This document shows positions 1-58,038 of a stretch of 58,038 nucleotides of DNA, piece after piece (position 1 is the first letter of the stretch; the number at the start of each line of letters is the position of its first letter). The stretch is from assembly GCA_027486845.1 (NCBI GenBank), contig JAIXOL010000050.1:1-58038 (forward strand). Reading direction: 5' to 3'. This stretch comes from Cytophagaceae bacterium. GTDB lineage: Bacteria > Bacteroidota > Bacteroidia > Cytophagales > Spirosomataceae. Below the pieces are notes generated by a model. That model worked only from the letters and a program-made list of their open reading frames with translations. It was not told the DNA's origin and did not search any database. Both the position numbers and the translations under genes were made by a program.

Positions 1-772
1 AAATCCACATTTCTATTGTACTTTTGCTAAGTATTCCCATTAGGCTTTTAGTTTTTGGTTCGCACCTCAAAATTAATACCTATTTGGGAATTTTTTTGGA
101 AAGTTTAAACAGCTTCAATGTCTACTTTCCTAAGAACCCCAACTCACAGTTTTAAAAAAACGGATACTGCTAATTATTTATAATGATTGGCAGAGTCCGA
201 GCATCTATATAGGTTACCATAATATTTAATTTGGGTGAGTTTCTAAGTATTCATCGGCAGTTGTCTTGCTAAATTTTGTACCAATTGATTACAGAAATTT
301 TGAAAAGTTTTCTTTTGCATTATTTTTCGTTATTGTAGAGTTAGAATCTAATTATTATTAAGTATAAAGGTTGGCGAATATGCTCAAAAAAGAAATTAAA
401 TTATATCAAAGATACAATTGCCTATACCAAAATGGCTTTCTGAGGATAAAATTCTAATTTTGTAGCTTGGTCATACAGGATAACAATATTAGATTATTCC
501 GAAGTCTAACTACAATTTTTTTTTCATTACGGTAGTCAAAATATAAGAAAATACACCTTACTTCTTCTTAAATTCGAGGAGTTAATATCATATTTAACAA
601 TGATAAGCAAGAATGTTGGAAGATTCGTTTAACAGGTTATAAAAAATCAATAATTGTTTTATCAACAAACATTTTCATCAAAGAACTAATAATAGAGATA
701 AACCTAATTATTTTTCATTCCGAGTTTTTTTAAATAAAGAAGGTCTTTATTATTGATATAATGAAAGGAGAT
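1..772. other. AT-rich intergenic stretch, no gene recognised
   Basis: This stretch lies downstream of the response-regulator gene, which is on the minus strand. I see no long reading frame, RNA gene or convincing rho-independent terminator in it. It is AT-rich with scattered short palindromes. The window starts inside it, so a gene ending just before position 1 cannot be excluded. Confidence 0.5.
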
Positions 773-1519
773 TTATTTCAAAACTTCCTTTTTCTGATTA
801 CCAATTATGAATGAGTTTTTGAATTTTTTAAGGAGTTCAGACTTATAAATTCCTCCTGCGGGTATTCTCGACATTGTTTTTAAAAATATTTCATTTCCAT
901 CCAATGCTTCAATTTCATCTAATGCAACAATATATGATTTATGAACTCTAACGAATTTATTTAAGGGTAGTTTTTCCATAATTTCACCAATCCTTACATA
1001 CGTAACTATTGCATTCTCTTGGCTTTTGAGATAAATACGTATATAATTTTGTAAGCCTTCAACATATTTTATATCACTATATTCAATCTTCTTGAACTTA
1101 CCTCGATGCTCAGTTTTTACAAAAAGGAATTTATTTTCATTGTCTATTATATTAGATGTTACTTTAGTGAAATCATTTAATGTTTTTGTCACAGCCTTCA
1201 AAAACCTTTCATATCGAATAGGTTTCACTAAATAATCAGAAACTTGATACTCATACCCAGAAAGAGCATATTCTGTAAAAGCTGTAGTCATGATGATAGA
1301 GCAATTGGGTTTTAAAATTTCTATTAGCTCAAACCCTGTTATTTTTGGCATTTGTATATCTAAAAATAGTATATCTATTTCTAACGATTTAATGTCATTT
1401 AGGGCTTGAGTTGGGTCTGTGGCAGAACCCACTAGCTGTAAAAAGGGTGTTTCATTGATAAATTGAGTAAGTAGATTAATCGCTGGTGGTTCATCATCCA
1501 CTATAAAACATTTTAACAT
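773..1519 (-). CDS. LytTR-family response regulator
   Basis: This is a 248-residue two-component response regulator of the LytR/AlgR type. The N-terminal receiver domain (about residues 3-120) has the acidic pair after FIVD and the phospho-acceptor Asp54 in the motif FLDIQMP. The C-terminal LytTR DNA-binding domain (about residues 145-240) shows the typical YVEGLQNYIRI and FVRVHKSYIV strands. The gene starts 7 nt after the stop of the histidine kinase upstream of it, so the two form an operon transcribed leftward. In Bacteroidota such pairs usually control nearby membrane or envelope genes, but no target is visible here. It probably belongs to the host backbone and not to the element to the right. 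Confidence 0.93.
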   Translation of the reverse strand: MLKCFIVDDEPPAINLLTQFINETPFLQLVGSATDPTQALNDIKSLEIDILFLDIQMPKITGFELIEILKPNCSIIMTTAFTEYALSGYEYQVSDYLVKPIRYERFLKAVTKTLNDFTKVTSNIIDNENKFLFVKTEHRGKFKKIEYSDIKYVEGLQNYIRIYLKSQENAIVTYVRIGEIMEKLPLNKFVRVHKSYIVALDEIEALDGNEIFLKTMSRIPAGGIYKSELLKKFKNSFIIGNQKKEVLK

Positions 1520-1526
1520 AGAAGTA

Positions 1527-2633
1527 TTAGTATTTGATTTTTAAATTACAATGGTAAAGATTATCTATTACATCTGTTTTGAAAAGGAAGTTCTCTTCAC
1601 CATAAACCATTCTAAGCCTAGATTTTAAATTATTTTGTCCTAATTGTGTAGGAGGCAAATTTGAGGTTTGGAGTTGTACTTTATTTACTGATTGGTATAA
1701 CAATTGGTCTTCTTTTACCAAAATATTTATTTGGCAAGGTTCATTAGTATCAAACAGGTCTCCATATTTAAAAATATTTTCAATCAGTGTTAGAAGTATC
1801 ATGGGTGGAATTGTTTTGTTTTTACTGTTACTTTCTCCAACAATGCTAAGAGAGAGATTCATAATATCATTATATCTATTTTTTTGTAAATCTATATAGT
1901 TCCTTATATGATTGACTTCTCCCTCTACTGGTACCAAATTAACATTATGGTTTTCTATCAGTGAATATCTCATTATGTCAGACAATAATAGAATTGATTC
2001 TGATATTTTGGGATGTATCAATCGAATCTCCGAATAAAAAAAATTCAAGGTATTAAACAGAAAATGAGGGTTGATTTGTGAATTTAACCTTGACATTTCT
2101 GATTTTTGGTTTTCTATTAATAGTTGTTTGTTACGGATTTTTTCCTCTTGAATCTTAATGTCATTATTTAGATTGTCTTTTTCTAATAAAAAAATCACTT
2201 CTTGTTTTTTGATTGTATTTATGGCAAAATAAAATCCTGTCCCCATTCCACCAAAAAAAAAATATATAATAAATCCATCTAAATAGGTTGTAGTGCTTTG
2301 TGTGCTAGAAGCAGTTACTCCCCAACGTAGTAACATATCATTAATTGTAATCCTTAGTATTGTAAAAACAGCAAAAATTAGAATGAAACTTGATAATTTC
2401 CACCACCCTCTCATTCTTTGCAAAAGGAAGAATTGTAAGTAGAAACAGACTGAAATAGCCAAAAGATTGTGTACGTAAACATCAATAAATCTATCGAAAG
2501 TGTTAATGCTCTTAGGTTCTATTAAGTAGGCATTAAAAGCAATAAATACATAAGCATTCCAAAACAAAACATGTATCCACCAGTTTAGTAAGATGTCTTT
2601 TTCTCTTAGTTTAATATCATTAGTAAGATTCAT
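1527..2633 (-). CDS. LytS-like sensor histidine kinase (His_kinase family)
   Basis: This is a 368-residue membrane sensor kinase. Four hydrophobic segments (about residues 17-37, 50-71, 79-99 and 118-140) form the membrane sensor. A coiled-coil linker rich in Lys, Glu and Asn follows (about 143-185). The dimerization/phospho-acceptor motif NSQINPHFLFNTLN has His190, as in the PF06580 class that pairs with LytTR regulators. The N box PPMILLTLIEN lies near residue 278. The C-terminal ATPase domain is short, as usual in this class, and no separate periplasmic sensor domain is present. It is translated just ahead of the response regulator at 773-1519 and must be its partner. Confidence 0.92.
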   Translation of the reverse strand: MNLTNDIKLREKDILLNWWIHVLFWNAYVFIAFNAYLIEPKSINTFDRFIDVYVHNLLAISVCFYLQFFLLQRMRGWWKLSSFILIFAVFTILRITINDMLLRWGVTASSTQSTTTYLDGFIIYFFFGGMGTGFYFAINTIKKQEVIFLLEKDNLNNDIKIQEEKIRNKQLLIENQKSEMSRLNSQINPHFLFNTLNFFYSEIRLIHPKISESILLLSDIMRYSLIENHNVNLVPVEGEVNHIRNYIDLQKNRYNDIMNLSLSIVGESNSKNKTIPPMILLTLIENIFKYGDLFDTNEPCQINILVKEDQLLYQSVNKVQLQTSNLPPTQLGQNNLKSRLRMVYGEENFLFKTDVIDNLYHCNLKIKY

Positions 2634-3280
2634 ATCGGCAATAGTTTAGAATATATAATCTTTTTAGTTTTAGTTTTTGAACACAACAACTTTGGTATAC
2701 AAACATAAATAATTACGTCCAATGAAAAAGACTCAAACATTATTAGGATTAACTAAAACAATTGATTTTGGGCAAATATCTCACCGACCCAGGGTATGAT
2801 TGACTAATTTTTTCTAAATAGTACATTTTCTTTCATTGCTCAAACTTACTTGGTTAGCTAAGAAAAGTTGCCAATAGATACGTAAATTTTTCGTAAAACT
2901 ATTGTAAACGCCAATTTAGAAAATAGAAATGTGCTTAAACGATGAAGATTTGTGACGAAACCCAATGTTTTTTACAAATTAATAAGGCTTGGAAAAATAA
3001 AAGAATGAAGAAAAGACAAACGAAAACTGGAATGGGAAGAGAGTAAAGGCTTTTTCATAATAGTGTTTGATGGTTATTGTGTAAAGGAAAATTAACTAAG
3101 GCTTTAGTTGATAACGAGACAAAGGTATCAATATTTTAAAAGCAGCAATATTTTTTAAGAAAATTTAAGAAATTGAGTGAGCGATTGAAATTAGGAAGGG
3201 TGTGCCGACAATCTTGTAAGAACGTCCAAATTGGACGTTCTTACGGGAAATTTAACCATTAAAACCAAAGAGTGAAATTA
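2634..3280. other. Intergenic region with a palindrome, no gene recognised
   Basis: These 647 bases separate the start of the kinase gene from the 3' end of the DeoR gene. They must hold the kinase promoter, which I could not pin down. The only clear structure is the palindrome at 3216-3244. A 25-codon frame at 2722-2799 has no support as a gene. Confidence 0.5.
3216..3244. promoter_or_regulatory. 14-bp-arm palindrome downstream of the deoR-type gene
   Basis: Arms at 3216-3229 and 3231-3244 are perfect reverse complements around a single central base. The element lies 37 bases past the stop codon of the DeoR gene. No T-run follows on either strand, so it is not a standard intrinsic terminator. 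It may be a mRNA-end hairpin, a protein-binding palindrome or an extragenic repeat. Confidence 0.6.
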
Positions 3281-4027
3281 TCAGTTTAAAATCCTGATTC
3301 CAAAATCTTGATAAGGCTTTAGTTGGTCAGAAACTTCATTCGTTACCAAAACATCAACGATACTCAAAGGAGCAAATTTTAAGTATTTATCTTTCCCCAA
3401 TTTGCTCGAATCGCATAATAAATATGTTTGCCGTGCATTACTCGACATGGCGGTGGTAATTTCGGCCTCTTTTTCGCTTGAAGCACTTAATCCATTTTCG
3501 AGCGAAATTCCATCAACACCCAAAAAAGCTTTATCAGCTTGGTAGCGTCTGATATGCTCAACTGCAATTTGTCCGTGAACCGCCTGTCGTTTATTATCAA
3601 GTTCACCACCAATCAAATTTATCGAAACTTCAGTGTTTGATAATTCATAAACAACTGGTAAAGAATTGGTTATAACTTTTATTCGTTTGTTTTTTATAAA
3701 CTGACAAAGCCGAGAAACTGTACTTCCACAATCCATAAAAATAATATCTCCGTCTCTGATTTCCTTTGCGGCAAGTCGGGCGATATAATCTTTCTGCTCA
3801 ATATTGGCCGAAATTTTATGTTCAAAACTAACAGGAATAATAGCTAAACTAAGCTTCATAGCTCCACCATGCGTACGAAAAATGAGTCCATCGGCAGCCA
3901 TAAGAGCCAAATCTCTCCTAATTGTAATTTCCGAAGTTTCGACTTTCTGAGCCAATTCTTTTACATCAGCTTCGCCTTGTTCTTCTACGATTTTTAATAT
4001 TTTCTGTTTTCTGCTTTGATAACTCAT
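3281..4027 (-). CDS. DeoR-family transcriptional regulator
   Basis: This is a DeoR/GlpR-type repressor of 248 residues. The N-terminal winged helix contains the family signature SEITIRRDL near residue 32 and RTHGGA near residue 52. The C-terminal sugar-phosphate-sensing domain (DeoRC) runs from about residue 75 and includes [10 protein letters not shown] and KAFLGVDG. I chose the start at 4027 (protein begins MSYQSRK) because this matches the family N-terminus. The frame stays open upstream to 4066, but that extension has no family support. The gene is divergent from the Nudix gene, with 54 bases between the start codons. That gap holds a direct repeat that may be the operator. The inducer is unknown but is typically a phosphorylated sugar. 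Confidence 0.9.
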
Positions 4028-4046
4028 TTGTTTTACGAATATTTGT

Positions 4047-4079
4047 TCAAATATAATCAAAATCAATCAAATATAATCA
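4047..4079. promoter_or_regulatory. Direct repeat, candidate DeoR operator
   Basis: The 13-mer TCAAATATAATCA occurs at 4047-4059 and again at 4067-4079, exactly 20 bp (two helical turns) apart. It lies in the short space between the divergent DeoR and Nudix start codons. The position suits a repressor binding site that controls both genes. The sequence is AT-rich, so part of the similarity could be promoter composition. Confidence 0.45.
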
Positions 4080-4081
4080 TT

Positions 4082-4660
4082 ATGAATCCAAATGTTAAAA
4101 TTATAGAAGAGAAAGTACTTTCAGATAATTGGTATGTATTAAAGAAAATAATATTTGAGTACAGAAATAAACAAGGCGAATGGCAAACCCAATCTCGTGA
4201 GGCCTACGACCGTGGAAATGGAGCAACGATTTTGCTTTACAATAAAGAAAATCAAACCGTAGTTCTAACAGAGCAGTTTCGTATGCCAACTTACATCAAT
4301 GGCAATGACTCAGGAATGTTGATAGAGGCTTGTGCTGGGCTTTTAGATAAGGATAATCCTGAAGATTGTATCAGACGGGAGACCGAAGAAGAAACAGGCT
4401 ATCGAATTGGCGAAGTGACCAAAGTTTTTGAAGCCTACATGTCGCCAGGCTCAGTGACTGAGGTTCTTTACTTTTTTGTAGCTGAATATAGCAAAGCCAT
4501 GAAAGTAAACGATGGAGGAGGAGCGGCAGACGAACAAGAAAATATTGATGTGCTGGAAATTGATTTTAGGAAAGCAATTGAAATGATAAGAACGGGCGAA
4601 ATAAAAGATGGAAAAACGATAATGTTGCTTCAATATGCTCAAATCAATTATTTACTTTAG
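4082..4660 (+). CDS. nudK: NudK-type Nudix hydrolase (GDP-mannose pyrophosphatase-like)
   Basis: This 192-residue protein belongs to the ADP-ribose/GDP-mannose branch of the Nudix family. E. coli NudK has nearly the same length. The Nudix box is visible as [15 protein letters not shown] followed by TEEETGY, and it is followed by [17 protein letters not shown], the signature expected for this branch. NudK hydrolyses GDP-mannose to GMP and mannose-1-phosphate in the cytoplasm. I placed the start at 4082 (MNPNVKI), because the open frame from 4016 would overlap the divergent DeoR gene. It is probably controlled by that DeoR protein. Other nucleotide sugars or ADP-ribose could be the true substrate. 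Confidence 0.87.
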
Positions 4661-4863
4661 TTTTTGGTGAAATACGTTTTAAAAATCATAATTATTTTTT
4701 TTGAAGCCAAACAAAGACATTAATCTAAATGCTTGAAAGACAATAGTTTAGAGGAAAATTAAATTTTTTTTTAATTTTTTTTAGAAATTTTGGCATCAGA
4801 TTTATAAAAAATTAAAAACAGTGTTTTATATTTGCACTCTCAAAGGGAAAAACCCTGTGGAAA

Positions 4864-4951
4864 GGAGAGATGACTGAGAGGCCGAAAGTAGCCGTTTGCT
4901 AAACTGCCGTACCTCATAAGGGTACCGAGGGTTCGAATCCCTCTCTCTCCG
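4864..4951 (+). tRNA. tRNA-Ser(GCT)
   Basis: The acceptor stem GGAGAGA (4864-4870) pairs with TCTCTCC (4944-4950), with G4951 as discriminator. The anticodon loop TTGCTAA gives anticodon GCT. The long variable arm is the class II type expected for serine. The T arm contains GGTTCGAATCC. No CCA is encoded. A TATATTTG sequence at 4827-4834 resembles a Bacteroidota -7 box, but no good -33 box was found at the usual distance. Confidence 0.93.
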
Positions 4952-4983
4952 CAAAAAAACTTTTAAAAGTTTTTCGTGCAAAG

Positions 4984-5014
4984 TTTGAATTACGAAATTT
5001 AATTTCTACTTTTG
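4984..5014 (+). promoter_or_regulatory. Bacteroidota-type promoter of tRNA-Pro
   Basis: TTTG at 4984-4987 and TACTTTTG at 5007-5014 are separated by 19 bp. This matches the primary sigma-factor consensus known for Bacteroidota (TTTG-N19-TAnnTTTG). The -7 box ends 18 bases before the mature tRNA-Pro start. Confidence 0.75.
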
Positions 5015-5032
5015 CACTCCCAATTAGCACCT

Positions 5033-5106
5033 CGGGGTGTAGCGTAGCCCGGTATCGCGTCTGCTTTGGGAGCAGAAGGTCGTCAGTTCGAATCTGGCCA
5101 CCCCGA
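5033..5106 (+). tRNA. tRNA-Pro(TGG), likely integration site
   Basis: The acceptor stem CGGGGTG (5033-5039) pairs with CACCCCG (5099-5105), with A5106 as discriminator. The anticodon stem TCTGC/GCAGA encloses TTTGGGA, giving anticodon TGG. The T arm is intact with GTTCGAATC. The integrase gene 286 bases downstream points away from the tRNA. This is the usual layout when an element has recombined into the 3' end of a tRNA gene and restored it, so attL probably overlaps the 3' half of this gene. Confidence 0.93.
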
Positions 5107-5130
5107 CAAAATAAGTAACAAGTAGCATCA

Positions 5131-5166
5131 AAAGCCTCAAAATCGTATGATTTTGAGGCTTTTTTG
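5131..5166 (+). terminator. Rho-independent terminator after tRNA-Pro
   Basis: The stem formed by 5131-5144 and 5149-5162 (core AGCCTCAAAATC) encloses the loop GTAT and runs into a T-rich tract. It ends transcription from the tRNA promoter before the integrase gene. Confidence 0.85.
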
Positions 5167-5208
5167 TTTATTTTGTGCTATTTCAAACCATATCATTTCA
5201 TATTGTAT

Positions 5209-5327
5209 GTGACCTATTCGGTGACCTCATTTTTTGATTACATTTGTGCGATAAGGTGATGTAAGTATTTGATAGTCAAATACTTGTGTCATTTTGTTTG
5301 ATTCGCTTTGATTTCATCTTGTGACCT
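5209..5327 (+). repeat. Three GTGACCT repeats upstream of the integrase
   Basis: GTGACCT occurs at 5209-5215, 5221-5227 and 5321-5327, all in the same orientation. The first two copies are 12 bp apart. They lie between the presumed crossover region at the tRNA end and the integrase start, where arm-type or accessory sites are normally found. This is a candidate only, as a 7-mer can recur by chance. Confidence 0.4.
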
Positions 5328-5391
5328 GTTAAAGCAGAAGAAACAAGAAGCAAAGCTAAATCATTTCAAATTACATCAAACAAAACAAATT

Positions 5392-6657
5392 ATGAGCAGT
5401 AGGCAAGCAACTTCCTTTGGCGTGTCATTTCACGCAAAAAAGAGCAAAGAAAAAGATGGAAAGCTTCCCATCTATGCACGAATTACAGTTGATAGTAAAC
5501 GTGTGGAATTATCAATCAAAAGAGATGTTGAGAAAGGCAATTGGGACGATGGTAAAGGCTCAGTGAAAGGCTCAAAGCCAGAAATTAAGGCCTTAAAGGT
5601 TCACATCGAGGAAATACGAAGGCGACTTTTTGAGTGTTTCGATGAACTTTTCAAAGATAAAAGACTGATTACCGCCGAGGCAATTAAAAACAAATACTTG
5701 TATCCTGAAGATACGGAATATACTTTGTTGAAACTCTTCGATTATCACAATGACCAATTGGCTCACACTGTTGAGTGGGGAACGCTTAAAAACTATTTCA
5801 CGACAAAAAAGTATCTCGAACTTTTCTTAAAAGAAAAATTCAAAACCAATGACGTATTTCTCGCCGAAGTCAACTACAAGTTCTTGGTTGATTTGGAATA
5901 TTTTATCAAAGTTCAGCAGCCATTGAATGAGAGTCAGAAATGTGGACATAACACTACTATGAAGCACATGGAGAGATTCAAAAAGGTTTTGAACATTGCC
6001 CTAAAAAACGAGTGGTTGAAGAAAAATCCTTTTGCAAATTTCCGTCTATCTTACAAGAAAGTTGACCGAGGTTTTTTGACTTTGGAAGATTTGGCTAAAA
6101 TTGAAGAAAAAGTGATTCAAGGAAATCGTTTGCAGAAAATCAGAGATTTGTTTGTGTTTGGGTGCTATACAGGCATCTCTTACATAGATGCAATGAACTT
6201 AACAACAGATAATCTAATCATGGGACTTGATGGAGAGCAATGGCTGGCAACTAATCGTCAAAAAACCGATGAAGCAGTCAGATTACCATTGTTGCCAAAA
6301 GCTTTAGAGTTGATTGAAAAATATCGTTATCACCCTGAATCCATCAAAGCAGGTAAAATTTTTCCGAGCATTACCAACCAAAGACTTAATATCTATTTAA
6401 AAGAATTAGCCGATTTATGTGGGGTAGAAAAACGACTTACTTTTCATATAGCTCGTCATACATTCGCCACGACAGTTACGTTAACCAATGGTGTTCCTAT
6501 TGAATCAGTTAGTAAAATGTTGGGACATTCGTCTATTCGTACAACTCAGATTTATGCCAGAGTTCTACAAGATAAATTGAGTGAAGATATGAAGAATCTC
6601 AAAGAAAGGCTTGGACAAAAGCAAATGGAGATTACACATCGAAAAACAGGGACATAA
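5392..6657 (+). CDS. Tyrosine recombinase/integrase, IntDOT-like
   Basis: This 421-residue site-specific recombinase has an N-terminal arm-binding domain (about residues 5-90), a SAM-like core-binding domain (about 110-210) and a C-terminal catalytic domain. The catalytic residues visible are Lys291, His352 and Arg355 in HIARH, His379 in LGH and the nucleophile Tyr388 in QIYARV. The first catalytic arginine is missing: the usual TGLR is TGIS here, with Ser263 at that position. IntDOT of the Bacteroides element CTnDOT is known for the same substitution. I chose the start at 5392 (MSSRQATS), which matches the family N-terminus. The frame from 5308 adds an unsupported extension. It lies directly behind tRNA-Pro and should catalyse integration there. 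Confidence 0.93.
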   Translation: MSSRQATSFGVSFHAKKSKEKDGKLPIYARITVDSKRVELSIKRDVEKGNWDDGKGSVKGSKPEIKALKVHIEEIRRRLFECFDELFKDKRLITAEAIKNKYLYPEDTEYTLLKLFDYHNDQLAHTVEWGTLKNYFTTKKYLELFLKEKFKTNDVFLAEVNYKFLVDLEYFIKVQQPLNESQKCGHNTTMKHMERFKKVLNIALKNEWLKKNPFANFRLSYKKVDRGFLTLEDLAKIEEKVIQGNRLQKIRDLFVFGCYTGISYIDAMNLTTDNLIMGLDGEQWLATNRQKTDEAVRLPLLPKALELIEKYRYHPESIKAGKIFPSITNQRLNIYLKELADLCGVEKRLTFHIARHTFATTVTLTNGVPIESVSKMLGHSSIRTTQIYARVLQDKLSEDMKNLKERLGQKQMEITHRKTGT

Positions 6658-6675
6658 GATTCTACCTTTTCTTGA

Positions 6676-7554
6676 TTAACTCTTCAATCCACCAAAAACC
6701 TGCTTATACTCGGCAGGTTTTTGATTTTTCAATAATCTAAAAGAACGGTTAAAATTTGATAAATTATGAAATCCACAATCAAATGCTATCTGCTGAATAC
6801 TTTTCTTATTTTCAATCAACATTCGACAGGCAAAGCCGATTCTTACCTCAGTTAAAAATTGAATATATGTTTTCTGAGTTCTACTTTTAAAATATTTACA
6901 AAAATTAGGTACTGACATATTTGCTACAATTGCAGCCTCTTCAATCAATATTTTCCTATGATATTGATTGAGCGTAAATTCATACACTTTATTGATTTTT
7001 TGTGTGTCAAACTTTTGATAGGCATCCACAAAAGCTTGGCTACTTAGCTGTTTCAAATCATTTGAAATCGCAATCAATTCAAGAATTTCCAAAAGAATAC
7101 AAAGTCGATTCAGGCTATTTGCTGTATCAAATATCTTGGACATTAGATGCACGACTTTCACTTTTGTTTCTCCCTCAATCCTTAAACCTAATGTTGATTT
7201 TTCAAACAAAGTCCTAATGTTTTCCAATTCTTTCAAACCATAAAACGTCTCACCAAAAAACTTTGGAAGAAACTGAATCACATTCGCCATCGCAATCTGG
7301 TCATCTCTACCTTCAAAATAACTACTATCATTTTTCCAAACATGAGGCAGATTTTCACCAATCAGCACTAAATCACCATCCTCAAAAAACTCAATACTAT
7401 CACCCACGAAACGATTTCCTTTTCCATGAATGATGTAGGTTAATTCTAACTCAGGATGAAAATGCCATTTGTTATAAAAATGTGAGAATCTATCCGTTCG
7501 AGCAACAAACGAATTGGCATCATTTGAATCAATTTTGCGAAGTATCGCCTGCAT
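6676..7554 (-). CDS. AraC-family regulator with cupin sensor domain
   Basis: This 292-residue regulator has an N-terminal cupin-type sugar-binding half (about residues 8-110, including HFHPELELTYI and GDLVLIGENLPHVW). Its C-terminal half is a double helix-turn-helix AraC domain (about 185-288) ending with the signature IAFDCGFHNLSNFNRSFR. I chose the start at 7554 (MQAILRKI). The frame runs on to 7695 but the extra residues look like translated intergenic DNA. It is divergent from the sugar-acid catabolic operon that begins at 7770, so it most likely activates that operon in response to fucose or a derivative. Its stop is 18 bases from the integrase stop, in convergent orientation. Confidence 0.9.
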   Translation of the reverse strand: MQAILRKIDSNDANSFVARTDRFSHFYNKWHFHPELELTYIIHGKGNRFVGDSIEFFEDGDLVLIGENLPHVWKNDSSYFEGRDDQIAMANVIQFLPKFFGETFYGLKELENIRTLFEKSTLGLRIEGETKVKVVHLMSKIFDTANSLNRLCILLEILELIAISNDLKQLSSQAFVDAYQKFDTQKINKVYEFTLNQYHRKILIEEAAIVANMSVPNFCKYFKSRTQKTYIQFLTEVRIGFACRMLIENKKSIQQIAFDCGFHNLSNFNRSFRLLKNQKPAEYKQVFGGLKS

Positions 7555-7645
7555 ATTGAATACTATTTGATAGTGTTTGTGCAAATTTGATAATATTTCA
7601 CCACTATTCCATAAGATTTCATAAAAAGTGCATATTTCAACAAGG

Positions 7646-7653
7646 TACTTTTG
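7646..7653 (+). promoter_or_regulatory. Candidate -7 box for the fucose operon
   Basis: TACTTTTG matches the Bacteroidota -7 consensus TAnnTTTG and faces the catabolic operon, 116 bases ahead of its first start codon. No TTTG lies at the usual -33 distance, which would fit an activator-dependent promoter such as one controlled by AraC. Weak evidence on its own. Confidence 0.35.
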
Positions 7654-7721
7654 CAATATGATTTTGTACTTAAATAAGAGTAGTTTTTGTTTCATAGGTT
7701 AAATTGATTAAGGTTATAGTA

Positions 7722-7748
7722 AAGGTCTTACTTTTTTAGCAAGACCTT
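7722..7748 (+). promoter_or_regulatory. Inverted repeat in the leader of the fucose operon
   Basis: AAGGTCTT at 7722-7729 and AAGACCTT at 7741-7748 form an inverted repeat with an 11-base spacer, ending 21 bases ahead of the first start codon. It could be a leader hairpin that affects translation or an operator. There is no U-tract that would make it a terminator. Confidence 0.45.
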
Positions 7749-7769
7749 ACTTTAAATCTTCTAAACAAA

Positions 7770-9425
7770 ATGAAAAATAAAGTTTTAAAAGTTCATCCAT
7801 CAGACAACCTAATTGTGGCTCTTCAAACATTAGAAAAATTTGAAGAAGTTGTTTTGGATGGAGAAAAATATATTTTACCAAATACCATAGAAGCTAAACA
7901 TAAATTTGTTACCCATGACCTCAATATTGGAGATACTGTAACAATGTATGGTGTAAGGGTTGGAAAAGCTATACAAAAAATAAAACGAGGAGAACAAATT
8001 ACAACCTTCAACCTTAAACACGAATCAGAAGAGTTTTCCGTAAAAAATAGAGTCCCCAAAAATGACTGGCAAGCACCTGATGTAAGTAAATGGAAGAACC
8101 GAACTTTCTTGGGCTACCATAGAAGTGATGGGCAAGTCGGCACAGCTAATTACTGGTTAGTTATTCCTTTGGTTTTCTGTGAAAACCGCAATATTCTTAA
8201 ATTGAAAGATGCTTTTGATAGAGCACTCGGCTACGCTTTTCCAGATGTCTATTTAAGGCAAGTTCAAGATTTGGTAAAACTGGAACAGTCAGGAAACTTT
8301 GAGGAGTTCTATAATTATAGTCCAAGCCAACCAAGTATAGCTACTGATAATCAAAGAATATTTTCCAATATCGACGGAATAAAATTCTTAACGCACGAAA
8401 TGGGATGCGGAGGAGCAAACTCTGACTCCGAAAGATTAGCAGCTCTTTTTGCAGCTTATGCTAATAATGCCAATGTAGCAGGAATTACGGTTTTGAGCTT
8501 AGGCTGTCAGAAAACACAATTGAGTGACTTAATGGAAGCTATAAAATCTCGCAATCCTTCCTTCGATAAAACTTTACTTTACTACGACCAACAAACTTTT
8601 GGGACAGAATTCGAGATGCTGTCAGCGGCAATCAAAGAGACATTTAAAGAACTTATCGAAGTCAACAAACTCACTCGAATACCAGCCCCACTTTCAAAGC
8701 TAAATATCGGACTAAAATGTGGAGGCTCTGATGGCTTTTCGGGAATTTCAGCAAACCCTGTTCTGGGGCATTTATCAGATTTGGTAGTTGCATTGGGAGG
8801 TCGCACTTATTTGGCAGAGTTTCCAGAATTATGTGGCGTTGAACAGGAACTCATCAATCGTTGTGTTTCGGAAGAAAAGGCTCAAAAGTTTGAAACATTA
8901 ATGAGAAACTACGCCGATTTAGCCAAAAGTTTAGGTGAAAGTTTCGACATGAATCCTTCATTTGGCAATATTAAAGATGGACTCATTACCGATGCCATCA
9001 AATCGGCAGGTGCAGCCAAAAAGGGAGGAACAGCACCAATTGTGGATGTTTTAGATTATACAGAAACTGCTAAGGTAGCAGGCTTACACTTGGTCTGCAC
9101 ACCTGGCAACGATGTGTTGGCTACTACTGGAAAAGCTGCCGCAGGAGCAACAATCATACTCTTTACAACAGGTTTGGGTACACCTACAGGAAATCCGATT
9201 TGCCCCGTAGTGAAAGTTTCGACCAATACAAAGTTGGCAAATAAGATGCCCGACATCATTGATTTTGACTGTGGTGCTATTATTGAAGGTGAGAAAACGA
9301 TTCAACAAACCGCCGAAGAATTACTCGAATACTGCATAGACTTAGCAAGTGGTAAATTCCAAACTAAAGCCCAAATTTTAGGGCAAGATGATTTTATTCC
9401 GTGGCAGAAAGGCATTAATTTATAA
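7770..9425 (+). CDS. UxaA-family sugar-acid dehydratase (probable L-fuconate dehydratase)
   Basis: This 551-residue protein belongs to the altronate/galactarate dehydratase (UxaA) family. It has the N-terminal SAF-type domain (about residues 5-85, containing NIGDTVTMYG) joined to the large catalytic domain. Family motifs include GYHRSDGQVGTANYW, EMGCGGANSDSER with the conserved cysteine, SLGCQKTQ, LKCGGSDGFSGISANP and EFPELCGVEQ. It heads an operon that otherwise matches non-phosphorylative L-fucose catabolism, where the second half of the pathway needs a dehydratase that turns L-fuconate into 2-keto-3-deoxy-L-fuconate. The characterized Xanthomonas pathway uses an enolase-superfamily enzyme here. 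A UxaA-type protein in this slot recalls the fucose cluster of Campylobacter. The exact substrate is inferred from context; altronate is the alternative. Confidence 0.82.
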   Translation: MKNKVLKVHPSDNLIVALQTLEKFEEVVLDGEKYILPNTIEAKHKFVTHDLNIGDTVTMYGVRVGKAIQKIKRGEQITTFNLKHESEEFSVKNRVPKNDWQAPDVSKWKNRTFLGYHRSDGQVGTANYWLVIPLVFCENRNILKLKDAFDRALGYAFPDVYLRQVQDLVKLEQSGNFEEFYNYSPSQPSIATDNQRIFSNIDGIKFLTHEMGCGGANSDSERLAALFAAYANNANVAGITVLSLGCQKTQLSDLMEAIKSRNPSFDKTLLYYDQQTFGTEFEMLSAAIKETFKELIEVNKLTRIPAPLSKLNIGLKCGGSDGFSGISANPVLGHLSDLVVALGGRTYLAEFPELCGVEQELINRCVSEEKAQKFETLMRNYADLAKSLGESFDMNPSFGNIKDGLITDAIKSAGAAKKGGTAPIVDVLDYTETAKVAGLHLVCTPGNDVLATTGKAAAGATIILFTTGLGTPTGNPICPVVKVSTNTKLANKMPDIIDFDCGAIIEGEKTIQQTAEELLEYCIDLASGKFQTKAQILGQDDFIPWQKGINL

Positions 9426-9430
9426 TAATA

Positions 9431-10198
9431 ATGATATTTAGTTTAGAAAATAAAGTAGCCGTTGTAACTGGCGGAGCGAGTGGAATAGGCTTATCCATTA
9501 CCAAACTGTTTGCACAACAAGGGGCAAAAATACATGTGTTAGAGTTAAGTACTGAAGTAGCAAGTAAGCAAATCAAAGATGCTATTCAGGATACTCAAAA
9601 TGTATCTATCCATGCTTGCGATGTAAGCAATTTAGCCCAAGTGGAAGATGTTATCAACAACATAAAAAATATTGACATCTTAGTAAATAACGCAGGGATA
9701 GCCCATGTTGGCAACGCAGAAAATACCAATGAACTTGATTTTGACAGAGTAATCAACGTCAATGTAAAAGGGGTTTATCATTGCGTACATGCTGCTTTAC
9801 CTCTGATGAAAGCTAATGGTGGCGGTGTAATTTTGAATATGGCATCGGTAGCTTCATCCGTAGGTATTTCCGATAGGTTTGCCTATTCGATGTCAAAAGG
9901 TGCAGTGCGGTCTATGACTCAATCCATCGCCAAAGATTTCTTAAAGGATAATATACGATGTAATTGTATTTCTCCTGCACGAGTTCACACGCCTTTTGTT
10001 AATGGTTTTATTGCTAAAAATTTTGAAGGCAAAGAGCAAGAAACCTTTGATAAACTATCAAAATCACAGCCTATCGGAAGAATGGGTACACCCGATGAAA
10101 TAGCCTATTTAGCACTTTATTTATGTTCGGCAGAATCGGGTTTCGTCACAGGTTGTGATTATCCAATTGATGGTGGATTTATTTACCTAAACAATTAA
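9431..10198 (+). CDS. SDR oxidoreductase, probable 2-keto-3-deoxy-L-fuconate dehydrogenase
   Basis: This is a 255-residue classical short-chain dehydrogenase. The nucleotide-binding motif TGGASGIG is at residues 13-20, NNAG near 86-89, and the catalytic residues are Ser139, Tyr152 and Lys156 (YSMSK). The region IRCNCISPARVHTPFV resembles the DHRS6/BDH2-like branch that includes the Xanthomonas 2-keto-3-deoxy-L-fuconate dehydrogenase. It would oxidize 2-keto-3-deoxy-L-fuconate at C4 to the 2,4-diketo acid with NAD. It starts 5 bases after the dehydratase gene and 4 bases precede the hydrolase gene, so the three consecutive pathway steps are tightly co-translated. Confidence 0.82.
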   Translation: MIFSLENKVAVVTGGASGIGLSITKLFAQQGAKIHVLELSTEVASKQIKDAIQDTQNVSIHACDVSNLAQVEDVINNIKNIDILVNNAGIAHVGNAENTNELDFDRVINVNVKGVYHCVHAALPLMKANGGGVILNMASVASSVGISDRFAYSMSKGAVRSMTQSIAKDFLKDNIRCNCISPARVHTPFVNGFIAKNFEGKEQETFDKLSKSQPIGRMGTPDEIAYLALYLCSAESGFVTGCDYPIDGGFIYLNN

Positions 10199-10202
10199 AA
10201 AA

Positions 10203-11063
10203 ATGAAATTATTACGCTTTGGTGAGTTTGAAAACGAAAAACCAGCTCTTGAATTAAGTAATGGTAAAAGAATAGATGTTTCAGCCTTTGGCGAAGATTA
10301 TAATGAAGCTTTCTTTGCTTCTGATGGGTTAACTCGTCTTGCAAAATGGTTAGAAACAGAGATAGCAGCTTGTCCAGAAGTTCCAGCCAATGCTCGTATT
10401 GGTTCTTGTATTGCTCGCCCATCTAAAATAGTTTGTATTGGTCTCAATTACGCCAAACATGCAGCCGAATCGGGTATGGCAGTTCCTACTGAGCCTGTTG
10501 TTTTCTTTAAGTCAACCACCGCTCTTTGTGGACCTTTCGATGATGTAGTTATTCCAAGAAATTCTGATAAAACAGATTGGGAGGTAGAGCTTGCCGTAAT
10601 CATTGGGAAAAAAGCTTCATATATAAACGAAGAAGATGCTATGGATTATGTAGCTGGCTATGCCCTTCATAATGATTATTCTGAACGAGCTTTTCAACTC
10701 GAACGAGGAGGTCAATGGGTCAAAGGAAAAAGCAGTGATACTTTTGCTCCACTTGGTCCAATCATGGTTACAAAAGACGAAGTTTCAGACCCTCAAAATC
10801 TTAGATTATGGTTGAGTGTCAATGGTGAAATGCTTCAAGATTCAAATACTAACGATATGATTTTCGATGTCAAACATATCGTTTCTTACCTAAGCCAATT
10901 TATGACATTACTACCTGGTGATGTTATTTCAACGGGTACACCTTTTGGTGTAGGTCTTGGTTTTAAGCCGCCAAGGTACTTGAAAGCTGGCGATATCGTA
11001 GAACTTGGTATTGATAATTTGGGCACTCAAAGACAGCAAGCGGTAAACTATTCAACCCTATAA
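10203..11063 (+). CDS. Fumarylacetoacetate hydrolase family protein (2,4-diketo-3-deoxy-L-fuconate hydrolase-like)
   Basis: This 286-residue protein has the FAH fold. A small N-terminal domain is followed by the catalytic core from about residue 75 (CIGLNYAKHAAESG). The metal-binding acidic residues lie in DWEVELAVIIGKKA, and GDVISTGTPFGVG is the family signature near the C-terminus. In the non-phosphorylative fucose pathway a FAH-family hydrolase splits 2,4-diketo-3-deoxy-L-fuconate into pyruvate and L-lactate. The immediate neighbours supply its substrate and consume lactate, which supports this role. Other acylpyruvate hydrolase or ureidoglycolate lyase-like activities exist in the family. 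Confidence 0.83.
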   Translation: MKLLRFGEFENEKPALELSNGKRIDVSAFGEDYNEAFFASDGLTRLAKWLETEIAACPEVPANARIGSCIARPSKIVCIGLNYAKHAAESGMAVPTEPVVFFKSTTALCGPFDDVVIPRNSDKTDWEVELAVIIGKKASYINEEDAMDYVAGYALHNDYSERAFQLERGGQWVKGKSSDTFAPLGPIMVTKDEVSDPQNLRLWLSVNGEMLQDSNTNDMIFDVKHIVSYLSQFMTLLPGDVISTGTPFGVGLGFKPPRYLKAGDIVELGIDNLGTQRQQAVNYSTL

Positions 11064-11066
11064 ATA

Positions 11067-11840
11067 ATGAATCTTAATTTAAAAGATAAGGTCATCATCG
11101 TAACTGGCGGTGCTAAAGGAATCGGTGAAGGTATCGTAAATGTTTTGGCTCAAGAAGGTGCTATTCCAGTAATTATTGGACGAAACGAAGCTGATAATAA
11201 CAAAACCCTCAATGAAATTGGAGGAAAAGGTTTCCAAGTGCTTGCCGAATTAAGTAAGCCCGAAGAATGTAAAAAAGCTATTGAAGAAGTAATGAGACAA
11301 TTCGGTAGAATAGATGGCTTGGTAAATAATGCTGGAGTTAACGACGGTGTTGGTCTCGAAAATGGTAACTATGAAGCATTTATTTCTTCATTGCATAAAA
11401 ACTTGGTTCATTACTACCTCATGGCACATTATGCTTTGCCTGCCCTCAAGGCATCAAAAGGTAGTATTGTAAATATCGGTTCAAAAACTGCTGAAACAGG
11501 TCAAGGCGGAACATCGGCTTATGCAGCTTCTAATGGTGGACGAAATGCACTTACTCGTGAATGGGCGGTGGAATTATTGCCTTTTGGGATTCGAGTAAAT
11601 GCTCTCATAGTAGCAGAATGTTACACGCCATTGTATGATAAATGGATTAAGACATTACCAAACCCAGAAGAAACTTTATCGAAAATAAACAGTAAAATAC
11701 CTTTTGGCAACCGTATGACTACTGCCGATGAGATTGCCAATATGGTTGCATTTCTGCTTTCTGATAAATCAAGCCATACCACTGGTCAACTGATTCATGT
11801 GGATGGTGGATACGTACATCTTGACAGGTCGCTCATTTAA
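11067..11840 (+). CDS. SDR oxidoreductase, probable L-fucose dehydrogenase with altered catalytic motif
   Basis: This 257-residue short-chain dehydrogenase has TGGAKGIG (13-20), NNAG (87-90), Ser139 and Tyr152. The usual catalytic Lys of YxxxK is Asn156 (Tyr-Ala-Ala-Ser-Asn, codon AAT at 11532-11534). The segment AECYTPLYDKWI resembles bacterial L-fucose dehydrogenases. It would oxidize L-fucose at C1 to L-fucono-1,5-lactone, the first step of the pathway. It starts 4 bases after the hydrolase gene. The missing lysine either marks a family variant in which another residue lowers the tyrosine pKa, or it reduces activity. No lactonase gene is seen in the operon, so lactone opening may be spontaneous or encoded elsewhere. 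Confidence 0.75.
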   Translation: MNLNLKDKVIIVTGGAKGIGEGIVNVLAQEGAIPVIIGRNEADNNKTLNEIGGKGFQVLAELSKPEECKKAIEEVMRQFGRIDGLVNNAGVNDGVGLENGNYEAFISSLHKNLVHYYLMAHYALPALKASKGSIVNIGSKTAETGQGGTSAYAASNGGRNALTREWAVELLPFGIRVNALIVAECYTPLYDKWIKTLPNPEETLSKINSKIPFGNRMTTADEIANMVAFLLSDKSSHTTGQLIHVDGGYVHLDRSLI

Positions 11841-11856
11841 ACTCAACCCTAACCTT

Positions 11857-13110
11857 ATGAAAACTGAAAAGAACAATTATCTCATTCCATTTATTTTAGT
11901 AACAAGTTTGTTTTTCCTTTGGGGAATTTCAAATAACCTGACAGGTATATTGATTCCTCATCTACGAAAAGCATTACAATTGACTAATACTCAATCCACA
12001 TTTGTTGATACGGCTGTTTATTTAGCCTATTTCTTAACTGCAATTCCAGCAGGACTTATTCTCAATAAATTTGGCTATAAAAAAGGCATCATTGCTGGAC
12101 TATTGGTATTTAGTTTAGGGGCTTTTTTATTCATTCCTGCCGCCAATACCCGTACTTTTGAGATATTTCTCTTGGGGCTTTTTATCATTGGTTGTGGTCT
12201 TACCATTCTCGAAACGGCAGCAAATCCTTACGCTACCAAGTTGGGCGACCCCAATGGTGCAACAACAAGGCTGAATTTAGCCCAATCTTTCAACGGTTTA
12301 GCTGCTTTTTTAGCCCCAATGATAGGTACATTATTCATTCTTTCGGGTAAAGAGTATTCTGAAAGCGAGCTTTTGTTAATGCCTGAAGCTGATAAAATAG
12401 CTTACTTGACCTCAGAAGCGGCATCAGTAAAACTTCCTTACATGATTTTGGGTGGTTTCCTTTTGCTCTTGGCTGTTGTTTTCATGATTTTGAAATTCCC
12501 TGAATTTAAAGAAGAAAATAAAGCAAATACATCGGGTAGTATCGGACAAGCTCTCAAACAAAAACATTTGGTTTGGGCAGTAATCACCCAGTTTTTCTAT
12601 GTGGGTGCTCAGGTATGCGTAACAAGCTTCTTTGTTCGTATGGCCATTTCAGGCGGTGGTGTAGATGAGAAAACGGCTGGATACTACCTCGGCGTTTATG
12701 GACTACTATTTATGTCTGGTCGATTTATTGGAACAATCATCATGCGATACATACCACCTGCTAAGTTGCTTGCCATTTACGCTTTATTGTGTATTCTACT
12801 CAGTTGTGTTGCTATTTATGCCGATGGCAAAAATGTAGTATTGGCACTGGGTGGCTTAGGTTTTTTTATGTCAATCATGTTTCCTACCATATTTTCACTG
12901 GGTATCAAAGACCTCAACGAGAACACCAAACCTGCTTCTTCACTAATCGTGATGTCAATCATTGGCGGGGCAATATTTCCAGTAATCATGGGTAAAATCA
13001 TTGATAATTCGGGCGATGATATTCAAAAAGGATATATCGTACCACTGCTATGCTTTTTTGTCGTCTTATACTTCGGAATAAAAGGACATCAACCTAAAAC
13101 CCAATCATAA
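11857..13110 (+). CDS. fucP: L-fucose:H+ symporter, FucP family MFS
   Basis: This is a 417-residue major facilitator transporter with twelve predicted membrane segments. The N-terminus (PFILVTSLFFLWGISNNLT) and the internal ETAANPYATKLGDP segment are hallmarks of the FucP/GluP branch (fucose, galactose or glucose proton symport across the inner membrane). I chose the start at 11857 (MKTEKNNY), 16 bases after the SDR stop. The frame open from 11797 would overlap that gene. Its position among fucose catabolic genes, with fucosidases downstream, makes L-fucose the likely cargo. Confidence 0.88.
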   Translation: MKTEKNNYLIPFILVTSLFFLWGISNNLTGILIPHLRKALQLTNTQSTFVDTAVYLAYFLTAIPAGLILNKFGYKKGIIAGLLVFSLGAFLFIPAANTRTFEIFLLGLFIIGCGLTILETAANPYATKLGDPNGATTRLNLAQSFNGLAAFLAPMIGTLFILSGKEYSESELLLMPEADKIAYLTSEAASVKLPYMILGGFLLLLAVVFMILKFPEFKEENKANTSGSIGQALKQKHLVWAVITQFFYVGAQVCVTSFFVRMAISGGGVDEKTAGYYLGVYGLLFMSGRFIGTIIMRYIPPAKLLAIYALLCILLSCVAIYADGKNVVLALGGLGFFMSIMFPTIFSLGIKDLNENTKPASSLIVMSIIGGAIFPVIMGKIIDNSGDDIQKGYIVPLLCFFVVLYFGIKGHQPKTQS

Positions 13111-13111
13111 A

Positions 13112-13447
13112 ATGAAACGCTATTGTTTAGCCTTAGACCTAAAAGATGATGCCAAACTCATTGCCGAGTATGAGCAATTACATCAAGAGATTTGGCCAGA
13201 AATAGAAGCTACCATCATTGACTCGGGCATCGTGAGTATGGAAATTTACAGAATTGGTGTTCGTCTATTTATGATTATGGATACTACTGATGATTTTTCT
13301 TTTGAAGCAAAGAGTAAAGCCGATGCTGAAAATCCAAAAGTACAAGAATGGGAAAACTTTGTTTGGCAATACCAACAAGCCTTACCTATGGCAAAAGAAG
13401 GAGAGAAATGGATACTGATGAATAAAATATTTGATTTGAAAGCATGA
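13112..13447 (+). CDS. RhaM-family sugar mutarotase (probable L-fucose mutarotase)
   Basis: This 111-residue protein belongs to the L-rhamnose mutarotase family (PF05336). Recognizable parts are LHQEIWPEI with the conserved catalytic His, GIVSMEIYRIGVRLFMIM, and a C-terminal acidic/Trp-rich end (WENFVWQYQQ). It interconverts sugar anomers so that the dehydrogenase is supplied with the correct form. In fucose operons that use the oxidative route, a member of this family can serve fucose. It begins 1 base after the fucP stop and its own stop overlaps the start of the FMN dehydrogenase gene (13444-13447). Confidence 0.83.
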   Translation: MKRYCLALDLKDDAKLIAEYEQLHQEIWPEIEATIIDSGIVSMEIYRIGVRLFMIMDTTDDFSFEAKSKADAENPKVQEWENFVWQYQQALPMAKEGEKWILMNKIFDLKA

Positions 13448-14592
13448 TAAAATACAATACCAATTATCCATCTATCGAAGACCTTATCAAGAAAGCAAAA
13501 AAACAAATTCCACGTTTTGCTTTTGAATATTTAGATGGCGGCTGTAATGAAGATGTGAATCTTTATAAAAATACTGCCGAACTTCGAGAGGTTGAGCTAA
13601 AGCCCACTTATTTGAGCCAACATACTCGTTCAGATATGAAAACCGAGCTATTTGGACATATCTATGATGCTCCATTTGGTATTGCTCCTGTTGGTTTACA
13701 AGGCTTGATGTGGCCGAATGCTCCCGAAATTCTGGCAAAAGCAGCACATCAGCATAACATTCCATTTATTTTAAGTACCGTAACTACATCGAGTATTGAG
13801 CGAATTGGCGAATTAACCGAAGGTAAATTTTGGTTTCAATTGTACCATCCTGCCGAAAATACTTTGCGAGATGATTTACTCGCTCGTGCTGAGGCGGCTG
13901 GTTGTGAGGTTCTGTGTATTTTGTGCGATGTACCCAGCTTTGGTTTCAGACCACGAGATATTCGGAATGGACTCGCCATGCCTCCTAAAATGACCTTGAG
14001 TAATATGCTTCAAATCTTAGGCAAACCCGAATGGGCTTTAAAAACGCTTTATCATGGCCAACCAAGTTTTGCAAATTTAGAAAAATACATGCCAAAAGGA
14101 TTGAATATGGCTCAGTTGGGAGCATACATGAATCAAACGTTTTCGGGCAGAGTCAATGAAGCTAAAATCTCCGAAATCAGAGATAAATGGAAAGGGAAAC
14201 TGGTTTTGAAGGGTGTGGCGAGCGAACAAGATACCGAAATGGCTATCAAACTTGGCTTAAATGGAATCATTGTCTCGAATCATGGAGGAAGACAGCTTGA
14301 TGCAGGACAGTCAGCTATTAAATCGCTCACGCCAATCGTAGAAAAATACAAAGGTCAAATCAAAATAATGATGGACAGCGGACTAAGGTCAGGTCCAGAT
14401 ATTGCCCGAACTTTGGCCAGTGGGGCTGAGTTTACCTTCATGGGTCGCTCATTTATGTATGGTGTTACTGCTCTCGGAAATGAAGGCGGTAATCACACCA
14501 TCAGTATGCTAAAGACTCAACTCCAACAAGTAATGGAGCAAGTATGTTGTGAGCGAGTGGAGGATTTTGAGAATTTTTTGTATAGGAAATAA
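13444..14592 (+). CDS. FMN-dependent alpha-hydroxy-acid dehydrogenase (L-lactate dehydrogenase-like)
   Basis: This is a 382-residue member of the LldD/glycolate oxidase family. FAFEYLDGG near residue 22, APVGLQGLMWP near residue 80 and the flavin/substrate signature SNHGGRQLD near residue 278 are all present. The enzyme oxidizes L-2-hydroxy acids using FMN and passes electrons to quinone or oxygen. As the last gene of the operon it would convert the L-lactate released by the FAH-family hydrolase to pyruvate, so one fucose would yield two pyruvates. It overlaps the mutarotase by 4 bases (ATGA), which implies translational coupling. Confidence 0.87.
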   Translation: MIKYNTNYPSIEDLIKKAKKQIPRFAFEYLDGGCNEDVNLYKNTAELREVELKPTYLSQHTRSDMKTELFGHIYDAPFGIAPVGLQGLMWPNAPEILAKAAHQHNIPFILSTVTTSSIERIGELTEGKFWFQLYHPAENTLRDDLLARAEAAGCEVLCILCDVPSFGFRPRDIRNGLAMPPKMTLSNMLQILGKPEWALKTLYHGQPSFANLEKYMPKGLNMAQLGAYMNQTFSGRVNEAKISEIRDKWKGKLVLKGVASEQDTEMAIKLGLNGIIVSNHGGRQLDAGQSAIKSLTPIVEKYKGQIKIMMDSGLRSGPDIARTLASGAEFTFMGRSFMYGVTALGNEGGNHTISMLKTQLQQVMEQVCCERVEDFENFLYRK

Positions 14593-14752
14593 ATCCCAAA
14601 TTTTAGTGGTTAAGACAAGGATATTAGAGGATAGTCCTCCCACAGGAGAAAGAAATCTAAAAAAACTTGATTTCGGAGATTTAATTTCAGTATTTACCTT
14701 TAGGAGAAACTAAAAATTGAGAAGTTCTATCAACTAATACTGAAATTCAAAA

Positions 14753-17236
14753 ATGAAAATCAATAAAACCAAAATTCTTTTGATTGGGTTAGCAATTTGC
14801 TTGTTTATTGGCAATATTCACGCCCAAAAAAAGTCTTCTTATCCTCAATTTAGCGGTATTTATCCTCATTTGGCTTATTATAACAATGAAGGTGAATGTG
14901 GTACTGGTGCCGTTGTGCCTTGGGCAGACCGATTATGGGTAATAACCTACGGCCCACATTTGCCATTCGGTTCTTCTGATAAATTGTATGAAATTTCACC
15001 AGATTTGAACAAAATAATAAGACCCGAAAGTACTGGGGGAACACCTGCCAATCGAATGATTCATAAAGAGAGCAATCAGTTGTTTATCGGGCCTTATGCC
15101 ATTGATGCAAACCGTATTGTTCGTACCATTCCATATACCCAAGCACCTGGTCGTTATACAGGTTTAGCTCGTGATTTGTCTGACCCCAAAAACAAACTTT
15201 TAATTGCCACTATGGAGGAAGGTTTTTATAAGTTAGGTGTTAAAAATCTCGAAACCCAAATGCTTTATCAAGATGGTAATGTTAAAGAAAAAAAGCATGA
15301 TGATACTCAAAATAACTTCAATGGAACACTCCTACCTGGTGCCCACGGCAAAGGCGTGTATTCGGGTCAAGGCGTAATGGTGTATTCCAACAATGGCGAA
15401 TCAGGCTCTTTGGCACTGAAACAATTTGATATAGAATCAGGTGTTTTGGCAGAATGGAATGGAAAAGACTGGAAAGTAGTGCGTCGTAATCAATTTGTAG
15501 AAGTAACAGGGCCAGGAGGAATTTACGGCAATACCAATCCTGCAACCGACCCAATCTGGGCAACAGGCTGGGACCATAAATCGGTTTTGTTGGCCGCACG
15601 AGATAATGGTAAATGGTCGTTTTTTCGCTTGCCAAAAGCCAGTCACAGCTACGATGGTGCTCACGGTTGGAATACCGAATGGCCTCGAATCCGTGATGTT
15701 GGAACTCCCGAAAAACCTGATTATTTAATGACTATGCACGGGCTTTTTTGGCGTTTTCCACAAACATTTACTTCAAAAAATACTGCTGGTATTCGCCCAC
15801 GTTCGGCTTATCTCAAAGTCATCGGCGACTTTACCCGATGGAACAATGGTTTAGTTTTCGGATGCGATGATTCAGCACAGAAAGAGTTTTTGAACAAACG
15901 AAAAACCAAAGGGAACATCGAAGGTCCAGGCCAATCCAACTCAAACCTTTGGTTTACCTCACTTTCTACACCTGATAATTTAGGGCCAAACACAGCCCAA
16001 GGAGCTATTTGGCTTTCTGAAAAAATTGAGGCAAATGTCTTTTCTGAACCATTTCTATTTGCGGGTTGGCAACAACGAATTGCTTGGGTGCTAAATGATG
16101 GAAGTCAAAAAGTTACATTCAGCTTTGAAACAGACATAGATGGCAAAGGAAACTGGAAAACGTTAAGGTCAGTAGAAGTGGGTGCTGGTCAATCAATTGG
16201 AATTACTTTCGCAACAAGCGATAAAGGAGAGTGGATACGTGTAAAAAGCAATCAAGCAACCAAAGCAACTGTTAATTTTAATTACAGCGATGCTTCAAGA
16301 TTTCAGACAATACAAGATGCCCAATTTCAAGGCTTAACTCGAATTAATAATTCTACTTCTTATTCGGGAGGGCTTCTTTATGGCTTGGGGAATAATCGGA
16401 GAAAGTTAGGCGTTTTGGCTGGTCAATTAAATAAAGAAAATTTTACAGAAAATGGCTACTACGAATTGGATAGTGCCATGCACTTGAAAAAAAAAGAAGA
16501 CCCCAAAATGACTCCATTCATTCGTGAAAAATTTGCAATCCCACGTGAAGTGATTACGGTTGATGATGCCTCGGTGCTTATTGTAGATGATAATGGAAGA
16601 AGATGGAGACTTCCAAAAGGGAATCAGGCATTTACGGCTAAGACCCAACAAGCTGCATTACGAATTTGCCGAGAAGTAGCCACCGAACGTGACTTACTAA
16701 ATGCTCATGGAACATTTTATGAATTACCAGCCGAAAATGCCGATGGATTTGCTAAAATCAGACCTGTGGCTTCACATTCACTCAGTATTCACGATTACGC
16801 TTCTTATCGTGGTTTATTGGTCATGACAGGACTTGATAATCAAAGCCCCAAGAATGAACACATCATCACTTCCGATGACGGCAAAGCAAAAATTTGGGCT
16901 GGAACTATTGACGACCTTTGGAAATTAGGCAAAGCTGTTGGAGAAGGCGGCCCTTGGAAAGACAGTCAGGTAAAGACTGGAACTTCATCAGACCCTTATT
17001 TAATTGGTTTTTATGATAAAAAAAATCTTAAAATCTCGCATGATTCCAAACAAGCCGTAACGTTTACTATTGAAGTCGAACCCATAGGCCACGGGCCGTG
17101 GATGAAATATAAAGAAGTAACTGTAAAACCCAATGAAACATTTGACTTCAATTTCCCATCAGGGTTTCAAGCACGTTGGATACGGTTTTCTACCGATAAA
17201 GATTGTACAGCTTCTGCATGGTTGACATATAAATAA
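14753..17236 (+). CDS. Large secreted protein of unknown family in the fucose locus
   Basis: This is an 827-residue exported protein. A signal peptide (residues 1-24, ending HAQ) is followed by a long region rich in Trp, Gly and short beta-like repeats, for example ECGTGAVVPWADRLWVITY and GGTPANRMIHKESNQLFIGPY, which suggests a beta-propeller-like fold. Later regions (about 420-520 and 770-825) contain beta-sandwich-like patterns such as GNWKTLRSVEVGAGQ and GPWMKYKEVTVKPNE. I do not recognise a known glycosidase family in it. Its position between the fucose catabolic operon and the GH95/GH29 genes implies a role in recognition or hydrolysis of fucosylated glycans. The internal repetition at the C-terminus could be carbohydrate-binding. 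Confidence 0.6.
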   Translation: MKINKTKILLIGLAICLFIGNIHAQKKSSYPQFSGIYPHLAYYNNEGECGTGAVVPWADRLWVITYGPHLPFGSSDKLYEISPDLNKIIRPESTGGTPANRMIHKESNQLFIGPYAIDANRIVRTIPYTQAPGRYTGLARDLSDPKNKLLIATMEEGFYKLGVKNLETQMLYQDGNVKEKKHDDTQNNFNGTLLPGAHGKGVYSGQGVMVYSNNGESGSLALKQFDIESGVLAEWNGKDWKVVRRNQFVEVTGPGGIYGNTNPATDPIWATGWDHKSVLLAARDNGKWSFFRLPKASHSYDGAHGWNTEWPRIRDVGTPEKPDYLMTMHGLFWRFPQTFTSKNTAGIRPRSAYLKVIGDFTRWNNGLVFGCDDSAQKEFLNKRKTKGNIEGPGQSNSNLWFTSLSTPDNLGPNTAQGAIWLSEKIEANVFSEPFLFAGWQQRIAWVLNDGSQKVTFSFETDIDGKGNWKTLRSVEVGAGQSIGITFATSDKGEWIRVKSNQATKATVNFNYSDASRFQTIQDAQFQGLTRINNSTSYSGGLLYGLGNNRRKLGVLAGQLNKENFTENGYYELDSAMHLKKKEDPKMTPFIREKFAIPREVITVDDASVLIVDDNGRRWRLPKGNQAFTAKTQQAALRICREVATERDLLNAHGTFYELPAENADGFAKIRPVASHSLSIHDYASYRGLLVMTGLDNQSPKNEHIITSDDGKAKIWAGTIDDLWKLGKAVGEGGPWKDSQVKTGTSSDPYLIGFYDKKNLKISHDSKQAVTFTIEVEPIGHGPWMKYKEVTVKPNETFDFNFPSGFQARWIRFSTDKDCTASAWLTYK

Positions 17237-17336
17237 GCAGCTACATACAGGGGAAAATCAGTATTTTTGATTTTGAATTTTAATAAAAGTAATTTTCTTA
17301 AAAATATTAAAAAAAACCTATCCCGAAATTCAGCAG

Positions 17337-19613
17337 ATGAAAAGTATTACTTTTTTTATATTTCTTCTTATTGCTGTGTCGGCAAAAAGTCAAGTTCAAA
17401 AATATCATGAAGCTCTAAGTTTCACTCAAATTCCCAAAAAATGGGACGAAGGACTTCCGCTTGGAAACGGTTTAATCGGAGAACTCATTTGGCAAAAAGA
17501 ATCAAAACTACGTTTATCTCTTGACCATGCTGAACTTTGGGATTTAAGACCAATGGCTGAGCTACACACTCCTGGATTCAATTATAAAATGGTTAAAGAA
17601 AAACTGTTAGCAGACCAATATAATGAGATTCAAAAAATAGGAGATATTCCTTATGAAAGAGAACCTGCTCCAAGTAAGCTACCAGGAGCAGCTATCGAAT
17701 TTGACATCGCAAAATGGGGAGAAGTGCAAGCGGCCACTTTGAATATTGTAACGGCAGAAGCGACAATTGCATGGAAAAATGGAGTAAAAATGTCCACTTT
17801 TGTAGATGCAGAAAAACCCTTAGGGTATTTCAAGTTTGAAAAAATTGCTGAATTTAATCCAAAACTTTTGTCACCCAAATATGTAGGTAATTTTGATAAA
17901 AACGTTGGTGGTTCAACCGTTGGTGACGACTTAGCGAGGCTTGGATATAAACAGGGAAATGTTCTAAAAACTGGAAATTCATACAAATACATTCAAAAAG
18001 GTTGGGGCGGATTTTACTATGAAGTTGCCATTAAATGGAGAAAGACTGGTAAGGATATTTATGAAGGCGTATGGGCAATTTCGGCTCATTACCCAAAAAA
18101 GCCAAAAACTTCAGCTTCTAAATTAATTTCGGCCGTCGAAAATTATGATTTAGCCATAAAAAAACATAAAAATTGGTGGAAGAATTTTTGGGCAAAATCG
18201 AGTATTTCAATACCCGACACAACTCTTGAAAGGCAATATTATTTAGAGTTATATAAGTTTGGCTGCACCGCACGAGCCAATACTCCTCCAATTTCTCTAC
18301 AAGCAATTTGGACTGCTGACAATGGACGTCTGCCACCTTGGAAGGGCGATTTTCATCATGACCTTAATACGCAGTTAAGTTATTGGCCTTCATATGTTGC
18401 CAACCATTTAGAAGAAGGAATGGGGTATCTTAATCATTTAGATAAAAACAAAGATACCTACAAAAAATACACAAAATGGTATTTTGAGGCCGATGGATTG
18501 GCAATACCCGGTGTTACAGATTTGGATGGTGTCGAAATGGGTGGTTGGATTCAGTATTCACTCTCACCAACAGTTTCGGCGTGGTTGGCTCAGCACTATT
18601 ATTTACAATGGAGATACAGTATGGACAAGGAATTTTTGCAAAAACGAGCATATCCTTTCTTTAAGGATGTTGCTCAGTTTTTGGAAAAAATAAGCTACAT
18701 TGATAAAAATGGAAACAGACAATTGCCACTAAGCTCAAGTCCTGAAATAAATGACAACAGTAAGTCGGCTTGGTTTACTGAAAATACAAACTATGATTTA
18801 GCCTTAATGCGATTTTTGTTTTCAAAAGCATATGAATTAGCCTTAGAATTGAATCTTACTAAAGATGCTAATCATTATCAAACCATATTGAAACAGTTTT
18901 CAAACTATCATTTATCTGAAAAAAAAGAGCTGAAGTTTGCAAAAGACTTGCCTTATAATGAATCTCATCGCCATTTTTCACACCTTATGGCAATACATCC
19001 CCTTGGCGAAATTCGTTGGGAAAATGGAAAAGCAGACCAAGAAATTATCAAAAACTCATTAGTACTATTAGACAAAGTTGGCCCAGGTAACTGGTGCGGC
19101 TACTCTTATGCTTGGGAAGGCAATCTCAAATCACGAGCCAAAGATGGAGAAGGAGCGAAAAGTGCTTTATATGATTTTGCAACAGCTTTTTGTTCTACTA
19201 ATTCTTTTCATCTCAACGGCGACCAAACCAAATCAGGTAAATCGAGTTTCACTTATCGCCCATTTACCTTAGAAGGGAATTTTGCTTATGCGTCAGGTAT
19301 TCAAGAAATGTTGATACAATCTTATGCAGGTTTTATTGAGATTTTTCCTGCCATTCCCATTAGCTGGGCTAATCTGTCGTTTGAAAATTTACGTACTGAA
19401 GGAGCATTTTTGGTGAGTGCAAAAAAGGCAAATGGGCAAGTCTCAAGTATAGAAATCATTGCTGAAAAGGGCGGAAAAGCCAAGCTCAAGTTGCCATTTA
19501 AAAACTCCACTGAAAATGTTTTTGGGGTAAAAATATTAAGTAAGAGCAATGATTTTATAGAATTATACTTTGAAAAAAGCGGGCGAATAAAAATTACAAA
19601 CGCTGACAAATAA
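17337..19613 (+). CDS. GH95-like glycoside hydrolase, divergent
   Basis: This 758-residue secreted enzyme has a signal peptide (1-18) and resembles the GH95 alpha-L-fucosidase clan. The N-terminal domain starts with the family phrase WDEGLPLGNGLIGELIW. The alpha/alpha-barrel region includes HHDLNTQLSYWPSYV, equivalent to the asparagine-bearing strand of GH95, and SSSPEINDN with the probable acid. In the last motif the aspartate of the usual DGNFG is Glu646 (TLEGNFAYASGIQEML). GH95 acts by inversion on terminal alpha-L-fucose or alpha-L-galactose. The substituted residue suggests a distinct subgroup or specificity. The gene follows the unknown secreted protein and precedes GH29, all on the same strand. 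Confidence 0.78.
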   Translation: MKSITFFIFLLIAVSAKSQVQKYHEALSFTQIPKKWDEGLPLGNGLIGELIWQKESKLRLSLDHAELWDLRPMAELHTPGFNYKMVKEKLLADQYNEIQKIGDIPYEREPAPSKLPGAAIEFDIAKWGEVQAATLNIVTAEATIAWKNGVKMSTFVDAEKPLGYFKFEKIAEFNPKLLSPKYVGNFDKNVGGSTVGDDLARLGYKQGNVLKTGNSYKYIQKGWGGFYYEVAIKWRKTGKDIYEGVWAISAHYPKKPKTSASKLISAVENYDLAIKKHKNWWKNFWAKSSISIPDTTLERQYYLELYKFGCTARANTPPISLQAIWTADNGRLPPWKGDFHHDLNTQLSYWPSYVANHLEEGMGYLNHLDKNKDTYKKYTKWYFEADGLAIPGVTDLDGVEMGGWIQYSLSPTVSAWLAQHYYLQWRYSMDKEFLQKRAYPFFKDVAQFLEKISYIDKNGNRQLPLSSSPEINDNSKSAWFTENTNYDLALMRFLFSKAYELALELNLTKDANHYQTILKQFSNYHLSEKKELKFAKDLPYNESHRHFSHLMAIHPLGEIRWENGKADQEIIKNSLVLLDKVGPGNWCGYSYAWEGNLKSRAKDGEGAKSALYDFATAFCSTNSFHLNGDQTKSGKSSFTYRPFTLEGNFAYASGIQEMLIQSYAGFIEIFPAIPISWANLSFENLRTEGAFLVSAKKANGQVSSIEIIAEKGGKAKLKLPFKNSTENVFGVKILSKSNDFIELYFEKSGRIKITNADK

Positions 19614-19644
19614 TGATTCTAAAATTATTTTAAAACATTAAAAA

Positions 19645-21318
19645 ATGAAAAAAATACTCTTGTTTGTCCTTTTACTTAGTCATTTAATGGTTGAGGCCCA
19701 ATCGCTTGCAAAACCAACGGCGGTGCAATACAAATGGCAAGAACAAGGTCGATTGATGTTTGTACATTTTGGCGTAGCTACTTGGCTCGGTCAGGAATAC
19801 GATGAAACTGGAGATTTTGATATTTCTCGGATAAATCCAACTAAATTAGATACTGACCAATGGTGTAGAGTAGCCAAATCTTGGGGAGCAAAAGAAATCA
19901 TTTTTGTAGCCAAGCACGCAGGTAGTTTTTGCTGGTGGCCAACCTATACGACGGAATATTGTGTCAGGAATATTTCATGGAAAAATGGCAAAGGAGATGT
20001 GATAAAAGACTTAGCTGCCTCCTGCAAAAAGGCGGGTTTAAATTTGGGAATTTACATTTATCCTGGCGATATTAAGTGGGGGGCGGGCTTAGGAAGTGGG
20101 GGAATTACCAAAGACCCGACAAAACAGGAAGCATACAACAAAGTTTTTAGGCAACAACTCACCGAAGTTTTGACAAACTATGGCGATATGGTCGAAGTGT
20201 GGTTTGATGGCTCTTGCAAAGTGCCTGTGAGTGATATTTTGCAAAGATACGCTTCCAAAGCGGTAATTTTTCAAGGCTCGGATGCCACTATCCGATGGCC
20301 GGGTACGGAAAGCGGTATTCTACACTATCCCGTTTGGAATTCCCTCAATGGGGAGGTGTTAAAGTCAGGGGTGGCAACCCAATATGACGATGACCCCGAC
20401 GGCGATGTTTGGGCACCTTTGGAAGCGGATGTTACTTTATATAACCACAACTGGTTTTGGTCGCCAAAAAATGAAACCAAGCGAAGGTCGGTGGAAGAGT
20501 TAATGGAGATTTATTACAAATCGGTCGGTCATGGAGGAACTTTATTGCTTAATTCCAGTCCCGATACGACTGGTCTTATACCAGAAGGAGATGTAAGAAG
20601 ATACGCCGAATTTGGGGCAGAAATCAACCGAAGATTTAAACAGCCTTTGGCAGAAGTGAAAAGCAAAACTGCCAAAGAAGTAAAATTGATGCTTACAAAA
20701 CCTACTAAGATAAACCATATTATTTTAAAGGAAGACTATCGGGAGGGACACCGAATTAGACAGTACGAATTATGGGGTTTTACGAAAAACAACTGGAAAA
20801 AATTGACCGATGGCAGCTCGGTGGGTGTCACCAAAATACATTATTTCGATGATGTTGAATTGACGGCTATAAAATTAAAAGTTACCGAACACAAAGGTAC
20901 GCCACTCATTAGAAGCATGGCGGCTTATTACGTTCGGGGTTTTGAATTGCCAAAATCGGAGAAAGAAGCCAAAGAATACACTATTCTGCAGGAATGGGAT
21001 ACAAAGAACTTCGTGAATGGAAAAGGTGAAATGAGTATTGACTTAGGAAAATATATCACAACACCAGGACAGTACGAAGTGAGTTTTACGAATGCGGTCA
21101 GTGTAACAGGTATGTGGGTTGAGAAGGCACAAATTATTTTTGATAATGACCCCAAAACGCTACAGGAATTTATACAAAGAAAACCTAACGAGAATATTTT
21201 TTATATAAACAGAACAGGCCAAATAGATAAAAACACAAGCTCCATTTTGAAAGTGGAGATGAGTTCAGACAATGGTTCGTTTCAAAATAAGGGGTTTATT
21301 AAAATCAGAAAACGGTAA
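19645..21318 (+). CDS. GH29 alpha-L-fucosidase (divergent branch)
   Basis: This 557-residue secreted enzyme has a signal peptide (1-18) and a GH29 TIM barrel (about residues 25-330). The family opening GRLMFVHFGVATWLG, the sheet motif FVAKHAGSFCWW and the nucleophile aspartate in EVWFDG are visible. C-terminal beta-sandwich domains follow (about 340-555). The HAGSF motif differs from the more common KHHDGF seen in the second GH29 of this window, so the two probably differ in linkage specificity. It would release terminal alpha-L-fucose by retaining hydrolysis in the periplasm or outside. The next gene on the right is convergent. Confidence 0.85.
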   Translation: MKKILLFVLLLSHLMVEAQSLAKPTAVQYKWQEQGRLMFVHFGVATWLGQEYDETGDFDISRINPTKLDTDQWCRVAKSWGAKEIIFVAKHAGSFCWWPTYTTEYCVRNISWKNGKGDVIKDLAASCKKAGLNLGIYIYPGDIKWGAGLGSGGITKDPTKQEAYNKVFRQQLTEVLTNYGDMVEVWFDGSCKVPVSDILQRYASKAVIFQGSDATIRWPGTESGILHYPVWNSLNGEVLKSGVATQYDDDPDGDVWAPLEADVTLYNHNWFWSPKNETKRRSVEELMEIYYKSVGHGGTLLLNSSPDTTGLIPEGDVRRYAEFGAEINRRFKQPLAEVKSKTAKEVKLMLTKPTKINHIILKEDYREGHRIRQYELWGFTKNNWKKLTDGSSVGVTKIHYFDDVELTAIKLKVTEHKGTPLIRSMAAYYVRGFELPKSEKEAKEYTILQEWDTKNFVNGKGEMSIDLGKYITTPGQYEVSFTNAVSVTGMWVEKAQIIFDNDPKTLQEFIQRKPNENIFYINRTGQIDKNTSSILKVEMSSDNGSFQNKGFIKIRKR

Positions 21319-21567
21319 AAAAATGGATTGTTAACGTAATAAAAAAAAAACTACATGGTGAATAAACGGAATTAATTTATATTATAAACTAAAGTATTGG
21401 ATTGTTAGTGTTTTGATAATCAATGTGTTAAGTGTTATTGCTGATTTCATGTAATTAGTTAAGAGAATGCTGTAATTATATATTTTATGTGGTTGAACGA
21501 ATAATCAATGTTTTTAATCTTATAATATAACATTTTGACTTACAGCCACTAACGGAATATTCCTGTC

Positions 21568-22743
21568 CTAATAATTTTTAAATCTACCTCCTGACGAACC
21601 TCTTACAACTAACTTTACATCTAAAGTCTTGATTATTGAATCGGAATGAGCCGATTCTGAATTAATGGAGTTCAATAAGGTTTGAGCAGCAACCTTACCC
21701 ATTTCTTGAGTTGGTTGAGCAATAGTTGTTAGCCCAGGTTCAATAAATGCAGCAATAGGGTCATCACTAAAACCAACTACGGCTAATTGTTCAGGAATTT
21801 TAATTCCTTTCTGTCGTGCCAACAAAATAATTTCAATGGCCGAAGGGTCGTTTACTGCAAAAATGGCATCAGGCGGATTTGGCAATTCTAATAAATGATT
21901 ACCATAAATTCTTGCTTTTGATTCTGTTAAGTCTGAGTGAATTATCAAATCGTCTTCTATGGGCAAACCGTGTTTTTTCAGAGCATCTTTGTATCCTTTT
22001 AGTCTTTGTTGACTCAATAGAAGATTCGGCGGACCCGCCAAATGGGCTATCCTCTTATTCCCATTTACAATTAAATGTTCTACTGCCTGAAAAGCTCCAG
22101 AATAATCATCAACGATTATTTTCGGAGCATTAATTTCATCACAGACTCTATTGAAAAAAACCATTGGAATCTGTTTTTTTTCAAAGACTTTGAAATGCTC
22201 AAAGTTGTTTGTTTCCTTCGTCAAAGAAACCAATAATCCATCAATTCTACTTGCCAAAAGTATTTTGGTATTGGTTACTTCATTCATATAGCTTTCATCC
22301 GACTGCATAATAATCTGATTATACCCAGCTTTTGACAGCACTTCTTGAATACCAATAATCACAGAAGGAAAAAAAGTATGATAGAATTCAGGCACTAATG
22401 TTCCAATAACTTTACTCTGACTTTTTACTAAATTATACGCCAAAAGATTAGGTTGATAATCTAATTCTGCTGCCATATCTACCACGGCCTTACGAGTATG
22501 TGGGTTTACTTCTGGGTGGTCGTGCAAAGCACGGGAAACCGTAGAATTCGACAAACCTAATGCCTGAGCAATATCAATAATGGTAGTTTGGTGGTTTTTC
22601 TTTTTGATTTTATTCTGTAATTCATCAACTCGTTTTTCTGTGAAATGTATCTCACATTCTTTACAATAAAAACGTTGATTCCCACGCAAAAAACCCGCTT
22701 TAAGAATTGATTCAATTCTACCACATTTTATACATTTTATCAT
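21568..22743 (-). CDS. LacI-family regulator with N-terminal zinc ribbon
   Basis: This 391-residue regulator has an unusual extra N-terminus. Cys4, Cys7, Cys27 and Cys30 form a CxxC-CxxC zinc ribbon of the kind that begins IS1-type transposases (FYCKECEIHF). After a lysine-rich linker the LacI helix-turn-helix begins (about residues 53-75, TIIDIAQALGLSNSTVSRAL), followed by the hinge and a periplasmic-binding-protein-like effector domain (about 110-385). It is divergent from the first SusC gene and the twin operators lie between them, so it probably represses the polysaccharide locus until an oligosaccharide or sugar signal binds. The start at 22743 is supported because the ribbon cysteines begin at residue 4. 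Confidence 0.9.
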   Translation of the reverse strand: MIKCIKCGRIESILKAGFLRGNQRFYCKECEIHFTEKRVDELQNKIKKKNHQTTIIDIAQALGLSNSTVSRALHDHPEVNPHTRKAVVDMAAELDYQPNLLAYNLVKSQSKVIGTLVPEFYHTFFPSVIIGIQEVLSKAGYNQIIMQSDESYMNEVTNTKILLASRIDGLLVSLTKETNNFEHFKVFEKKQIPMVFFNRVCDEINAPKIIVDDYSGAFQAVEHLIVNGNKRIAHLAGPPNLLLSQQRLKGYKDALKKHGLPIEDDLIIHSDLTESKARIYGNHLLELPNPPDAIFAVNDPSAIEIILLARQKGIKIPEQLAVVGFSDDPIAAFIEPGLTTIAQPTQEMGKVAAQTLLNSINSESAHSDSIIKTLDVKLVVRGSSGGRFKNY

Positions 22744-23067
22744 AAAGGAATATAATTATTTTAAGTTTAATAATTTTTGAGTAAAAATTATTACTTGAAA
22801 TAGAAGAAAAACAATTTATCAATTTTTTATCAAAAATAGTACTAAATTAATAATTTATTTAATATTTTTTTTCTATCACAAACGTTTGTGAAAACGTTTG
22901 TGATAGAAATCGTTAAAAATTGAATAAAAATCTACTTCATTGGGTATTTGATTATACTTTATAGTTAGTAATTTCAAAGAAAGGTCGCAATTAATCAATA
23001 GTAATTTTATACTAATTATAGCGATGAAATTGTATTATTTCAATATTTTCTTAAATAGTTTTTAAAT
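22744..23067. other. Regulatory region between lacI-type gene and the first susC
   Basis: These 324 bases hold the LacI operators described separately and presumably both divergent promoters. The rest is very AT-rich. A TTTG near 22960 has only a poor -7 match at the right distance, so no promoter is assigned. Confidence 0.5.
22870..22909. promoter_or_regulatory. Twin LacI-type operators within an 18-bp inverted repeat
   Basis: Arms at 22870-22887 and 22892-22909 are perfect reverse complements with a 4-base spacer. They contain two LacI-like half-palindromic cores with a central CG: CACAAACGTTTGTG at 22877-22890 and a slightly degenerate copy at 22889-22902, centred 12 bp apart. This is the only strong palindrome in the region and lies upstream of both the LacI gene and susC. 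Confidence 0.8.
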
Positions 23068-26000
23068 ATGAATAAATTCTACATGGAATTACTACTAACA
23101 AAAACTCTAATCAAGACAAAAGTGGCTTTTTGGGGCTATTTGCTCATTTTTTCAATACTTTTCAATCAAAAAAGCTATGCTCTTCAGGTAGCTTTTCAGA
23201 TAAAAGGTAAAGTAACCACAGTCACTGACCCTAATGGTCTTCCAGGTGTAAATATTTCTTTAAAAGGAACTACTAAAGGTACTTCTACTGATAGCAAAGG
23301 GGACTTTTCTATAGTGGTTGATGGACCTGAGTCAGTTTTGATTTTTAGTATGATTGGATATGAAGCTAAGGAGCTACGGGTAGGTAACCAGACTGCTATC
23401 AATGTGGTTTTGACAGAGAGTAATAATGATTTGAATGAAGTGGTTGTAATTGGTTACGGCGAAGCAAAAAAATCAGATTTGACAGGTTCGGTATCGTCTA
23501 TCAAAGCCAATGAAATCAAACAGACACCTATTGCCAATTTCGTGCAAGGCTTGCAGGCACGTGCTTCTGGTGTGCAGGTAACTCAAAACTCAGGTGCACC
23601 GGGTGGTAGTATCAGTGTGCGTATTCGAGGAAACAATTCTATTAGTGGTAGTAGTGAGCCTTTATATGTCATTGATGGATTCCCGATTGCAGGTAGCGAT
23701 AACCCAATTGCAGGTGGTGGTAGTGGTATTGGTTCTGAAAATGGTAATCGTTTGTCGGTTTTATCGACGCTAAATCCAAATGACATTGAGTCAATCGAAG
23801 TATTGAAAGATGCTTCTGCAACCGCTATTTATGGGACACGTGGAGCGAATGGCGTTGTGTTGATTACCACAAAACGAGGCAAGGCAGGTAAAACAAAAGT
23901 TACTTATGAAGGCTATTATGGCAGTCAAAAAATTAATAAAGTAATGGAGCTAATGAATGCCGAACAATACGCCCTTTATGAAAATGAATTATTGGGAACG
24001 AATATTAACCCTGACCCAAAATCGTTGGGTGTAGGAACAGATTGGCAAGGTTTGGTATTTCGTCCTGCGGCAATTCAAAATCATCAATTATCTGTTTCTG
24101 GTGGCAATGAAAAGACACAATACAATATTTCGTTGAGCCATTTCAATCAAGATGGTATAATCATTACCTCAAATTTTAATAGAAGTGCCGTCAGAATTAA
24201 CCTCGATAATGTGGTAAACAATAACTTCAAAATCGGCACAAGTATCACCTACAATTATGCTATCAACAACGGTGCAGCCACTTCGTCAGCCAACGACGGT
24301 GGAGCGGGAATTGTTGTTACCGCTTTGCAGGCAGCTCCTTATCTGCCCGCTTTTGGAGCTGATGGCAGAACGGCTGTCTATGATGGGCGATTTGTAGATG
24401 TTATTAATCCCCTTTCATTAGCGTACTCCATAATAAACAGCAACACAACCCGTCGTTTTCTGGGCAATATCTTCGCTGATTGGACAATTGCAAAAGGTTT
24501 GACTTATAAGGCTTCTTTTGGTGGAGATTTAATCAACGATTCAAGAGATGCTTATGCCGATAAATACTTACGTTCTGCTGCTATCGTCAACGGCATTGGT
24601 GGAAAAGGCAGTGTTTATGCCAATACATATTTGCATGAAAGTTTGCTCAATTATCAAAAAAAAATCGGCGAGCATGACTTAGTTTTTACGGGTGTATTTT
24701 CTACCCAAAGCCAAGTGCAGCAATCGGATGCGATTACAGGTTCACAGTTTCCAAACGATTTAGTTTTGAACAATAACCTAAGTCAAGCTGCCGTCGTAAC
24801 CGTATCAAGTAACAAACAAAGTTGGCGTCTCGACTCTTATACTGGTAGAATAAACTATAATTTCAATAGTAAATATTTGCTTACATTGACAGGACGTATG
24901 GACGGTTCGAGCCGATTTGGAACGAATAATAAATATGGCTTTTTCCCTTCTGTTGCTGCCGCTTGGCGGGTGTCGGAAGAAGGTTTTATGAAAAAACAGA
25001 ACATTATTTCTGATTTGAAATTGCGTTTCAGTTACGGGATTACGGGTAATGCTGATATTCCGCTCTACAACTCTTTGGCACGTTTAAATTCAGTGGGAAA
25101 CTATAATTTCAACAATCAACGCACTATTGGTATTGCTGCCGCAAATATTTCCAATCCTGATTTGAAATGGGAAAAAAGTGGACAAGCTGACATCGGTATT
25201 GACTTTGGTTTGATGAATAACCGTATTAGAATTACGGCTGATGTGTATAGAAAAAATACAAAAGACTTGTTATTGTCGAGGTCGGTACCTCTTTCATCAG
25301 GTTTTGCTTCCGTTTTTGGTAATTTTGGTTCTGTTGAAAACAAAGGTATGGAAATGAGCCTCAATGCCACTATTTTGAACAGGGCAGTCAAATGGGAAAT
25401 TGGCGGTAATTTTTCAGCCAATAGAAATAAACTCACTTTGATTGATGGTGTAAGAACACAAATCTTACCAGCAGATGGAACAGGCACGGTTGCAGCATTT
25501 TCTAATACCAGTATATTGCGAATTGGTGAACCCATTGGCTCATTTTATGGCTATTTTTTCGATGGTATTTATCAAACGGGTGATAATATTCCTACGGGTA
25601 AAACGGCTGGTAATATTCGTTATTTGGATTACAACAAGGATGGCGTAATCTCAGCTGCTGACCAAGATATTATCGGTAATCCCAATCCCAATTTTATTTT
25701 TGGCTTGACCAATAATGTAAAATTTAAAAACTTCGATTTAAGTTTATTTATTCAAGGCGTGCAAGGCAATGATATTTTCAATGCTGCCAGATTAAGGTCA
25801 GAGGGCGGGGCAGGTGCTAACCAATATGCCACCATGCTAAACCGTTGGACACCCACCAATCCTTCAAACATATACCAAAAGGCTTCGATAGGGCAACGCA
25901 TCAACCAGTCTGATATTCACATTGAAGACGGGTCTTTTATCAGATTTAAAAACTTGACATTGGGCTATACAGTTCCTTCCATTGGTAAAAACGCAATATT

Positions 26001-26172
26001 GGCAAATTCAAGAATTTATGTAAGTGTCAATAATTTTATCACCATCACCAACTATTCTGGCTATGACCCTGAAGTAAATACTGTTGGTCAAAATAACTTG
26101 AATTTGGGGGTTGATAATATTGGGTATCCTGTCGCTCGCTCAATTATTGCAGGGGTGCAATTGAACTTTTAA
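23068..26172 (+). CDS. SusC/RagA-type TonB-dependent outer-membrane transporter 1
   Basis: This 1034-residue protein is an outer-membrane importer for oligosaccharides. A signal-like hydrophobic N-terminus (about 17-38) is followed by a carboxypeptidase-regulatory-like beta-sandwich (about 46-130). The plug domain (about 135-245) contains VVVIGYGEAKKSDLTGSV and the SusC signature LKDASATAIYGTRGANGVV. The C-terminal beta-barrel ends in Phe. With the adjacent SusD it forms the lid-and-barrel import complex, energised by TonB. It is the first gene of the locus controlled by the LacI operators. Met6 is an alternative start. A paralogue lies at 27790-31077. Confidence 0.94.
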   Translation: MNKFYMELLLTKTLIKTKVAFWGYLLIFSILFNQKSYALQVAFQIKGKVTTVTDPNGLPGVNISLKGTTKGTSTDSKGDFSIVVDGPESVLIFSMIGYEAKELRVGNQTAINVVLTESNNDLNEVVVIGYGEAKKSDLTGSVSSIKANEIKQTPIANFVQGLQARASGVQVTQNSGAPGGSISVRIRGNNSISGSSEPLYVIDGFPIAGSDNPIAGGGSGIGSENGNRLSVLSTLNPNDIESIEVLKDASATAIYGTRGANGVVLITTKRGKAGKTKVTYEGYYGSQKINKVMELMNAEQYALYENELLGTNINPDPKSLGVGTDWQGLVFRPAAIQNHQLSVSGGNEKTQYNISLSHFNQDGIIITSNFNRSAVRINLDNVVNNNFKIGTSITYNYAINNGAATSSANDGGAGIVVTALQAAPYLPAFGADGRTAVYDGRFVDVINPLSLAYSIINSNTTRRFLGNIFADWTIAKGLTYKASFGGDLINDSRDAYADKYLRSAAIVNGIGGKGSVYANTYLHESLLNYQKKIGEHDLVFTGVFSTQSQVQQSDAITGSQFPNDLVLNNNLSQAAVVTVSSNKQSWRLDSYTGRINYNFNSKYLLTLTGRMDGSSRFGTNNKYGFFPSVAAAWRVSEEGFMKKQNIISDLKLRFSYGITGNADIPLYNSLARLNSVGNYNFNNQRTIGIAAANISNPDLKWEKSGQADIGIDFGLMNNRIRITADVYRKNTKDLLLSRSVPLSSGFASVFGNFGSVENKGMEMSLNATILNRAVKWEIGGNFSANRNKLTLIDGVRTQILPADGTGTVAAFSNTSILRIGEPIGSFYGYFFDGIYQTGDNIPTGKTAGNIRYLDYNKDGVISAADQDIIGNPNPNFIFGLTNNVKFKNFDLSLFIQGVQGNDIFNAARLRSEGGAGANQYATMLNRWTPTNPSNIYQKASIGQRINQSDIHIEDGSFIRFKNLTLGYTVPSIGKNAILANSRIYVSVNNFITITNYSGYDPEVNTVGQNNLNLGVDNIGYPVARSIIAGVQLNF

Positions 26173-26303
26173 CGTACGAAATTTTTCCATAACACCTCAA
26201 AATACTGATAGGATATAAAAAAATATTTTGAATGAGTTAGAGATTTTATTTTTTTAAAATAGTACATCTAAACTCACATTTCTAAACATCAAATTTTTTT
26301 AAA

Positions 26304-27746
26304 ATGACGTCTAAATATCGTTTTCTAAACATAATCACGGTGGTTTCAATGTTTTTTGTAACCGCCTGTACACTTGATGAAAAGCCTTATTCTTTTGTTT
26401 CACCAAGTCAATTTTATACCTCTGCCGCCGATGCAGAAGCCGCTTTGACGGCTGCCTATACACCTGTAACAGACCTTTACAATAGGGTAGGAATACAATT
26501 ACCTGAATATTCGGGTGACCAATGTTTTCCCCGTGCCGTTGTTGGGCGTGAGCAATTGACCGTTTTTTCTTATGATGCGACCAACGATTTAGTCGGGCAG
26601 TATTGGCAGCATTGTTTTAATGGTATCAATAGAGCCAATCAAGTCCTTGAAAATGTTCCAAAAATTGTGATGGATGAAACCCGTAAAAAGCATATTTTGG
26701 CAGAAGCTTATTTTTTAAGGGGTTTATACTATTTTCATTTGGCAAAAACCTTTGGCGATGCACCCCTTCGCCAAACCAGTACAAAAGATATTGCAAGCAC
26801 TGAATTGGCAAAAAGTCCAGTAGCAGAAGTTTATGCTTTTGCCATAAAAGATTTGGAAAAAGCGGTTGCTGACTTACCTAAAACGCCAAAAGATAAAGGA
26901 CGTGCCGCATGGGGAGCAGCAATTGGGATATTAGCAAAAGCGTATTTGTATGCAGGCAACAACGGCAAAGCGGGCGAAAACGCTCAAACCTTGATTAAAT
27001 CTAATACATATAGTTTAGTACCCAATGTTTTGGATTTATACAGTCCTTTGAAAGAAGATGCTTCCCGCATTGAGGTCATCTTTGCTGCAGAATTTTCAAG
27101 CCTTCCGGGACTAATTGGTTATGATTTATTGGGCTTCTATGCCCCTGCCAATTCGCCACCTGTGTTTTCAAAAACAGCCTTTGGTTCAGCCTTTGGTTAT
27201 CACGCATTTTATAGGTCTTTTGCAACTGATGATAAGCGTAAACAACTTTTGGACTCTGCTTATGTCAATGCACAGGGTAAACTAATTGGTCAGGCTGATG
27301 TGACGTTACGTGACCGTATCATTGTTAAAAAGTTCATGGACCCTAATTCAAATGGAGCAAATGGTGAAAATAATTTCCCGATTTTACGATTAGCCGATGT
27401 CTATCTTATTGCTGCCGAAGCCGAAGCAAGAGCAAATGGTGCAACTCAAACTGCTTATGATGCAATCAATGTTGTCAGAAAAAGGGCAGGATTACCAAAT
27501 TTGGCAGTAGGGTTGAGCAAAGACGCTTTCATAGAAGCCGTTTTACAAGAACGGTCTTGGGAGTTGTGCTACGAAGCCGACAGATGGTTTGACCTCACTC
27601 GCACAGGTAAATTTAAATCAGTAGCTACTGCTTTAAACTCTTATTATCCGTCCAGACCTGTTCAAGACAAGCATCGTTTTTTTCCAATACCCAATGCCGA
27701 AATATTGACTAATTCTAAATTAGAGCAAAATCCAGCTTGGAAATAA
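26304..27746 (+). CDS. SusD/RagB-type glycan-binding lipoprotein 1
   Basis: This 480-residue surface lipoprotein has a signal sequence with lipobox ending FVTAC (Cys at about residue 22). It shows the SusD helical TPR-like scaffold, with EAYFLRGLYYFHLAKTFGDAPL near residue 133 and LRLADVYLIAAEAEARANG near 360. The RagB/SusD C-terminal domain includes VLQERSWELCYEADRWFDLTRTG. It binds oligosaccharides and closes over its SusC partner, encoded 131 bases upstream. Its ligand cannot be read from the sequence. Confidence 0.94.
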   Translation: MTSKYRFLNIITVVSMFFVTACTLDEKPYSFVSPSQFYTSAADAEAALTAAYTPVTDLYNRVGIQLPEYSGDQCFPRAVVGREQLTVFSYDATNDLVGQYWQHCFNGINRANQVLENVPKIVMDETRKKHILAEAYFLRGLYYFHLAKTFGDAPLRQTSTKDIASTELAKSPVAEVYAFAIKDLEKAVADLPKTPKDKGRAAWGAAIGILAKAYLYAGNNGKAGENAQTLIKSNTYSLVPNVLDLYSPLKEDASRIEVIFAAEFSSLPGLIGYDLLGFYAPANSPPVFSKTAFGSAFGYHAFYRSFATDDKRKQLLDSAYVNAQGKLIGQADVTLRDRIIVKKFMDPNSNGANGENNFPILRLADVYLIAAEAEARANGATQTAYDAINVVRKRAGLPNLAVGLSKDAFIEAVLQERSWELCYEADRWFDLTRTGKFKSVATALNSYYPSRPVQDKHRFFPIPNAEILTNSKLEQNPAWK

Positions 27747-27789
27747 CTATTCATAAGACTTTGAAATTTAACAACTAACCTTCCGATGT

Positions 27790-30700
27790 ATGAAATATCA
27801 AATTGACAAATTCAGAAGTATATCACTATATCAACCACATCTGTTTTGGCTTGTATTGCTTGTTTTCAGTGTGATGACCTATTCCACACAAGTCCAAGCT
27901 CAAAATACCAGAGTTGAAATAAATATTAAAGGAACTATTAATGATGCGGACAATAATGAACCACTTTCAGGTGTGAGCGTTATTGTTGAAAATACCAAAC
28001 AAGGTACAATCAGCAGTGAAAACGGCAAATTTTCGCTCAAAGTGGCTGATAAGAATGCTGTTTTAATCATATCATTTGTAGGTTATGAAACGCAACGTAT
28101 CAGTGTAGGCGACCAAACCAATCTCACAGTAAATCTTGTATCAGGTAAAACACTTGAAGAAGTGGTCGTAATTGGCTATGGCGAAGCTAAAAAATCAGAT
28201 TTAACGGGTTCCGTCGGACAGATTAAAACCAAAACAGTTGAAGAAAGTGGATATTCTAATTTTCAACAGGCTATTGCAGGTAAAGTGGCGGGTGTAATTG
28301 TAAATGAAACTTCGGGGCAACCAGGTGGGGCTTTATCTATCGAAATTCGGGGGTCAAGTTCATTAAATTTTTCCACTCAACCCTTATATGTCATTGATGG
28401 TATTCCATTAGAAAATCCCAATGTGGGGGCTTTAAACGGCAATTCTAATTTATCAGGTATTGCAGTAGCCAGCCCGTTAGCAGCAATCAATCCGAATGAT
28501 ATTGCCAGTTTGGAGATTTTAAAAGATGCTTCTGCAACCGCTATTTATGGTTCTCGTGGAGCAAATGGGGTAGTTTTGATTACAACCAAAAGTGGTCAAA
28601 AAGGGAAACCCAAAGTTACGTTTAACTATTCGACAAGTATGGCACGACCCCTAAAACAAGTAAATGTTTTGGGACCTTCTGATTTTGCCCAGATGGCGAA
28701 TGAAGCCTATCTATATCGCAATCCGACAAGCACGTTTGTACCTTACTTAAAAGAAGACATTCCAAATTTGGTATCATTTGACCCTCAAAAAGCTGTAACA
28801 ATTTCGGCATTAACCAACGATGCTAATATGACGCTTTCAGGTGGTGATACACGCTCGAAATATTATTTTTCAGGTCAATATTTCAACCAACAAGGGCTTA
28901 TAAAATCAACTGGTTTTAGGCGTTATAATTTTAAAATTAATTATGAAAATGAGTTAAGTCCACGTTTGAAACTCAATACAAGTTTAAGTTTGACTAACAG
29001 TAAAACCAATGGTAACTTATCGTCAAGTATCATTCAAACTACCCAGCGTTGGGCACCGATAAATCCCTTTTATAACCCTGATGGTACGCTAAATATTATC
29101 ACTGTGCCTTATTATTATGGTACCGAACCCTATGACGACCCCGCTTTTGGAAGGATTTATTACAATACACGATTCCCATTAACAGAAGTGTTATCACGTA
29201 TAAGTACTTCGGCGGCGGCCAGTAATCCAGCAAATTTTATTGATGGCAAAGTGAAAGGAGGCGGTACGGTAAATATCAACACCAATACACAAATTATCGG
29301 GAGTGCAACGCTGACTTATAAATTGACCAAAGATTTGAAATTAGCTGGTGTTTTTGGTCTCACATCGTATGATGCCTTGCTCGAAAACTACTTGCCTTCT
29401 ACGATTTTACCTGCTTTCACAACACAGCGTGGCGTAGCTTCATTGGGTAATTTACAGACAGTCAAACAGTTGTATCAAGCAACTTTAAATTTTGATAAAA
29501 AACTTAATAAACACAGTATCAGTGCAGTTTTAGGGGCAACGGCTGAAAAATATACTGAAAAACGCCAAACGGTATCATCACAAGGTTTTACCAATGATTT
29601 GGCGGGTGTAAATGCCATTCAAGCGGGTTCGACACCACAAGCTCCTGTAAGTGATTATAACGGTTATCAACTGTTGTCTTCTATTTTTAGAAGCAGTTAT
29701 AATTATGATAATCGCTACTATCTGACAGTTTCTGCTCGCTACGATGGCACTTCTAAGTTTGCGTCAGCAAATCGTTTTGGCTTTTTCCCTGCTATTGGGG
29801 CATCATGGCGAATAATCAATGAGAAGATTTTTAAAAATATAAAAGCTCTCAGTGAATTAAAATTGCGGACGAGCTATGGTATAATTGGAAATCAAGCATT
29901 AGGTGCATATAATACTCTTTCGACAATTTCGTCTAATTCTGTGATTTTTGGTAATAATGTAGCCAATACAGCTTTCTTCCCAAGCCGTTTACCAAATACA
30001 GGTTTGACGTGGGAAAGCACCGAACAAGCTAATATAGGTTTGGATTTGGGGCTTTTCAATGATAGAATTGATTTGCAAGTAGATATTTACCGCAAAACAA
30101 CTAATGATTTATTATACAATATTGACCTCCCTGGCACATCAGGTTTTTCATCTTACACCAAAAATGTGGCAAGTGTTAAAAACGAAGGTTTAGAACTGGC
30201 ATTGACTACTGTGAATATTAAGAGCAAACGCTTGACTTGGATAACCAGTTTTAATATTGCCTTCAATAAAAATGTTGTAAACAAATTGTCAGGTAATTCA
30301 GGAGAGTTTTTGGGCATAAATCAACTAATCGGTAATTCCTATCTTTCTATTTTAAGACCAGGCGAGCCAATTGGTCAATTTATTGGTCTAAAATCTATTC
30401 CTGTTTGGAATGCAGAAACTATTAAAACAAAACCTGCTACTTTTCAACCAGGTGCCAGAGAAGGCGACATGCGTTATGCTGACTTGAACAATGATGGTTT
30501 ATTAACCAACGATGATAGGGTTTTCATCGGCTCGGCATTACCCAAATTTGCGGGAGGTATGCGAACAGAACTTCGTTACAAAAATTTTGACTTATCAGCG
30601 TTTTTTAATTTCTCGTATGGCAATAAAATTTTCAATCAAAACGATTGGAACATGACTAATATGAGTGGCGATAACAATGTCTATCAAAAAACCTTTGATG

Positions 30701-31077
30701 CCCGATACATCATCCCTAATACATCAACTGACCCTGCTATGTTGGAAGCTATCATCGCCAATAATTTAGTAACCCGAACACCCATTGCAGGTTCTACTTT
30801 TGACCGCCGTGAGGTAACAGATTTTTACATTGAAGATGGCTCTTTTTTGCGATTAAAAGACATCAACTTGGGCTACACATTGCCAAATAAAATGCTCAAC
30901 AAAATAAATTTAAGCAATTTGAAAGTGTATTTGAATCTCCAAAATATGGCAACATGGACGAAATATTCAGGCTTTAATCCAGAAGTAGGAGCTGGGAGTT
31001 TGGCAACGAGAGGTTTGGATAATGGTACTTATCCACTTTTCAAAAACTTCCGTTTGGGGGTAAATGCTACGTTTTAA
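27790..31077 (+). CDS. SusC/RagA-type TonB-dependent outer-membrane transporter 2
   Basis: This 1095-residue SusC protein has a signal peptide (about 1-37, ending VQAQ), a carboxypeptidase-regulatory-like domain (about 43-125), a plug (about 130-250) with VVVIGYGEAKKSDLTGSV and LKDASATAIYGSRGANGVV, and a C-terminal barrel ending in Phe. It shares the plug motifs almost exactly with the first SusC but is longer in the barrel. It starts 43 bases after SusD 1. The tandem of two SusCD pairs in one locus suggests import of two different oligosaccharides from a complex glycan. Confidence 0.94.
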   Translation: MKYQIDKFRSISLYQPHLFWLVLLVFSVMTYSTQVQAQNTRVEINIKGTINDADNNEPLSGVSVIVENTKQGTISSENGKFSLKVADKNAVLIISFVGYETQRISVGDQTNLTVNLVSGKTLEEVVVIGYGEAKKSDLTGSVGQIKTKTVEESGYSNFQQAIAGKVAGVIVNETSGQPGGALSIEIRGSSSLNFSTQPLYVIDGIPLENPNVGALNGNSNLSGIAVASPLAAINPNDIASLEILKDASATAIYGSRGANGVVLITTKSGQKGKPKVTFNYSTSMARPLKQVNVLGPSDFAQMANEAYLYRNPTSTFVPYLKEDIPNLVSFDPQKAVTISALTNDANMTLSGGDTRSKYYFSGQYFNQQGLIKSTGFRRYNFKINYENELSPRLKLNTSLSLTNSKTNGNLSSSIIQTTQRWAPINPFYNPDGTLNIITVPYYYGTEPYDDPAFGRIYYNTRFPLTEVLSRISTSAAASNPANFIDGKVKGGGTVNINTNTQIIGSATLTYKLTKDLKLAGVFGLTSYDALLENYLPSTILPAFTTQRGVASLGNLQTVKQLYQATLNFDKKLNKHSISAVLGATAEKYTEKRQTVSSQGFTNDLAGVNAIQAGSTPQAPVSDYNGYQLLSSIFRSSYNYDNRYYLTVSARYDGTSKFASANRFGFFPAIGASWRIINEKIFKNIKALSELKLRTSYGIIGNQALGAYNTLSTISSNSVIFGNNVANTAFFPSRLPNTGLTWESTEQANIGLDLGLFNDRIDLQVDIYRKTTNDLLYNIDLPGTSGFSSYTKNVASVKNEGLELALTTVNIKSKRLTWITSFNIAFNKNVVNKLSGNSGEFLGINQLIGNSYLSILRPGEPIGQFIGLKSIPVWNAETIKTKPATFQPGAREGDMRYADLNNDGLLTNDDRVFIGSALPKFAGGMRTELRYKNFDLSAFFNFSYGNKIFNQNDWNMTNMSGDNNVYQKTFDARYIIPNTSTDPAMLEAIIANNLVTRTPIAGSTFDRREVTDFYIEDGSFLRLKDINLGYTLPNKMLNKINLSNLKVYLNLQNMATWTKYSGFNPEVGAGSLATRGLDNGTYPLFKNFRLGVNATF

Positions 31078-31167
31078 ATTTCGGGTTACGGTATGTTACA
31101 CACCCTATTCTGAGGTAACTGTTACTCAGTATTTTAAGCAATTTTTACATTTCAAAATGACAAAAAA

Positions 31168-32664
31168 ATGAAAAATATAATAGTCATAATCTTTTTTTCT
31201 CTTGTCGTGATAGGCTTGGCTTCTTGTGAAGATTTTTTAGCGGAGGACCCTAAAAGCTTAATTTCGACAGAGAAATTTTATAAAACCGATAATGATGTAG
31301 TTGGTGCAACCAACGCCATTTATTTTGCCTTGCGAGACGATGTTACTGGTAATATTTCGCCAATTTGGATGGCAGAAATGACTACCGACGATTCCAAAGC
31401 AGGTGGCACACCCGTAGGTGAACGTTTGGAAGTAGAAAATTTAATTTATGCTTCTCGCCATAATTTTGTTCGTGCTGTTTGGAATTCAGGTTACAAAGCC
31501 ATTGGTTATGCTAATGCAGTTTTGGCTAATGTAGATACTACGGCAATACCTACGCTTAATAAAAGTCTTGTCAGAAGGTCTTTTGGAGAGGCACGATTTT
31601 TAAGAGCTTTTATTTATACCCGTTTGGTTCAACTTTATGGTGATGTGCCTTTGGTTTTAACACCCACTGATGACCAAACACTCTATCCAAAACGTGCACC
31701 CAAAGCCGAGGTGTACAAACAAATCATTGAAGATTTGAAATATGCGGAAGAAAACTTAGCGAATAATTACACCTACACAGAAGCGAATGGAGGCCGAGCT
31801 ACCAAAGTTGCAGCGAAAGCTCTCTTAGGTTATGTTTATTTGGTTATGGCAGGGTATCCCATAAATGATAATACTAAGTGGCAAGCTGCCGCCGACAAAT
31901 TGAGTGAAATTATTGATAATAAAGCTACTTATGGTGTTGATATTAACCCTATTTATAGAGATATTTTTGATGTAACTAAAAAGACAACTAACAAAGAAAA
32001 TATTTTTTACTACAAAGGTGTATCGGGACAAACAGCGAGTTTTTTGGCTTTTACTCGTATGCAATTTTGGTTTTATGGTTTTACGTCTATTATTCCTACT
32101 AAAGAAGCTACTGACTCATTATATAGTGCTAATGATGCTCGAAGAGCTGTAAGTATGGCACGCAAATCGGGTTCCGCAATAGTACCAATTACCACTATAC
32201 CCGGTACAACCATACCAATTGTCAATAAATACATTGATAATATCTCAAACAATAATGATAATCAAAATGATTTTCACGCTTTGCGTTATTCAGATGTGGT
32301 GTTAATGTATGCAGAAGCCTTGATTGAATTAGGCGGGAAAGCCAATTTAGACAAAGCTTTAGTAGCCATCAATTCCGTTCGTAAACCCCATTCTGGTTTA
32401 GCAGATTTAACTTATACTACACAGGATGATTTACGTCAAAAACTACGATTAGAACGAAGAAGAGAGCTTACCTTTGAAGGCAAACGATACTTTGATTTGA
32501 TTCGTTGGAATGTTTTTATACCAACAATGAAAGTACACATGGCAGCCGAATATGCCAAACCTATTACAGATTATGATTATATCAATCAGAATAGACTTTT
32601 GATGCCTTTGCCGTATATAGATATAGTTAATAATCCAAATTTAACGCAAAATCCAGGATATTAA
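31168..32664 (+). CDS. SusD/RagB-type glycan-binding lipoprotein 2
   Basis: This 498-residue lipoprotein has a signal sequence with lipobox GLASC (Cys at about residue 20). The SusD scaffold is visible in EARFLRAFIYTRLVQLYGDVPL, RYSDVVLMYAEALIELGG and LRLERRRELTFEGKRYFDLIRW. It pairs with SusC 2 encoded just upstream (91 bases between). A long inverted repeat follows its stop codon, which may set its expression apart from the glycosidase genes that follow. Confidence 0.94.
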   Translation: MKNIIVIIFFSLVVIGLASCEDFLAEDPKSLISTEKFYKTDNDVVGATNAIYFALRDDVTGNISPIWMAEMTTDDSKAGGTPVGERLEVENLIYASRHNFVRAVWNSGYKAIGYANAVLANVDTTAIPTLNKSLVRRSFGEARFLRAFIYTRLVQLYGDVPLVLTPTDDQTLYPKRAPKAEVYKQIIEDLKYAEENLANNYTYTEANGGRATKVAAKALLGYVYLVMAGYPINDNTKWQAAADKLSEIIDNKATYGVDINPIYRDIFDVTKKTTNKENIFYYKGVSGQTASFLAFTRMQFWFYGFTSIIPTKEATDSLYSANDARRAVSMARKSGSAIVPITTIPGTTIPIVNKYIDNISNNNDNQNDFHALRYSDVVLMYAEALIELGGKANLDKALVAINSVRKPHSGLADLTYTTQDDLRQKLRLERRRELTFEGKRYFDLIRWNVFIPTMKVHMAAEYAKPITDYDYINQNRLLMPLPYIDIVNNPNLTQNPGY

Positions 32665-32668
32665 TATG

Positions 32669-32726
32669 AATTCAAATTTGAGATTTTGGAAGGTGCTTAC
32701 ACTTTGTAAAATCTCAAATTTGAATT
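32669..32726. repeat. 19-bp perfect inverted repeat after susD 2
   Basis: Arms at 32669-32687 and 32708-32726 are perfect reverse complements with a 20-base loop. As RNA this would be a strong hairpin starting 5 bases after the SusD stop. It is not followed by a T-run, so it looks like a processing or mRNA-stability hairpin between the importer genes and the enzyme genes, or a leaky terminator. Confidence 0.7.
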
Positions 32727-32783
32727 TCAGAATCCCTCTACAGAGTACACATGTTTTTCAAATTTAATAATAACTTTCACACC

Positions 32784-34577
32784 ATGAAATCATTTAAAGA
32801 CAGTCTTTTTCTCTGTTTTTGTTTTGTCATAATCTTACAAAACGCCATTGCCCAAGCCCCCAAAGGCTACAGCTTATTGTTTGAAGAAAACTTTATAGGC
32901 AATAAACTCAACGAAGATATTTGGAAATATCGAATAGATAGACGTACAGGCTTTGGCTACATGGACGGTTTGAACCTAAAAGAAAATGTGTATGTAAAAG
33001 ACAGTGCCTTGCATGTTGTGTTAAATCACGAATTGATTAATGGGAAGTGGGAAAATACAGGCGGTGGTGTAATAAGCAAGCTGAATTTTGGCTACGGCTA
33101 CTATGAATGTTTATCGAAACCTTTTATGGAAGGGCATGGTGTACATACATCGTTTTGGCAACGGGGAAGTTCTACGCCCAATAATAATATTTTTGAGATA
33201 GATGCCTATGAAATTGATTCTAAAACGTGGGTAGCTACCAACAATCTTTATGTGGATTTAGCCCCCAGTAAAAACCTTAAATATACGCCTTGGCCCCACC
33301 GTGCCCAAGTACCTTTTACGTTTAATAAAGATGGTTGGTTTTTAGATGCCTATGAGTTTACACCCGAAGGTGTTATCTTTTATGATAATGGCCAAATCGT
33401 AGCCAAAGCCGAATACACTGAATTAAACGCTCACCAAGCCGTTTGGCTAACGGCTTTGAATGGCGTTGGTAAAGTAGATTCTACAAAAATGCCTGGAGAA
33501 TCTGTATTTAAATACTTTAAATATTATGGTAAAGATTATCCAGGCTATACGATTTTGCCAAACGGAAATTTTGAATACAATTTTAATAAAACAGATTTTT
33601 CAAAACCTATCTGTTGGACTCCTCAAGGTACGGAGGGGGCAATAAAAATCGTGGATGGAGAATCATTTCGTGATGAACATAAATTGAAAATTGGATATGG
33701 GAAGGCACATACAGCTTCACTTTCTCAAAACCTTACGTTTATTATGAATGGAGAATATGAGTTGACGGCAATGGTGCGTTCGACGGGTGGACAGAAAGAG
33801 GCTAAATTGACGGCTTCGGGTTTTGGCGGTTCGGATATGTCTGTAAAAATTCCAAAATCAGGAAATTGGGTGAAGGTTATTTTACCAAAGATAAAAGTCA
33901 CTAATAATAAAATTACTATTGATATTTCAGTTGAGGGCGAAGCCAATCAATGGCTTGAAATCGACGATATTAACTTTATGAAACCTTTGCCAAAAGGTCA
34001 AAAACCGCTTAAAAAAGAACCCTTTTTCAAGCAAAACGCCCCTATTTGGCAACTTGGTATCAAAGAACCCATTGTTTTTTCAGGCAATCAAAAGTTTTAT
34101 TTTTTTGATAGAATGGTCGGTTTTGGCGATAGCATAACTGTTGCATTTGACCTAAAAGCCGATACACAAGCTAATATGATACCAATCGCACGAATTCCCA
34201 AAAAAGGGGAATCGGGTTGGTCTATTCAATTACAAGCTGATGGTAGTCTTCTCTTCCGCATCGGTAGCATCGAAAATCACCGAGATATTATTGCAATAAA
34301 TGCCTATGAAGTAGGTAAAGTTGCTTCTTTCAAATGCGTTTTTCAAAATGGTACAGCGTCTATTTTCAAAAATGGTCAATTACTAAAAACCGAAAATGGT
34401 ATTAAACAAAACACCAAAGATGCAACCGCTGCAGGTCGTGTTGGCACTGTCGGACAAGATTTTGAAGCCGTTGGTGATGTAGTGATGGAGGTTGGAAAAA
34501 CCGATAAGGAAAACACTAAAATGAAGAATTTTAGAGGGACAATTCAGAATTTAAAGATTTTTAATGAGGTTAAATGA
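32784..34577 (+). CDS. GH16-family endo-glycanase with LamG-type C-terminus
   Basis: This 597-residue secreted protein has a signal peptide (1-24) and an N-terminal GH16 beta-jelly-roll (about 30-255). The catalytic signature ExDxxE is intact: Glu138, Asp140 and Glu143 in FEIDAYE. A beta-sandwich carbohydrate-binding-like module follows (about 265-400) and then a laminin-G/concanavalin-like module (about 440-595). GH16 enzymes cut beta-1,3/1,4-glucans or beta-galactans such as agar, porphyran or carrageenan by retention. Which one is not evident. I chose the start at 32784 (MKSFKDSL), because it begins the signal peptide; the frame is open from 32751. Confidence 0.82.
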   Translation: MKSFKDSLFLCFCFVIILQNAIAQAPKGYSLLFEENFIGNKLNEDIWKYRIDRRTGFGYMDGLNLKENVYVKDSALHVVLNHELINGKWENTGGGVISKLNFGYGYYECLSKPFMEGHGVHTSFWQRGSSTPNNNIFEIDAYEIDSKTWVATNNLYVDLAPSKNLKYTPWPHRAQVPFTFNKDGWFLDAYEFTPEGVIFYDNGQIVAKAEYTELNAHQAVWLTALNGVGKVDSTKMPGESVFKYFKYYGKDYPGYTILPNGNFEYNFNKTDFSKPICWTPQGTEGAIKIVDGESFRDEHKLKIGYGKAHTASLSQNLTFIMNGEYELTAMVRSTGGQKEAKLTASGFGGSDMSVKIPKSGNWVKVILPKIKVTNNKITIDISVEGEANQWLEIDDINFMKPLPKGQKPLKKEPFFKQNAPIWQLGIKEPIVFSGNQKFYFFDRMVGFGDSITVAFDLKADTQANMIPIARIPKKGESGWSIQLQADGSLLFRIGSIENHRDIIAINAYEVGKVASFKCVFQNGTASIFKNGQLLKTENGIKQNTKDATAAGRVGTVGQDFEAVGDVVMEVGKTDKENTKMKNFRGTIQNLKIFNEVK

Positions 34578-34589
34578 CCTTAATCTGAC

Positions 34590-37559
34590 ATGAAGTATTT
34601 ATTATATTCTATTCTCTGCGGTTTATTAATAGGTGGTGAAGTACAGGCACAGCAACTGTTTTTATTGGCGGGTCAAAGTAATGCAAATGGGCAGGGAGAT
34701 TATAATAAAAGTAATCTTTATAGCAGCAATTTAGCATTTGAATATGATGTGCTGAAAGATGCTGTTAAACCACTCAAAGACCCTGTTGGTCAAAAGTGGA
34801 AACTGCTTGAAACTGCTAATACAGGCACAATTTTGCCAGCATTTGCACATTCATTTACCAATCTAACACAACAAAAGGTCATTCTATTAACAGCTTCCAG
34901 AGGTGGTAGCTCATGCAACAAAAAAGCCGAACTTGGAACGTATGGCACTTGGGATAAGGAGGGGGAATTATTTAATCAAGCAATTGAAAAAACAGATAAA
35001 GCCATTTTAAAAACTGTCAGCAAACTAAGTGGTATTATTTGGATGCAGGGCGAAAGAGATGCAAATGCCATTAACGATGGAAAGTTAACAGGGCAAGAAT
35101 ACAAGACTTCGCTTATTAGCCTTATTAAACGATTTAGGTTACACTATGGCAAAAATTTGCCCTTTTACATTATTCAAACTGGTTATCAATCTGCCAGACC
35201 TAAAGAGGGTAATGATACGGTTAGACTCATGCAAACGGCGGTAGCTAATGAATTGAAGCATGTATTTATTACTTACTCTGAAACGAACTTGTTTTTTGAA
35301 AAAAAATGGATGAAAGACAACGTACACTATAATCAAGATGGATTGAATGATATAGGGTTAGCTGTTGGTAAATTCATAGCTGGGCAGGTAACACATCATA
35401 ATGAAAATACTAAATTAATTACCAATCAAATTCAAAAACAAACCCTTTGGTACAATACCCCCGCAGCACATTGGCTTGAGGCGTTACCATTAGGAAATGG
35501 TTCGTTGGGAGCTATGGTATTTGGAGGCACTGATGTAGAGCGTATTCAGTTTAATGAAAGTTCATTGAGTACGGGTACTACCGAAACCGTAGGTGCTTAT
35601 CAACCCTTTGGTGACGTCTATTTTCATTGGCAACACAAAAATGTAACTAATTATAGACGAACATTAAGTTTGAATAATGCCATTCATACGACTACATATA
35701 CTGTTGGAAATGTTGACTACAAGCATGAATATTTTATCAGCTACCCGAATAAAGCTTTGATAATGCAGGTTACTGCCAGTAAACCACATGTTTTATCGGC
35801 AAATATTACATTAAAAGATGCACATAAAATGCAGACCTCTATTAATGGAGATAGGTTGTCTTTTTCAGGTACTTTAGAAAACAAAATGCAGTATGAAGCT
35901 ATTGTAGCCATTAAGAATGTTGGTGGAAAAATCAGCCGAAGTGATTCTTCGTTAATTGTTCAAAATGCCGATACGCTGACCTGTTATTTGGTGGCAGGCA
36001 CTTCTTTTCTACCTTTTTCAAGGCGAAACTATTTGGGCGTTTCTCCGCACGAAAATCTTGATAAACAATTAAATGAAACGACTAATATACCTTTTGAGCA
36101 GTTAAAAAAAACACATGTGCAAGATGTAGAGAGCTTGTATAATAGGGTAAGTTTTTCATTAGGAAAAGCAAATTATTCCGTGCCTACAAACGAACGTTTA
36201 ATTGCCTATAGTAAAGGTATTAAAGACCTTGATTTTGAAGCATTGCTTTTTCAATATGGTCGGTACTTATTAATTGCCTCTTCACGCAAAGGTGGATTGC
36301 CCGCTAATTTACAAGGCATTTGGAACAATGACTTTAAACCTGCGTGGTATTCCCAATATACAACTAATATCAATGTTCAGATGAACTATTGGTTGGCAGA
36401 ACAGACTAATTTGTCCGAATGTCATTTCCCCTTATTCGATTGGATAGAGAATTTAGCCGCTGTTAATAAAACAGCACAGGATAGTGCATTAAAAGTACCC
36501 TATGGCTGGGTTGCTTATAGTACCAACAACCTCATGGGTGGACCCAGTAAATGGCGTTTACACCGCCCTGGCAGTGCTTGGTTAAGCCAACATTTTTGGG
36601 AACATTATGCTTTTACAGGTGATATGACATTCTTGCGAGAAAGGGCTTATCACATGCTAAAAGATGTTGTTCAATATTGGGAAAATCATTTGATTGAAAC
36701 CAAAAATGGAAAGCTCGTTACACCCGATGGATGGAGTCCTGAACATGGTCCTTTTAAAAAGGAAGAAGACAAAAAGCCTTATATGGGTGCTTCTTATGAC
36801 CAACAGATAGTGTTTGATTTATTTAGCAATTATATAAATGCCGCTAATGTGTTAAAGATTGATGAAATCTATCGACACAAAATTGAAACAATACGTTCAA
36901 AGTTGTTAGGTCCTCAAATAGGTAATTGGGGTCAACTGCAAGAGTGGATGGAAGATTTAGATGACTCAACCGACCACCATAGACACAATTCGCACATGTT
37001 TGCGGTTCATCCAGGCAAGCAAATCAATCCAGATTTAACACCCAAATTGGCACAAGCTGCCATTAAATCTTTAGATGCAAGAGGTAATATTAGTACTGGT
37101 TGGAGTACCGCCTGGAAAATCAATATCAGGGCAAGGCTACAAGAAGGTAATAAAGCTCATACTTTAATCAAATCATTGATAGTACCAGCTAAAGCTGAAA
37201 CGACAAGTGGTGAAAGAGCTGGTTTATACATGAACTTATTTGATGCTCATCCGCCATTTCAAATAGATGGCAATTTTGGCTACACTGCGGGCATTACAGA
37301 AATGTTGTTACAAAGTCAAAATAATATAATTCATGTTTTACCTGCCTTACCAGACGAATGGCAGAACGGGAGCATCAGTGGTATCAAAGCAAGAGGTAAT
37401 ATTGAAGTACGAATCGATTGGCAAAAAGGCGAATTATTACAATGTAGTTTGAAACCAAAAATGACTGGCTTGTATCAAATTCAATATAAAAATGTTTTAA
37501 AAAAGGTAAAAATAAAAGCTGGAAAATGGTATCAATTAGATAAATCGTTTTTTAACTAA
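34590..37559 (+). CDS. Fusion of SGNH/SASA-type esterase and GH95 alpha-L-fucosidase
   Basis: This 989-residue secreted protein joins two enzymes. After a signal peptide (1-20), residues 22-268 form an SGNH hydrolase of the sialate O-acetylesterase/CE6 type: Ser30 in LLAGQSN, the block WMQGERD near 151 and the catalytic pair Asp243-His246 in KDNVHY. From about residue 285 a full GH95 enzyme follows: LWYNTPAAHWLEALPLGNG, the asparagine motif TTNINVQMNYW, the acid Glu in GWSPEHGP and Asp893 in QIDGNFGYTAG. The enzyme should remove acetyl esters and terminal alpha-L-fucose (or L-galactose) from the same chain. It starts 12 bases after the GH16 gene. Confidence 0.87.
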   Translation: MKYLLYSILCGLLIGGEVQAQQLFLLAGQSNANGQGDYNKSNLYSSNLAFEYDVLKDAVKPLKDPVGQKWKLLETANTGTILPAFAHSFTNLTQQKVILLTASRGGSSCNKKAELGTYGTWDKEGELFNQAIEKTDKAILKTVSKLSGIIWMQGERDANAINDGKLTGQEYKTSLISLIKRFRLHYGKNLPFYIIQTGYQSARPKEGNDTVRLMQTAVANELKHVFITYSETNLFFEKKWMKDNVHYNQDGLNDIGLAVGKFIAGQVTHHNENTKLITNQIQKQTLWYNTPAAHWLEALPLGNGSLGAMVFGGTDVERIQFNESSLSTGTTETVGAYQPFGDVYFHWQHKNVTNYRRTLSLNNAIHTTTYTVGNVDYKHEYFISYPNKALIMQVTASKPHVLSANITLKDAHKMQTSINGDRLSFSGTLENKMQYEAIVAIKNVGGKISRSDSSLIVQNADTLTCYLVAGTSFLPFSRRNYLGVSPHENLDKQLNETTNIPFEQLKKTHVQDVESLYNRVSFSLGKANYSVPTNERLIAYSKGIKDLDFEALLFQYGRYLLIASSRKGGLPANLQGIWNNDFKPAWYSQYTTNINVQMNYWLAEQTNLSECHFPLFDWIENLAAVNKTAQDSALKVPYGWVAYSTNNLMGGPSKWRLHRPGSAWLSQHFWEHYAFTGDMTFLRERAYHMLKDVVQYWENHLIETKNGKLVTPDGWSPEHGPFKKEEDKKPYMGASYDQQIVFDLFSNYINAANVLKIDEIYRHKIETIRSKLLGPQIGNWGQLQEWMEDLDDSTDHHRHNSHMFAVHPGKQINPDLTPKLAQAAIKSLDARGNISTGWSTAWKINIRARLQEGNKAHTLIKSLIVPAKAETTSGERAGLYMNLFDAHPPFQIDGNFGYTAGITEMLLQSQNNIIHVLPALPDEWQNGSISGIKARGNIEVRIDWQKGELLQCSLKPKMTGLYQIQYKNVLKKVKIKAGKWYQLDKSFFN

Positions 37560-37579
37560 ACAATTTTAAGAAATTAGAA

Positions 37580-40249
37580 ATGTTCAAAAAAGTAAAATTT
37601 TCCCTGTTTTTATTTGCTGTACTGAATACTGCAACAGCCCAACCGCCTACGCATAGTACTTGGAATAAAATATGGGCGGACGAATTTAACGGAAAAAACT
37701 CTGATTTAGATACCGAATGGTTGTCTGATAATTTTGGCTATGCCAGTAATGCTATCAGCTGCAGCCGTTGGCGTAAAAATGCCGTTGAAGGAAATGGTGT
37801 TTTAAGGTTAAATTTCATCAAAGAACCTACAAGCGGCCCAGGTTGGAGTTATGAATGGACTGCGGCAAATGTTTATACTAAGCGAAAATTCAAGTACGGT
37901 TATTTTGAATGTCGCTATAAAATTGCGGCTGCTACGGGTCTAAATAATTCTTTTTGGCTTATCACATCAGGAGCTAATGCTGATACTACAATTAAAAGAT
38001 TTGAAATTGATATTAACGAGGCTCATTATTCGACTTCCTCAACTGGCACAAAACAAATAGGCACGAATACTCACAATTGGTCAGACCGTTGGAAAAAGCC
38101 CGACGGTACAGAAACTCATGCCTTCGCCCAATTTTCTACAAATCCTAATCCTTGGTACAATATTGCCACTAATTATCACATAATGGGCTTGGAGTGGAAC
38201 GAAAAAGAATTGATTTGGTATCTTGATGGTAAAATTATTCGCCGTTCAGCTAATGTAAAAGCATGGGGTGCCCCTACCAATTGTTTTGACGACGCCCCTA
38301 TTTATTTGAGTGGAGCAACTGGAAAAGGCTCTATTTTTGGCGGACTCGTTACCGATGCTGCCAATGGAACTTTCATGGAAATAGACTGGGTACGTGTCTA
38401 TGAAAAATCCCAATCAATAACGCAAAAAACTACGTGTGTAGCAGAAACAACGACTTTGACTGTCAATGCTGATATTCCCGATGTAACAAAATTTCAATGG
38501 GAAGTTAGCACTTTCGATAACGGTACTTATGGTAATTGGCTATCCCTAAGCAATGGGGCAAATTATTCAGGTGTTTCAAGCAATGTGCTGACCTTGAAAA
38601 ACATTAGCAACAACTTAGCGAAAGCACGTTTTCGTTGCTTTTTGGTAACAGATAGTTCTGCTAATGCCAAAGCATATCCGAAGAACTTCGCCCGATACAG
38701 TAGTCCCATTACGCTTTCATTGAACCCAAGGTTGACCGTAACAGCCAATACAAACACACCCAATTTTCTAAATTCAACAGTACGTTTTACGGCCAATACC
38801 ACAGGCGGAACCAGCGATTATACTTACAATTGGTCAGGTGTGGCAGGGTTTACAAGTACCGAAGCTAATCCGTTTATACCTAATTTTTCAGCAACAAATA
38901 ACGGTCTTTTCTCCGTCATAGTAACCGATAAGAACGGCTGTACAAATTCAGCAACTGTTACCGTCGATGCAATTGCATCAACTAATGCAGCTATTGCAGT
39001 TACCATTTCAACGCCAACAAAAGCCACTGTTCTATCTAATTTATTACTCAATGCAACAGCAAGCGGTGGTTCGGGAATTTACTCAACTTATCTTTGGGCA
39101 GGGCCTAATGGTTTTTCTTCAACACTGCAAAGTCCTACCATTGCAAATCTCTCGACAGCCAATAGTGGTGTTTATACCGTTTTTATTACCGACAATGCTG
39201 GTTTTACAAGTAGTAAGTCTATCAATATTGGTGTTGAAAAGGCAAATCAAACGCTTAATTTTGAGAGTATTGCTAATCAAAGCTATACAGCGGCAGAATC
39301 CGCCCCGATTGAGCTCAATGCCATGGCAAGCTCAAATTTAGCCGTGAAATATAAAAGCTCGAATACGATTTTGGCAAGCATTATGGGGAATAAACTTATT
39401 GCCAGTCGCAAACGATACGATTATTCGATTGAACTACCGTCTCCTATCAACACTGATAAAGTTAGGATATTTTCCAACCAAACGCCACATTTCCATATTC
39501 GAGAATTTAGAGCTTTTGCTCCTAATGCAGAATACCCCAATCCAGCTTCCGAAACGGCTGATAGCGACATACCTACATTGGTAAATTACGCCCAAAGTGC
39601 CGATACCAAAGTGGCATCGAGTGGGGTTTATTCCCCAGATTTTATTTACCAGCCTAAAAATGTTATAGATGGCTTATCGTCTTCGAGCTGGGTAAGCCAA
39701 ACTGGTACAGGCTCAAAATGGATAGAATTGACTTTTGCCAATGATGTCCAAATTGGCTGTATTCAATTTACAAATGGTTGGTTCGGTTCTGGTGTTTGGA
39801 ATGGGCTAATGACGGATATTGTCGTTCAATATTGGGACGGCACAACTTGGCGAAACATCTACAACTGCAACACAACCATAACGGCAATTCAGGAGGGCGA
39901 TAATACCTATATGGCTGTCCAAAAATCGCAGCAATTGTGCTTCAATACAAATGATAAAACCATATCAAGTCCAATTACCTCTATCTCGCCTGTTTTGAGC
40001 GAAATTAAAAGTTTGAAAATTTACCCTGTACCCACCTCACAAGATTTGAGCATTGTTTTAGAGGGTAAAATCGGTGATAACAAGGAGGGTTTACTAACTG
40101 TATATGATATTTTAGGTAAAGAAATAGTTAATCAGAAATGGCAGAATGAAGCGACTTCCTGGAATGTGTCAAATTTGAATTCAGGTACATATTATGTTGA
40201 TATACAGATAGATAATCAGGTTTTTAGAGGGAAATTTATAAAACAATAA
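37580..40249 (+). CDS. Multidomain GH16 enzyme with T9SS sorting signal
   Basis: This 889-residue protein is exported (signal peptide 1-20) and carries a C-terminal type IX secretion sorting domain (about 805-889; LKIYPVPTSQDLSIV and GTYYVDIQ). The GH16 domain (about 25-285) has Glu142, Asp144 and Glu147 in FEIDINE. Immunoglobulin/PKD-like beta domains follow (about 290-560), then a further Ig-like segment (about 565-620) that appears cut short and runs straight into a discoidin-like domain (about 640-790; KWIELTFANDVQIGCIQF). It is probably displayed on or released from the cell surface as the first endo-acting enzyme on the polymer. Confidence 0.83.
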   Translation: MFKKVKFSLFLFAVLNTATAQPPTHSTWNKIWADEFNGKNSDLDTEWLSDNFGYASNAISCSRWRKNAVEGNGVLRLNFIKEPTSGPGWSYEWTAANVYTKRKFKYGYFECRYKIAAATGLNNSFWLITSGANADTTIKRFEIDINEAHYSTSSTGTKQIGTNTHNWSDRWKKPDGTETHAFAQFSTNPNPWYNIATNYHIMGLEWNEKELIWYLDGKIIRRSANVKAWGAPTNCFDDAPIYLSGATGKGSIFGGLVTDAANGTFMEIDWVRVYEKSQSITQKTTCVAETTTLTVNADIPDVTKFQWEVSTFDNGTYGNWLSLSNGANYSGVSSNVLTLKNISNNLAKARFRCFLVTDSSANAKAYPKNFARYSSPITLSLNPRLTVTANTNTPNFLNSTVRFTANTTGGTSDYTYNWSGVAGFTSTEANPFIPNFSATNNGLFSVIVTDKNGCTNSATVTVDAIASTNAAIAVTISTPTKATVLSNLLLNATASGGSGIYSTYLWAGPNGFSSTLQSPTIANLSTANSGVYTVFITDNAGFTSSKSINIGVEKANQTLNFESIANQSYTAAESAPIELNAMASSNLAVKYKSSNTILASIMGNKLIASRKRYDYSIELPSPINTDKVRIFSNQTPHFHIREFRAFAPNAEYPNPASETADSDIPTLVNYAQSADTKVASSGVYSPDFIYQPKNVIDGLSSSSWVSQTGTGSKWIELTFANDVQIGCIQFTNGWFGSGVWNGLMTDIVVQYWDGTTWRNIYNCNTTITAIQEGDNTYMAVQKSQQLCFNTNDKTISSPITSISPVLSEIKSLKIYPVPTSQDLSIVLEGKIGDNKEGLLTVYDILGKEIVNQKWQNEATSWNVSNLNSGTYYVDIQIDNQVFRGKFIKQ

Positions 40250-40282
40250 ACGCCTTAAAAGCACTTCAACTTATATTTTAGT

Positions 40283-43054
40283 ATGAAAAAGACACTCTTA
40301 ATAACTCTATGTTCTTTCTTTTTGAGTGCGAATGCCCAAACGACATTTGGAGAAATACGTATCTCTTTGAATGGCTATTGGAAATTTATGACCGACCCAC
40401 TCGGTTTAGGAACTGAAAAGCAGTGGTTTTTGCCCAAGTTAGACGATAGACACTGGGACGAAATGCGAGTGCCAAGCAGTTTTGAATTACGAAATGAATA
40501 TGCCAAATATTCGGGTAAAACATGGTATCGCACTCACTTTAAAACACCTCATCAGTATATAGGTAAAAAAATCTTTCTCGAATTTGAAGCAGTTAGTATG
40601 TCATATACAGTGTTTTTAAATGGCAAAAAAGTTGGAGAAGAGTTGGCTGGAAACAATCTTGAACGCTTTGATATTACCGACAAACTTAATCCAAAAGGTG
40701 ATAATCAATTGACAGTCATAGTCGATAATTCTTTGCGGTGGGGTGCTTATCATAATTGGGGTGGTATTCGGCGGTCTGTAACTCTTAGTATGGTTGACCC
40801 CGTGAGAATTGAACGGCAAGAAATTGTAGCCACACCTGATTTGAAAATTGGTACATCAACTATAGAAATTGCCGTTTTTATTAAAAATGACACTAAAATA
40901 GCACAAAAAACAACTTGCGAAGCCAATATTTCTTTCAGTAAAAAATGGGTAAAAAAAAGTAACATCTTCAGTGTAGAACTTCCTGCAAATGCAGAAACTA
41001 TAGCACGATTTAAAATCAATCTTTCAAAAGAAGAAACACGTTTGTGGCATTTTGATGACCCACATTTATACACGTCTGAAATTAACCTATATCGGAATAA
41101 ACAAAAAACGTTTGCATTACAAAATCATTTTGGAATCAGAAAAATAGAAATTGACGGTTATCAATTCAAACTCAATGGGGAAAGTGTCCGTTTGGCAGGC
41201 TACAATTGGGTAGCTGATGATAGGACTACTGGCAATACACTACCTACATGGCGATACAAAGAGGATATTGACCGCATGAAAGCGTTAGGTGCAAATATGG
41301 CAAGATTATCACACCGCCCTTTGCCGCAAGATGTAATGGATTATTTGGATGAAAAGGGTTTTTTGGTAATTTCAGAATTTAATAATTGGTCACATTTTAT
41401 AAATGGACGAAGTATTGAACCTCAACAGTTTGCAACTAAATTAGTACAGCAAAACTTTAATCATCCGTCAATAATAGGTTGGAGTGTGGGCAATGAAATG
41501 GGTGGACAAAAACAACATCCAGAAACCAATGCTTACATTGAGCGTTTGATAAAATTTATCAAAACGCAATTAGATAGTACCCGAATTGTAACCTATGTCT
41601 CAAATACTGCCGATTTTCAAAAAGATGATGCTGCAAAATTTGGCAACATGATTTGGATAAACAAATACGGCTACCATCGCAAAGCCATTGATGATTTAAA
41701 GGTAATTTACCCTGATAAACCCGTTTTCATGACAGAATATGGTGGACATAACACTAATTTGATTTATGACACACCAAATAATACTCTTTTTCCCAGATTT
41801 TTAGTGGATAGTGTTTCAGGTAGAGAAAATGCTTTTGGCTTTGCTCTTTGGACATTTAATGATTATCGTAGCACTTATAAAGCCCCCAATCCAGCCACGA
41901 CAACACCCATGCACGAAAACCGCCAATGGGGCGTGGTAGATGTGTATCGCAATAAAAAACGAGCATATAGACAGATGCAAAAATTTTATGCACCTGTTCG
42001 TGATTTACAAGTTAAGAACAATAAAATTACCATCATCCCCCGTGAAAAATTAGATATTCCTGCATTTTCATTAAAAAACTATAAACTTGTATGGTCTGTT
42101 TTTGATAAAAATGGAAAAATTCAAGAAGGGAATTTTATTCATTTGCCAACAATTAACCCAAGTGATAAACCTCTGGAATTTCCGATAAAATGGACAGCAA
42201 ATGGCCAAACAGCCTATTTGAAAGTTACTTTATTATCGCCAACGGGATACAGTGTATTAGACACAATAGTGCATCAAAGTGTACCATCCCCTCCCAGAAT
42301 CGAAGCTGTGATAGAAGCCCCAAATGCAGTGCGTGTTGTTTTTGAACGTAATGAATTTTCGACGGATTATATTGTCAAATATGGTATTGGTAAGTTAGAT
42401 AAAACAACAGCCCGAACGATTGACCACTACATTGATTTGACCAATTTAGAGGCGGGTAAGACCTATCAAATTGCTGTTTTGGGCATCAATTCCATAGGTA
42501 AAAGTGCCTTATCGGAAATAAAAACGGTAACGATAAAAAATGGTTTTTCTGCCTTACCCCCTGTTATTTGGCTGACAGAATCTTGCGATAAAGGCTTTTT
42601 TGTGGGTATGAGCTATCAATATGATGATGTAGTGTACCAAATTCGCTATGGTTCACCAACTGCCCCCCGCTCAACATGGAAGCAATTACAGGTTTCAAAT
42701 TTCGGTATGTGCCATGTTCCCAATCTAAAAAATGGTCAAAAAATAGCCTATCAAATCCGCCGCTTAATGCAATTTAATGTAAACCCCAGTGAATGGTCAG
42801 AAGAAAGAGAAGTTACACCTAATCCTTTTGCTTTAACAGGAAATGCTAAAATAAATGGTTTTTTTCAGAAAGAAAATGAAGCCGTTTTGAGTGTTTCCAC
42901 TGCAAAAAATGCGTCAGCCTATCGCCTAAGTTTTACACAAAATGGGGTTAAAAAAGAGCGTTTTATCAGTCAAACAGATTTTGATTATTTGATTTTAAAA
43001 GATTTGGAGGCAGGTGCAATTTCTGATTTGGCGATTGAGGCTTTGGAAAAATAA
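40283..43054 (+). CDS. GH2-family beta-glycosidase with fibronectin-III-like C-terminus
   Basis: This 923-residue secreted enzyme has a signal peptide (1-18). The GH2 sugar-binding domain (about 25-175; GYWKFMTD, YSGKTWYRTHF), immunoglobulin-like domain (about 180-290) and TIM barrel (about 295-570) are all present. The acid/base Glu405 lies in GNEMGG and the nucleophile Glu485 in MTEYGG. Two fibronectin-III-like modules fill residues 660-920. GH2 enzymes remove beta-galactose, beta-glucuronic acid or beta-mannose; which one cannot be decided here. Its stop codon overlaps the first base of the possible next start (TAATG). Confidence 0.87.
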   Translation: MKKTLLITLCSFFLSANAQTTFGEIRISLNGYWKFMTDPLGLGTEKQWFLPKLDDRHWDEMRVPSSFELRNEYAKYSGKTWYRTHFKTPHQYIGKKIFLEFEAVSMSYTVFLNGKKVGEELAGNNLERFDITDKLNPKGDNQLTVIVDNSLRWGAYHNWGGIRRSVTLSMVDPVRIERQEIVATPDLKIGTSTIEIAVFIKNDTKIAQKTTCEANISFSKKWVKKSNIFSVELPANAETIARFKINLSKEETRLWHFDDPHLYTSEINLYRNKQKTFALQNHFGIRKIEIDGYQFKLNGESVRLAGYNWVADDRTTGNTLPTWRYKEDIDRMKALGANMARLSHRPLPQDVMDYLDEKGFLVISEFNNWSHFINGRSIEPQQFATKLVQQNFNHPSIIGWSVGNEMGGQKQHPETNAYIERLIKFIKTQLDSTRIVTYVSNTADFQKDDAAKFGNMIWINKYGYHRKAIDDLKVIYPDKPVFMTEYGGHNTNLIYDTPNNTLFPRFLVDSVSGRENAFGFALWTFNDYRSTYKAPNPATTTPMHENRQWGVVDVYRNKKRAYRQMQKFYAPVRDLQVKNNKITIIPREKLDIPAFSLKNYKLVWSVFDKNGKIQEGNFIHLPTINPSDKPLEFPIKWTANGQTAYLKVTLLSPTGYSVLDTIVHQSVPSPPRIEAVIEAPNAVRVVFERNEFSTDYIVKYGIGKLDKTTARTIDHYIDLTNLEAGKTYQIAVLGINSIGKSALSEIKTVTIKNGFSALPPVIWLTESCDKGFFVGMSYQYDDVVYQIRYGSPTAPRSTWKQLQVSNFGMCHVPNLKNGQKIAYQIRRLMQFNVNPSEWSEEREVTPNPFALTGNAKINGFFQKENEAVLSVSTAKNASAYRLSFTQNGVKKERFISQTDFDYLILKDLEAGAISDLAIEALEK

Positions 43055-44712
43055 TGTATAATTTAAAAGACAGAATGACTCAACTAAAAATCTTTTTTCA
43101 ACTTATTTTTTTATTGACATTTAACCCTCTTTTTGGGCAAAGTGTACAAACTTATAAAAACCCAGTGATACAAGGTTTTTTCCCAGACCCCTCAATAGTT
43201 CGGGTTGGGGATGACTATTATTGCGTTAATTCTACTTTTGAATACTTCCCTGCCATTGTTATTTCACACTCAAGAGATTTGGTGCATTGGCAACAAATTG
43301 GGCATGTTTTTTCAAAAAGTGAAGACCTCGATTTAACTCATTTTTGGGACGGTATGGGCATTTGGGCACCCGATATTTCATATCATAATGGCGAGTTTTA
43401 TATCTTTTATTGCTTGGTTCAGTTGAAAAAAGACCGCAGTTACAATGTGAGAGGTAATTATATGGTCAAATCAAAAAGCATCATGGGTGGTTGGTCAAAA
43501 CCTGTTCAATTAACCGATTATGGCAATGACCCTTCGCATTTTGTAGATACTGACGGGCAACATTATATGCTTTTTGCGGCAGGGATTCCGCAAGGCAATG
43601 GTACACGAATTGTCAAACTGAACAATGATTGTACAAAAATCATTGAAGGACCTTTTTGGATGGAAACTGAAGGTAAAAAAGCAGCACCAGAAGGGCCTCA
43701 TTTGTTGAAAAAAGATGGGTATTATTATTTGACAATGGCTGCTTCGGGCGGTTTATTCAATGGGCATCACATGCTTTTAGCTCGTTCTAAAAGCGTATAT
43801 GGGCCTTTTGAAAACTCACCCAACAATCCTTATTTGACACAAAAAAATCCTGATGCCGAGAATTTCCATCAGGGACATGGTAAAATTTTCAGTACCCAAA
43901 ATGGGGAATGGTTTACGATGGTATTATCGCAAAGGCGGCTTAAGGGTGAAATTAAAGGAAAGCCGATGGGTATCAGCCCGTTGGGTCGTGAAACATCACT
44001 TATTCGTTTAGCTTGGGACGATAAAGGTTGGGTAATTCCGCAATATGGTAATCCGCCTATGGATGAAGATGTTGTTCCGAATTTACCTACTACCCCTCTC
44101 AGTAATCCATTGAGTGATGACTTTAGTATGCCAAATTTGGGCATTCAATGGGTTTTTAGACGCAATCCACTGTTTGAAAATTTTAGTTTAACGGAAAAAA
44201 AAGGGCATTTACGCCTCTATTCAAGCGATTTTGATATTGATACTACATTAGGACGTAACCTAATAGTGCAACGGGAACAGTCTCACATATTTATGGCCAC
44301 CACTAAATTAACTTTTAAACCTGATACCAAAGAACAAGCAGGTTTGACGGGCTATTATGACACCAAAACATACGTCAGATTGGGTTTGCAACGGAACGAA
44401 AAAGGTAAGTACATTTTGGTCTTGGAACAGTGTCAGTATGGTCAAAAATCGGTTTTGAGAACCATTGAAAATATTAAAAACAAACCGATTTATCTTCAAA
44501 TGAAAGTGAATCAACTACACCGTGCATTTTATTTCAGTTATGATAATAAAAATTGGATTGAAGTGGGTACGCTGGCTGATGCATCTTTTTTAAGCGACCA
44601 AGGAACTCCCAACTGGGGATTTATGGGTATGATGACAGGCGTTTATGCCTTTAATCGAGGTACAGGCAAACGAATTGCAGCCGATTTTGATTGGTTTAAT
44701 ATTGAAAAATAA
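43054..44712 (+). CDS. GH43-family glycosidase with C-terminal beta-sandwich
   Basis: This 552-residue secreted enzyme consists of a five-bladed GH43 propeller (about 30-340) and a C-terminal beta-xylosidase-type sandwich (about 350-550). The three GH43 carboxylates are visible: Asp in FFPDPSIVRVGDDYYCV, Asp in YGNDPSHF and Glu in KAAPEGPHLL. GH43 members release alpha-L-arabinose or beta-D-xylose, less often beta-galactose. I keep the start at 43054, coupled by TAATG to the GH2 gene. A second Met at 43075 (MTQLKIFF) directly precedes the signal peptide and may be the real start. Confidence 0.86.
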   Translation: MYNLKDRMTQLKIFFQLIFLLTFNPLFGQSVQTYKNPVIQGFFPDPSIVRVGDDYYCVNSTFEYFPAIVISHSRDLVHWQQIGHVFSKSEDLDLTHFWDGMGIWAPDISYHNGEFYIFYCLVQLKKDRSYNVRGNYMVKSKSIMGGWSKPVQLTDYGNDPSHFVDTDGQHYMLFAAGIPQGNGTRIVKLNNDCTKIIEGPFWMETEGKKAAPEGPHLLKKDGYYYLTMAASGGLFNGHHMLLARSKSVYGPFENSPNNPYLTQKNPDAENFHQGHGKIFSTQNGEWFTMVLSQRRLKGEIKGKPMGISPLGRETSLIRLAWDDKGWVIPQYGNPPMDEDVVPNLPTTPLSNPLSDDFSMPNLGIQWVFRRNPLFENFSLTEKKGHLRLYSSDFDIDTTLGRNLIVQREQSHIFMATTKLTFKPDTKEQAGLTGYYDTKTYVRLGLQRNEKGKYILVLEQCQYGQKSVLRTIENIKNKPIYLQMKVNQLHRAFYFSYDNKNWIEVGTLADASFLSDQGTPNWGFMGMMTGVYAFNRGTGKRIAADFDWFNIEK

Positions 44713-44718
44713 TAAAAT

Positions 44719-45834
44719 ATGAAAATAAACTTAACGATTAGTTTCTTGATTTGTGCTACATGTTTATTTGCACAACAACCCAAATTAGATAAAAAAGGGT
44801 CGCTTATTTCAATGGATAGCGTTGACCTATTTTCAATGGTTCAACCGATACCTGCTAAGAATATTTTTAGCGACACCACCTATAATATATGGTGTGGCTC
44901 TGTCATAAAAGGCAAAAATGGCAAATACTATATGCTTTACAGCCGTTGGCCAAGAGTTTATGGTCATTATGCTTGGTTACCTTCTTCTGAAATTGCTTTG
45001 GCAAAGGCCGATAAACCCGAAGGCCCTTACACGCATCTTAAAGTTGTATTTCAACAAAGAGGTAGTCAATATTGGGACGGCATTTGTACCCACAATCCTG
45101 CGGCTATTGAATATAAAGGAAAATACTATTTATACTACATGGGTACAACGGGAAAATCAATAGTAAAACAACCTGCCTCCATGAAAGATTCTTGTTGGTG
45201 GGAATACCGCAACAATCAGCGTATCGGTGTTGCCGTTGCCGATGACCCAGAAGGCGAGTGGAAACGATTTGATAAACCTGTTTTAGATGTTAGCAAAGAC
45301 AAAACGGCTTTTGATGCCTTGATGATTTCCAATCCAGCTATCACTGTTGATAATAAGGGTAGAGCTATTTTGGTCTATAAACAAGTGGCTAAAAATGAGA
45401 CGATGCGGGGCGGTAAAGTGCGTTTTGGAGTTGCCTTTTCTAACTCCTTATTAGGCCCTTTTACCAAACATACTGAACCCGTTTTTCAAGCCAAACAAAA
45501 GGATAATGATAAGGTTTGGATGCTTGCCGAAGACCCTTATTTGTGGCATTATAAAGGCACAAACTATGCTATTGTAACAGATGTTGTGGGCTTTTTTACC
45601 AACAATGAAGCAGCTTTGGCTTTATTAAGCTCGAAAGACGGAATTAATTGGCAACCAACGGCTTTTCCAAAAGTAATTCCTCCGAGACTAAAATTTGCAG
45701 ATGGAACTATGGCTGATGACAAATTAGAACGCCCTTGCTTGTATATCGAACACGGTGTTCCAAAGTTGTTGTTTGGTGCTATGGGTTTTGAAAAAAGAAA
45801 ATATTCAGTAAATGTCGCTGTGCCTTTAAAGTAA
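44719..45834 (+). CDS. Secreted five-bladed beta-propeller glycosidase-like protein, copy 1
   Basis: This 371-residue protein has a signal peptide (1-18) and repeated blade motifs typical of the GH43/GH32/GH117-like propellers: CGSVIKGKNGKYYMLYSRWP, CTHNPAAIEYKGKYYLYYMG, ISNPAITVDNKGRAILVYK and AEDPYLWHYKGTNYAI. The order and spacing match a single propeller, with no added domain. The exact family is unclear; GH117 (anhydro-L-galactosidase) and unassigned GH43-like groups are candidates. A close paralogue is encoded at 47639-48664, and the GH29 gene sits between the two. It begins 6 bases after GH43. Confidence 0.7.
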   Translation: MKINLTISFLICATCLFAQQPKLDKKGSLISMDSVDLFSMVQPIPAKNIFSDTTYNIWCGSVIKGKNGKYYMLYSRWPRVYGHYAWLPSSEIALAKADKPEGPYTHLKVVFQQRGSQYWDGICTHNPAAIEYKGKYYLYYMGTTGKSIVKQPASMKDSCWWEYRNNQRIGVAVADDPEGEWKRFDKPVLDVSKDKTAFDALMISNPAITVDNKGRAILVYKQVAKNETMRGGKVRFGVAFSNSLLGPFTKHTEPVFQAKQKDNDKVWMLAEDPYLWHYKGTNYAIVTDVVGFFTNNEAALALLSSKDGINWQPTAFPKVIPPRLKFADGTMADDKLERPCLYIEHGVPKLLFGAMGFEKRKYSVNVAVPLK

Positions 45835-45882
45835 AATCAGGTATTTGGACAATTTTATTCGTAAACTATTAAAACTGTAAAA

Positions 45883-47577
45883 ATGAAAAGTCAATATCTA
45901 TCGTTTATACTGCTTCTATTGTCAATAATAACTTTTGCCCAAAATGGCGAAGGTGTACTTCTCTCAAAAATTGACGACCCTAAAATGGCATGGTGGAAAG
46001 AGGCCAAGTTTGGTATGTTCATTCACTGGGGTATCTATTCTGTTCCCGCTGGAAAATGGGAGGATAAAACGACTTATGGTGAATGGATTATGCACACCGC
46101 CAGAATTCCAAGAGAGACTTATTCGGCTTTAGCAAAAAAATTTAACCCAACAAAATTCAATGCTGAAGAATGGGTTAAAATAGCGAAAGAAGCAGGTCAA
46201 AAATACATCGTGATTACATCAAAACACCACGATGGATTTGCAATGTTTGATTCAAAAGCGAGCGATTACAATATCGTAGATGCCACTCCTTTGAAACGAG
46301 ACATTTTGAAAGAATTGGCAGAAGCTTGTCGAAAACACGGCATGAAACTCGGGTTTTACTATTCACAAGCACAAGATTGGTATCACCCTGGTGGTGCAGT
46401 TTCTGGCAACAAAGAATGGGACGAAACGCATAAAGGCGATATGGCTACCTATATTGACAAAATCGCAGTGCTACAAGTACGTGAAATATTAGCAAATTAT
46501 GGCGATATAGCCGTTTTATGGTGGGATACGCCTACGAATATGACCAAAGAAATGACTCAAAAATTGGCGGATTTATTAAAACCTTATCCGAATATCATTT
46601 CTAATAATCGGCTCGGTCCGGGTATGGGCGGCGACTTGGAAACTCCCGAACAATTCATTCCAGCAACTGGCTTTCCCAATAAAAATTGGGAAGTGTGTAT
46701 GACCATGAATGGTCATTGGGGCTATAACGCTTGGGATGACCGTTGGAAAACCACAAAAGACTTGTTGCAAAAACTGATTGACATAACCAGCAAAGGCGGT
46801 AATTTCCTGTTAAATGTTGGACCAAATGAAAATGGAGAAATCCCTGTTGTTTGTCAGCAAACCCTGCGTGAAATGGGCGATTGGCTCAAACTTAATGGCG
46901 AAGCTGTGTATGGTACAAAAGCGAGTCCCTTTCCTTCTTTATCATGGGGAAGAGCGACACGTAAAGGACAAATCATATATTTACACGTTTTTGATTGGAC
47001 AAAAAACGGGCGTTTGAACCTCCCTTTGACCAATAAAATAACAAAAGCGTATCTTTTAGCTGATAAAAAAACGATACTTAAAGTTGAGCAAAATAGCGAG
47101 CGTTCTGTTATTTATTTACCCAATTATGCACCCGATAAAATCGCTTCTGTTATTGCTATCGAATTTGAAGGTGAGCCCAAAGTAATTCCAATGCCGCTTG
47201 ATGGCAAAACCGTTACCGCATCTTCTACAAAAGAAGGAACAAAAACGAGTTATTTGAACGATAATGACCCTAAAAATAAGTGGCAAGCTGCACCCAATGA
47301 TACATTAGCATGGGTTCAAGTAGATTTAAAGACCCCACTTAGTATAAATGGCTTTGCAGTCGTTGAACCGTGGCATCCATGGGATAATCGCAAACAAAAT
47401 GTCGAATTGCAATACAAAGATGGCAATGATTGGAAAACTGTCGTGTCTGTCCAAACGGAGGGTAGTGGTCATACTATATACTTCAAACCCATCAAAGCCC
47501 AAGTCTTTAGGTTGAATGTGAAAGAGAAAAAAGGCGAATCAACTTTGAATGAGTGGGTGTTATTCCAAGAAGAATAG
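45883..47577 (+). CDS. GH29 alpha-L-fucosidase with C-terminal discoidin-like domain
   Basis: This 564-residue secreted enzyme has a signal peptide (1-20), a GH29 barrel (about 30-345) and a C-terminal F5/8-type carbohydrate-binding domain (about 445-560; WVQVDLKTPLSINGFAVVE). The barrel shows WKEAKFGMFIHWGIYSVPAG, ITSKHHDGFAMFDS and the nucleophile Asp in VLWWDTP. Residues between barrel and discoidin form the usual GH29 beta-sandwich. It should release alpha-linked L-fucose. Its motifs are closer to the general GH29 type than those of the GH29 at 19645-21318. Confidence 0.9.
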   Translation: MKSQYLSFILLLLSIITFAQNGEGVLLSKIDDPKMAWWKEAKFGMFIHWGIYSVPAGKWEDKTTYGEWIMHTARIPRETYSALAKKFNPTKFNAEEWVKIAKEAGQKYIVITSKHHDGFAMFDSKASDYNIVDATPLKRDILKELAEACRKHGMKLGFYYSQAQDWYHPGGAVSGNKEWDETHKGDMATYIDKIAVLQVREILANYGDIAVLWWDTPTNMTKEMTQKLADLLKPYPNIISNNRLGPGMGGDLETPEQFIPATGFPNKNWEVCMTMNGHWGYNAWDDRWKTTKDLLQKLIDITSKGGNFLLNVGPNENGEIPVVCQQTLREMGDWLKLNGEAVYGTKASPFPSLSWGRATRKGQIIYLHVFDWTKNGRLNLPLTNKITKAYLLADKKTILKVEQNSERSVIYLPNYAPDKIASVIAIEFEGEPKVIPMPLDGKTVTASSTKEGTKTSYLNDNDPKNKWQAAPNDTLAWVQVDLKTPLSINGFAVVEPWHPWDNRKQNVELQYKDGNDWKTVVSVQTEGSGHTIYFKPIKAQVFRLNVKEKKGESTLNEWVLFQEE

Positions 47578-47638
47578 GATATTTTGATTGGCCAAAAATT
47601 GAAGAGTATTGTTTTTCAAAGAATAATTCTAACTAAAA

Positions 47639-48664
47639 ATGAATAAATTTAAATTATTTACAATCATCGCCTTATGCTTTTTACAGAACCTAAAAGCCCA
47701 AGACTTAGACGTATCTAAATGGATACAACCTTTGCCCGATAATGCTATTTTTCAAGAAAAAGATTACCTCGTTTGGTGTGGTTCAATGGTCAAAGGCGAT
47801 GATAACAAATACTATCTATTTTACAGCCGTTGGCCTAAAAGTAAAAAACATCAAGCTTGGGTTACAGATAGCGAAGTGGCAGTTGCTGTTTCTGATTTCC
47901 CTACTGGCCCCTATAAATTTGTAAAAGTTGTATTACCCAAAAGAGATAAAAAATATTGGGATGCGGACGTTACTCACAACCCAACTATTCACAAATATGG
48001 TAAAAAATACTATCTCTACTACATGGGCAACTACGGAAATGGCGAATGGTGGAATCATCGCAACCACCAACGCATTGGAGTAGCTGTTGCTAATTCACCA
48101 ACAGGCAAGTGGAAACGGTGTAAAAAACCTTTGATTGATACAACTACCAACAGTTTCGACCATCTTCTAACAAGTAACCCTTCTGTAACTCAACGACCTG
48201 ATGGGAAATTCTTAATGGTTTACAAGGCGGTAAGTAATGGAAAAATGCCTTTTGGTGGACGTGTGTTACACGGTGTAGCTATTGCCGATAAACCCGAAGG
48301 TCCTTTTATAAAACAACCAAAACCCATTTTTGTAAAAGATACAGTCAAATTTGCTGCTGAAGACCCTTATATCTGGTTTCAAGAAGGTAAATATTGGGCT
48401 ATTGTGAAGGATATGAAAGGCGTTTTTACGAATGCAGGAACAAGCCTTGCCTTGTTTGAGTCGTTGAATGGTTTGGACTGGCAACCCGCTAAAAATATCT
48501 TAGTTTCAACCCTAAAAGTGCCAACTGCACAAGGCATAAGAGCATTTGTAAAATTAGAACGTCCGCAATTGTACTTTGAAAACGGTAAACCAAAGGTATT
48601 ATTTTGTGCTGTTTATGAAAGTGAAACGGTGAATTATAATGTGGCAATTCCGCTTAAATATTAG
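47639..48664 (+). CDS. Secreted five-bladed beta-propeller glycosidase-like protein, copy 2
   Basis: This 341-residue protein has a signal peptide (1-20) and is a paralogue of the protein at 44719-45834. Shared blocks are WCGSMVKGDDNKYYLFYSRW, THNPTIHKYGKKYYLYYMG, WWNHRNHQRIGVAVANSPTG, LTSNPSVTQRPDGKFLMVYK and AEDPYIWFQEGKYWAIVKD. It lacks an insertion of about 12 residues found after the YYMG motif in copy 1. The conserved Thr-His-Asn-Pro and Ala-Glu-Asp-Pro motifs probably form the active site. Substrate unknown. Confidence 0.7.
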   Translation: MNKFKLFTIIALCFLQNLKAQDLDVSKWIQPLPDNAIFQEKDYLVWCGSMVKGDDNKYYLFYSRWPKSKKHQAWVTDSEVAVAVSDFPTGPYKFVKVVLPKRDKKYWDADVTHNPTIHKYGKKYYLYYMGNYGNGEWWNHRNHQRIGVAVANSPTGKWKRCKKPLIDTTTNSFDHLLTSNPSVTQRPDGKFLMVYKAVSNGKMPFGGRVLHGVAIADKPEGPFIKQPKPIFVKDTVKFAAEDPYIWFQEGKYWAIVKDMKGVFTNAGTSLALFESLNGLDWQPAKNILVSTLKVPTAQGIRAFVKLERPQLYFENGKPKVLFCAVYESETVNYNVAIPLKY

Positions 48665-48743
48665 AAAAAAGTTTGCTGCTTATCTGGAAATGGCTACTAA
48701 TTCATAAAAAGAATATGTAATTAATTAGAATAAAAAATTTGAT

Positions 48744-51026
48744 ATGATAAAAGATAATCCAACATACAGTAGAGTTTTTAAAAATCAGCATATACAATCT
48801 GATTTGGTCGTAGTTGGTGGCGGCTTATCAGGCGTATGTTGTGCAATAACGGCTGCACGCCAAGGTATTAAGGTCATTTTGGTACAAGATAGACCAGTTT
48901 TAGGTGGTAATGCATCAAGCGAAGTGCGTTTATGGGTTCTGGGGGCAACTTCGCACATGGGCAACAATAACCGTTGGGCAAGAGAAGGGGGTGTTATTGA
49001 TGAATTGTTAGTTGAAAATATGTATCGAAATCCCGAGGGTAATCCACTAATTTTTGATACAATTATGCTTGAAAAAGTCATAGAGGAAAAAAATATCACC
49101 TTACTCTTAAACACTGCTGTTTATGAAGTAGGTAAGGTAAATGCCGATATAATCGAATCTGTTACCGCATTTTGTCCTCAAAATCAAACGACCTACACAC
49201 TTGTAGCACCGCTGTTTTGCGATGCTTCGGGCGATGGCGTTGTCGGCTTTTTATCGGGTGCAGCCTTTCGAATGGGGGCGGAAAAACAAGAAGAATTTGG
49301 TGAAAAATTCGCTCCTACAGAAGAGTACGGCGAACTATTAGGCCATTCTCTTTATTTTTATTCAAAAGATGTGGGTAAACCTGTCAAGTTCGTAGCACCA
49401 AGCTATGCCATAGACGTATCTGAGCAAATACCTCGTTTTCGCAGTTTTAATACCCAAGATTATGGTTGCCGCCTGTGGTGGCTCGAATATGGCGGAAGAT
49501 TGGATACTGTGCACGATACCGAACTGATTAAATGGGAATTGTGGCGTGTAGCGTACGGCGTTTGGGACCACATCAAAAATTCGGGTAATTTTCCCGAATC
49601 TGAAAATCTTACACTTGAATGGGTTGGTACTATTCCTGGTAAGCGTGAAAGCCGCCGTTTTGAAGGCGACTATATGCTCATTCAGCAAGATATTGTGGAG
49701 CAACGCTCCCATTTTGATGCGGTTGCGTTTGGAGGTTGGTCTATTGATTTGCACCCTGCTGACGGTGTATTTAGTGAAAAACCAGGGTGTAACCAATGGC
49801 ACAGCAAAGGTATTTACGACATTCCGTACCGCACGATGTACTCTCGAAATATCAAAAATTTGTTCCTCACAGGGCGTATTATTTCGGCAAGTCACGTAGC
49901 TTTTGGCTCGTCAAGGGTGATGGCAACATCTGCCTATTGTGGTCAAGCAGTAGGCGTAGCGGCGGCATTGGCACATTGTGAGGGTGTTTTACCCAAGCAG
50001 CTTTTAGAAAATAATCTTTTAGAAAAACTGCAAACACAACTTATTCAGACTGGTCAGTTTTTGCCAAGTATTGTTTTAAAAGACAAAGTTGACTTAGTGC
50101 AAACTGCCCTAATTACTGCTTCAAGCGAATTGAAAATCCATGAGTTTGAAGAAAATAAAGATTTATTACAACAGCTCAATATTTCAGTTGCCCAAATGAT
50201 TCCTCTGAGCAATGGTCGCATTCCTAATGTAATTGTCCATGCTTATGCTGATGCAGAAACAACTTTGGAGGTTGAGTTACGGATAAGTGATAAAGCTACA
50301 AATCAAACGCCCGATGTCATTATGGCTAAGAAATCCATAGTAATTAGAAAAGGACGCAATTGCTTGAATTTGGACTGGGAGGGTCTGTCCATAGATACCC
50401 CTCAGTATATTTATGTTTGTTTTATGAAAAATGAACAAGTCAGTATTTCACGTACTGAAAAACGTGTAACTGGAATTTTATCAGTTTTCAATACTGTCAA
50501 TGTAGCAGTTTCAAACTATGGCAAACAAACACCAACCGAAGATATTGGCGTCGATACTTTTGAATTTTGGACACCCAAACGTCGCCCCGAAGGGCATAAT
50601 TTGTCTTTTAAGATAGACAGTCCTATTGCATTATTTTCATCCGAAAACATCAAAAATGGCATCGCCCGTCCGACAACATGCCCTAATGCGTGGGTGGCTG
50701 ATTTTGAAGACAAAACCCCTGTTTTAAATCTAAATTGGAACAAAGAACAAAGTATTTCACGTATCGAAATTAGTTTTGATACTGATTTTGACCATCCAAT
50801 GGAATCCGTTTTAATGACTCATCCCGAAAATGTAATGCCGTTTTGTGTCCGAAACTACCGTATTTTAGATGATAAAAATCAAATCATTTTTGAAAAAAAA
50901 GGAAATTATCAAACTCGAAATATTATTAATTTAGAAAAAATAATCTCAACAAAATTATTAAAAATAGCATTAGAACACCCCTCTATAAATACGCCTGCCA
51001 GTGTATTTGAGGTGCGTTGTTATTAA
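48744..51026 (+). CDS. FAD-dependent oxidoreductase, cytosolic type
   Basis: This 760-residue protein belongs to the PF12831 FAD-dependent oxidoreductase family. The dinucleotide fold is at the N-terminus (LVVVGGGLSGVCCAITAARQG, with the flavin-binding GGGLSG), then VQDRPVLGGNASSEVR and the second FAD contact FLTGRIISASHVAFGSSRVM near residue 375. No signal peptide is present. A C-terminal region of about 280 residues without cofactor motifs looks like one or two beta-sandwich domains. Proteins of this family often lie in glycan loci, where a role in oxidizing sugars or opening unusual glycosidic bonds has been suggested. The substrate is not known. It heads a three-gene set with the symporter and a second oxidoreductase. 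Confidence 0.8.
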   Translation: MIKDNPTYSRVFKNQHIQSDLVVVGGGLSGVCCAITAARQGIKVILVQDRPVLGGNASSEVRLWVLGATSHMGNNNRWAREGGVIDELLVENMYRNPEGNPLIFDTIMLEKVIEEKNITLLLNTAVYEVGKVNADIIESVTAFCPQNQTTYTLVAPLFCDASGDGVVGFLSGAAFRMGAEKQEEFGEKFAPTEEYGELLGHSLYFYSKDVGKPVKFVAPSYAIDVSEQIPRFRSFNTQDYGCRLWWLEYGGRLDTVHDTELIKWELWRVAYGVWDHIKNSGNFPESENLTLEWVGTIPGKRESRRFEGDYMLIQQDIVEQRSHFDAVAFGGWSIDLHPADGVFSEKPGCNQWHSKGIYDIPYRTMYSRNIKNLFLTGRIISASHVAFGSSRVMATSAYCGQAVGVAAALAHCEGVLPKQLLENNLLEKLQTQLIQTGQFLPSIVLKDKVDLVQTALITASSELKIHEFEENKDLLQQLNISVAQMIPLSNGRIPNVIVHAYADAETTLEVELRISDKATNQTPDVIMAKKSIVIRKGRNCLNLDWEGLSIDTPQYIYVCFMKNEQVSISRTEKRVTGILSVFNTVNVAVSNYGKQTPTEDIGVDTFEFWTPKRRPEGHNLSFKIDSPIALFSSENIKNGIARPTTCPNAWVADFEDKTPVLNLNWNKEQSISRIEISFDTDFDHPMESVLMTHPENVMPFCVRNYRILDDKNQIIFEKKGNYQTRNIINLEKIISTKLLKIALEHPSINTPASVFEVRCY

Positions 51027-51047
51027 AAAATTAACCAGCAACCAACA

Positions 51048-52715
51048 ATGGTACAATTAGATTTCATAGTTATGGCAGTTTTTGCCTTGCTCATACTATC
51101 AATCGGTATGGCATTTACCCGTATGGGAAGTAAAAACTCTCAATCATTTTTTGAAGGCGGCGGTGCAATTCCTTGGTGGATAAACGGTTTGTCGCTTTTT
51201 GTGAGTTACTTTTCAGCGGGTACATTTGTAGTGTGGGGTTCAATTGCCTACAAACACGGATTGGTTGCCAACGGTATTCAATTAACAATGGTTTTAGGTG
51301 GTTTGATAACAGCTATTTTCCTCGCAAAAAAATGGAAACGGACGGGTGCTGTAACGGCTGCCGAATATATTGGACAACGATTTGGAGTTAAAACACAACA
51401 ATTTTACACCTATCTTATTATGTTGCATGGTCTGTTTATGACCGCCTCAGTTTTATATCCTGTGGGAAAAATGGTACATGTAGCAACACCACTATCGCTT
51501 GAAACGTGTATTATCATTATCGGTACGATGATTATTTTATACACAGCTGCAGGTGGTTTATGGGCTGTTTTGGTGACAGATGTGGTGCAATTTGTGGTAT
51601 TAGCATCGGCTGTATTAATCGTTATACCAATAGCTTTTGGCTATGTAGGTGGAGTCAATAATTTTGTCAATCAAGCACCTCAAGGCTTTTTTAATTTTTT
51701 CAACGAAGAATATTCAATTGGTTTTGCCTTAGCTTTTTTGGTGTATCAAACGACCTATATTGGTGGTAATTGGGCGTATGTACAGCGTTATACAAGCGTT
51801 GCCAATGAGCGAGACTCTCAAAAAGTGGCGTATCTATTTTCGGGGTTATATCTCATCAGCCCTTTTATTTGGATGTTGCCACCTATGATTTATCGTATTA
51901 TTAACCCTAATTTGCAAGGCTTAGAGCCCGAAGGAGCATACATGATGCTTTGCCAAAAGGTTTTACCAGCAGGGTTAATCGGTTTAATCTTAGCGGGGAT
52001 GGTCTCGGCAACAGCCAGTAAGGCGAATACGACGATTAACTTGGTTGCCACTGTGTTTGCCCATGATGTGTATCGAAATCTTTTTAACCCAAAAGCTTCT
52101 GAAAAAACTTTGATTTTCTCAGCTCGTATTTTTACCGTTTTGTTTGGTGCATTAACGATATGGATAGCGATACTTGTGCCAAAAGTCGGAGGCATCGTAG
52201 AATTGGTTTTGAGTACCGCTTCGATAGCGGGCGGTGCTTTGTTTGCACCAATTATTTGGTCATTGTTTTCAAAGCGGCAAACAAGTTTTTCGGTCGTAAC
52301 CATCTCAGTTATTGCTTTAGTTGTGAGTTTGTTTTTCAAAATATTCAGCTTATCTGTTTTGGGTTTTAAACTCAATCGAACTTATGAAACTGTATTCGGT
52401 GTAGGTCTACCGCTATTGCTTTTAGCTTTATTTGATATCTATCAGTTATTAAGAGGTGTAAAAAATGAACACATCCTGATTCAAAACAAAGATATACAAG
52501 CAGAAATGCCCACCAAAACGCACCCACATAACACCGAAGAATCTAATCAACAAAATCGCTTTGGGGTTCAAGTTATTGCTTTATCTATGGGTTTTGTGGG
52601 TTTGGGAGTATCCATATTAGGTTTATTTGCCAATCAGAATATTCCTGCAATAGTTGTTGGTTTGTTAGTATTTTGCTTTGCGGTAATTATCTGGTGGCGG
52701 ACTAAAAAAATTTAG
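51048..52715 (+). CDS. Sodium:solute symporter (SSS family)
   Basis: This 555-residue inner-membrane protein has about thirteen hydrophobic segments and SSS-family motifs: FFEGGGAIPWWINGLSLFVS near residue 35, GAVTAAEYIGQRFG near 103 and GMVSATASKANTTINLVATV near 323. The last two helices are separated from the rest by a charged loop (about residues 470-505). SSS proteins import sugars, sialic acid or organic acids with sodium. Placed between two FAD-dependent oxidoreductases, it may import the sugar or sugar acid they act on. FucP is available for fucose itself, so this one probably carries something else. Confidence 0.88.
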   Translation: MVQLDFIVMAVFALLILSIGMAFTRMGSKNSQSFFEGGGAIPWWINGLSLFVSYFSAGTFVVWGSIAYKHGLVANGIQLTMVLGGLITAIFLAKKWKRTGAVTAAEYIGQRFGVKTQQFYTYLIMLHGLFMTASVLYPVGKMVHVATPLSLETCIIIIGTMIILYTAAGGLWAVLVTDVVQFVVLASAVLIVIPIAFGYVGGVNNFVNQAPQGFFNFFNEEYSIGFALAFLVYQTTYIGGNWAYVQRYTSVANERDSQKVAYLFSGLYLISPFIWMLPPMIYRIINPNLQGLEPEGAYMMLCQKVLPAGLIGLILAGMVSATASKANTTINLVATVFAHDVYRNLFNPKASEKTLIFSARIFTVLFGALTIWIAILVPKVGGIVELVLSTASIAGGALFAPIIWSLFSKRQTSFSVVTISVIALVVSLFFKIFSLSVLGFKLNRTYETVFGVGLPLLLLALFDIYQLLRGVKNEHILIQNKDIQAEMPTKTHPHNTEESNQQNRFGVQVIALSMGFVGLGVSILGLFANQNIPAIVVGLLVFCFAVIIWWRTKKI

Positions 52716-52766
52716 TTGAAGTTATTAACAGGTGTTAAAATTTAACAAAATTAAAAATATAACAGT

Positions 52767-54698
52767 ATGAAAAGAAGACATTTTATAGGAGCTTTAGGCA
52801 ATACCAGTTTGATGCTTCTGGCTGGAGGTTTATCAGATATAAAGGCATTTTCAAACAAAAAAACTACTAATGAATTTGTCTTTCTTGAAGCCGAACAATT
52901 TACAAATTATGGTGGATGGAACATAGACCAACAATCTATGGAAAAAATGGGAAGCCCATATTTATTAGCTCATGGACTGGGAATACCTGTGGAAAATGCT
53001 ACTACCGAAGTGCAATTTCCTTCGGAAGGAACTTATCGTGTTTGGGTACGTACCAAAGATTGGGTTGCTCATTGGAATGCCCCAGGTTCACCTGGCAAAT
53101 TTCAACTATTAGTAAATAATATACCTTTAAAAGAAACTTTTGGAACCAAAGGAGCAGATTGGCATTGGCACGATGGTGGAACTATTAAAGTAGGGAAAAA
53201 GGCAAAAATCGCATTACACGATTTAACGGGATTTGAAGGTAGATGCGAAGCAATTTTATTTTGTAAGGATATTAATTTTCAACCAATTAATGATATTGCC
53301 TCTCTAACCAAGTTTAGGCGTAAACTTTTAGGGTTCCCTGACAAACCAGCCGATGGTGGGTCATTTGATTTGATAGTGATTGGAGGTGGGTTAGCAGGAA
53401 CATGTGCTGCTATTTCTGCTGCAAGGAATGGTGTAAAAGTGGCATTGGTACAAGATAGACCTGTGTTGGGTGGAAATGGCAGTTCCGAAGTACGGGTATG
53501 GCCAGAAGGACATACCAATAAACAGCCTTATCCACACATTGGCGATATTGTGAGTGAAATTTTACCAAATATTGTAAAAGGTCCTGGACAAGTTTTCAAT
53601 GGTGTAAGTGCCGAATATTACGACGATAACCTAAAGTTAGAAGTTGTTAAGCGTGAACCAAACATTACACTTTTTATTGAAAATAGGGCAATTGAAGTAT
53701 TGGTAAAAGATAGCAAAATCAATGGTATTGTTATCCAAAATATAAAAACAGCCAGACAGCTAAGCCTCAAAGGTAAGTTTTTTGCTGACTGTACGGGCGA
53801 TGCTGTTGTAGGCTTCAAGGCAGGGGCTGACCATGAATATAAAGTTGAAAATCTGATGGGTAGTTCAAATCTATTCCATGTACTTGACGCCACCAATAAA
53901 GAAGAGGTATTAAAGTGTGAATGTAAAGATAAAAGTGCATTGGCCATGAAATGTGAGGTTGGAGAGTTTGCCCAACCGTTTCCAAGATGTCCATGGGCAT
54001 TAGATTTAGCAAATAAACCATTTCCTGGCCGTAAGGGAGTAAAAACTTTTGGAGAAGAAGGACTACAATCTTTTGCTAATATGTGGTATTGGGAAAGTGG
54101 TTTCAATCAAAATCAAGTAACAGAAATTGAGCAAATTAGAGACCACAACTTCAGAGCTATGTACGGAGCATGGGATGTAATTAAAAATGTTGATAAAATG
54201 TATCCGAACCATCGTTTGGGCTGGTCGGCATACATTGCTGGTAAACGAGAATCTCGTAGATTGATGGGTGATGTTGTTTTGGATGCAGAAGATTTTAAGA
54301 AACAAACAAAGTTTGAAGATGGTGCTTTTCCATGTTCTTGGCACGTTGATTTGCATACACCTAAAAAAGAATTTAAAGAGGGTTTAGAAGGAATGGAATT
54401 CATCTCTGACTACACCCGAGGAAAAGAGTATCAATATGGAGGTCTCTATTGGGCACCTTATCGCACACTTTATAGTCGTAATATAAGTAATTTGTTCATG
54501 GCTGGTAGAAATATTAGCGTAACAAAAACAGGACTCGGGCCAGTAAGAGTGATGAGAACTTGCGGAATGATGGGCGAAGTAGTAGGTAAGGCCGCTTCGA
54601 TTTGCGTAAAAAAAGATGCAACACCTCGGCAAGTATATGAAAAACATCTTCCAGACCTTATCGCATTATTAAATGAACCTGGAGGTAAGAAGATATAA
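52767..54698 (+). CDS. Exported FAD-dependent oxidoreductase with N-terminal beta-sandwich
   Basis: This 643-residue protein starts with a Tat-like leader (KRRHFIGALGNTSLMLLAGG), so it is probably exported folded with its cofactor. Residues 35-180 form a carbohydrate-binding-like beta domain (FLEAEQFTNYGGW, GTYRVWVRTKDW). The PF12831 FAD domain follows from about residue 197 (LIVIGGGLAGTCAAISAARNG, VQDRPVLGGNGSSEVR) and ends with YSRNISNLFMAGRNISVT near residue 575. It shares the FAD-binding core with the protein at 48744-51026 but lacks that protein's long C-terminal tail. Oxidation of a glycan or sugar outside the cytoplasm is the likely role. It is the last gene before the terminator. Confidence 0.8.
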   Translation: MKRRHFIGALGNTSLMLLAGGLSDIKAFSNKKTTNEFVFLEAEQFTNYGGWNIDQQSMEKMGSPYLLAHGLGIPVENATTEVQFPSEGTYRVWVRTKDWVAHWNAPGSPGKFQLLVNNIPLKETFGTKGADWHWHDGGTIKVGKKAKIALHDLTGFEGRCEAILFCKDINFQPINDIASLTKFRRKLLGFPDKPADGGSFDLIVIGGGLAGTCAAISAARNGVKVALVQDRPVLGGNGSSEVRVWPEGHTNKQPYPHIGDIVSEILPNIVKGPGQVFNGVSAEYYDDNLKLEVVKREPNITLFIENRAIEVLVKDSKINGIVIQNIKTARQLSLKGKFFADCTGDAVVGFKAGADHEYKVENLMGSSNLFHVLDATNKEEVLKCECKDKSALAMKCEVGEFAQPFPRCPWALDLANKPFPGRKGVKTFGEEGLQSFANMWYWESGFNQNQVTEIEQIRDHNFRAMYGAWDVIKNVDKMYPNHRLGWSAYIAGKRESRRLMGDVVLDAEDFKKQTKFEDGAFPCSWHVDLHTPKKEFKEGLEGMEFISDYTRGKEYQYGGLYWAPYRTLYSRNISNLFMAGRNISVTKTGLGPVRVMRTCGMMGEVVGKAASICVKKDATPRQVYEKHLPDLIALLNEPGGKKI

Positions 54699-54803
54699 TT
54701 CAAAATTGAGAATATGAAACTTAGAAAATTGAATATTATATAATCAATATAAAGTTTGATGATTACAGAGAAGTAAATAATCATATAGTTTTGTATCATA
54801 CTT

Positions 54804-54836
54804 AAATCCCCAATGGCCTTCAATTGGGGATTTTTA
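54804..54836 (+). terminator. Rho-independent terminator at the end of the glycan locus
   Basis: An 11-bp stem (54804-54814 with 54823-54833, core ATCCCCAAT) encloses an 8-base loop and ends in five Ts. It ends the long rightward set of glycan-utilization genes about 105 bases past the last stop codon. Confidence 0.88.
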
Positions 54837-54854
54837 TAAAAAACATTTATTCAC

Positions 54855-55220
54855 GTGGCTAAATTAATCCAGTTACCAACTATCCAAGACTATAAAGGCA
54901 AACTCACCGTTTTTCAAGATTTACTTCCTGATGGTATCAAAAGAGTATTCTATATATACGACCATCAAGCAGAAACAAGAGGCGGACACCGCCATAAGAA
55001 TGCTACTCATGCCCTTATATGTCCTGTTGGGTCTTGCAAAATATACATCAATGATGGTATAAATGAGCCAGTTTTCACGCTTGATTCTCCCCAAAAATGC
55101 CTGATACTAAACCCAGAAGATTGGCGTAAAATGTATGACTTCTCAGAGGATGCCCTCTTGTTATGTCTGTCCAACACTATTTATGACCCCGACGATTATA
55201 TAACAATACCTTATAAATAA
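54855..55220 (+). CDS. FdtA/WxcM-like cupin protein (sugar 3,4-ketoisomerase family)
   Basis: This 121-residue cupin protein resembles the FdtA/QdtA/WxcM family of sugar 3,4-ketoisomerases that act on dTDP-4-keto-6-deoxyglucose. The conserved block YIYDHQAETRGGHRHKNATH carries the catalytic/metal-type histidines (GGHRHKNATH), and VGSCKIYINDG forms the next cupin strand. The reading frame begins with GTG at 54855; no better ATG exists inside the conserved part. It is separated from the glycan locus by the terminator at 54804 and from the rteC gene by 56 bases. No other nucleotide-sugar genes lie nearby, so its partner enzymes are elsewhere or it has another role. Confidence 0.78.
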   Translation: MAKLIQLPTIQDYKGKLTVFQDLLPDGIKRVFYIYDHQAETRGGHRHKNATHALICPVGSCKIYINDGINEPVFTLDSPQKCLILNPEDWRKMYDFSEDALLLCLSNTIYDPDDYITIPYK

Positions 55221-55276
55221 AGCACCAAACAAAAGTACTTACCTATCATTTTATATAATTTTAATCCTTTTGCTAA

Positions 55277-56083
55277 ATGATTAACCTATACCTATTGATG
55301 GAGGAAGAGTTAAATGCCATCAACGAAAACAATCAAATCCATGAAGCCCTAAAAGCAATCAATATCTGCCAAGAGTATCTTGGAAAACTTAAAAAGCACA
55401 TTGAAGAAAATCCTCTTAAAACCACTGAGGAAGAAATTCATTTTTTCAAATCTATCAAGCCTAAATTCCAATCTAAACTGTTTTTTTATCTAAAATGGTA
55501 TCATATACAGATTCGCAAAATTGCTTCTGATAATAAGACAATCGTAGAGTATTATCAGAAAGAATGTCGAAAATTAAAGCGTTTTTCCAAAGAAACCATT
55601 GATTTTCAAACCTATCTTCACTCTGGTCAAACTCATTTTGATGAAAAGTTCTTCACTCGAAATAACCCCGATTTAACTATATACATAGAGCCATTATACA
55701 GTGTATTAGATAATTCTTTTAGTACAACCCATGATTACTTAACTGCTAAAATAATGGCTCATGATATGCTAATGAAGAGCCTTCAGACAGAGATTTCTAA
55801 GCTATCAAAGCAAAATAAAAATATTCAAAGTCAGTACAAATGGACGGATAAAAAAATCGACTTAGTAGAGTTAATATACGCTATTCATACATCAAATAGC
55901 ATTAATAGAGGTAATATTGAAATCTCAGAAATAGCAGAAATTTTCTCAGAAGTATTCAATGAAGACTTAGGGAATATCTATCGAACCTACGCTGAGATTA
56001 AAAATCGTAAAAACCCTACCCGATATATCGACCACTTAAAAGACAAACTACTCGAAAAAATTGACGATGAATTAGGTAATTAA
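55277..56083 (+). CDS. rteC: RteC-family regulator of conjugative element excision
   Basis: This 268-residue protein matches the RteC family. The C-terminal half carries the strongest family pattern: KWTDKKIDLVELIYAIHTS, EIAEIFSEVFNEDLGNIYR and YAEIKNRKNPTRYIDHLK. In CTnDOT, RteC activates the excision operon in response to upstream regulators RteA and RteB. No RteA/RteB pair is seen in this window. It is followed by the excisionase-type gene, which could be its target. The start could be 55277 or the internal Met at 55298 (MEEELNAI). Its presence argues that this part of the window is an integrative conjugative element. Confidence 0.88.
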   Translation: MINLYLLMEEELNAINENNQIHEALKAINICQEYLGKLKKHIEENPLKTTEEEIHFFKSIKPKFQSKLFFYLKWYHIQIRKIASDNKTIVEYYQKECRKLKRFSKETIDFQTYLHSGQTHFDEKFFTRNNPDLTIYIEPLYSVLDNSFSTTHDYLTAKIMAHDMLMKSLQTEISKLSKQNKNIQSQYKWTDKKIDLVELIYAIHTSNSINRGNIEISEIAEIFSEVFNEDLGNIYRTYAEIKNRKNPTRYIDHLKDKLLEKIDDELGN

Positions 56084-56096
56084 ATTTCACCACATT

Positions 56097-56119
56097 ACAC
56101 CCACCTTCGGTGTTTTTTT
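56097..56119 (+). terminator. Weak rho-independent terminator after rteC
   Basis: A short stem ACACC/GGTGT (56097-56101 with 56109-56113) is followed by a run of seven Ts. It lies 14 bases after the rteC stop codon. Confidence 0.55.
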
Positions 56120-56290
56120 GCAACGTGTAGTAATATACCTCTAAAAATTAAAATGTTAATCATTCACGAATAAGTAAATTCAAAAAAAATGTTTTGTAGC
56201 CTACTGCTAAATACTGAATTATAACTTTTCCAACTGCCGAAATTTGCATTCGTATTGAACCTATTTGTTAACATCAATTCAAAATAATTT

Positions 56291-56557
56291 ATGGCAGTAG
56301 AAATTCTAACAAAAGACGACCTACAACAATTTAAAAATGATTTATTTGCTGAACTTAAAAAAGTAATCAAAGACAGTCCTGCTACCACTAAGTACTTGCA
56401 ATCATTCGAGGTTCGAAAGATGCTCAATATTTCCCCTGGTACACTTCAACATCTTCGAGTGTCTGGTCAATTACCCTATACCAAACTTGGAGGCAAAATC
56501 TTCTACGATTCTGAAGATATTCGGAAGATGATAGAAAAAGGTAAGGTAAAAGCCTAA
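56291..56557 (+). CDS. Helix-turn-helix excisionase-like protein
   Basis: This 88-residue protein has a MerR/excisionase-type HTH (HTH_17) in its C-terminal half: YLQSFEVRKMLNISPGTLQHLRVSGQLPYTKLGGKIFY. The N-terminus is a short coiled-coil-like region (LTKDDLQQFKNDLFAELKK). Small proteins of this type in Bacteroidota elements act as recombination directionality factors or regulators of excision. It lies between rteC and the primase gene, an order common in Bacteroidota integrative elements. It would cooperate with the integrase at 5392-6657 if both belong to the same element. Confidence 0.85.
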   Translation: MAVEILTKDDLQQFKNDLFAELKKVIKDSPATTKYLQSFEVRKMLNISPGTLQHLRVSGQLPYTKLGGKIFYDSEDIRKMIEKGKVKA

Positions 56558-56603
56558 TCCTTTTAAACTACCAAACGTAACCCATCAAAAGTAAAATTTA
56601 TAA

Positions 56604-56633
56604 AATCTCCCATTTTAGCATAAATGGGAGATT
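56604..56633. promoter_or_regulatory. 12-bp inverted repeat upstream of the primase gene
   Basis: Arms at 56604-56615 and 56622-56633 (core ATCTCCCATTT) are perfect reverse complements with a 6-base loop. The element lies 31 bases ahead of the primase start and has no T-run on the plus strand. It could be an operator for the HTH protein upstream, a regulatory leader hairpin or a weak terminator. Confidence 0.5.
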
Positions 56634-56664
56634 AAATCATCTCAATCTCTCTATTACAATAAGT

Positions 56665-57993
56665 ATGACTAAAAATGAAATTTTGGGCAAAACCCAAGGT
56701 GGCCTTACTGTGTTTAAACATTTCTTACCAGTACAATTTAAAATCGGAAAGAGTTTTCTAAATCCTTTCTATCAAGATACCAAAGCATCATGCAATATCT
56801 ACCTTGATAAAAAATCTGGCATCTATAAAATCAAAGATTTTGGTGATAATCGTTTCAATGGCGACTGTTTCTCTTTCGTGGCTGCTCTCAATAATCTAAA
56901 CATTGCAGACCGAGATGATTTCAAAAAAGTAATCAGCATAATCGAGCAGGAAGTACTGCTAAACAGTACTTCCGAGCCTATGCCTAATCGAATACCTATA
57001 ATCAAAGAAACCCCAGAAAATACATCAAGCAGCATCGAACAAATAACTTTCAAAGACTTATCGCAGGCCGAACTAAGTTTCTGGCAAAAATATAACATTA
57101 CCCAAACTGTCTTAGAAACCTTCAATGTGCATAGCATTCAAAGTTTCACAGCCACCAATAAGAATGGCAAACAATATACCATTCAAAGCACTGAGGCAGA
57201 ACCCATATTTGGCTACAAGCACAAACATTTTATCAAAGCTTATCGCCCAAATTCTGAACTACGTTTCCTCTTTTTGGGTGAAAAGCCCGATAACTATGTT
57301 TTCGGACTTGACCACCTGCCACCACGTGGTGATGTACTTTTTATCACTGGCGGAGAAAAAGATGTCATGACATTGAACGCTCACGGCTTCTTCGCAATCT
57401 GCTTCAATTCCGAAAATGCAACCATCCCTCCCGAAGTAGTTCGCAAGCTATCATACCGCTTTCGCCATATTGTTTTATTATACGATGTTGACCAAGCAGG
57501 GCTTGATGCAGCCACCTACCACCAACAAAAACTAAAAGATTTCGACATCAAAGTAATGCTCCTACCACTTTCTGGCAAAAAATCAGAAAAAGACATCTCT
57601 GACTTTTTCAGATTAGGCCATACTGCTGAAGAACTAAAAATACTCTTCAATCAATTACTCGAAAACCTTTATGCCCAGACTTTCGCCATGCTCAAGTCAT
57701 GCGAAATTGATTTCAAACGCCCTCCAAAAATCCCTAAACCCTTAGTGACCATAGCAGGCGTAACCATCGGCAGCCAAGGTAATCTATTGGGAATCACAGG
57801 CAACGAAGGCTCAGGGAAATCCAATTTCCTCGGTGGAATGATTGCAGGAGCATTAGCCCAAGCAGGTCAAAAAGTAGATAGTTTGGGTACACAAGTTTTA
57901 CCTAACCTGTCAGGCAAAAGTGTATATTCCTGCGAAACTGAGCCACCGATTGTAGGGAAAGTGAGCCACCTGTGGATAAGTGAAAAGCGATAA
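56665..57993 (+). pseudogene. Toprim/ATPase primase-like protein, 3' end interrupted
   Basis: The frame gives 442 residues. The N-terminus resembles a CHC2-type primase domain without its cysteine-histidine set (about 30-80; YKIKDFGDNRFNGDCFSFV). A Toprim domain follows (about 205-310) with Glu in ITGGEKD and the Asp pair in LLYDVDQAGLDAA. A RecA-like ATPase begins with the Walker A GNEGSGKS near residue 381. Shortly after, the protein stops: the last 14 residues or so lie in DNA that looks like an insertion-sequence end (from about 57939). The Walker B and remaining ATPase region are therefore lost or lie beyond the window, past the insertion. Intact relatives act in element replication. It follows the HTH gene as usual in such elements. 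Confidence 0.78.
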
Positions 57994-58038
57994 AAAAAGC
58001 CGTTGTTTGTGAGTATTATTTTATTAAAAAATACTTAT
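57939..58038. mobile_element. Probable end of an insertion sequence (IS21-type)
   Basis: TGAGCCACC occurs at 57939-57947 and 57962-57970, 23 bp apart in the same orientation. Repeated sites of this kind at an element end are typical of the IS21 family. The primase homology stops at this boundary and the following DNA does not code for the expected ATPase. No transposase start is reached before the window ends, so family assignment is tentative. Confidence 0.5.

Follow-up and report, generated by a model that had tools for sequence, protein, structure and literature searches.

Does a fucose-glycan locus that lies between an integrase gene at a tRNA and a group of mobile-element genes form part of a single mobile element, and if so, of which kind? 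The window (the whole 58,038-nucleotide stretch of DNA that was analyzed) is the entire contig C40 of genome G000, which probably belongs to Emticicia, the genus of E. aquatilis. Its left side contains the following features:

5033 to 5107, forward strand: tRNA-Pro(TGG), found by ARAGORN; the integration site
5108 to 5391, no strand: element left end, with repeated GTGACCT-type motifs
5392 to 6657, forward strand: tyrosine integrase of 421 aa, an intact open frame with its first ATG at 5392

As the earlier note had it, an IntDOT-like integrase adjoins an intact tRNA-Pro gene. The protein contains Arm-DNA-bind_5, Phage_int_SAM_5, and Phage_integrase domains (Pfam), the set expected of an IntCTnDOT-type integrase. 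Read by eye rather than from an alignment to IntDOT, its catalytic H-x-x-R and Y can be seen, with Ser replacing the first Arg. The motifs of the left end are possible integrase arm sites. Among 60 loci with related integrases, 53 were testable; the integrase adjoins tRNA-Pro in 32 of these, and no tRNA-Pro was found upstream of it in the other 21.

On the right side, the window carries a second group of features:

54855 to 55220, forward strand: FdtA/WxcM-like protein (domain match)
55277 to 56083, forward strand: RteC (PF09357, E 4e-68)
56291 to 56557, forward strand: excisionase-type protein (HTH_17 match)
56665 to 57918, forward strand: first part of an IS-split Toprim primase gene, with the remainder on contig C39 up to base 886
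57911 to 57918, no strand: short string equal to C39:117-124, found at the two IS junctions and present as a single copy in E. aquatilis
57919 to 58038, no strand: end of an IS21-like element, with the IS starting at about 57921 and the contig ending within its first ~118 bases

The RteC regulator of CTnDOT-family integrative and conjugative elements (ICEs), the excisionase-type protein, and the Toprim primase reported earlier were thus all recovered, with the correction that the primase gene is cut by an IS. This IS21-like element, of which contig C16 holds an intact-looking copy, splits the gene at the window end, and contig C39 continues the window. The join rests on the IS ends, the short duplication at the junctions, and an uninterrupted 671-aa primase homologue in E. 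aquatilis; on that gene, the window and C39 matches meet with 8 bases in common. The IS target duplication would span 6 to 8 bp, and two bases of the C39-side string may be IS. Contigs C71 and C16 also carry the IS end and were considered as extensions, but neither takes up the primase gene and the flank as C39 does.

With C39 joined, both ends of the insertion can be examined. The att core consists of the last 18 bases of tRNA-Pro (5090 to 5107), and an exact 18/18 copy lies at C39:39452-39469, where the earlier note had proposed to look for a direct repeat to the right. Exact matching in the window found no att copy between the integrase and the polysaccharide locus (PUL), none between the PUL and rteC, and none at ~54.8 kb; exact matches to the tRNA at other window positions reach 10 bases at most. 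Past the distal repeat, C39 continues with DNA that comes immediately after tRNA-Pro in G006 (L031), a genome of the same genus. There, tRNA-Pro leads directly into the C39 flank (~85-91% identity), which is the empty site that the note had suggested seeking in relatives. The repeats bound an island of ~95 kb, with the fucose operon and PUL inside, that probably constitutes one element inserted at the tRNA-Pro 3' end; as a mobile feeding gene cluster, it is of a familiar kind. G+C content does not discriminate, at 37.7% for the cargo, 36.7% for the C39 core, and 30.9% for the left core.

The cargo begins with the fucose operon:

6676 to 7695, reverse strand: AraC-type regulator, adjoining the operon
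7770 to 9425, forward strand: UxaA/GarD-type dehydratase (family match), probable L-fuconate dehydratase
9431 to 10198, forward strand: SDR (family match), probable 2-keto-3-deoxy-L-fuconate dehydrogenase
10203 to 11063, forward strand: FAA-hydrolase family protein (best NCBIfam model under its cut-off), probable 2,4-diketo-3-deoxy-L-fuconate hydrolase
11067 to 11840, forward strand: L-fucose dehydrogenase (NF052481, 419.5 bits; cut-off, 300)
11797 to 13110, forward strand: FucP fucose permease (TIGR00885, 372.6 bits; cut-off, 280.4)
13112 to 13447, forward strand: RhaM-family sugar mutarotase (family match)
13444 to 14592, forward strand: FMN-dependent L-lactate dehydrogenase-like protein (family match)

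An oxidative L-fucose pathway is indicated by the L-fucose dehydrogenase and FucP, both of which exceed their NCBIfam cut-offs. The dehydratase, SDR, and FAA hydrolase belong to fitting families within one operon, and no NCBIfam model naming fuconate-route substrates scored above its cut-off; their probable specificities follow from family and context. No L-fuconolactonase gene was detected among the scanned proteins of the window in a search for amidohydrolase family PF04909, which we take to be the family of this enzyme; three PF04909 genes occur elsewhere in the genome. The claim of a whole cytosolic oxidative route to pyruvate falls short at the lactonase. The proposed novelty of the pathway is weakened as well. 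Because a second copy of the operon lies on contig C30 of the same genome and L-fucose dehydrogenase relatives occur in 115/120 family genomes, the oxidation route is not new to the host, and its chemistry looks ordinary for the family.

The PUL follows:

14753 to 17236, forward strand: family-less protein of 827 aa, with a paralogue on contig C67 of the same genome
17337 to 21318, forward strand: GH95 and GH29 fucosidases (family matches)
21568 to 22743, reverse strand: LacI-type regulator (family match)
23068 to 32664, forward strand: two SusC/SusD pairs (family matches)
32751 to 48664, forward strand: GH16, SASA-GH95, GH16, GH2, GH43, GH43, GH29, and GH43 (family and PDB matches)
48744 to 54698, forward strand: FAD oxidoreductase, SSF transporter, and FAD oxidoreductase (family matches)

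The glycan genes, two SusCD systems, and FucP (the last by TIGR00885) are all found between the integrase and rteC, as described earlier. The window's set comprises two SusCD pairs, two GH16, two GH95, two GH29, one GH2, and three GH43 proteins, so that SusC/SusD and glycoside hydrolases lie within the att-bounded stretch, as in other PUL-carrying mobile elements. From the families and the PDB matches, which are weak for the GH16 domains, the substrate may be a fucosylated, galactose-containing glycan. In G000, both the first and the last PUL genes have paralogues on C67.

A sister element in E. aquatilis bears on which genes belong together. Much of the same backbone lies beside tRNA-Arg genes in that genome, in the order integrase 3' remnant, SusCD locus, rteC, and primase, with a SusCD locus that differs from that of the window. 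On the side of the E. aquatilis element away from the tRNA-Arg genes, nothing beyond chance-length matches to either tRNA-Arg end was found. The position of the E. aquatilis SusCD locus between the integrase remnant and rteC makes it most likely that rteC and the primase are element genes and that cargo occupies a slot flanked by int and rteC. Identity to E. aquatilis is 97.6% for the integrase 3' remnant, 95.9% for the primase, and 90-97% for other pieces, versus ~80-83% for the host flanks. Likewise, dS is 0.17 for the primase and 0.05-0.33 for seven other backbone genes, compared with 0.32-1.15 for six flanking core genes. Thirteen island genes have reciprocal matches in E. aquatilis, five of which are not close. 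These are int, rteC (65% identical across 105 residues; dS not estimable), the genes for the STAND and dynamin proteins (dS, 1.8-2.3), and a LacI-type gene that lies outside the sister element. Divergence and layout together indicate that the backbone was shared recently between two species of the genus; the lower dS relative to core genes is indirect evidence of transfer between hosts, for the backbone.

Other relatives retain parts of the left end. The stretch 5108 to 5391 is complete in L092, together with int or part of it, and in G005, a copy whose integrase carries an internal deletion; in L092, att adjoins the left end outside any tRNA, which represents a tandem or circle-type junction. 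G010 carries the PUL at the tRNA-Pro site but has neither integrase nor rteC, which leaves a single genome in which the fucose PUL and rteC are seen linked. The earlier note had held that such an arrangement in a relative would count against an element. Formally, G010 presents it; however, this genome keeps the element left end to window position 5254, with the integrase stretch missing, and for this reason we read it as a decayed copy. Homology in G010 ends right after the last PUL gene (window position 54835), and chromosomal flank comes next. This right side looks like a deletion, because no att copy was found on the searched part of its contig C67 and the flank aligns with G004 only from ~135 bp past the att place. 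A candidate fdtA remnant after the G010 PUL was rejected (alignment score of 38 versus a maximum of 48 in 200 shuffles). The PUL contigs of G010, C218 and C232, share a 51-base overlap. Since the left side of C218 enters genes that look housekeeping-like by eye while C67 connects the last part of the PUL with the right flank of tRNA-Pro, the region is rearranged or misassembled.

Taken as a whole, we consider it likely that the locus is a single ~95-kb tRNA-Pro island in which a backbone with a cargo slot holds the fucose operon and PUL. This agrees with the earlier description of the glycan locus as cargo of one integrase-bounded element, given the distal repeat, the empty site in G006, and the sister element. 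The earlier alternative of two unrelated elements flanking a resident PUL is very improbable. It fits the presence in G000 of resident paralogues, those of the fucose operon on C30 and those of the PUL's first and last genes on C67, but the empty site of G006 joins both outer flanks directly, C39:39452 is the only distal att found, and the sister backbone spans both sides. We give equally little credence to a PUL that was ancestral beside tRNA-Pro, lost in G006, and joined later by an integrase. In its favor, the locus occurs at the site in G010, whose flanks lie farther from G000 (~78-85%) than do those of G006 (~85-91%). Against it, G010 preserves the left end to 5254 with only the integrase stretch gone, as after a deletion, and in L092 and G005 that left end is still accompanied by all or part of int. 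In addition, using dS for G000 versus G010, as raw island and core identities were indecisive, we found the island median of 0.57 (18 genes) to lie below the flank value of 0.86 (11 genes; p 0.0015).

Accretion deserves somewhat more weight, though we regard it as unlikely. Under this explanation, the integrase and fucose PUL made up an island of their own, to which the rteC-primase backbone was added afterward, either as a second element or through recombination with an E. aquatilis-like element. The end of G010 homology at 54835, followed by chromosomal flank with no rteC, is in its favor, as is the much closer relation of the backbone to E. aquatilis (dS of 0.05-0.33, eight genes) than of the PUL and operon to G010 (median, 0.57). 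It is opposed by the lack of an att copy at ~54.8 kb and of a second integrase among the 32 C39 island proteins of at least 90 aa (Pfam), by the E. aquatilis order of int remnant, SusCD, and rteC, and by the apparent deletion at the right side of G010.

For the favored single island, we would picture an IntCTnDOT/NBU-type tyrosine integrase placing the DNA into the tRNA-Pro(TGG) 3' end; the tRNA is still whole, and the 18-bp repeat lies at the far side. The backbone runs integrase, cargo slot, rteC, HTH protein, primase, variable defense and toxin-antitoxin genes, DUF932/PD-(D/E)XK genes, and right end, an order observed in G000 and partly in E. aquatilis. In G000, the slot holds the AraC-controlled L-fucose oxidation operon together with a PUL encoding fucosidases and members of GH16, GH2, and GH43; judging from families, fucose released by the PUL enzymes could be oxidized to pyruvate. 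Excision would presumably depend on the integrase together with the HTH protein, and the island may be transferred in trans or as chromosomal DNA. No relaxase, coupling protein, or transfer gene was recognized by Pfam among 35 window proteins and the HTH protein, and no conjugation or mobilization gene in 32 non-overlapping C39 ORFs of at least 90 aa, up to 38784. The single relaxase family searched across the genome, PF03432, has three matches, all of them off the island, on C52 and C26. We therefore classify the locus as a tRNA-Pro genomic island and not as the CTnDOT-like integrative conjugative element of the earlier note. With its primase gene split and no relaxase recognized, mobility in G000 is probably impaired. 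More tentatively, the genus may possess a modular PUL carrier, in which an int-rteC-primase backbone exchanges whole SusCD loci in a dedicated int/rteC slot. The AraC-fucose operon would be a recurrent int-side part with polymer loci swapped behind it, and integrase deletion would leave PULs fixed in the chromosome, as in G010.

Comparison with known systems places the island near several of these. The integrases of CTnDOT and NBU1 (IntCTnDOT subgroup) have arm-binding, core-binding, and catalytic domains in common with that of the island, and CTnDOT carries RteC, as does the island. NBU1 targets tRNA-Leu and CTnDOT uses its own sites, whereas the island uses tRNA-Pro, and neither tra genes nor a relaxase were recognized on it. 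Integration of NBU1 at a tRNA 3' end is given in the title of Shoemaker 1996 (listed in PMC8138268). Gut Bacteroides ICEs and mobilizable plasmids bearing PULs for porphyran, agarose, and carrageenan are reported likewise to combine SusCD and depolymerase genes on mobile elements (PMC8845570), and 47 SusC+SusD loci have been reported on mobile genetic elements (PMC6907783). Unlike these gut elements, the present island occurs in another genus, at tRNA-Pro, without recognized transfer genes, and with a monosaccharide oxidation operon. The fucoidan/ulvan PUL of Maribacter dokdonensis 62-1 has sulfatases and a lactonase, neither of which was found in the window, and is not described as element-borne in the part of its account available to us. 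Fucoidan degradation genes of Lentimonas are reported on a large plasmid (PMC8857213, PMC8072126), that is, on a verrucomicrobial megaplasmid with microcompartments rather than an att-bounded island. Our literature search found nothing on Emticicia with fucose or PULs, on fuconate with PULs, or on tRNA-Pro ICEs in flavobacteria. Most of the variable regions of B. ovatus and B. xylanisolvens are reported to lie between core genes and to contain no mobile genes, and one explanation offered there is that ICEs targeting sites such as tRNAs delivered these regions and were later deleted (PMC8845570). The genus studied here displays possible stages together: the empty site of G006, the intact integrase of G000, the deleted integrase of G005, the left-end scar of G010, and the other SusCD locus of E. 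aquatilis. With these stages side by side, the proposal of delivery by an ICE followed by deletion becomes testable, with E. aquatilis CGMCC 1.15958 as a strain collection member.

The host genome (5.36 Mb in 82 contigs) belongs to the genus of E. aquatilis, and the nearest integrase relative found (96%) is in an Emticicia MAG. On rechecking, the tRNA, integrase, glycan genes, rteC, HTH protein, and primase all lie where the earlier note had placed them. The right edge of the window, which is the entire 58,038-bp contig C40, falls within an insertion sequence (IS), with the final 118 bases identical to part of a copy on host contig C16. That copy appears intact and has two IS21-like frames, the larger with Mu-transpos_C_2. 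Host contig C39 starts with the opposite IS end, after which the primase reading resumes. The string CAGGCAAA is present at window 57911-57918 and again at C39:117-124; the first two bases of the latter copy may be IS end, giving a target duplication of 6 to 8 bp. The E. aquatilis primase gene is unsplit (671 aa) and contains CAGGCAAA once, at the point where the window and C39 matches meet. Taken together, the IS ends, the junction string, and the unsplit gene make it very likely that the window truly continues into C39.

Both boundary checks proposed in the earlier note, a distal repeat of the tRNA-Pro 3′ end and an empty site in a relative, gave positive results. C39:39452-39469 is an exact repeat of the final 18 bases of tRNA-Pro. 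Beyond 39452, C39 matches (about 85 to 91%) DNA immediately 3′ of tRNA-Pro in the same-genus genome G006, while the window left of tRNA-Pro matches the opposite side of the same site; thus, the site is empty in G006, apart from a number of degenerate repeats of the tRNA end. The island is real and well bounded. It spans window 5090 through the IS (∼2.5 kb, a size taken from the C16 copy) to C39:39469, about 95 kb in total.

Pfam was run on all 32 nonoverlapping open reading frames (ORFs) of at least 90 aa on C39 as far as position 38784. Twelve of the 32 gave no match; the primase remainder has none.

Products recognized in the C39 part of the island (Pfam; PADLOC where stated)
IS66-family transposase
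ATPase with a partial Avs1b match (Pfam and PADLOC)
Dynamin-like GTPase
Exonuclease-BRCT protein
HTH and HipA proteins
DUF932 and PD-(D/E)XK proteins
Two-component pair
Outer-membrane receptor
HigB-like and HTH-M78 proteins
LRAT-like protein
SAVED protein and two SMODS/DncV-like cyclases
DUF5675 protein and nuclease

PADLOC identified a CBASS set at C39:33588-37308 (L024:13588-17305), in which a SAVED-HNH effector is accompanied by two distinct cyclases and an E2-like protein. The earlier note had proposed a CTnDOT-like integrative element bearing genes typical of integrative conjugative elements (ICEs). None of the 32 C39 ORFs was recognized by Pfam as a relaxase, a coupling or transfer protein, or a further integrase, and the three matches to PF03432, the sole relaxase family searched genome-wide, lie elsewhere, on C52 and C26. 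By present evidence, the island is not an ICE.

The complete oxidative fucose route described earlier is borne out in part. L-Fucose dehydrogenase and FucP exceed curated cutoffs, and the remaining enzymes belong to plausible families with putative substrates; no lactonase gene was found in the window by Pfam, with three PF04909 genes located elsewhere in the genome. The suggested novelty of the pathway is weakened. A second operon copy (88.7%) is present on C30 and a third dehydrogenase (84%) on C56, and a search with the dehydrogenase alone retrieved relatives (E of 1e-90 or better) in 115/120 family genomes. The oxidative route is therefore not new to the host, and the island adds one more copy, coupled to a polymer locus. 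Separately, the 827-aa protein encoded at window 14753-17236 matched neither Pfam nor NCBIfam, and its best PDB hits did not improve on E 0.28; its paralogues adjoin an FAD oxidoreductase on host contig C67 and on C89 of G006.

A sister element is located in E. aquatilis (G004:C1, about 813 to 863 kb). From the left, it consists of tRNA-Arg, an integrase, a second tRNA-Arg, an integrase remnant, a SusCD locus, rteC broken into two frames, and a primase 95.9% identical in nucleotides to that of the window. The slot locus comprises sigma, anti-sigma, SusC, and SusD genes plus a phosphodiesterase gene; thus, a SusCD locus occupies the interval between integrase and rteC in both elements.

Sister-element matches to C39, following the primase
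C39:117-1575, 90%
C39:15931-16595, 97%
C39:16640-21381, 94%
C39:27898-29374, 93%
C39:30098-30954, 96%

Weaker matches (65 to 72%) lie at C39 1930-11473, between stronger pieces. Host flanks of the two genomes show about 80 to 83% identity. Reciprocal matches were obtained for 13 island genes: dS was 0.17 for the primase, 0.05 to 0.33 for seven others, 1.8 to 2.3 for the integrase, STAND, dynamin, and a LacI-type gene lying beyond the sister element, and not estimable for rteC; six flanking core genes gave 0.32 to 1.15. These values indicate that much of the backbone was shared recently with E. aquatilis and that some parts are variable. The sister integrase is only 41% identical to that of the window, with the same domain type, and the 126-bp piece behind the second tRNA-Arg is the 3′ end of the window integrase (97.6%). 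This arrangement, in which a foreign integrase has tRNA-Arg genes on both sides and the remnant lies behind them (L192:2868-4811; G004:C1:812868-814811), looks like integrase replacement.

The tRNA-Pro site varies across the genus. The earlier note held that the glycan locus at the same place without integrase and rteC would refute carriage on one mobile element, and formally G010 has this arrangement: tRNA-Pro is followed by the element left end up to window 5254, the integrase stretch is absent, and AraC with the fucose operon comes next. Pieces matching much of the window polysaccharide utilization locus (PUL) lie on its contigs C218, C232, and C67, and on C67 the PUL end abuts the right flank without rteC. 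This junction would fit later joining of rteC to the island, a history we consider unlikely. We instead read the G010 locus as a decayed island copy, because the left-end scar is kept and no att copy occurs on the searched part of C67, where the flank begins about 135 bp past the att place relative to G004. Its PUL contigs (L164, L170-L172, L165, and L059) run into housekeeping-like genes at one end and into the right flank of tRNA-Pro at the opposite end; the region appears rearranged or misassembled. Between host and G010, dS was 0.57 for 18 island genes and 0.86 for 11 flank genes (P = 0.0015), a modest contrast from previously retrieved genes with pairs below 60% identity omitted; raw identities overlapped. 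At E 1e-30, window 35000-54900 was matched in 3/11 genus genomes (the host, G010, and G006, the last solely at a locus on C89) and window 14800-34600 in 6/11.

Other states were also seen. G005 has an integrase with an internal deletion and just the end of AraC. In L092 (MAG EMPMRC01), the integrase is in two frames (96 to 97% identical to that of the window), and ahead of it an att copy with the element left end lies outside any tRNA (L092:134-440), reflecting either a tandem element or a circle-type junction; 3′ of the integrase, a truncated AraC is fused to the fucose operon end, followed by a PUL resembling that on host C30. The E. aquatilis tRNA-Pro carries another insertion of ∼43 kb between 22- to 23-bp repeats (L055-L057; G004:C1, about 713 to 756 kb), whose genes look phage-like by eye. 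In G008 (L053/L054; G008:C1:122001-150000), DNA 3′ of tRNA-Pro matches C39 59 to 87 kb in inverted order, pointing to a chromosomal rearrangement.

Sixty related integrase loci were retrieved, seven of which were set aside for short upstream sequence. A same-strand tRNA-Pro lies within 700 bp upstream in 32/53 and is absent from that interval in 21. When ten SusC/SusD queries were run against all 60 loci, which are of unequal length, with strand disregarded, eight loci (L092, L100, L105, L126, L130, L131, L149, and L151) had SusC-like matches downstream and one (L143) had them upstream of the integrase. Thus, integrases of this group commonly target tRNA-Pro, and a minority have SusCD loci as recurrent neighbors.

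No published report of such an island was found in the literature searched; the integrase subgroup is described in PMC8138268. PULs carried by ICEs and mobilizable plasmids are already known (PMC8845570 and PMC6907783). A PUL-carrying mobile element is therefore known as a kind, to which this island adds one member.
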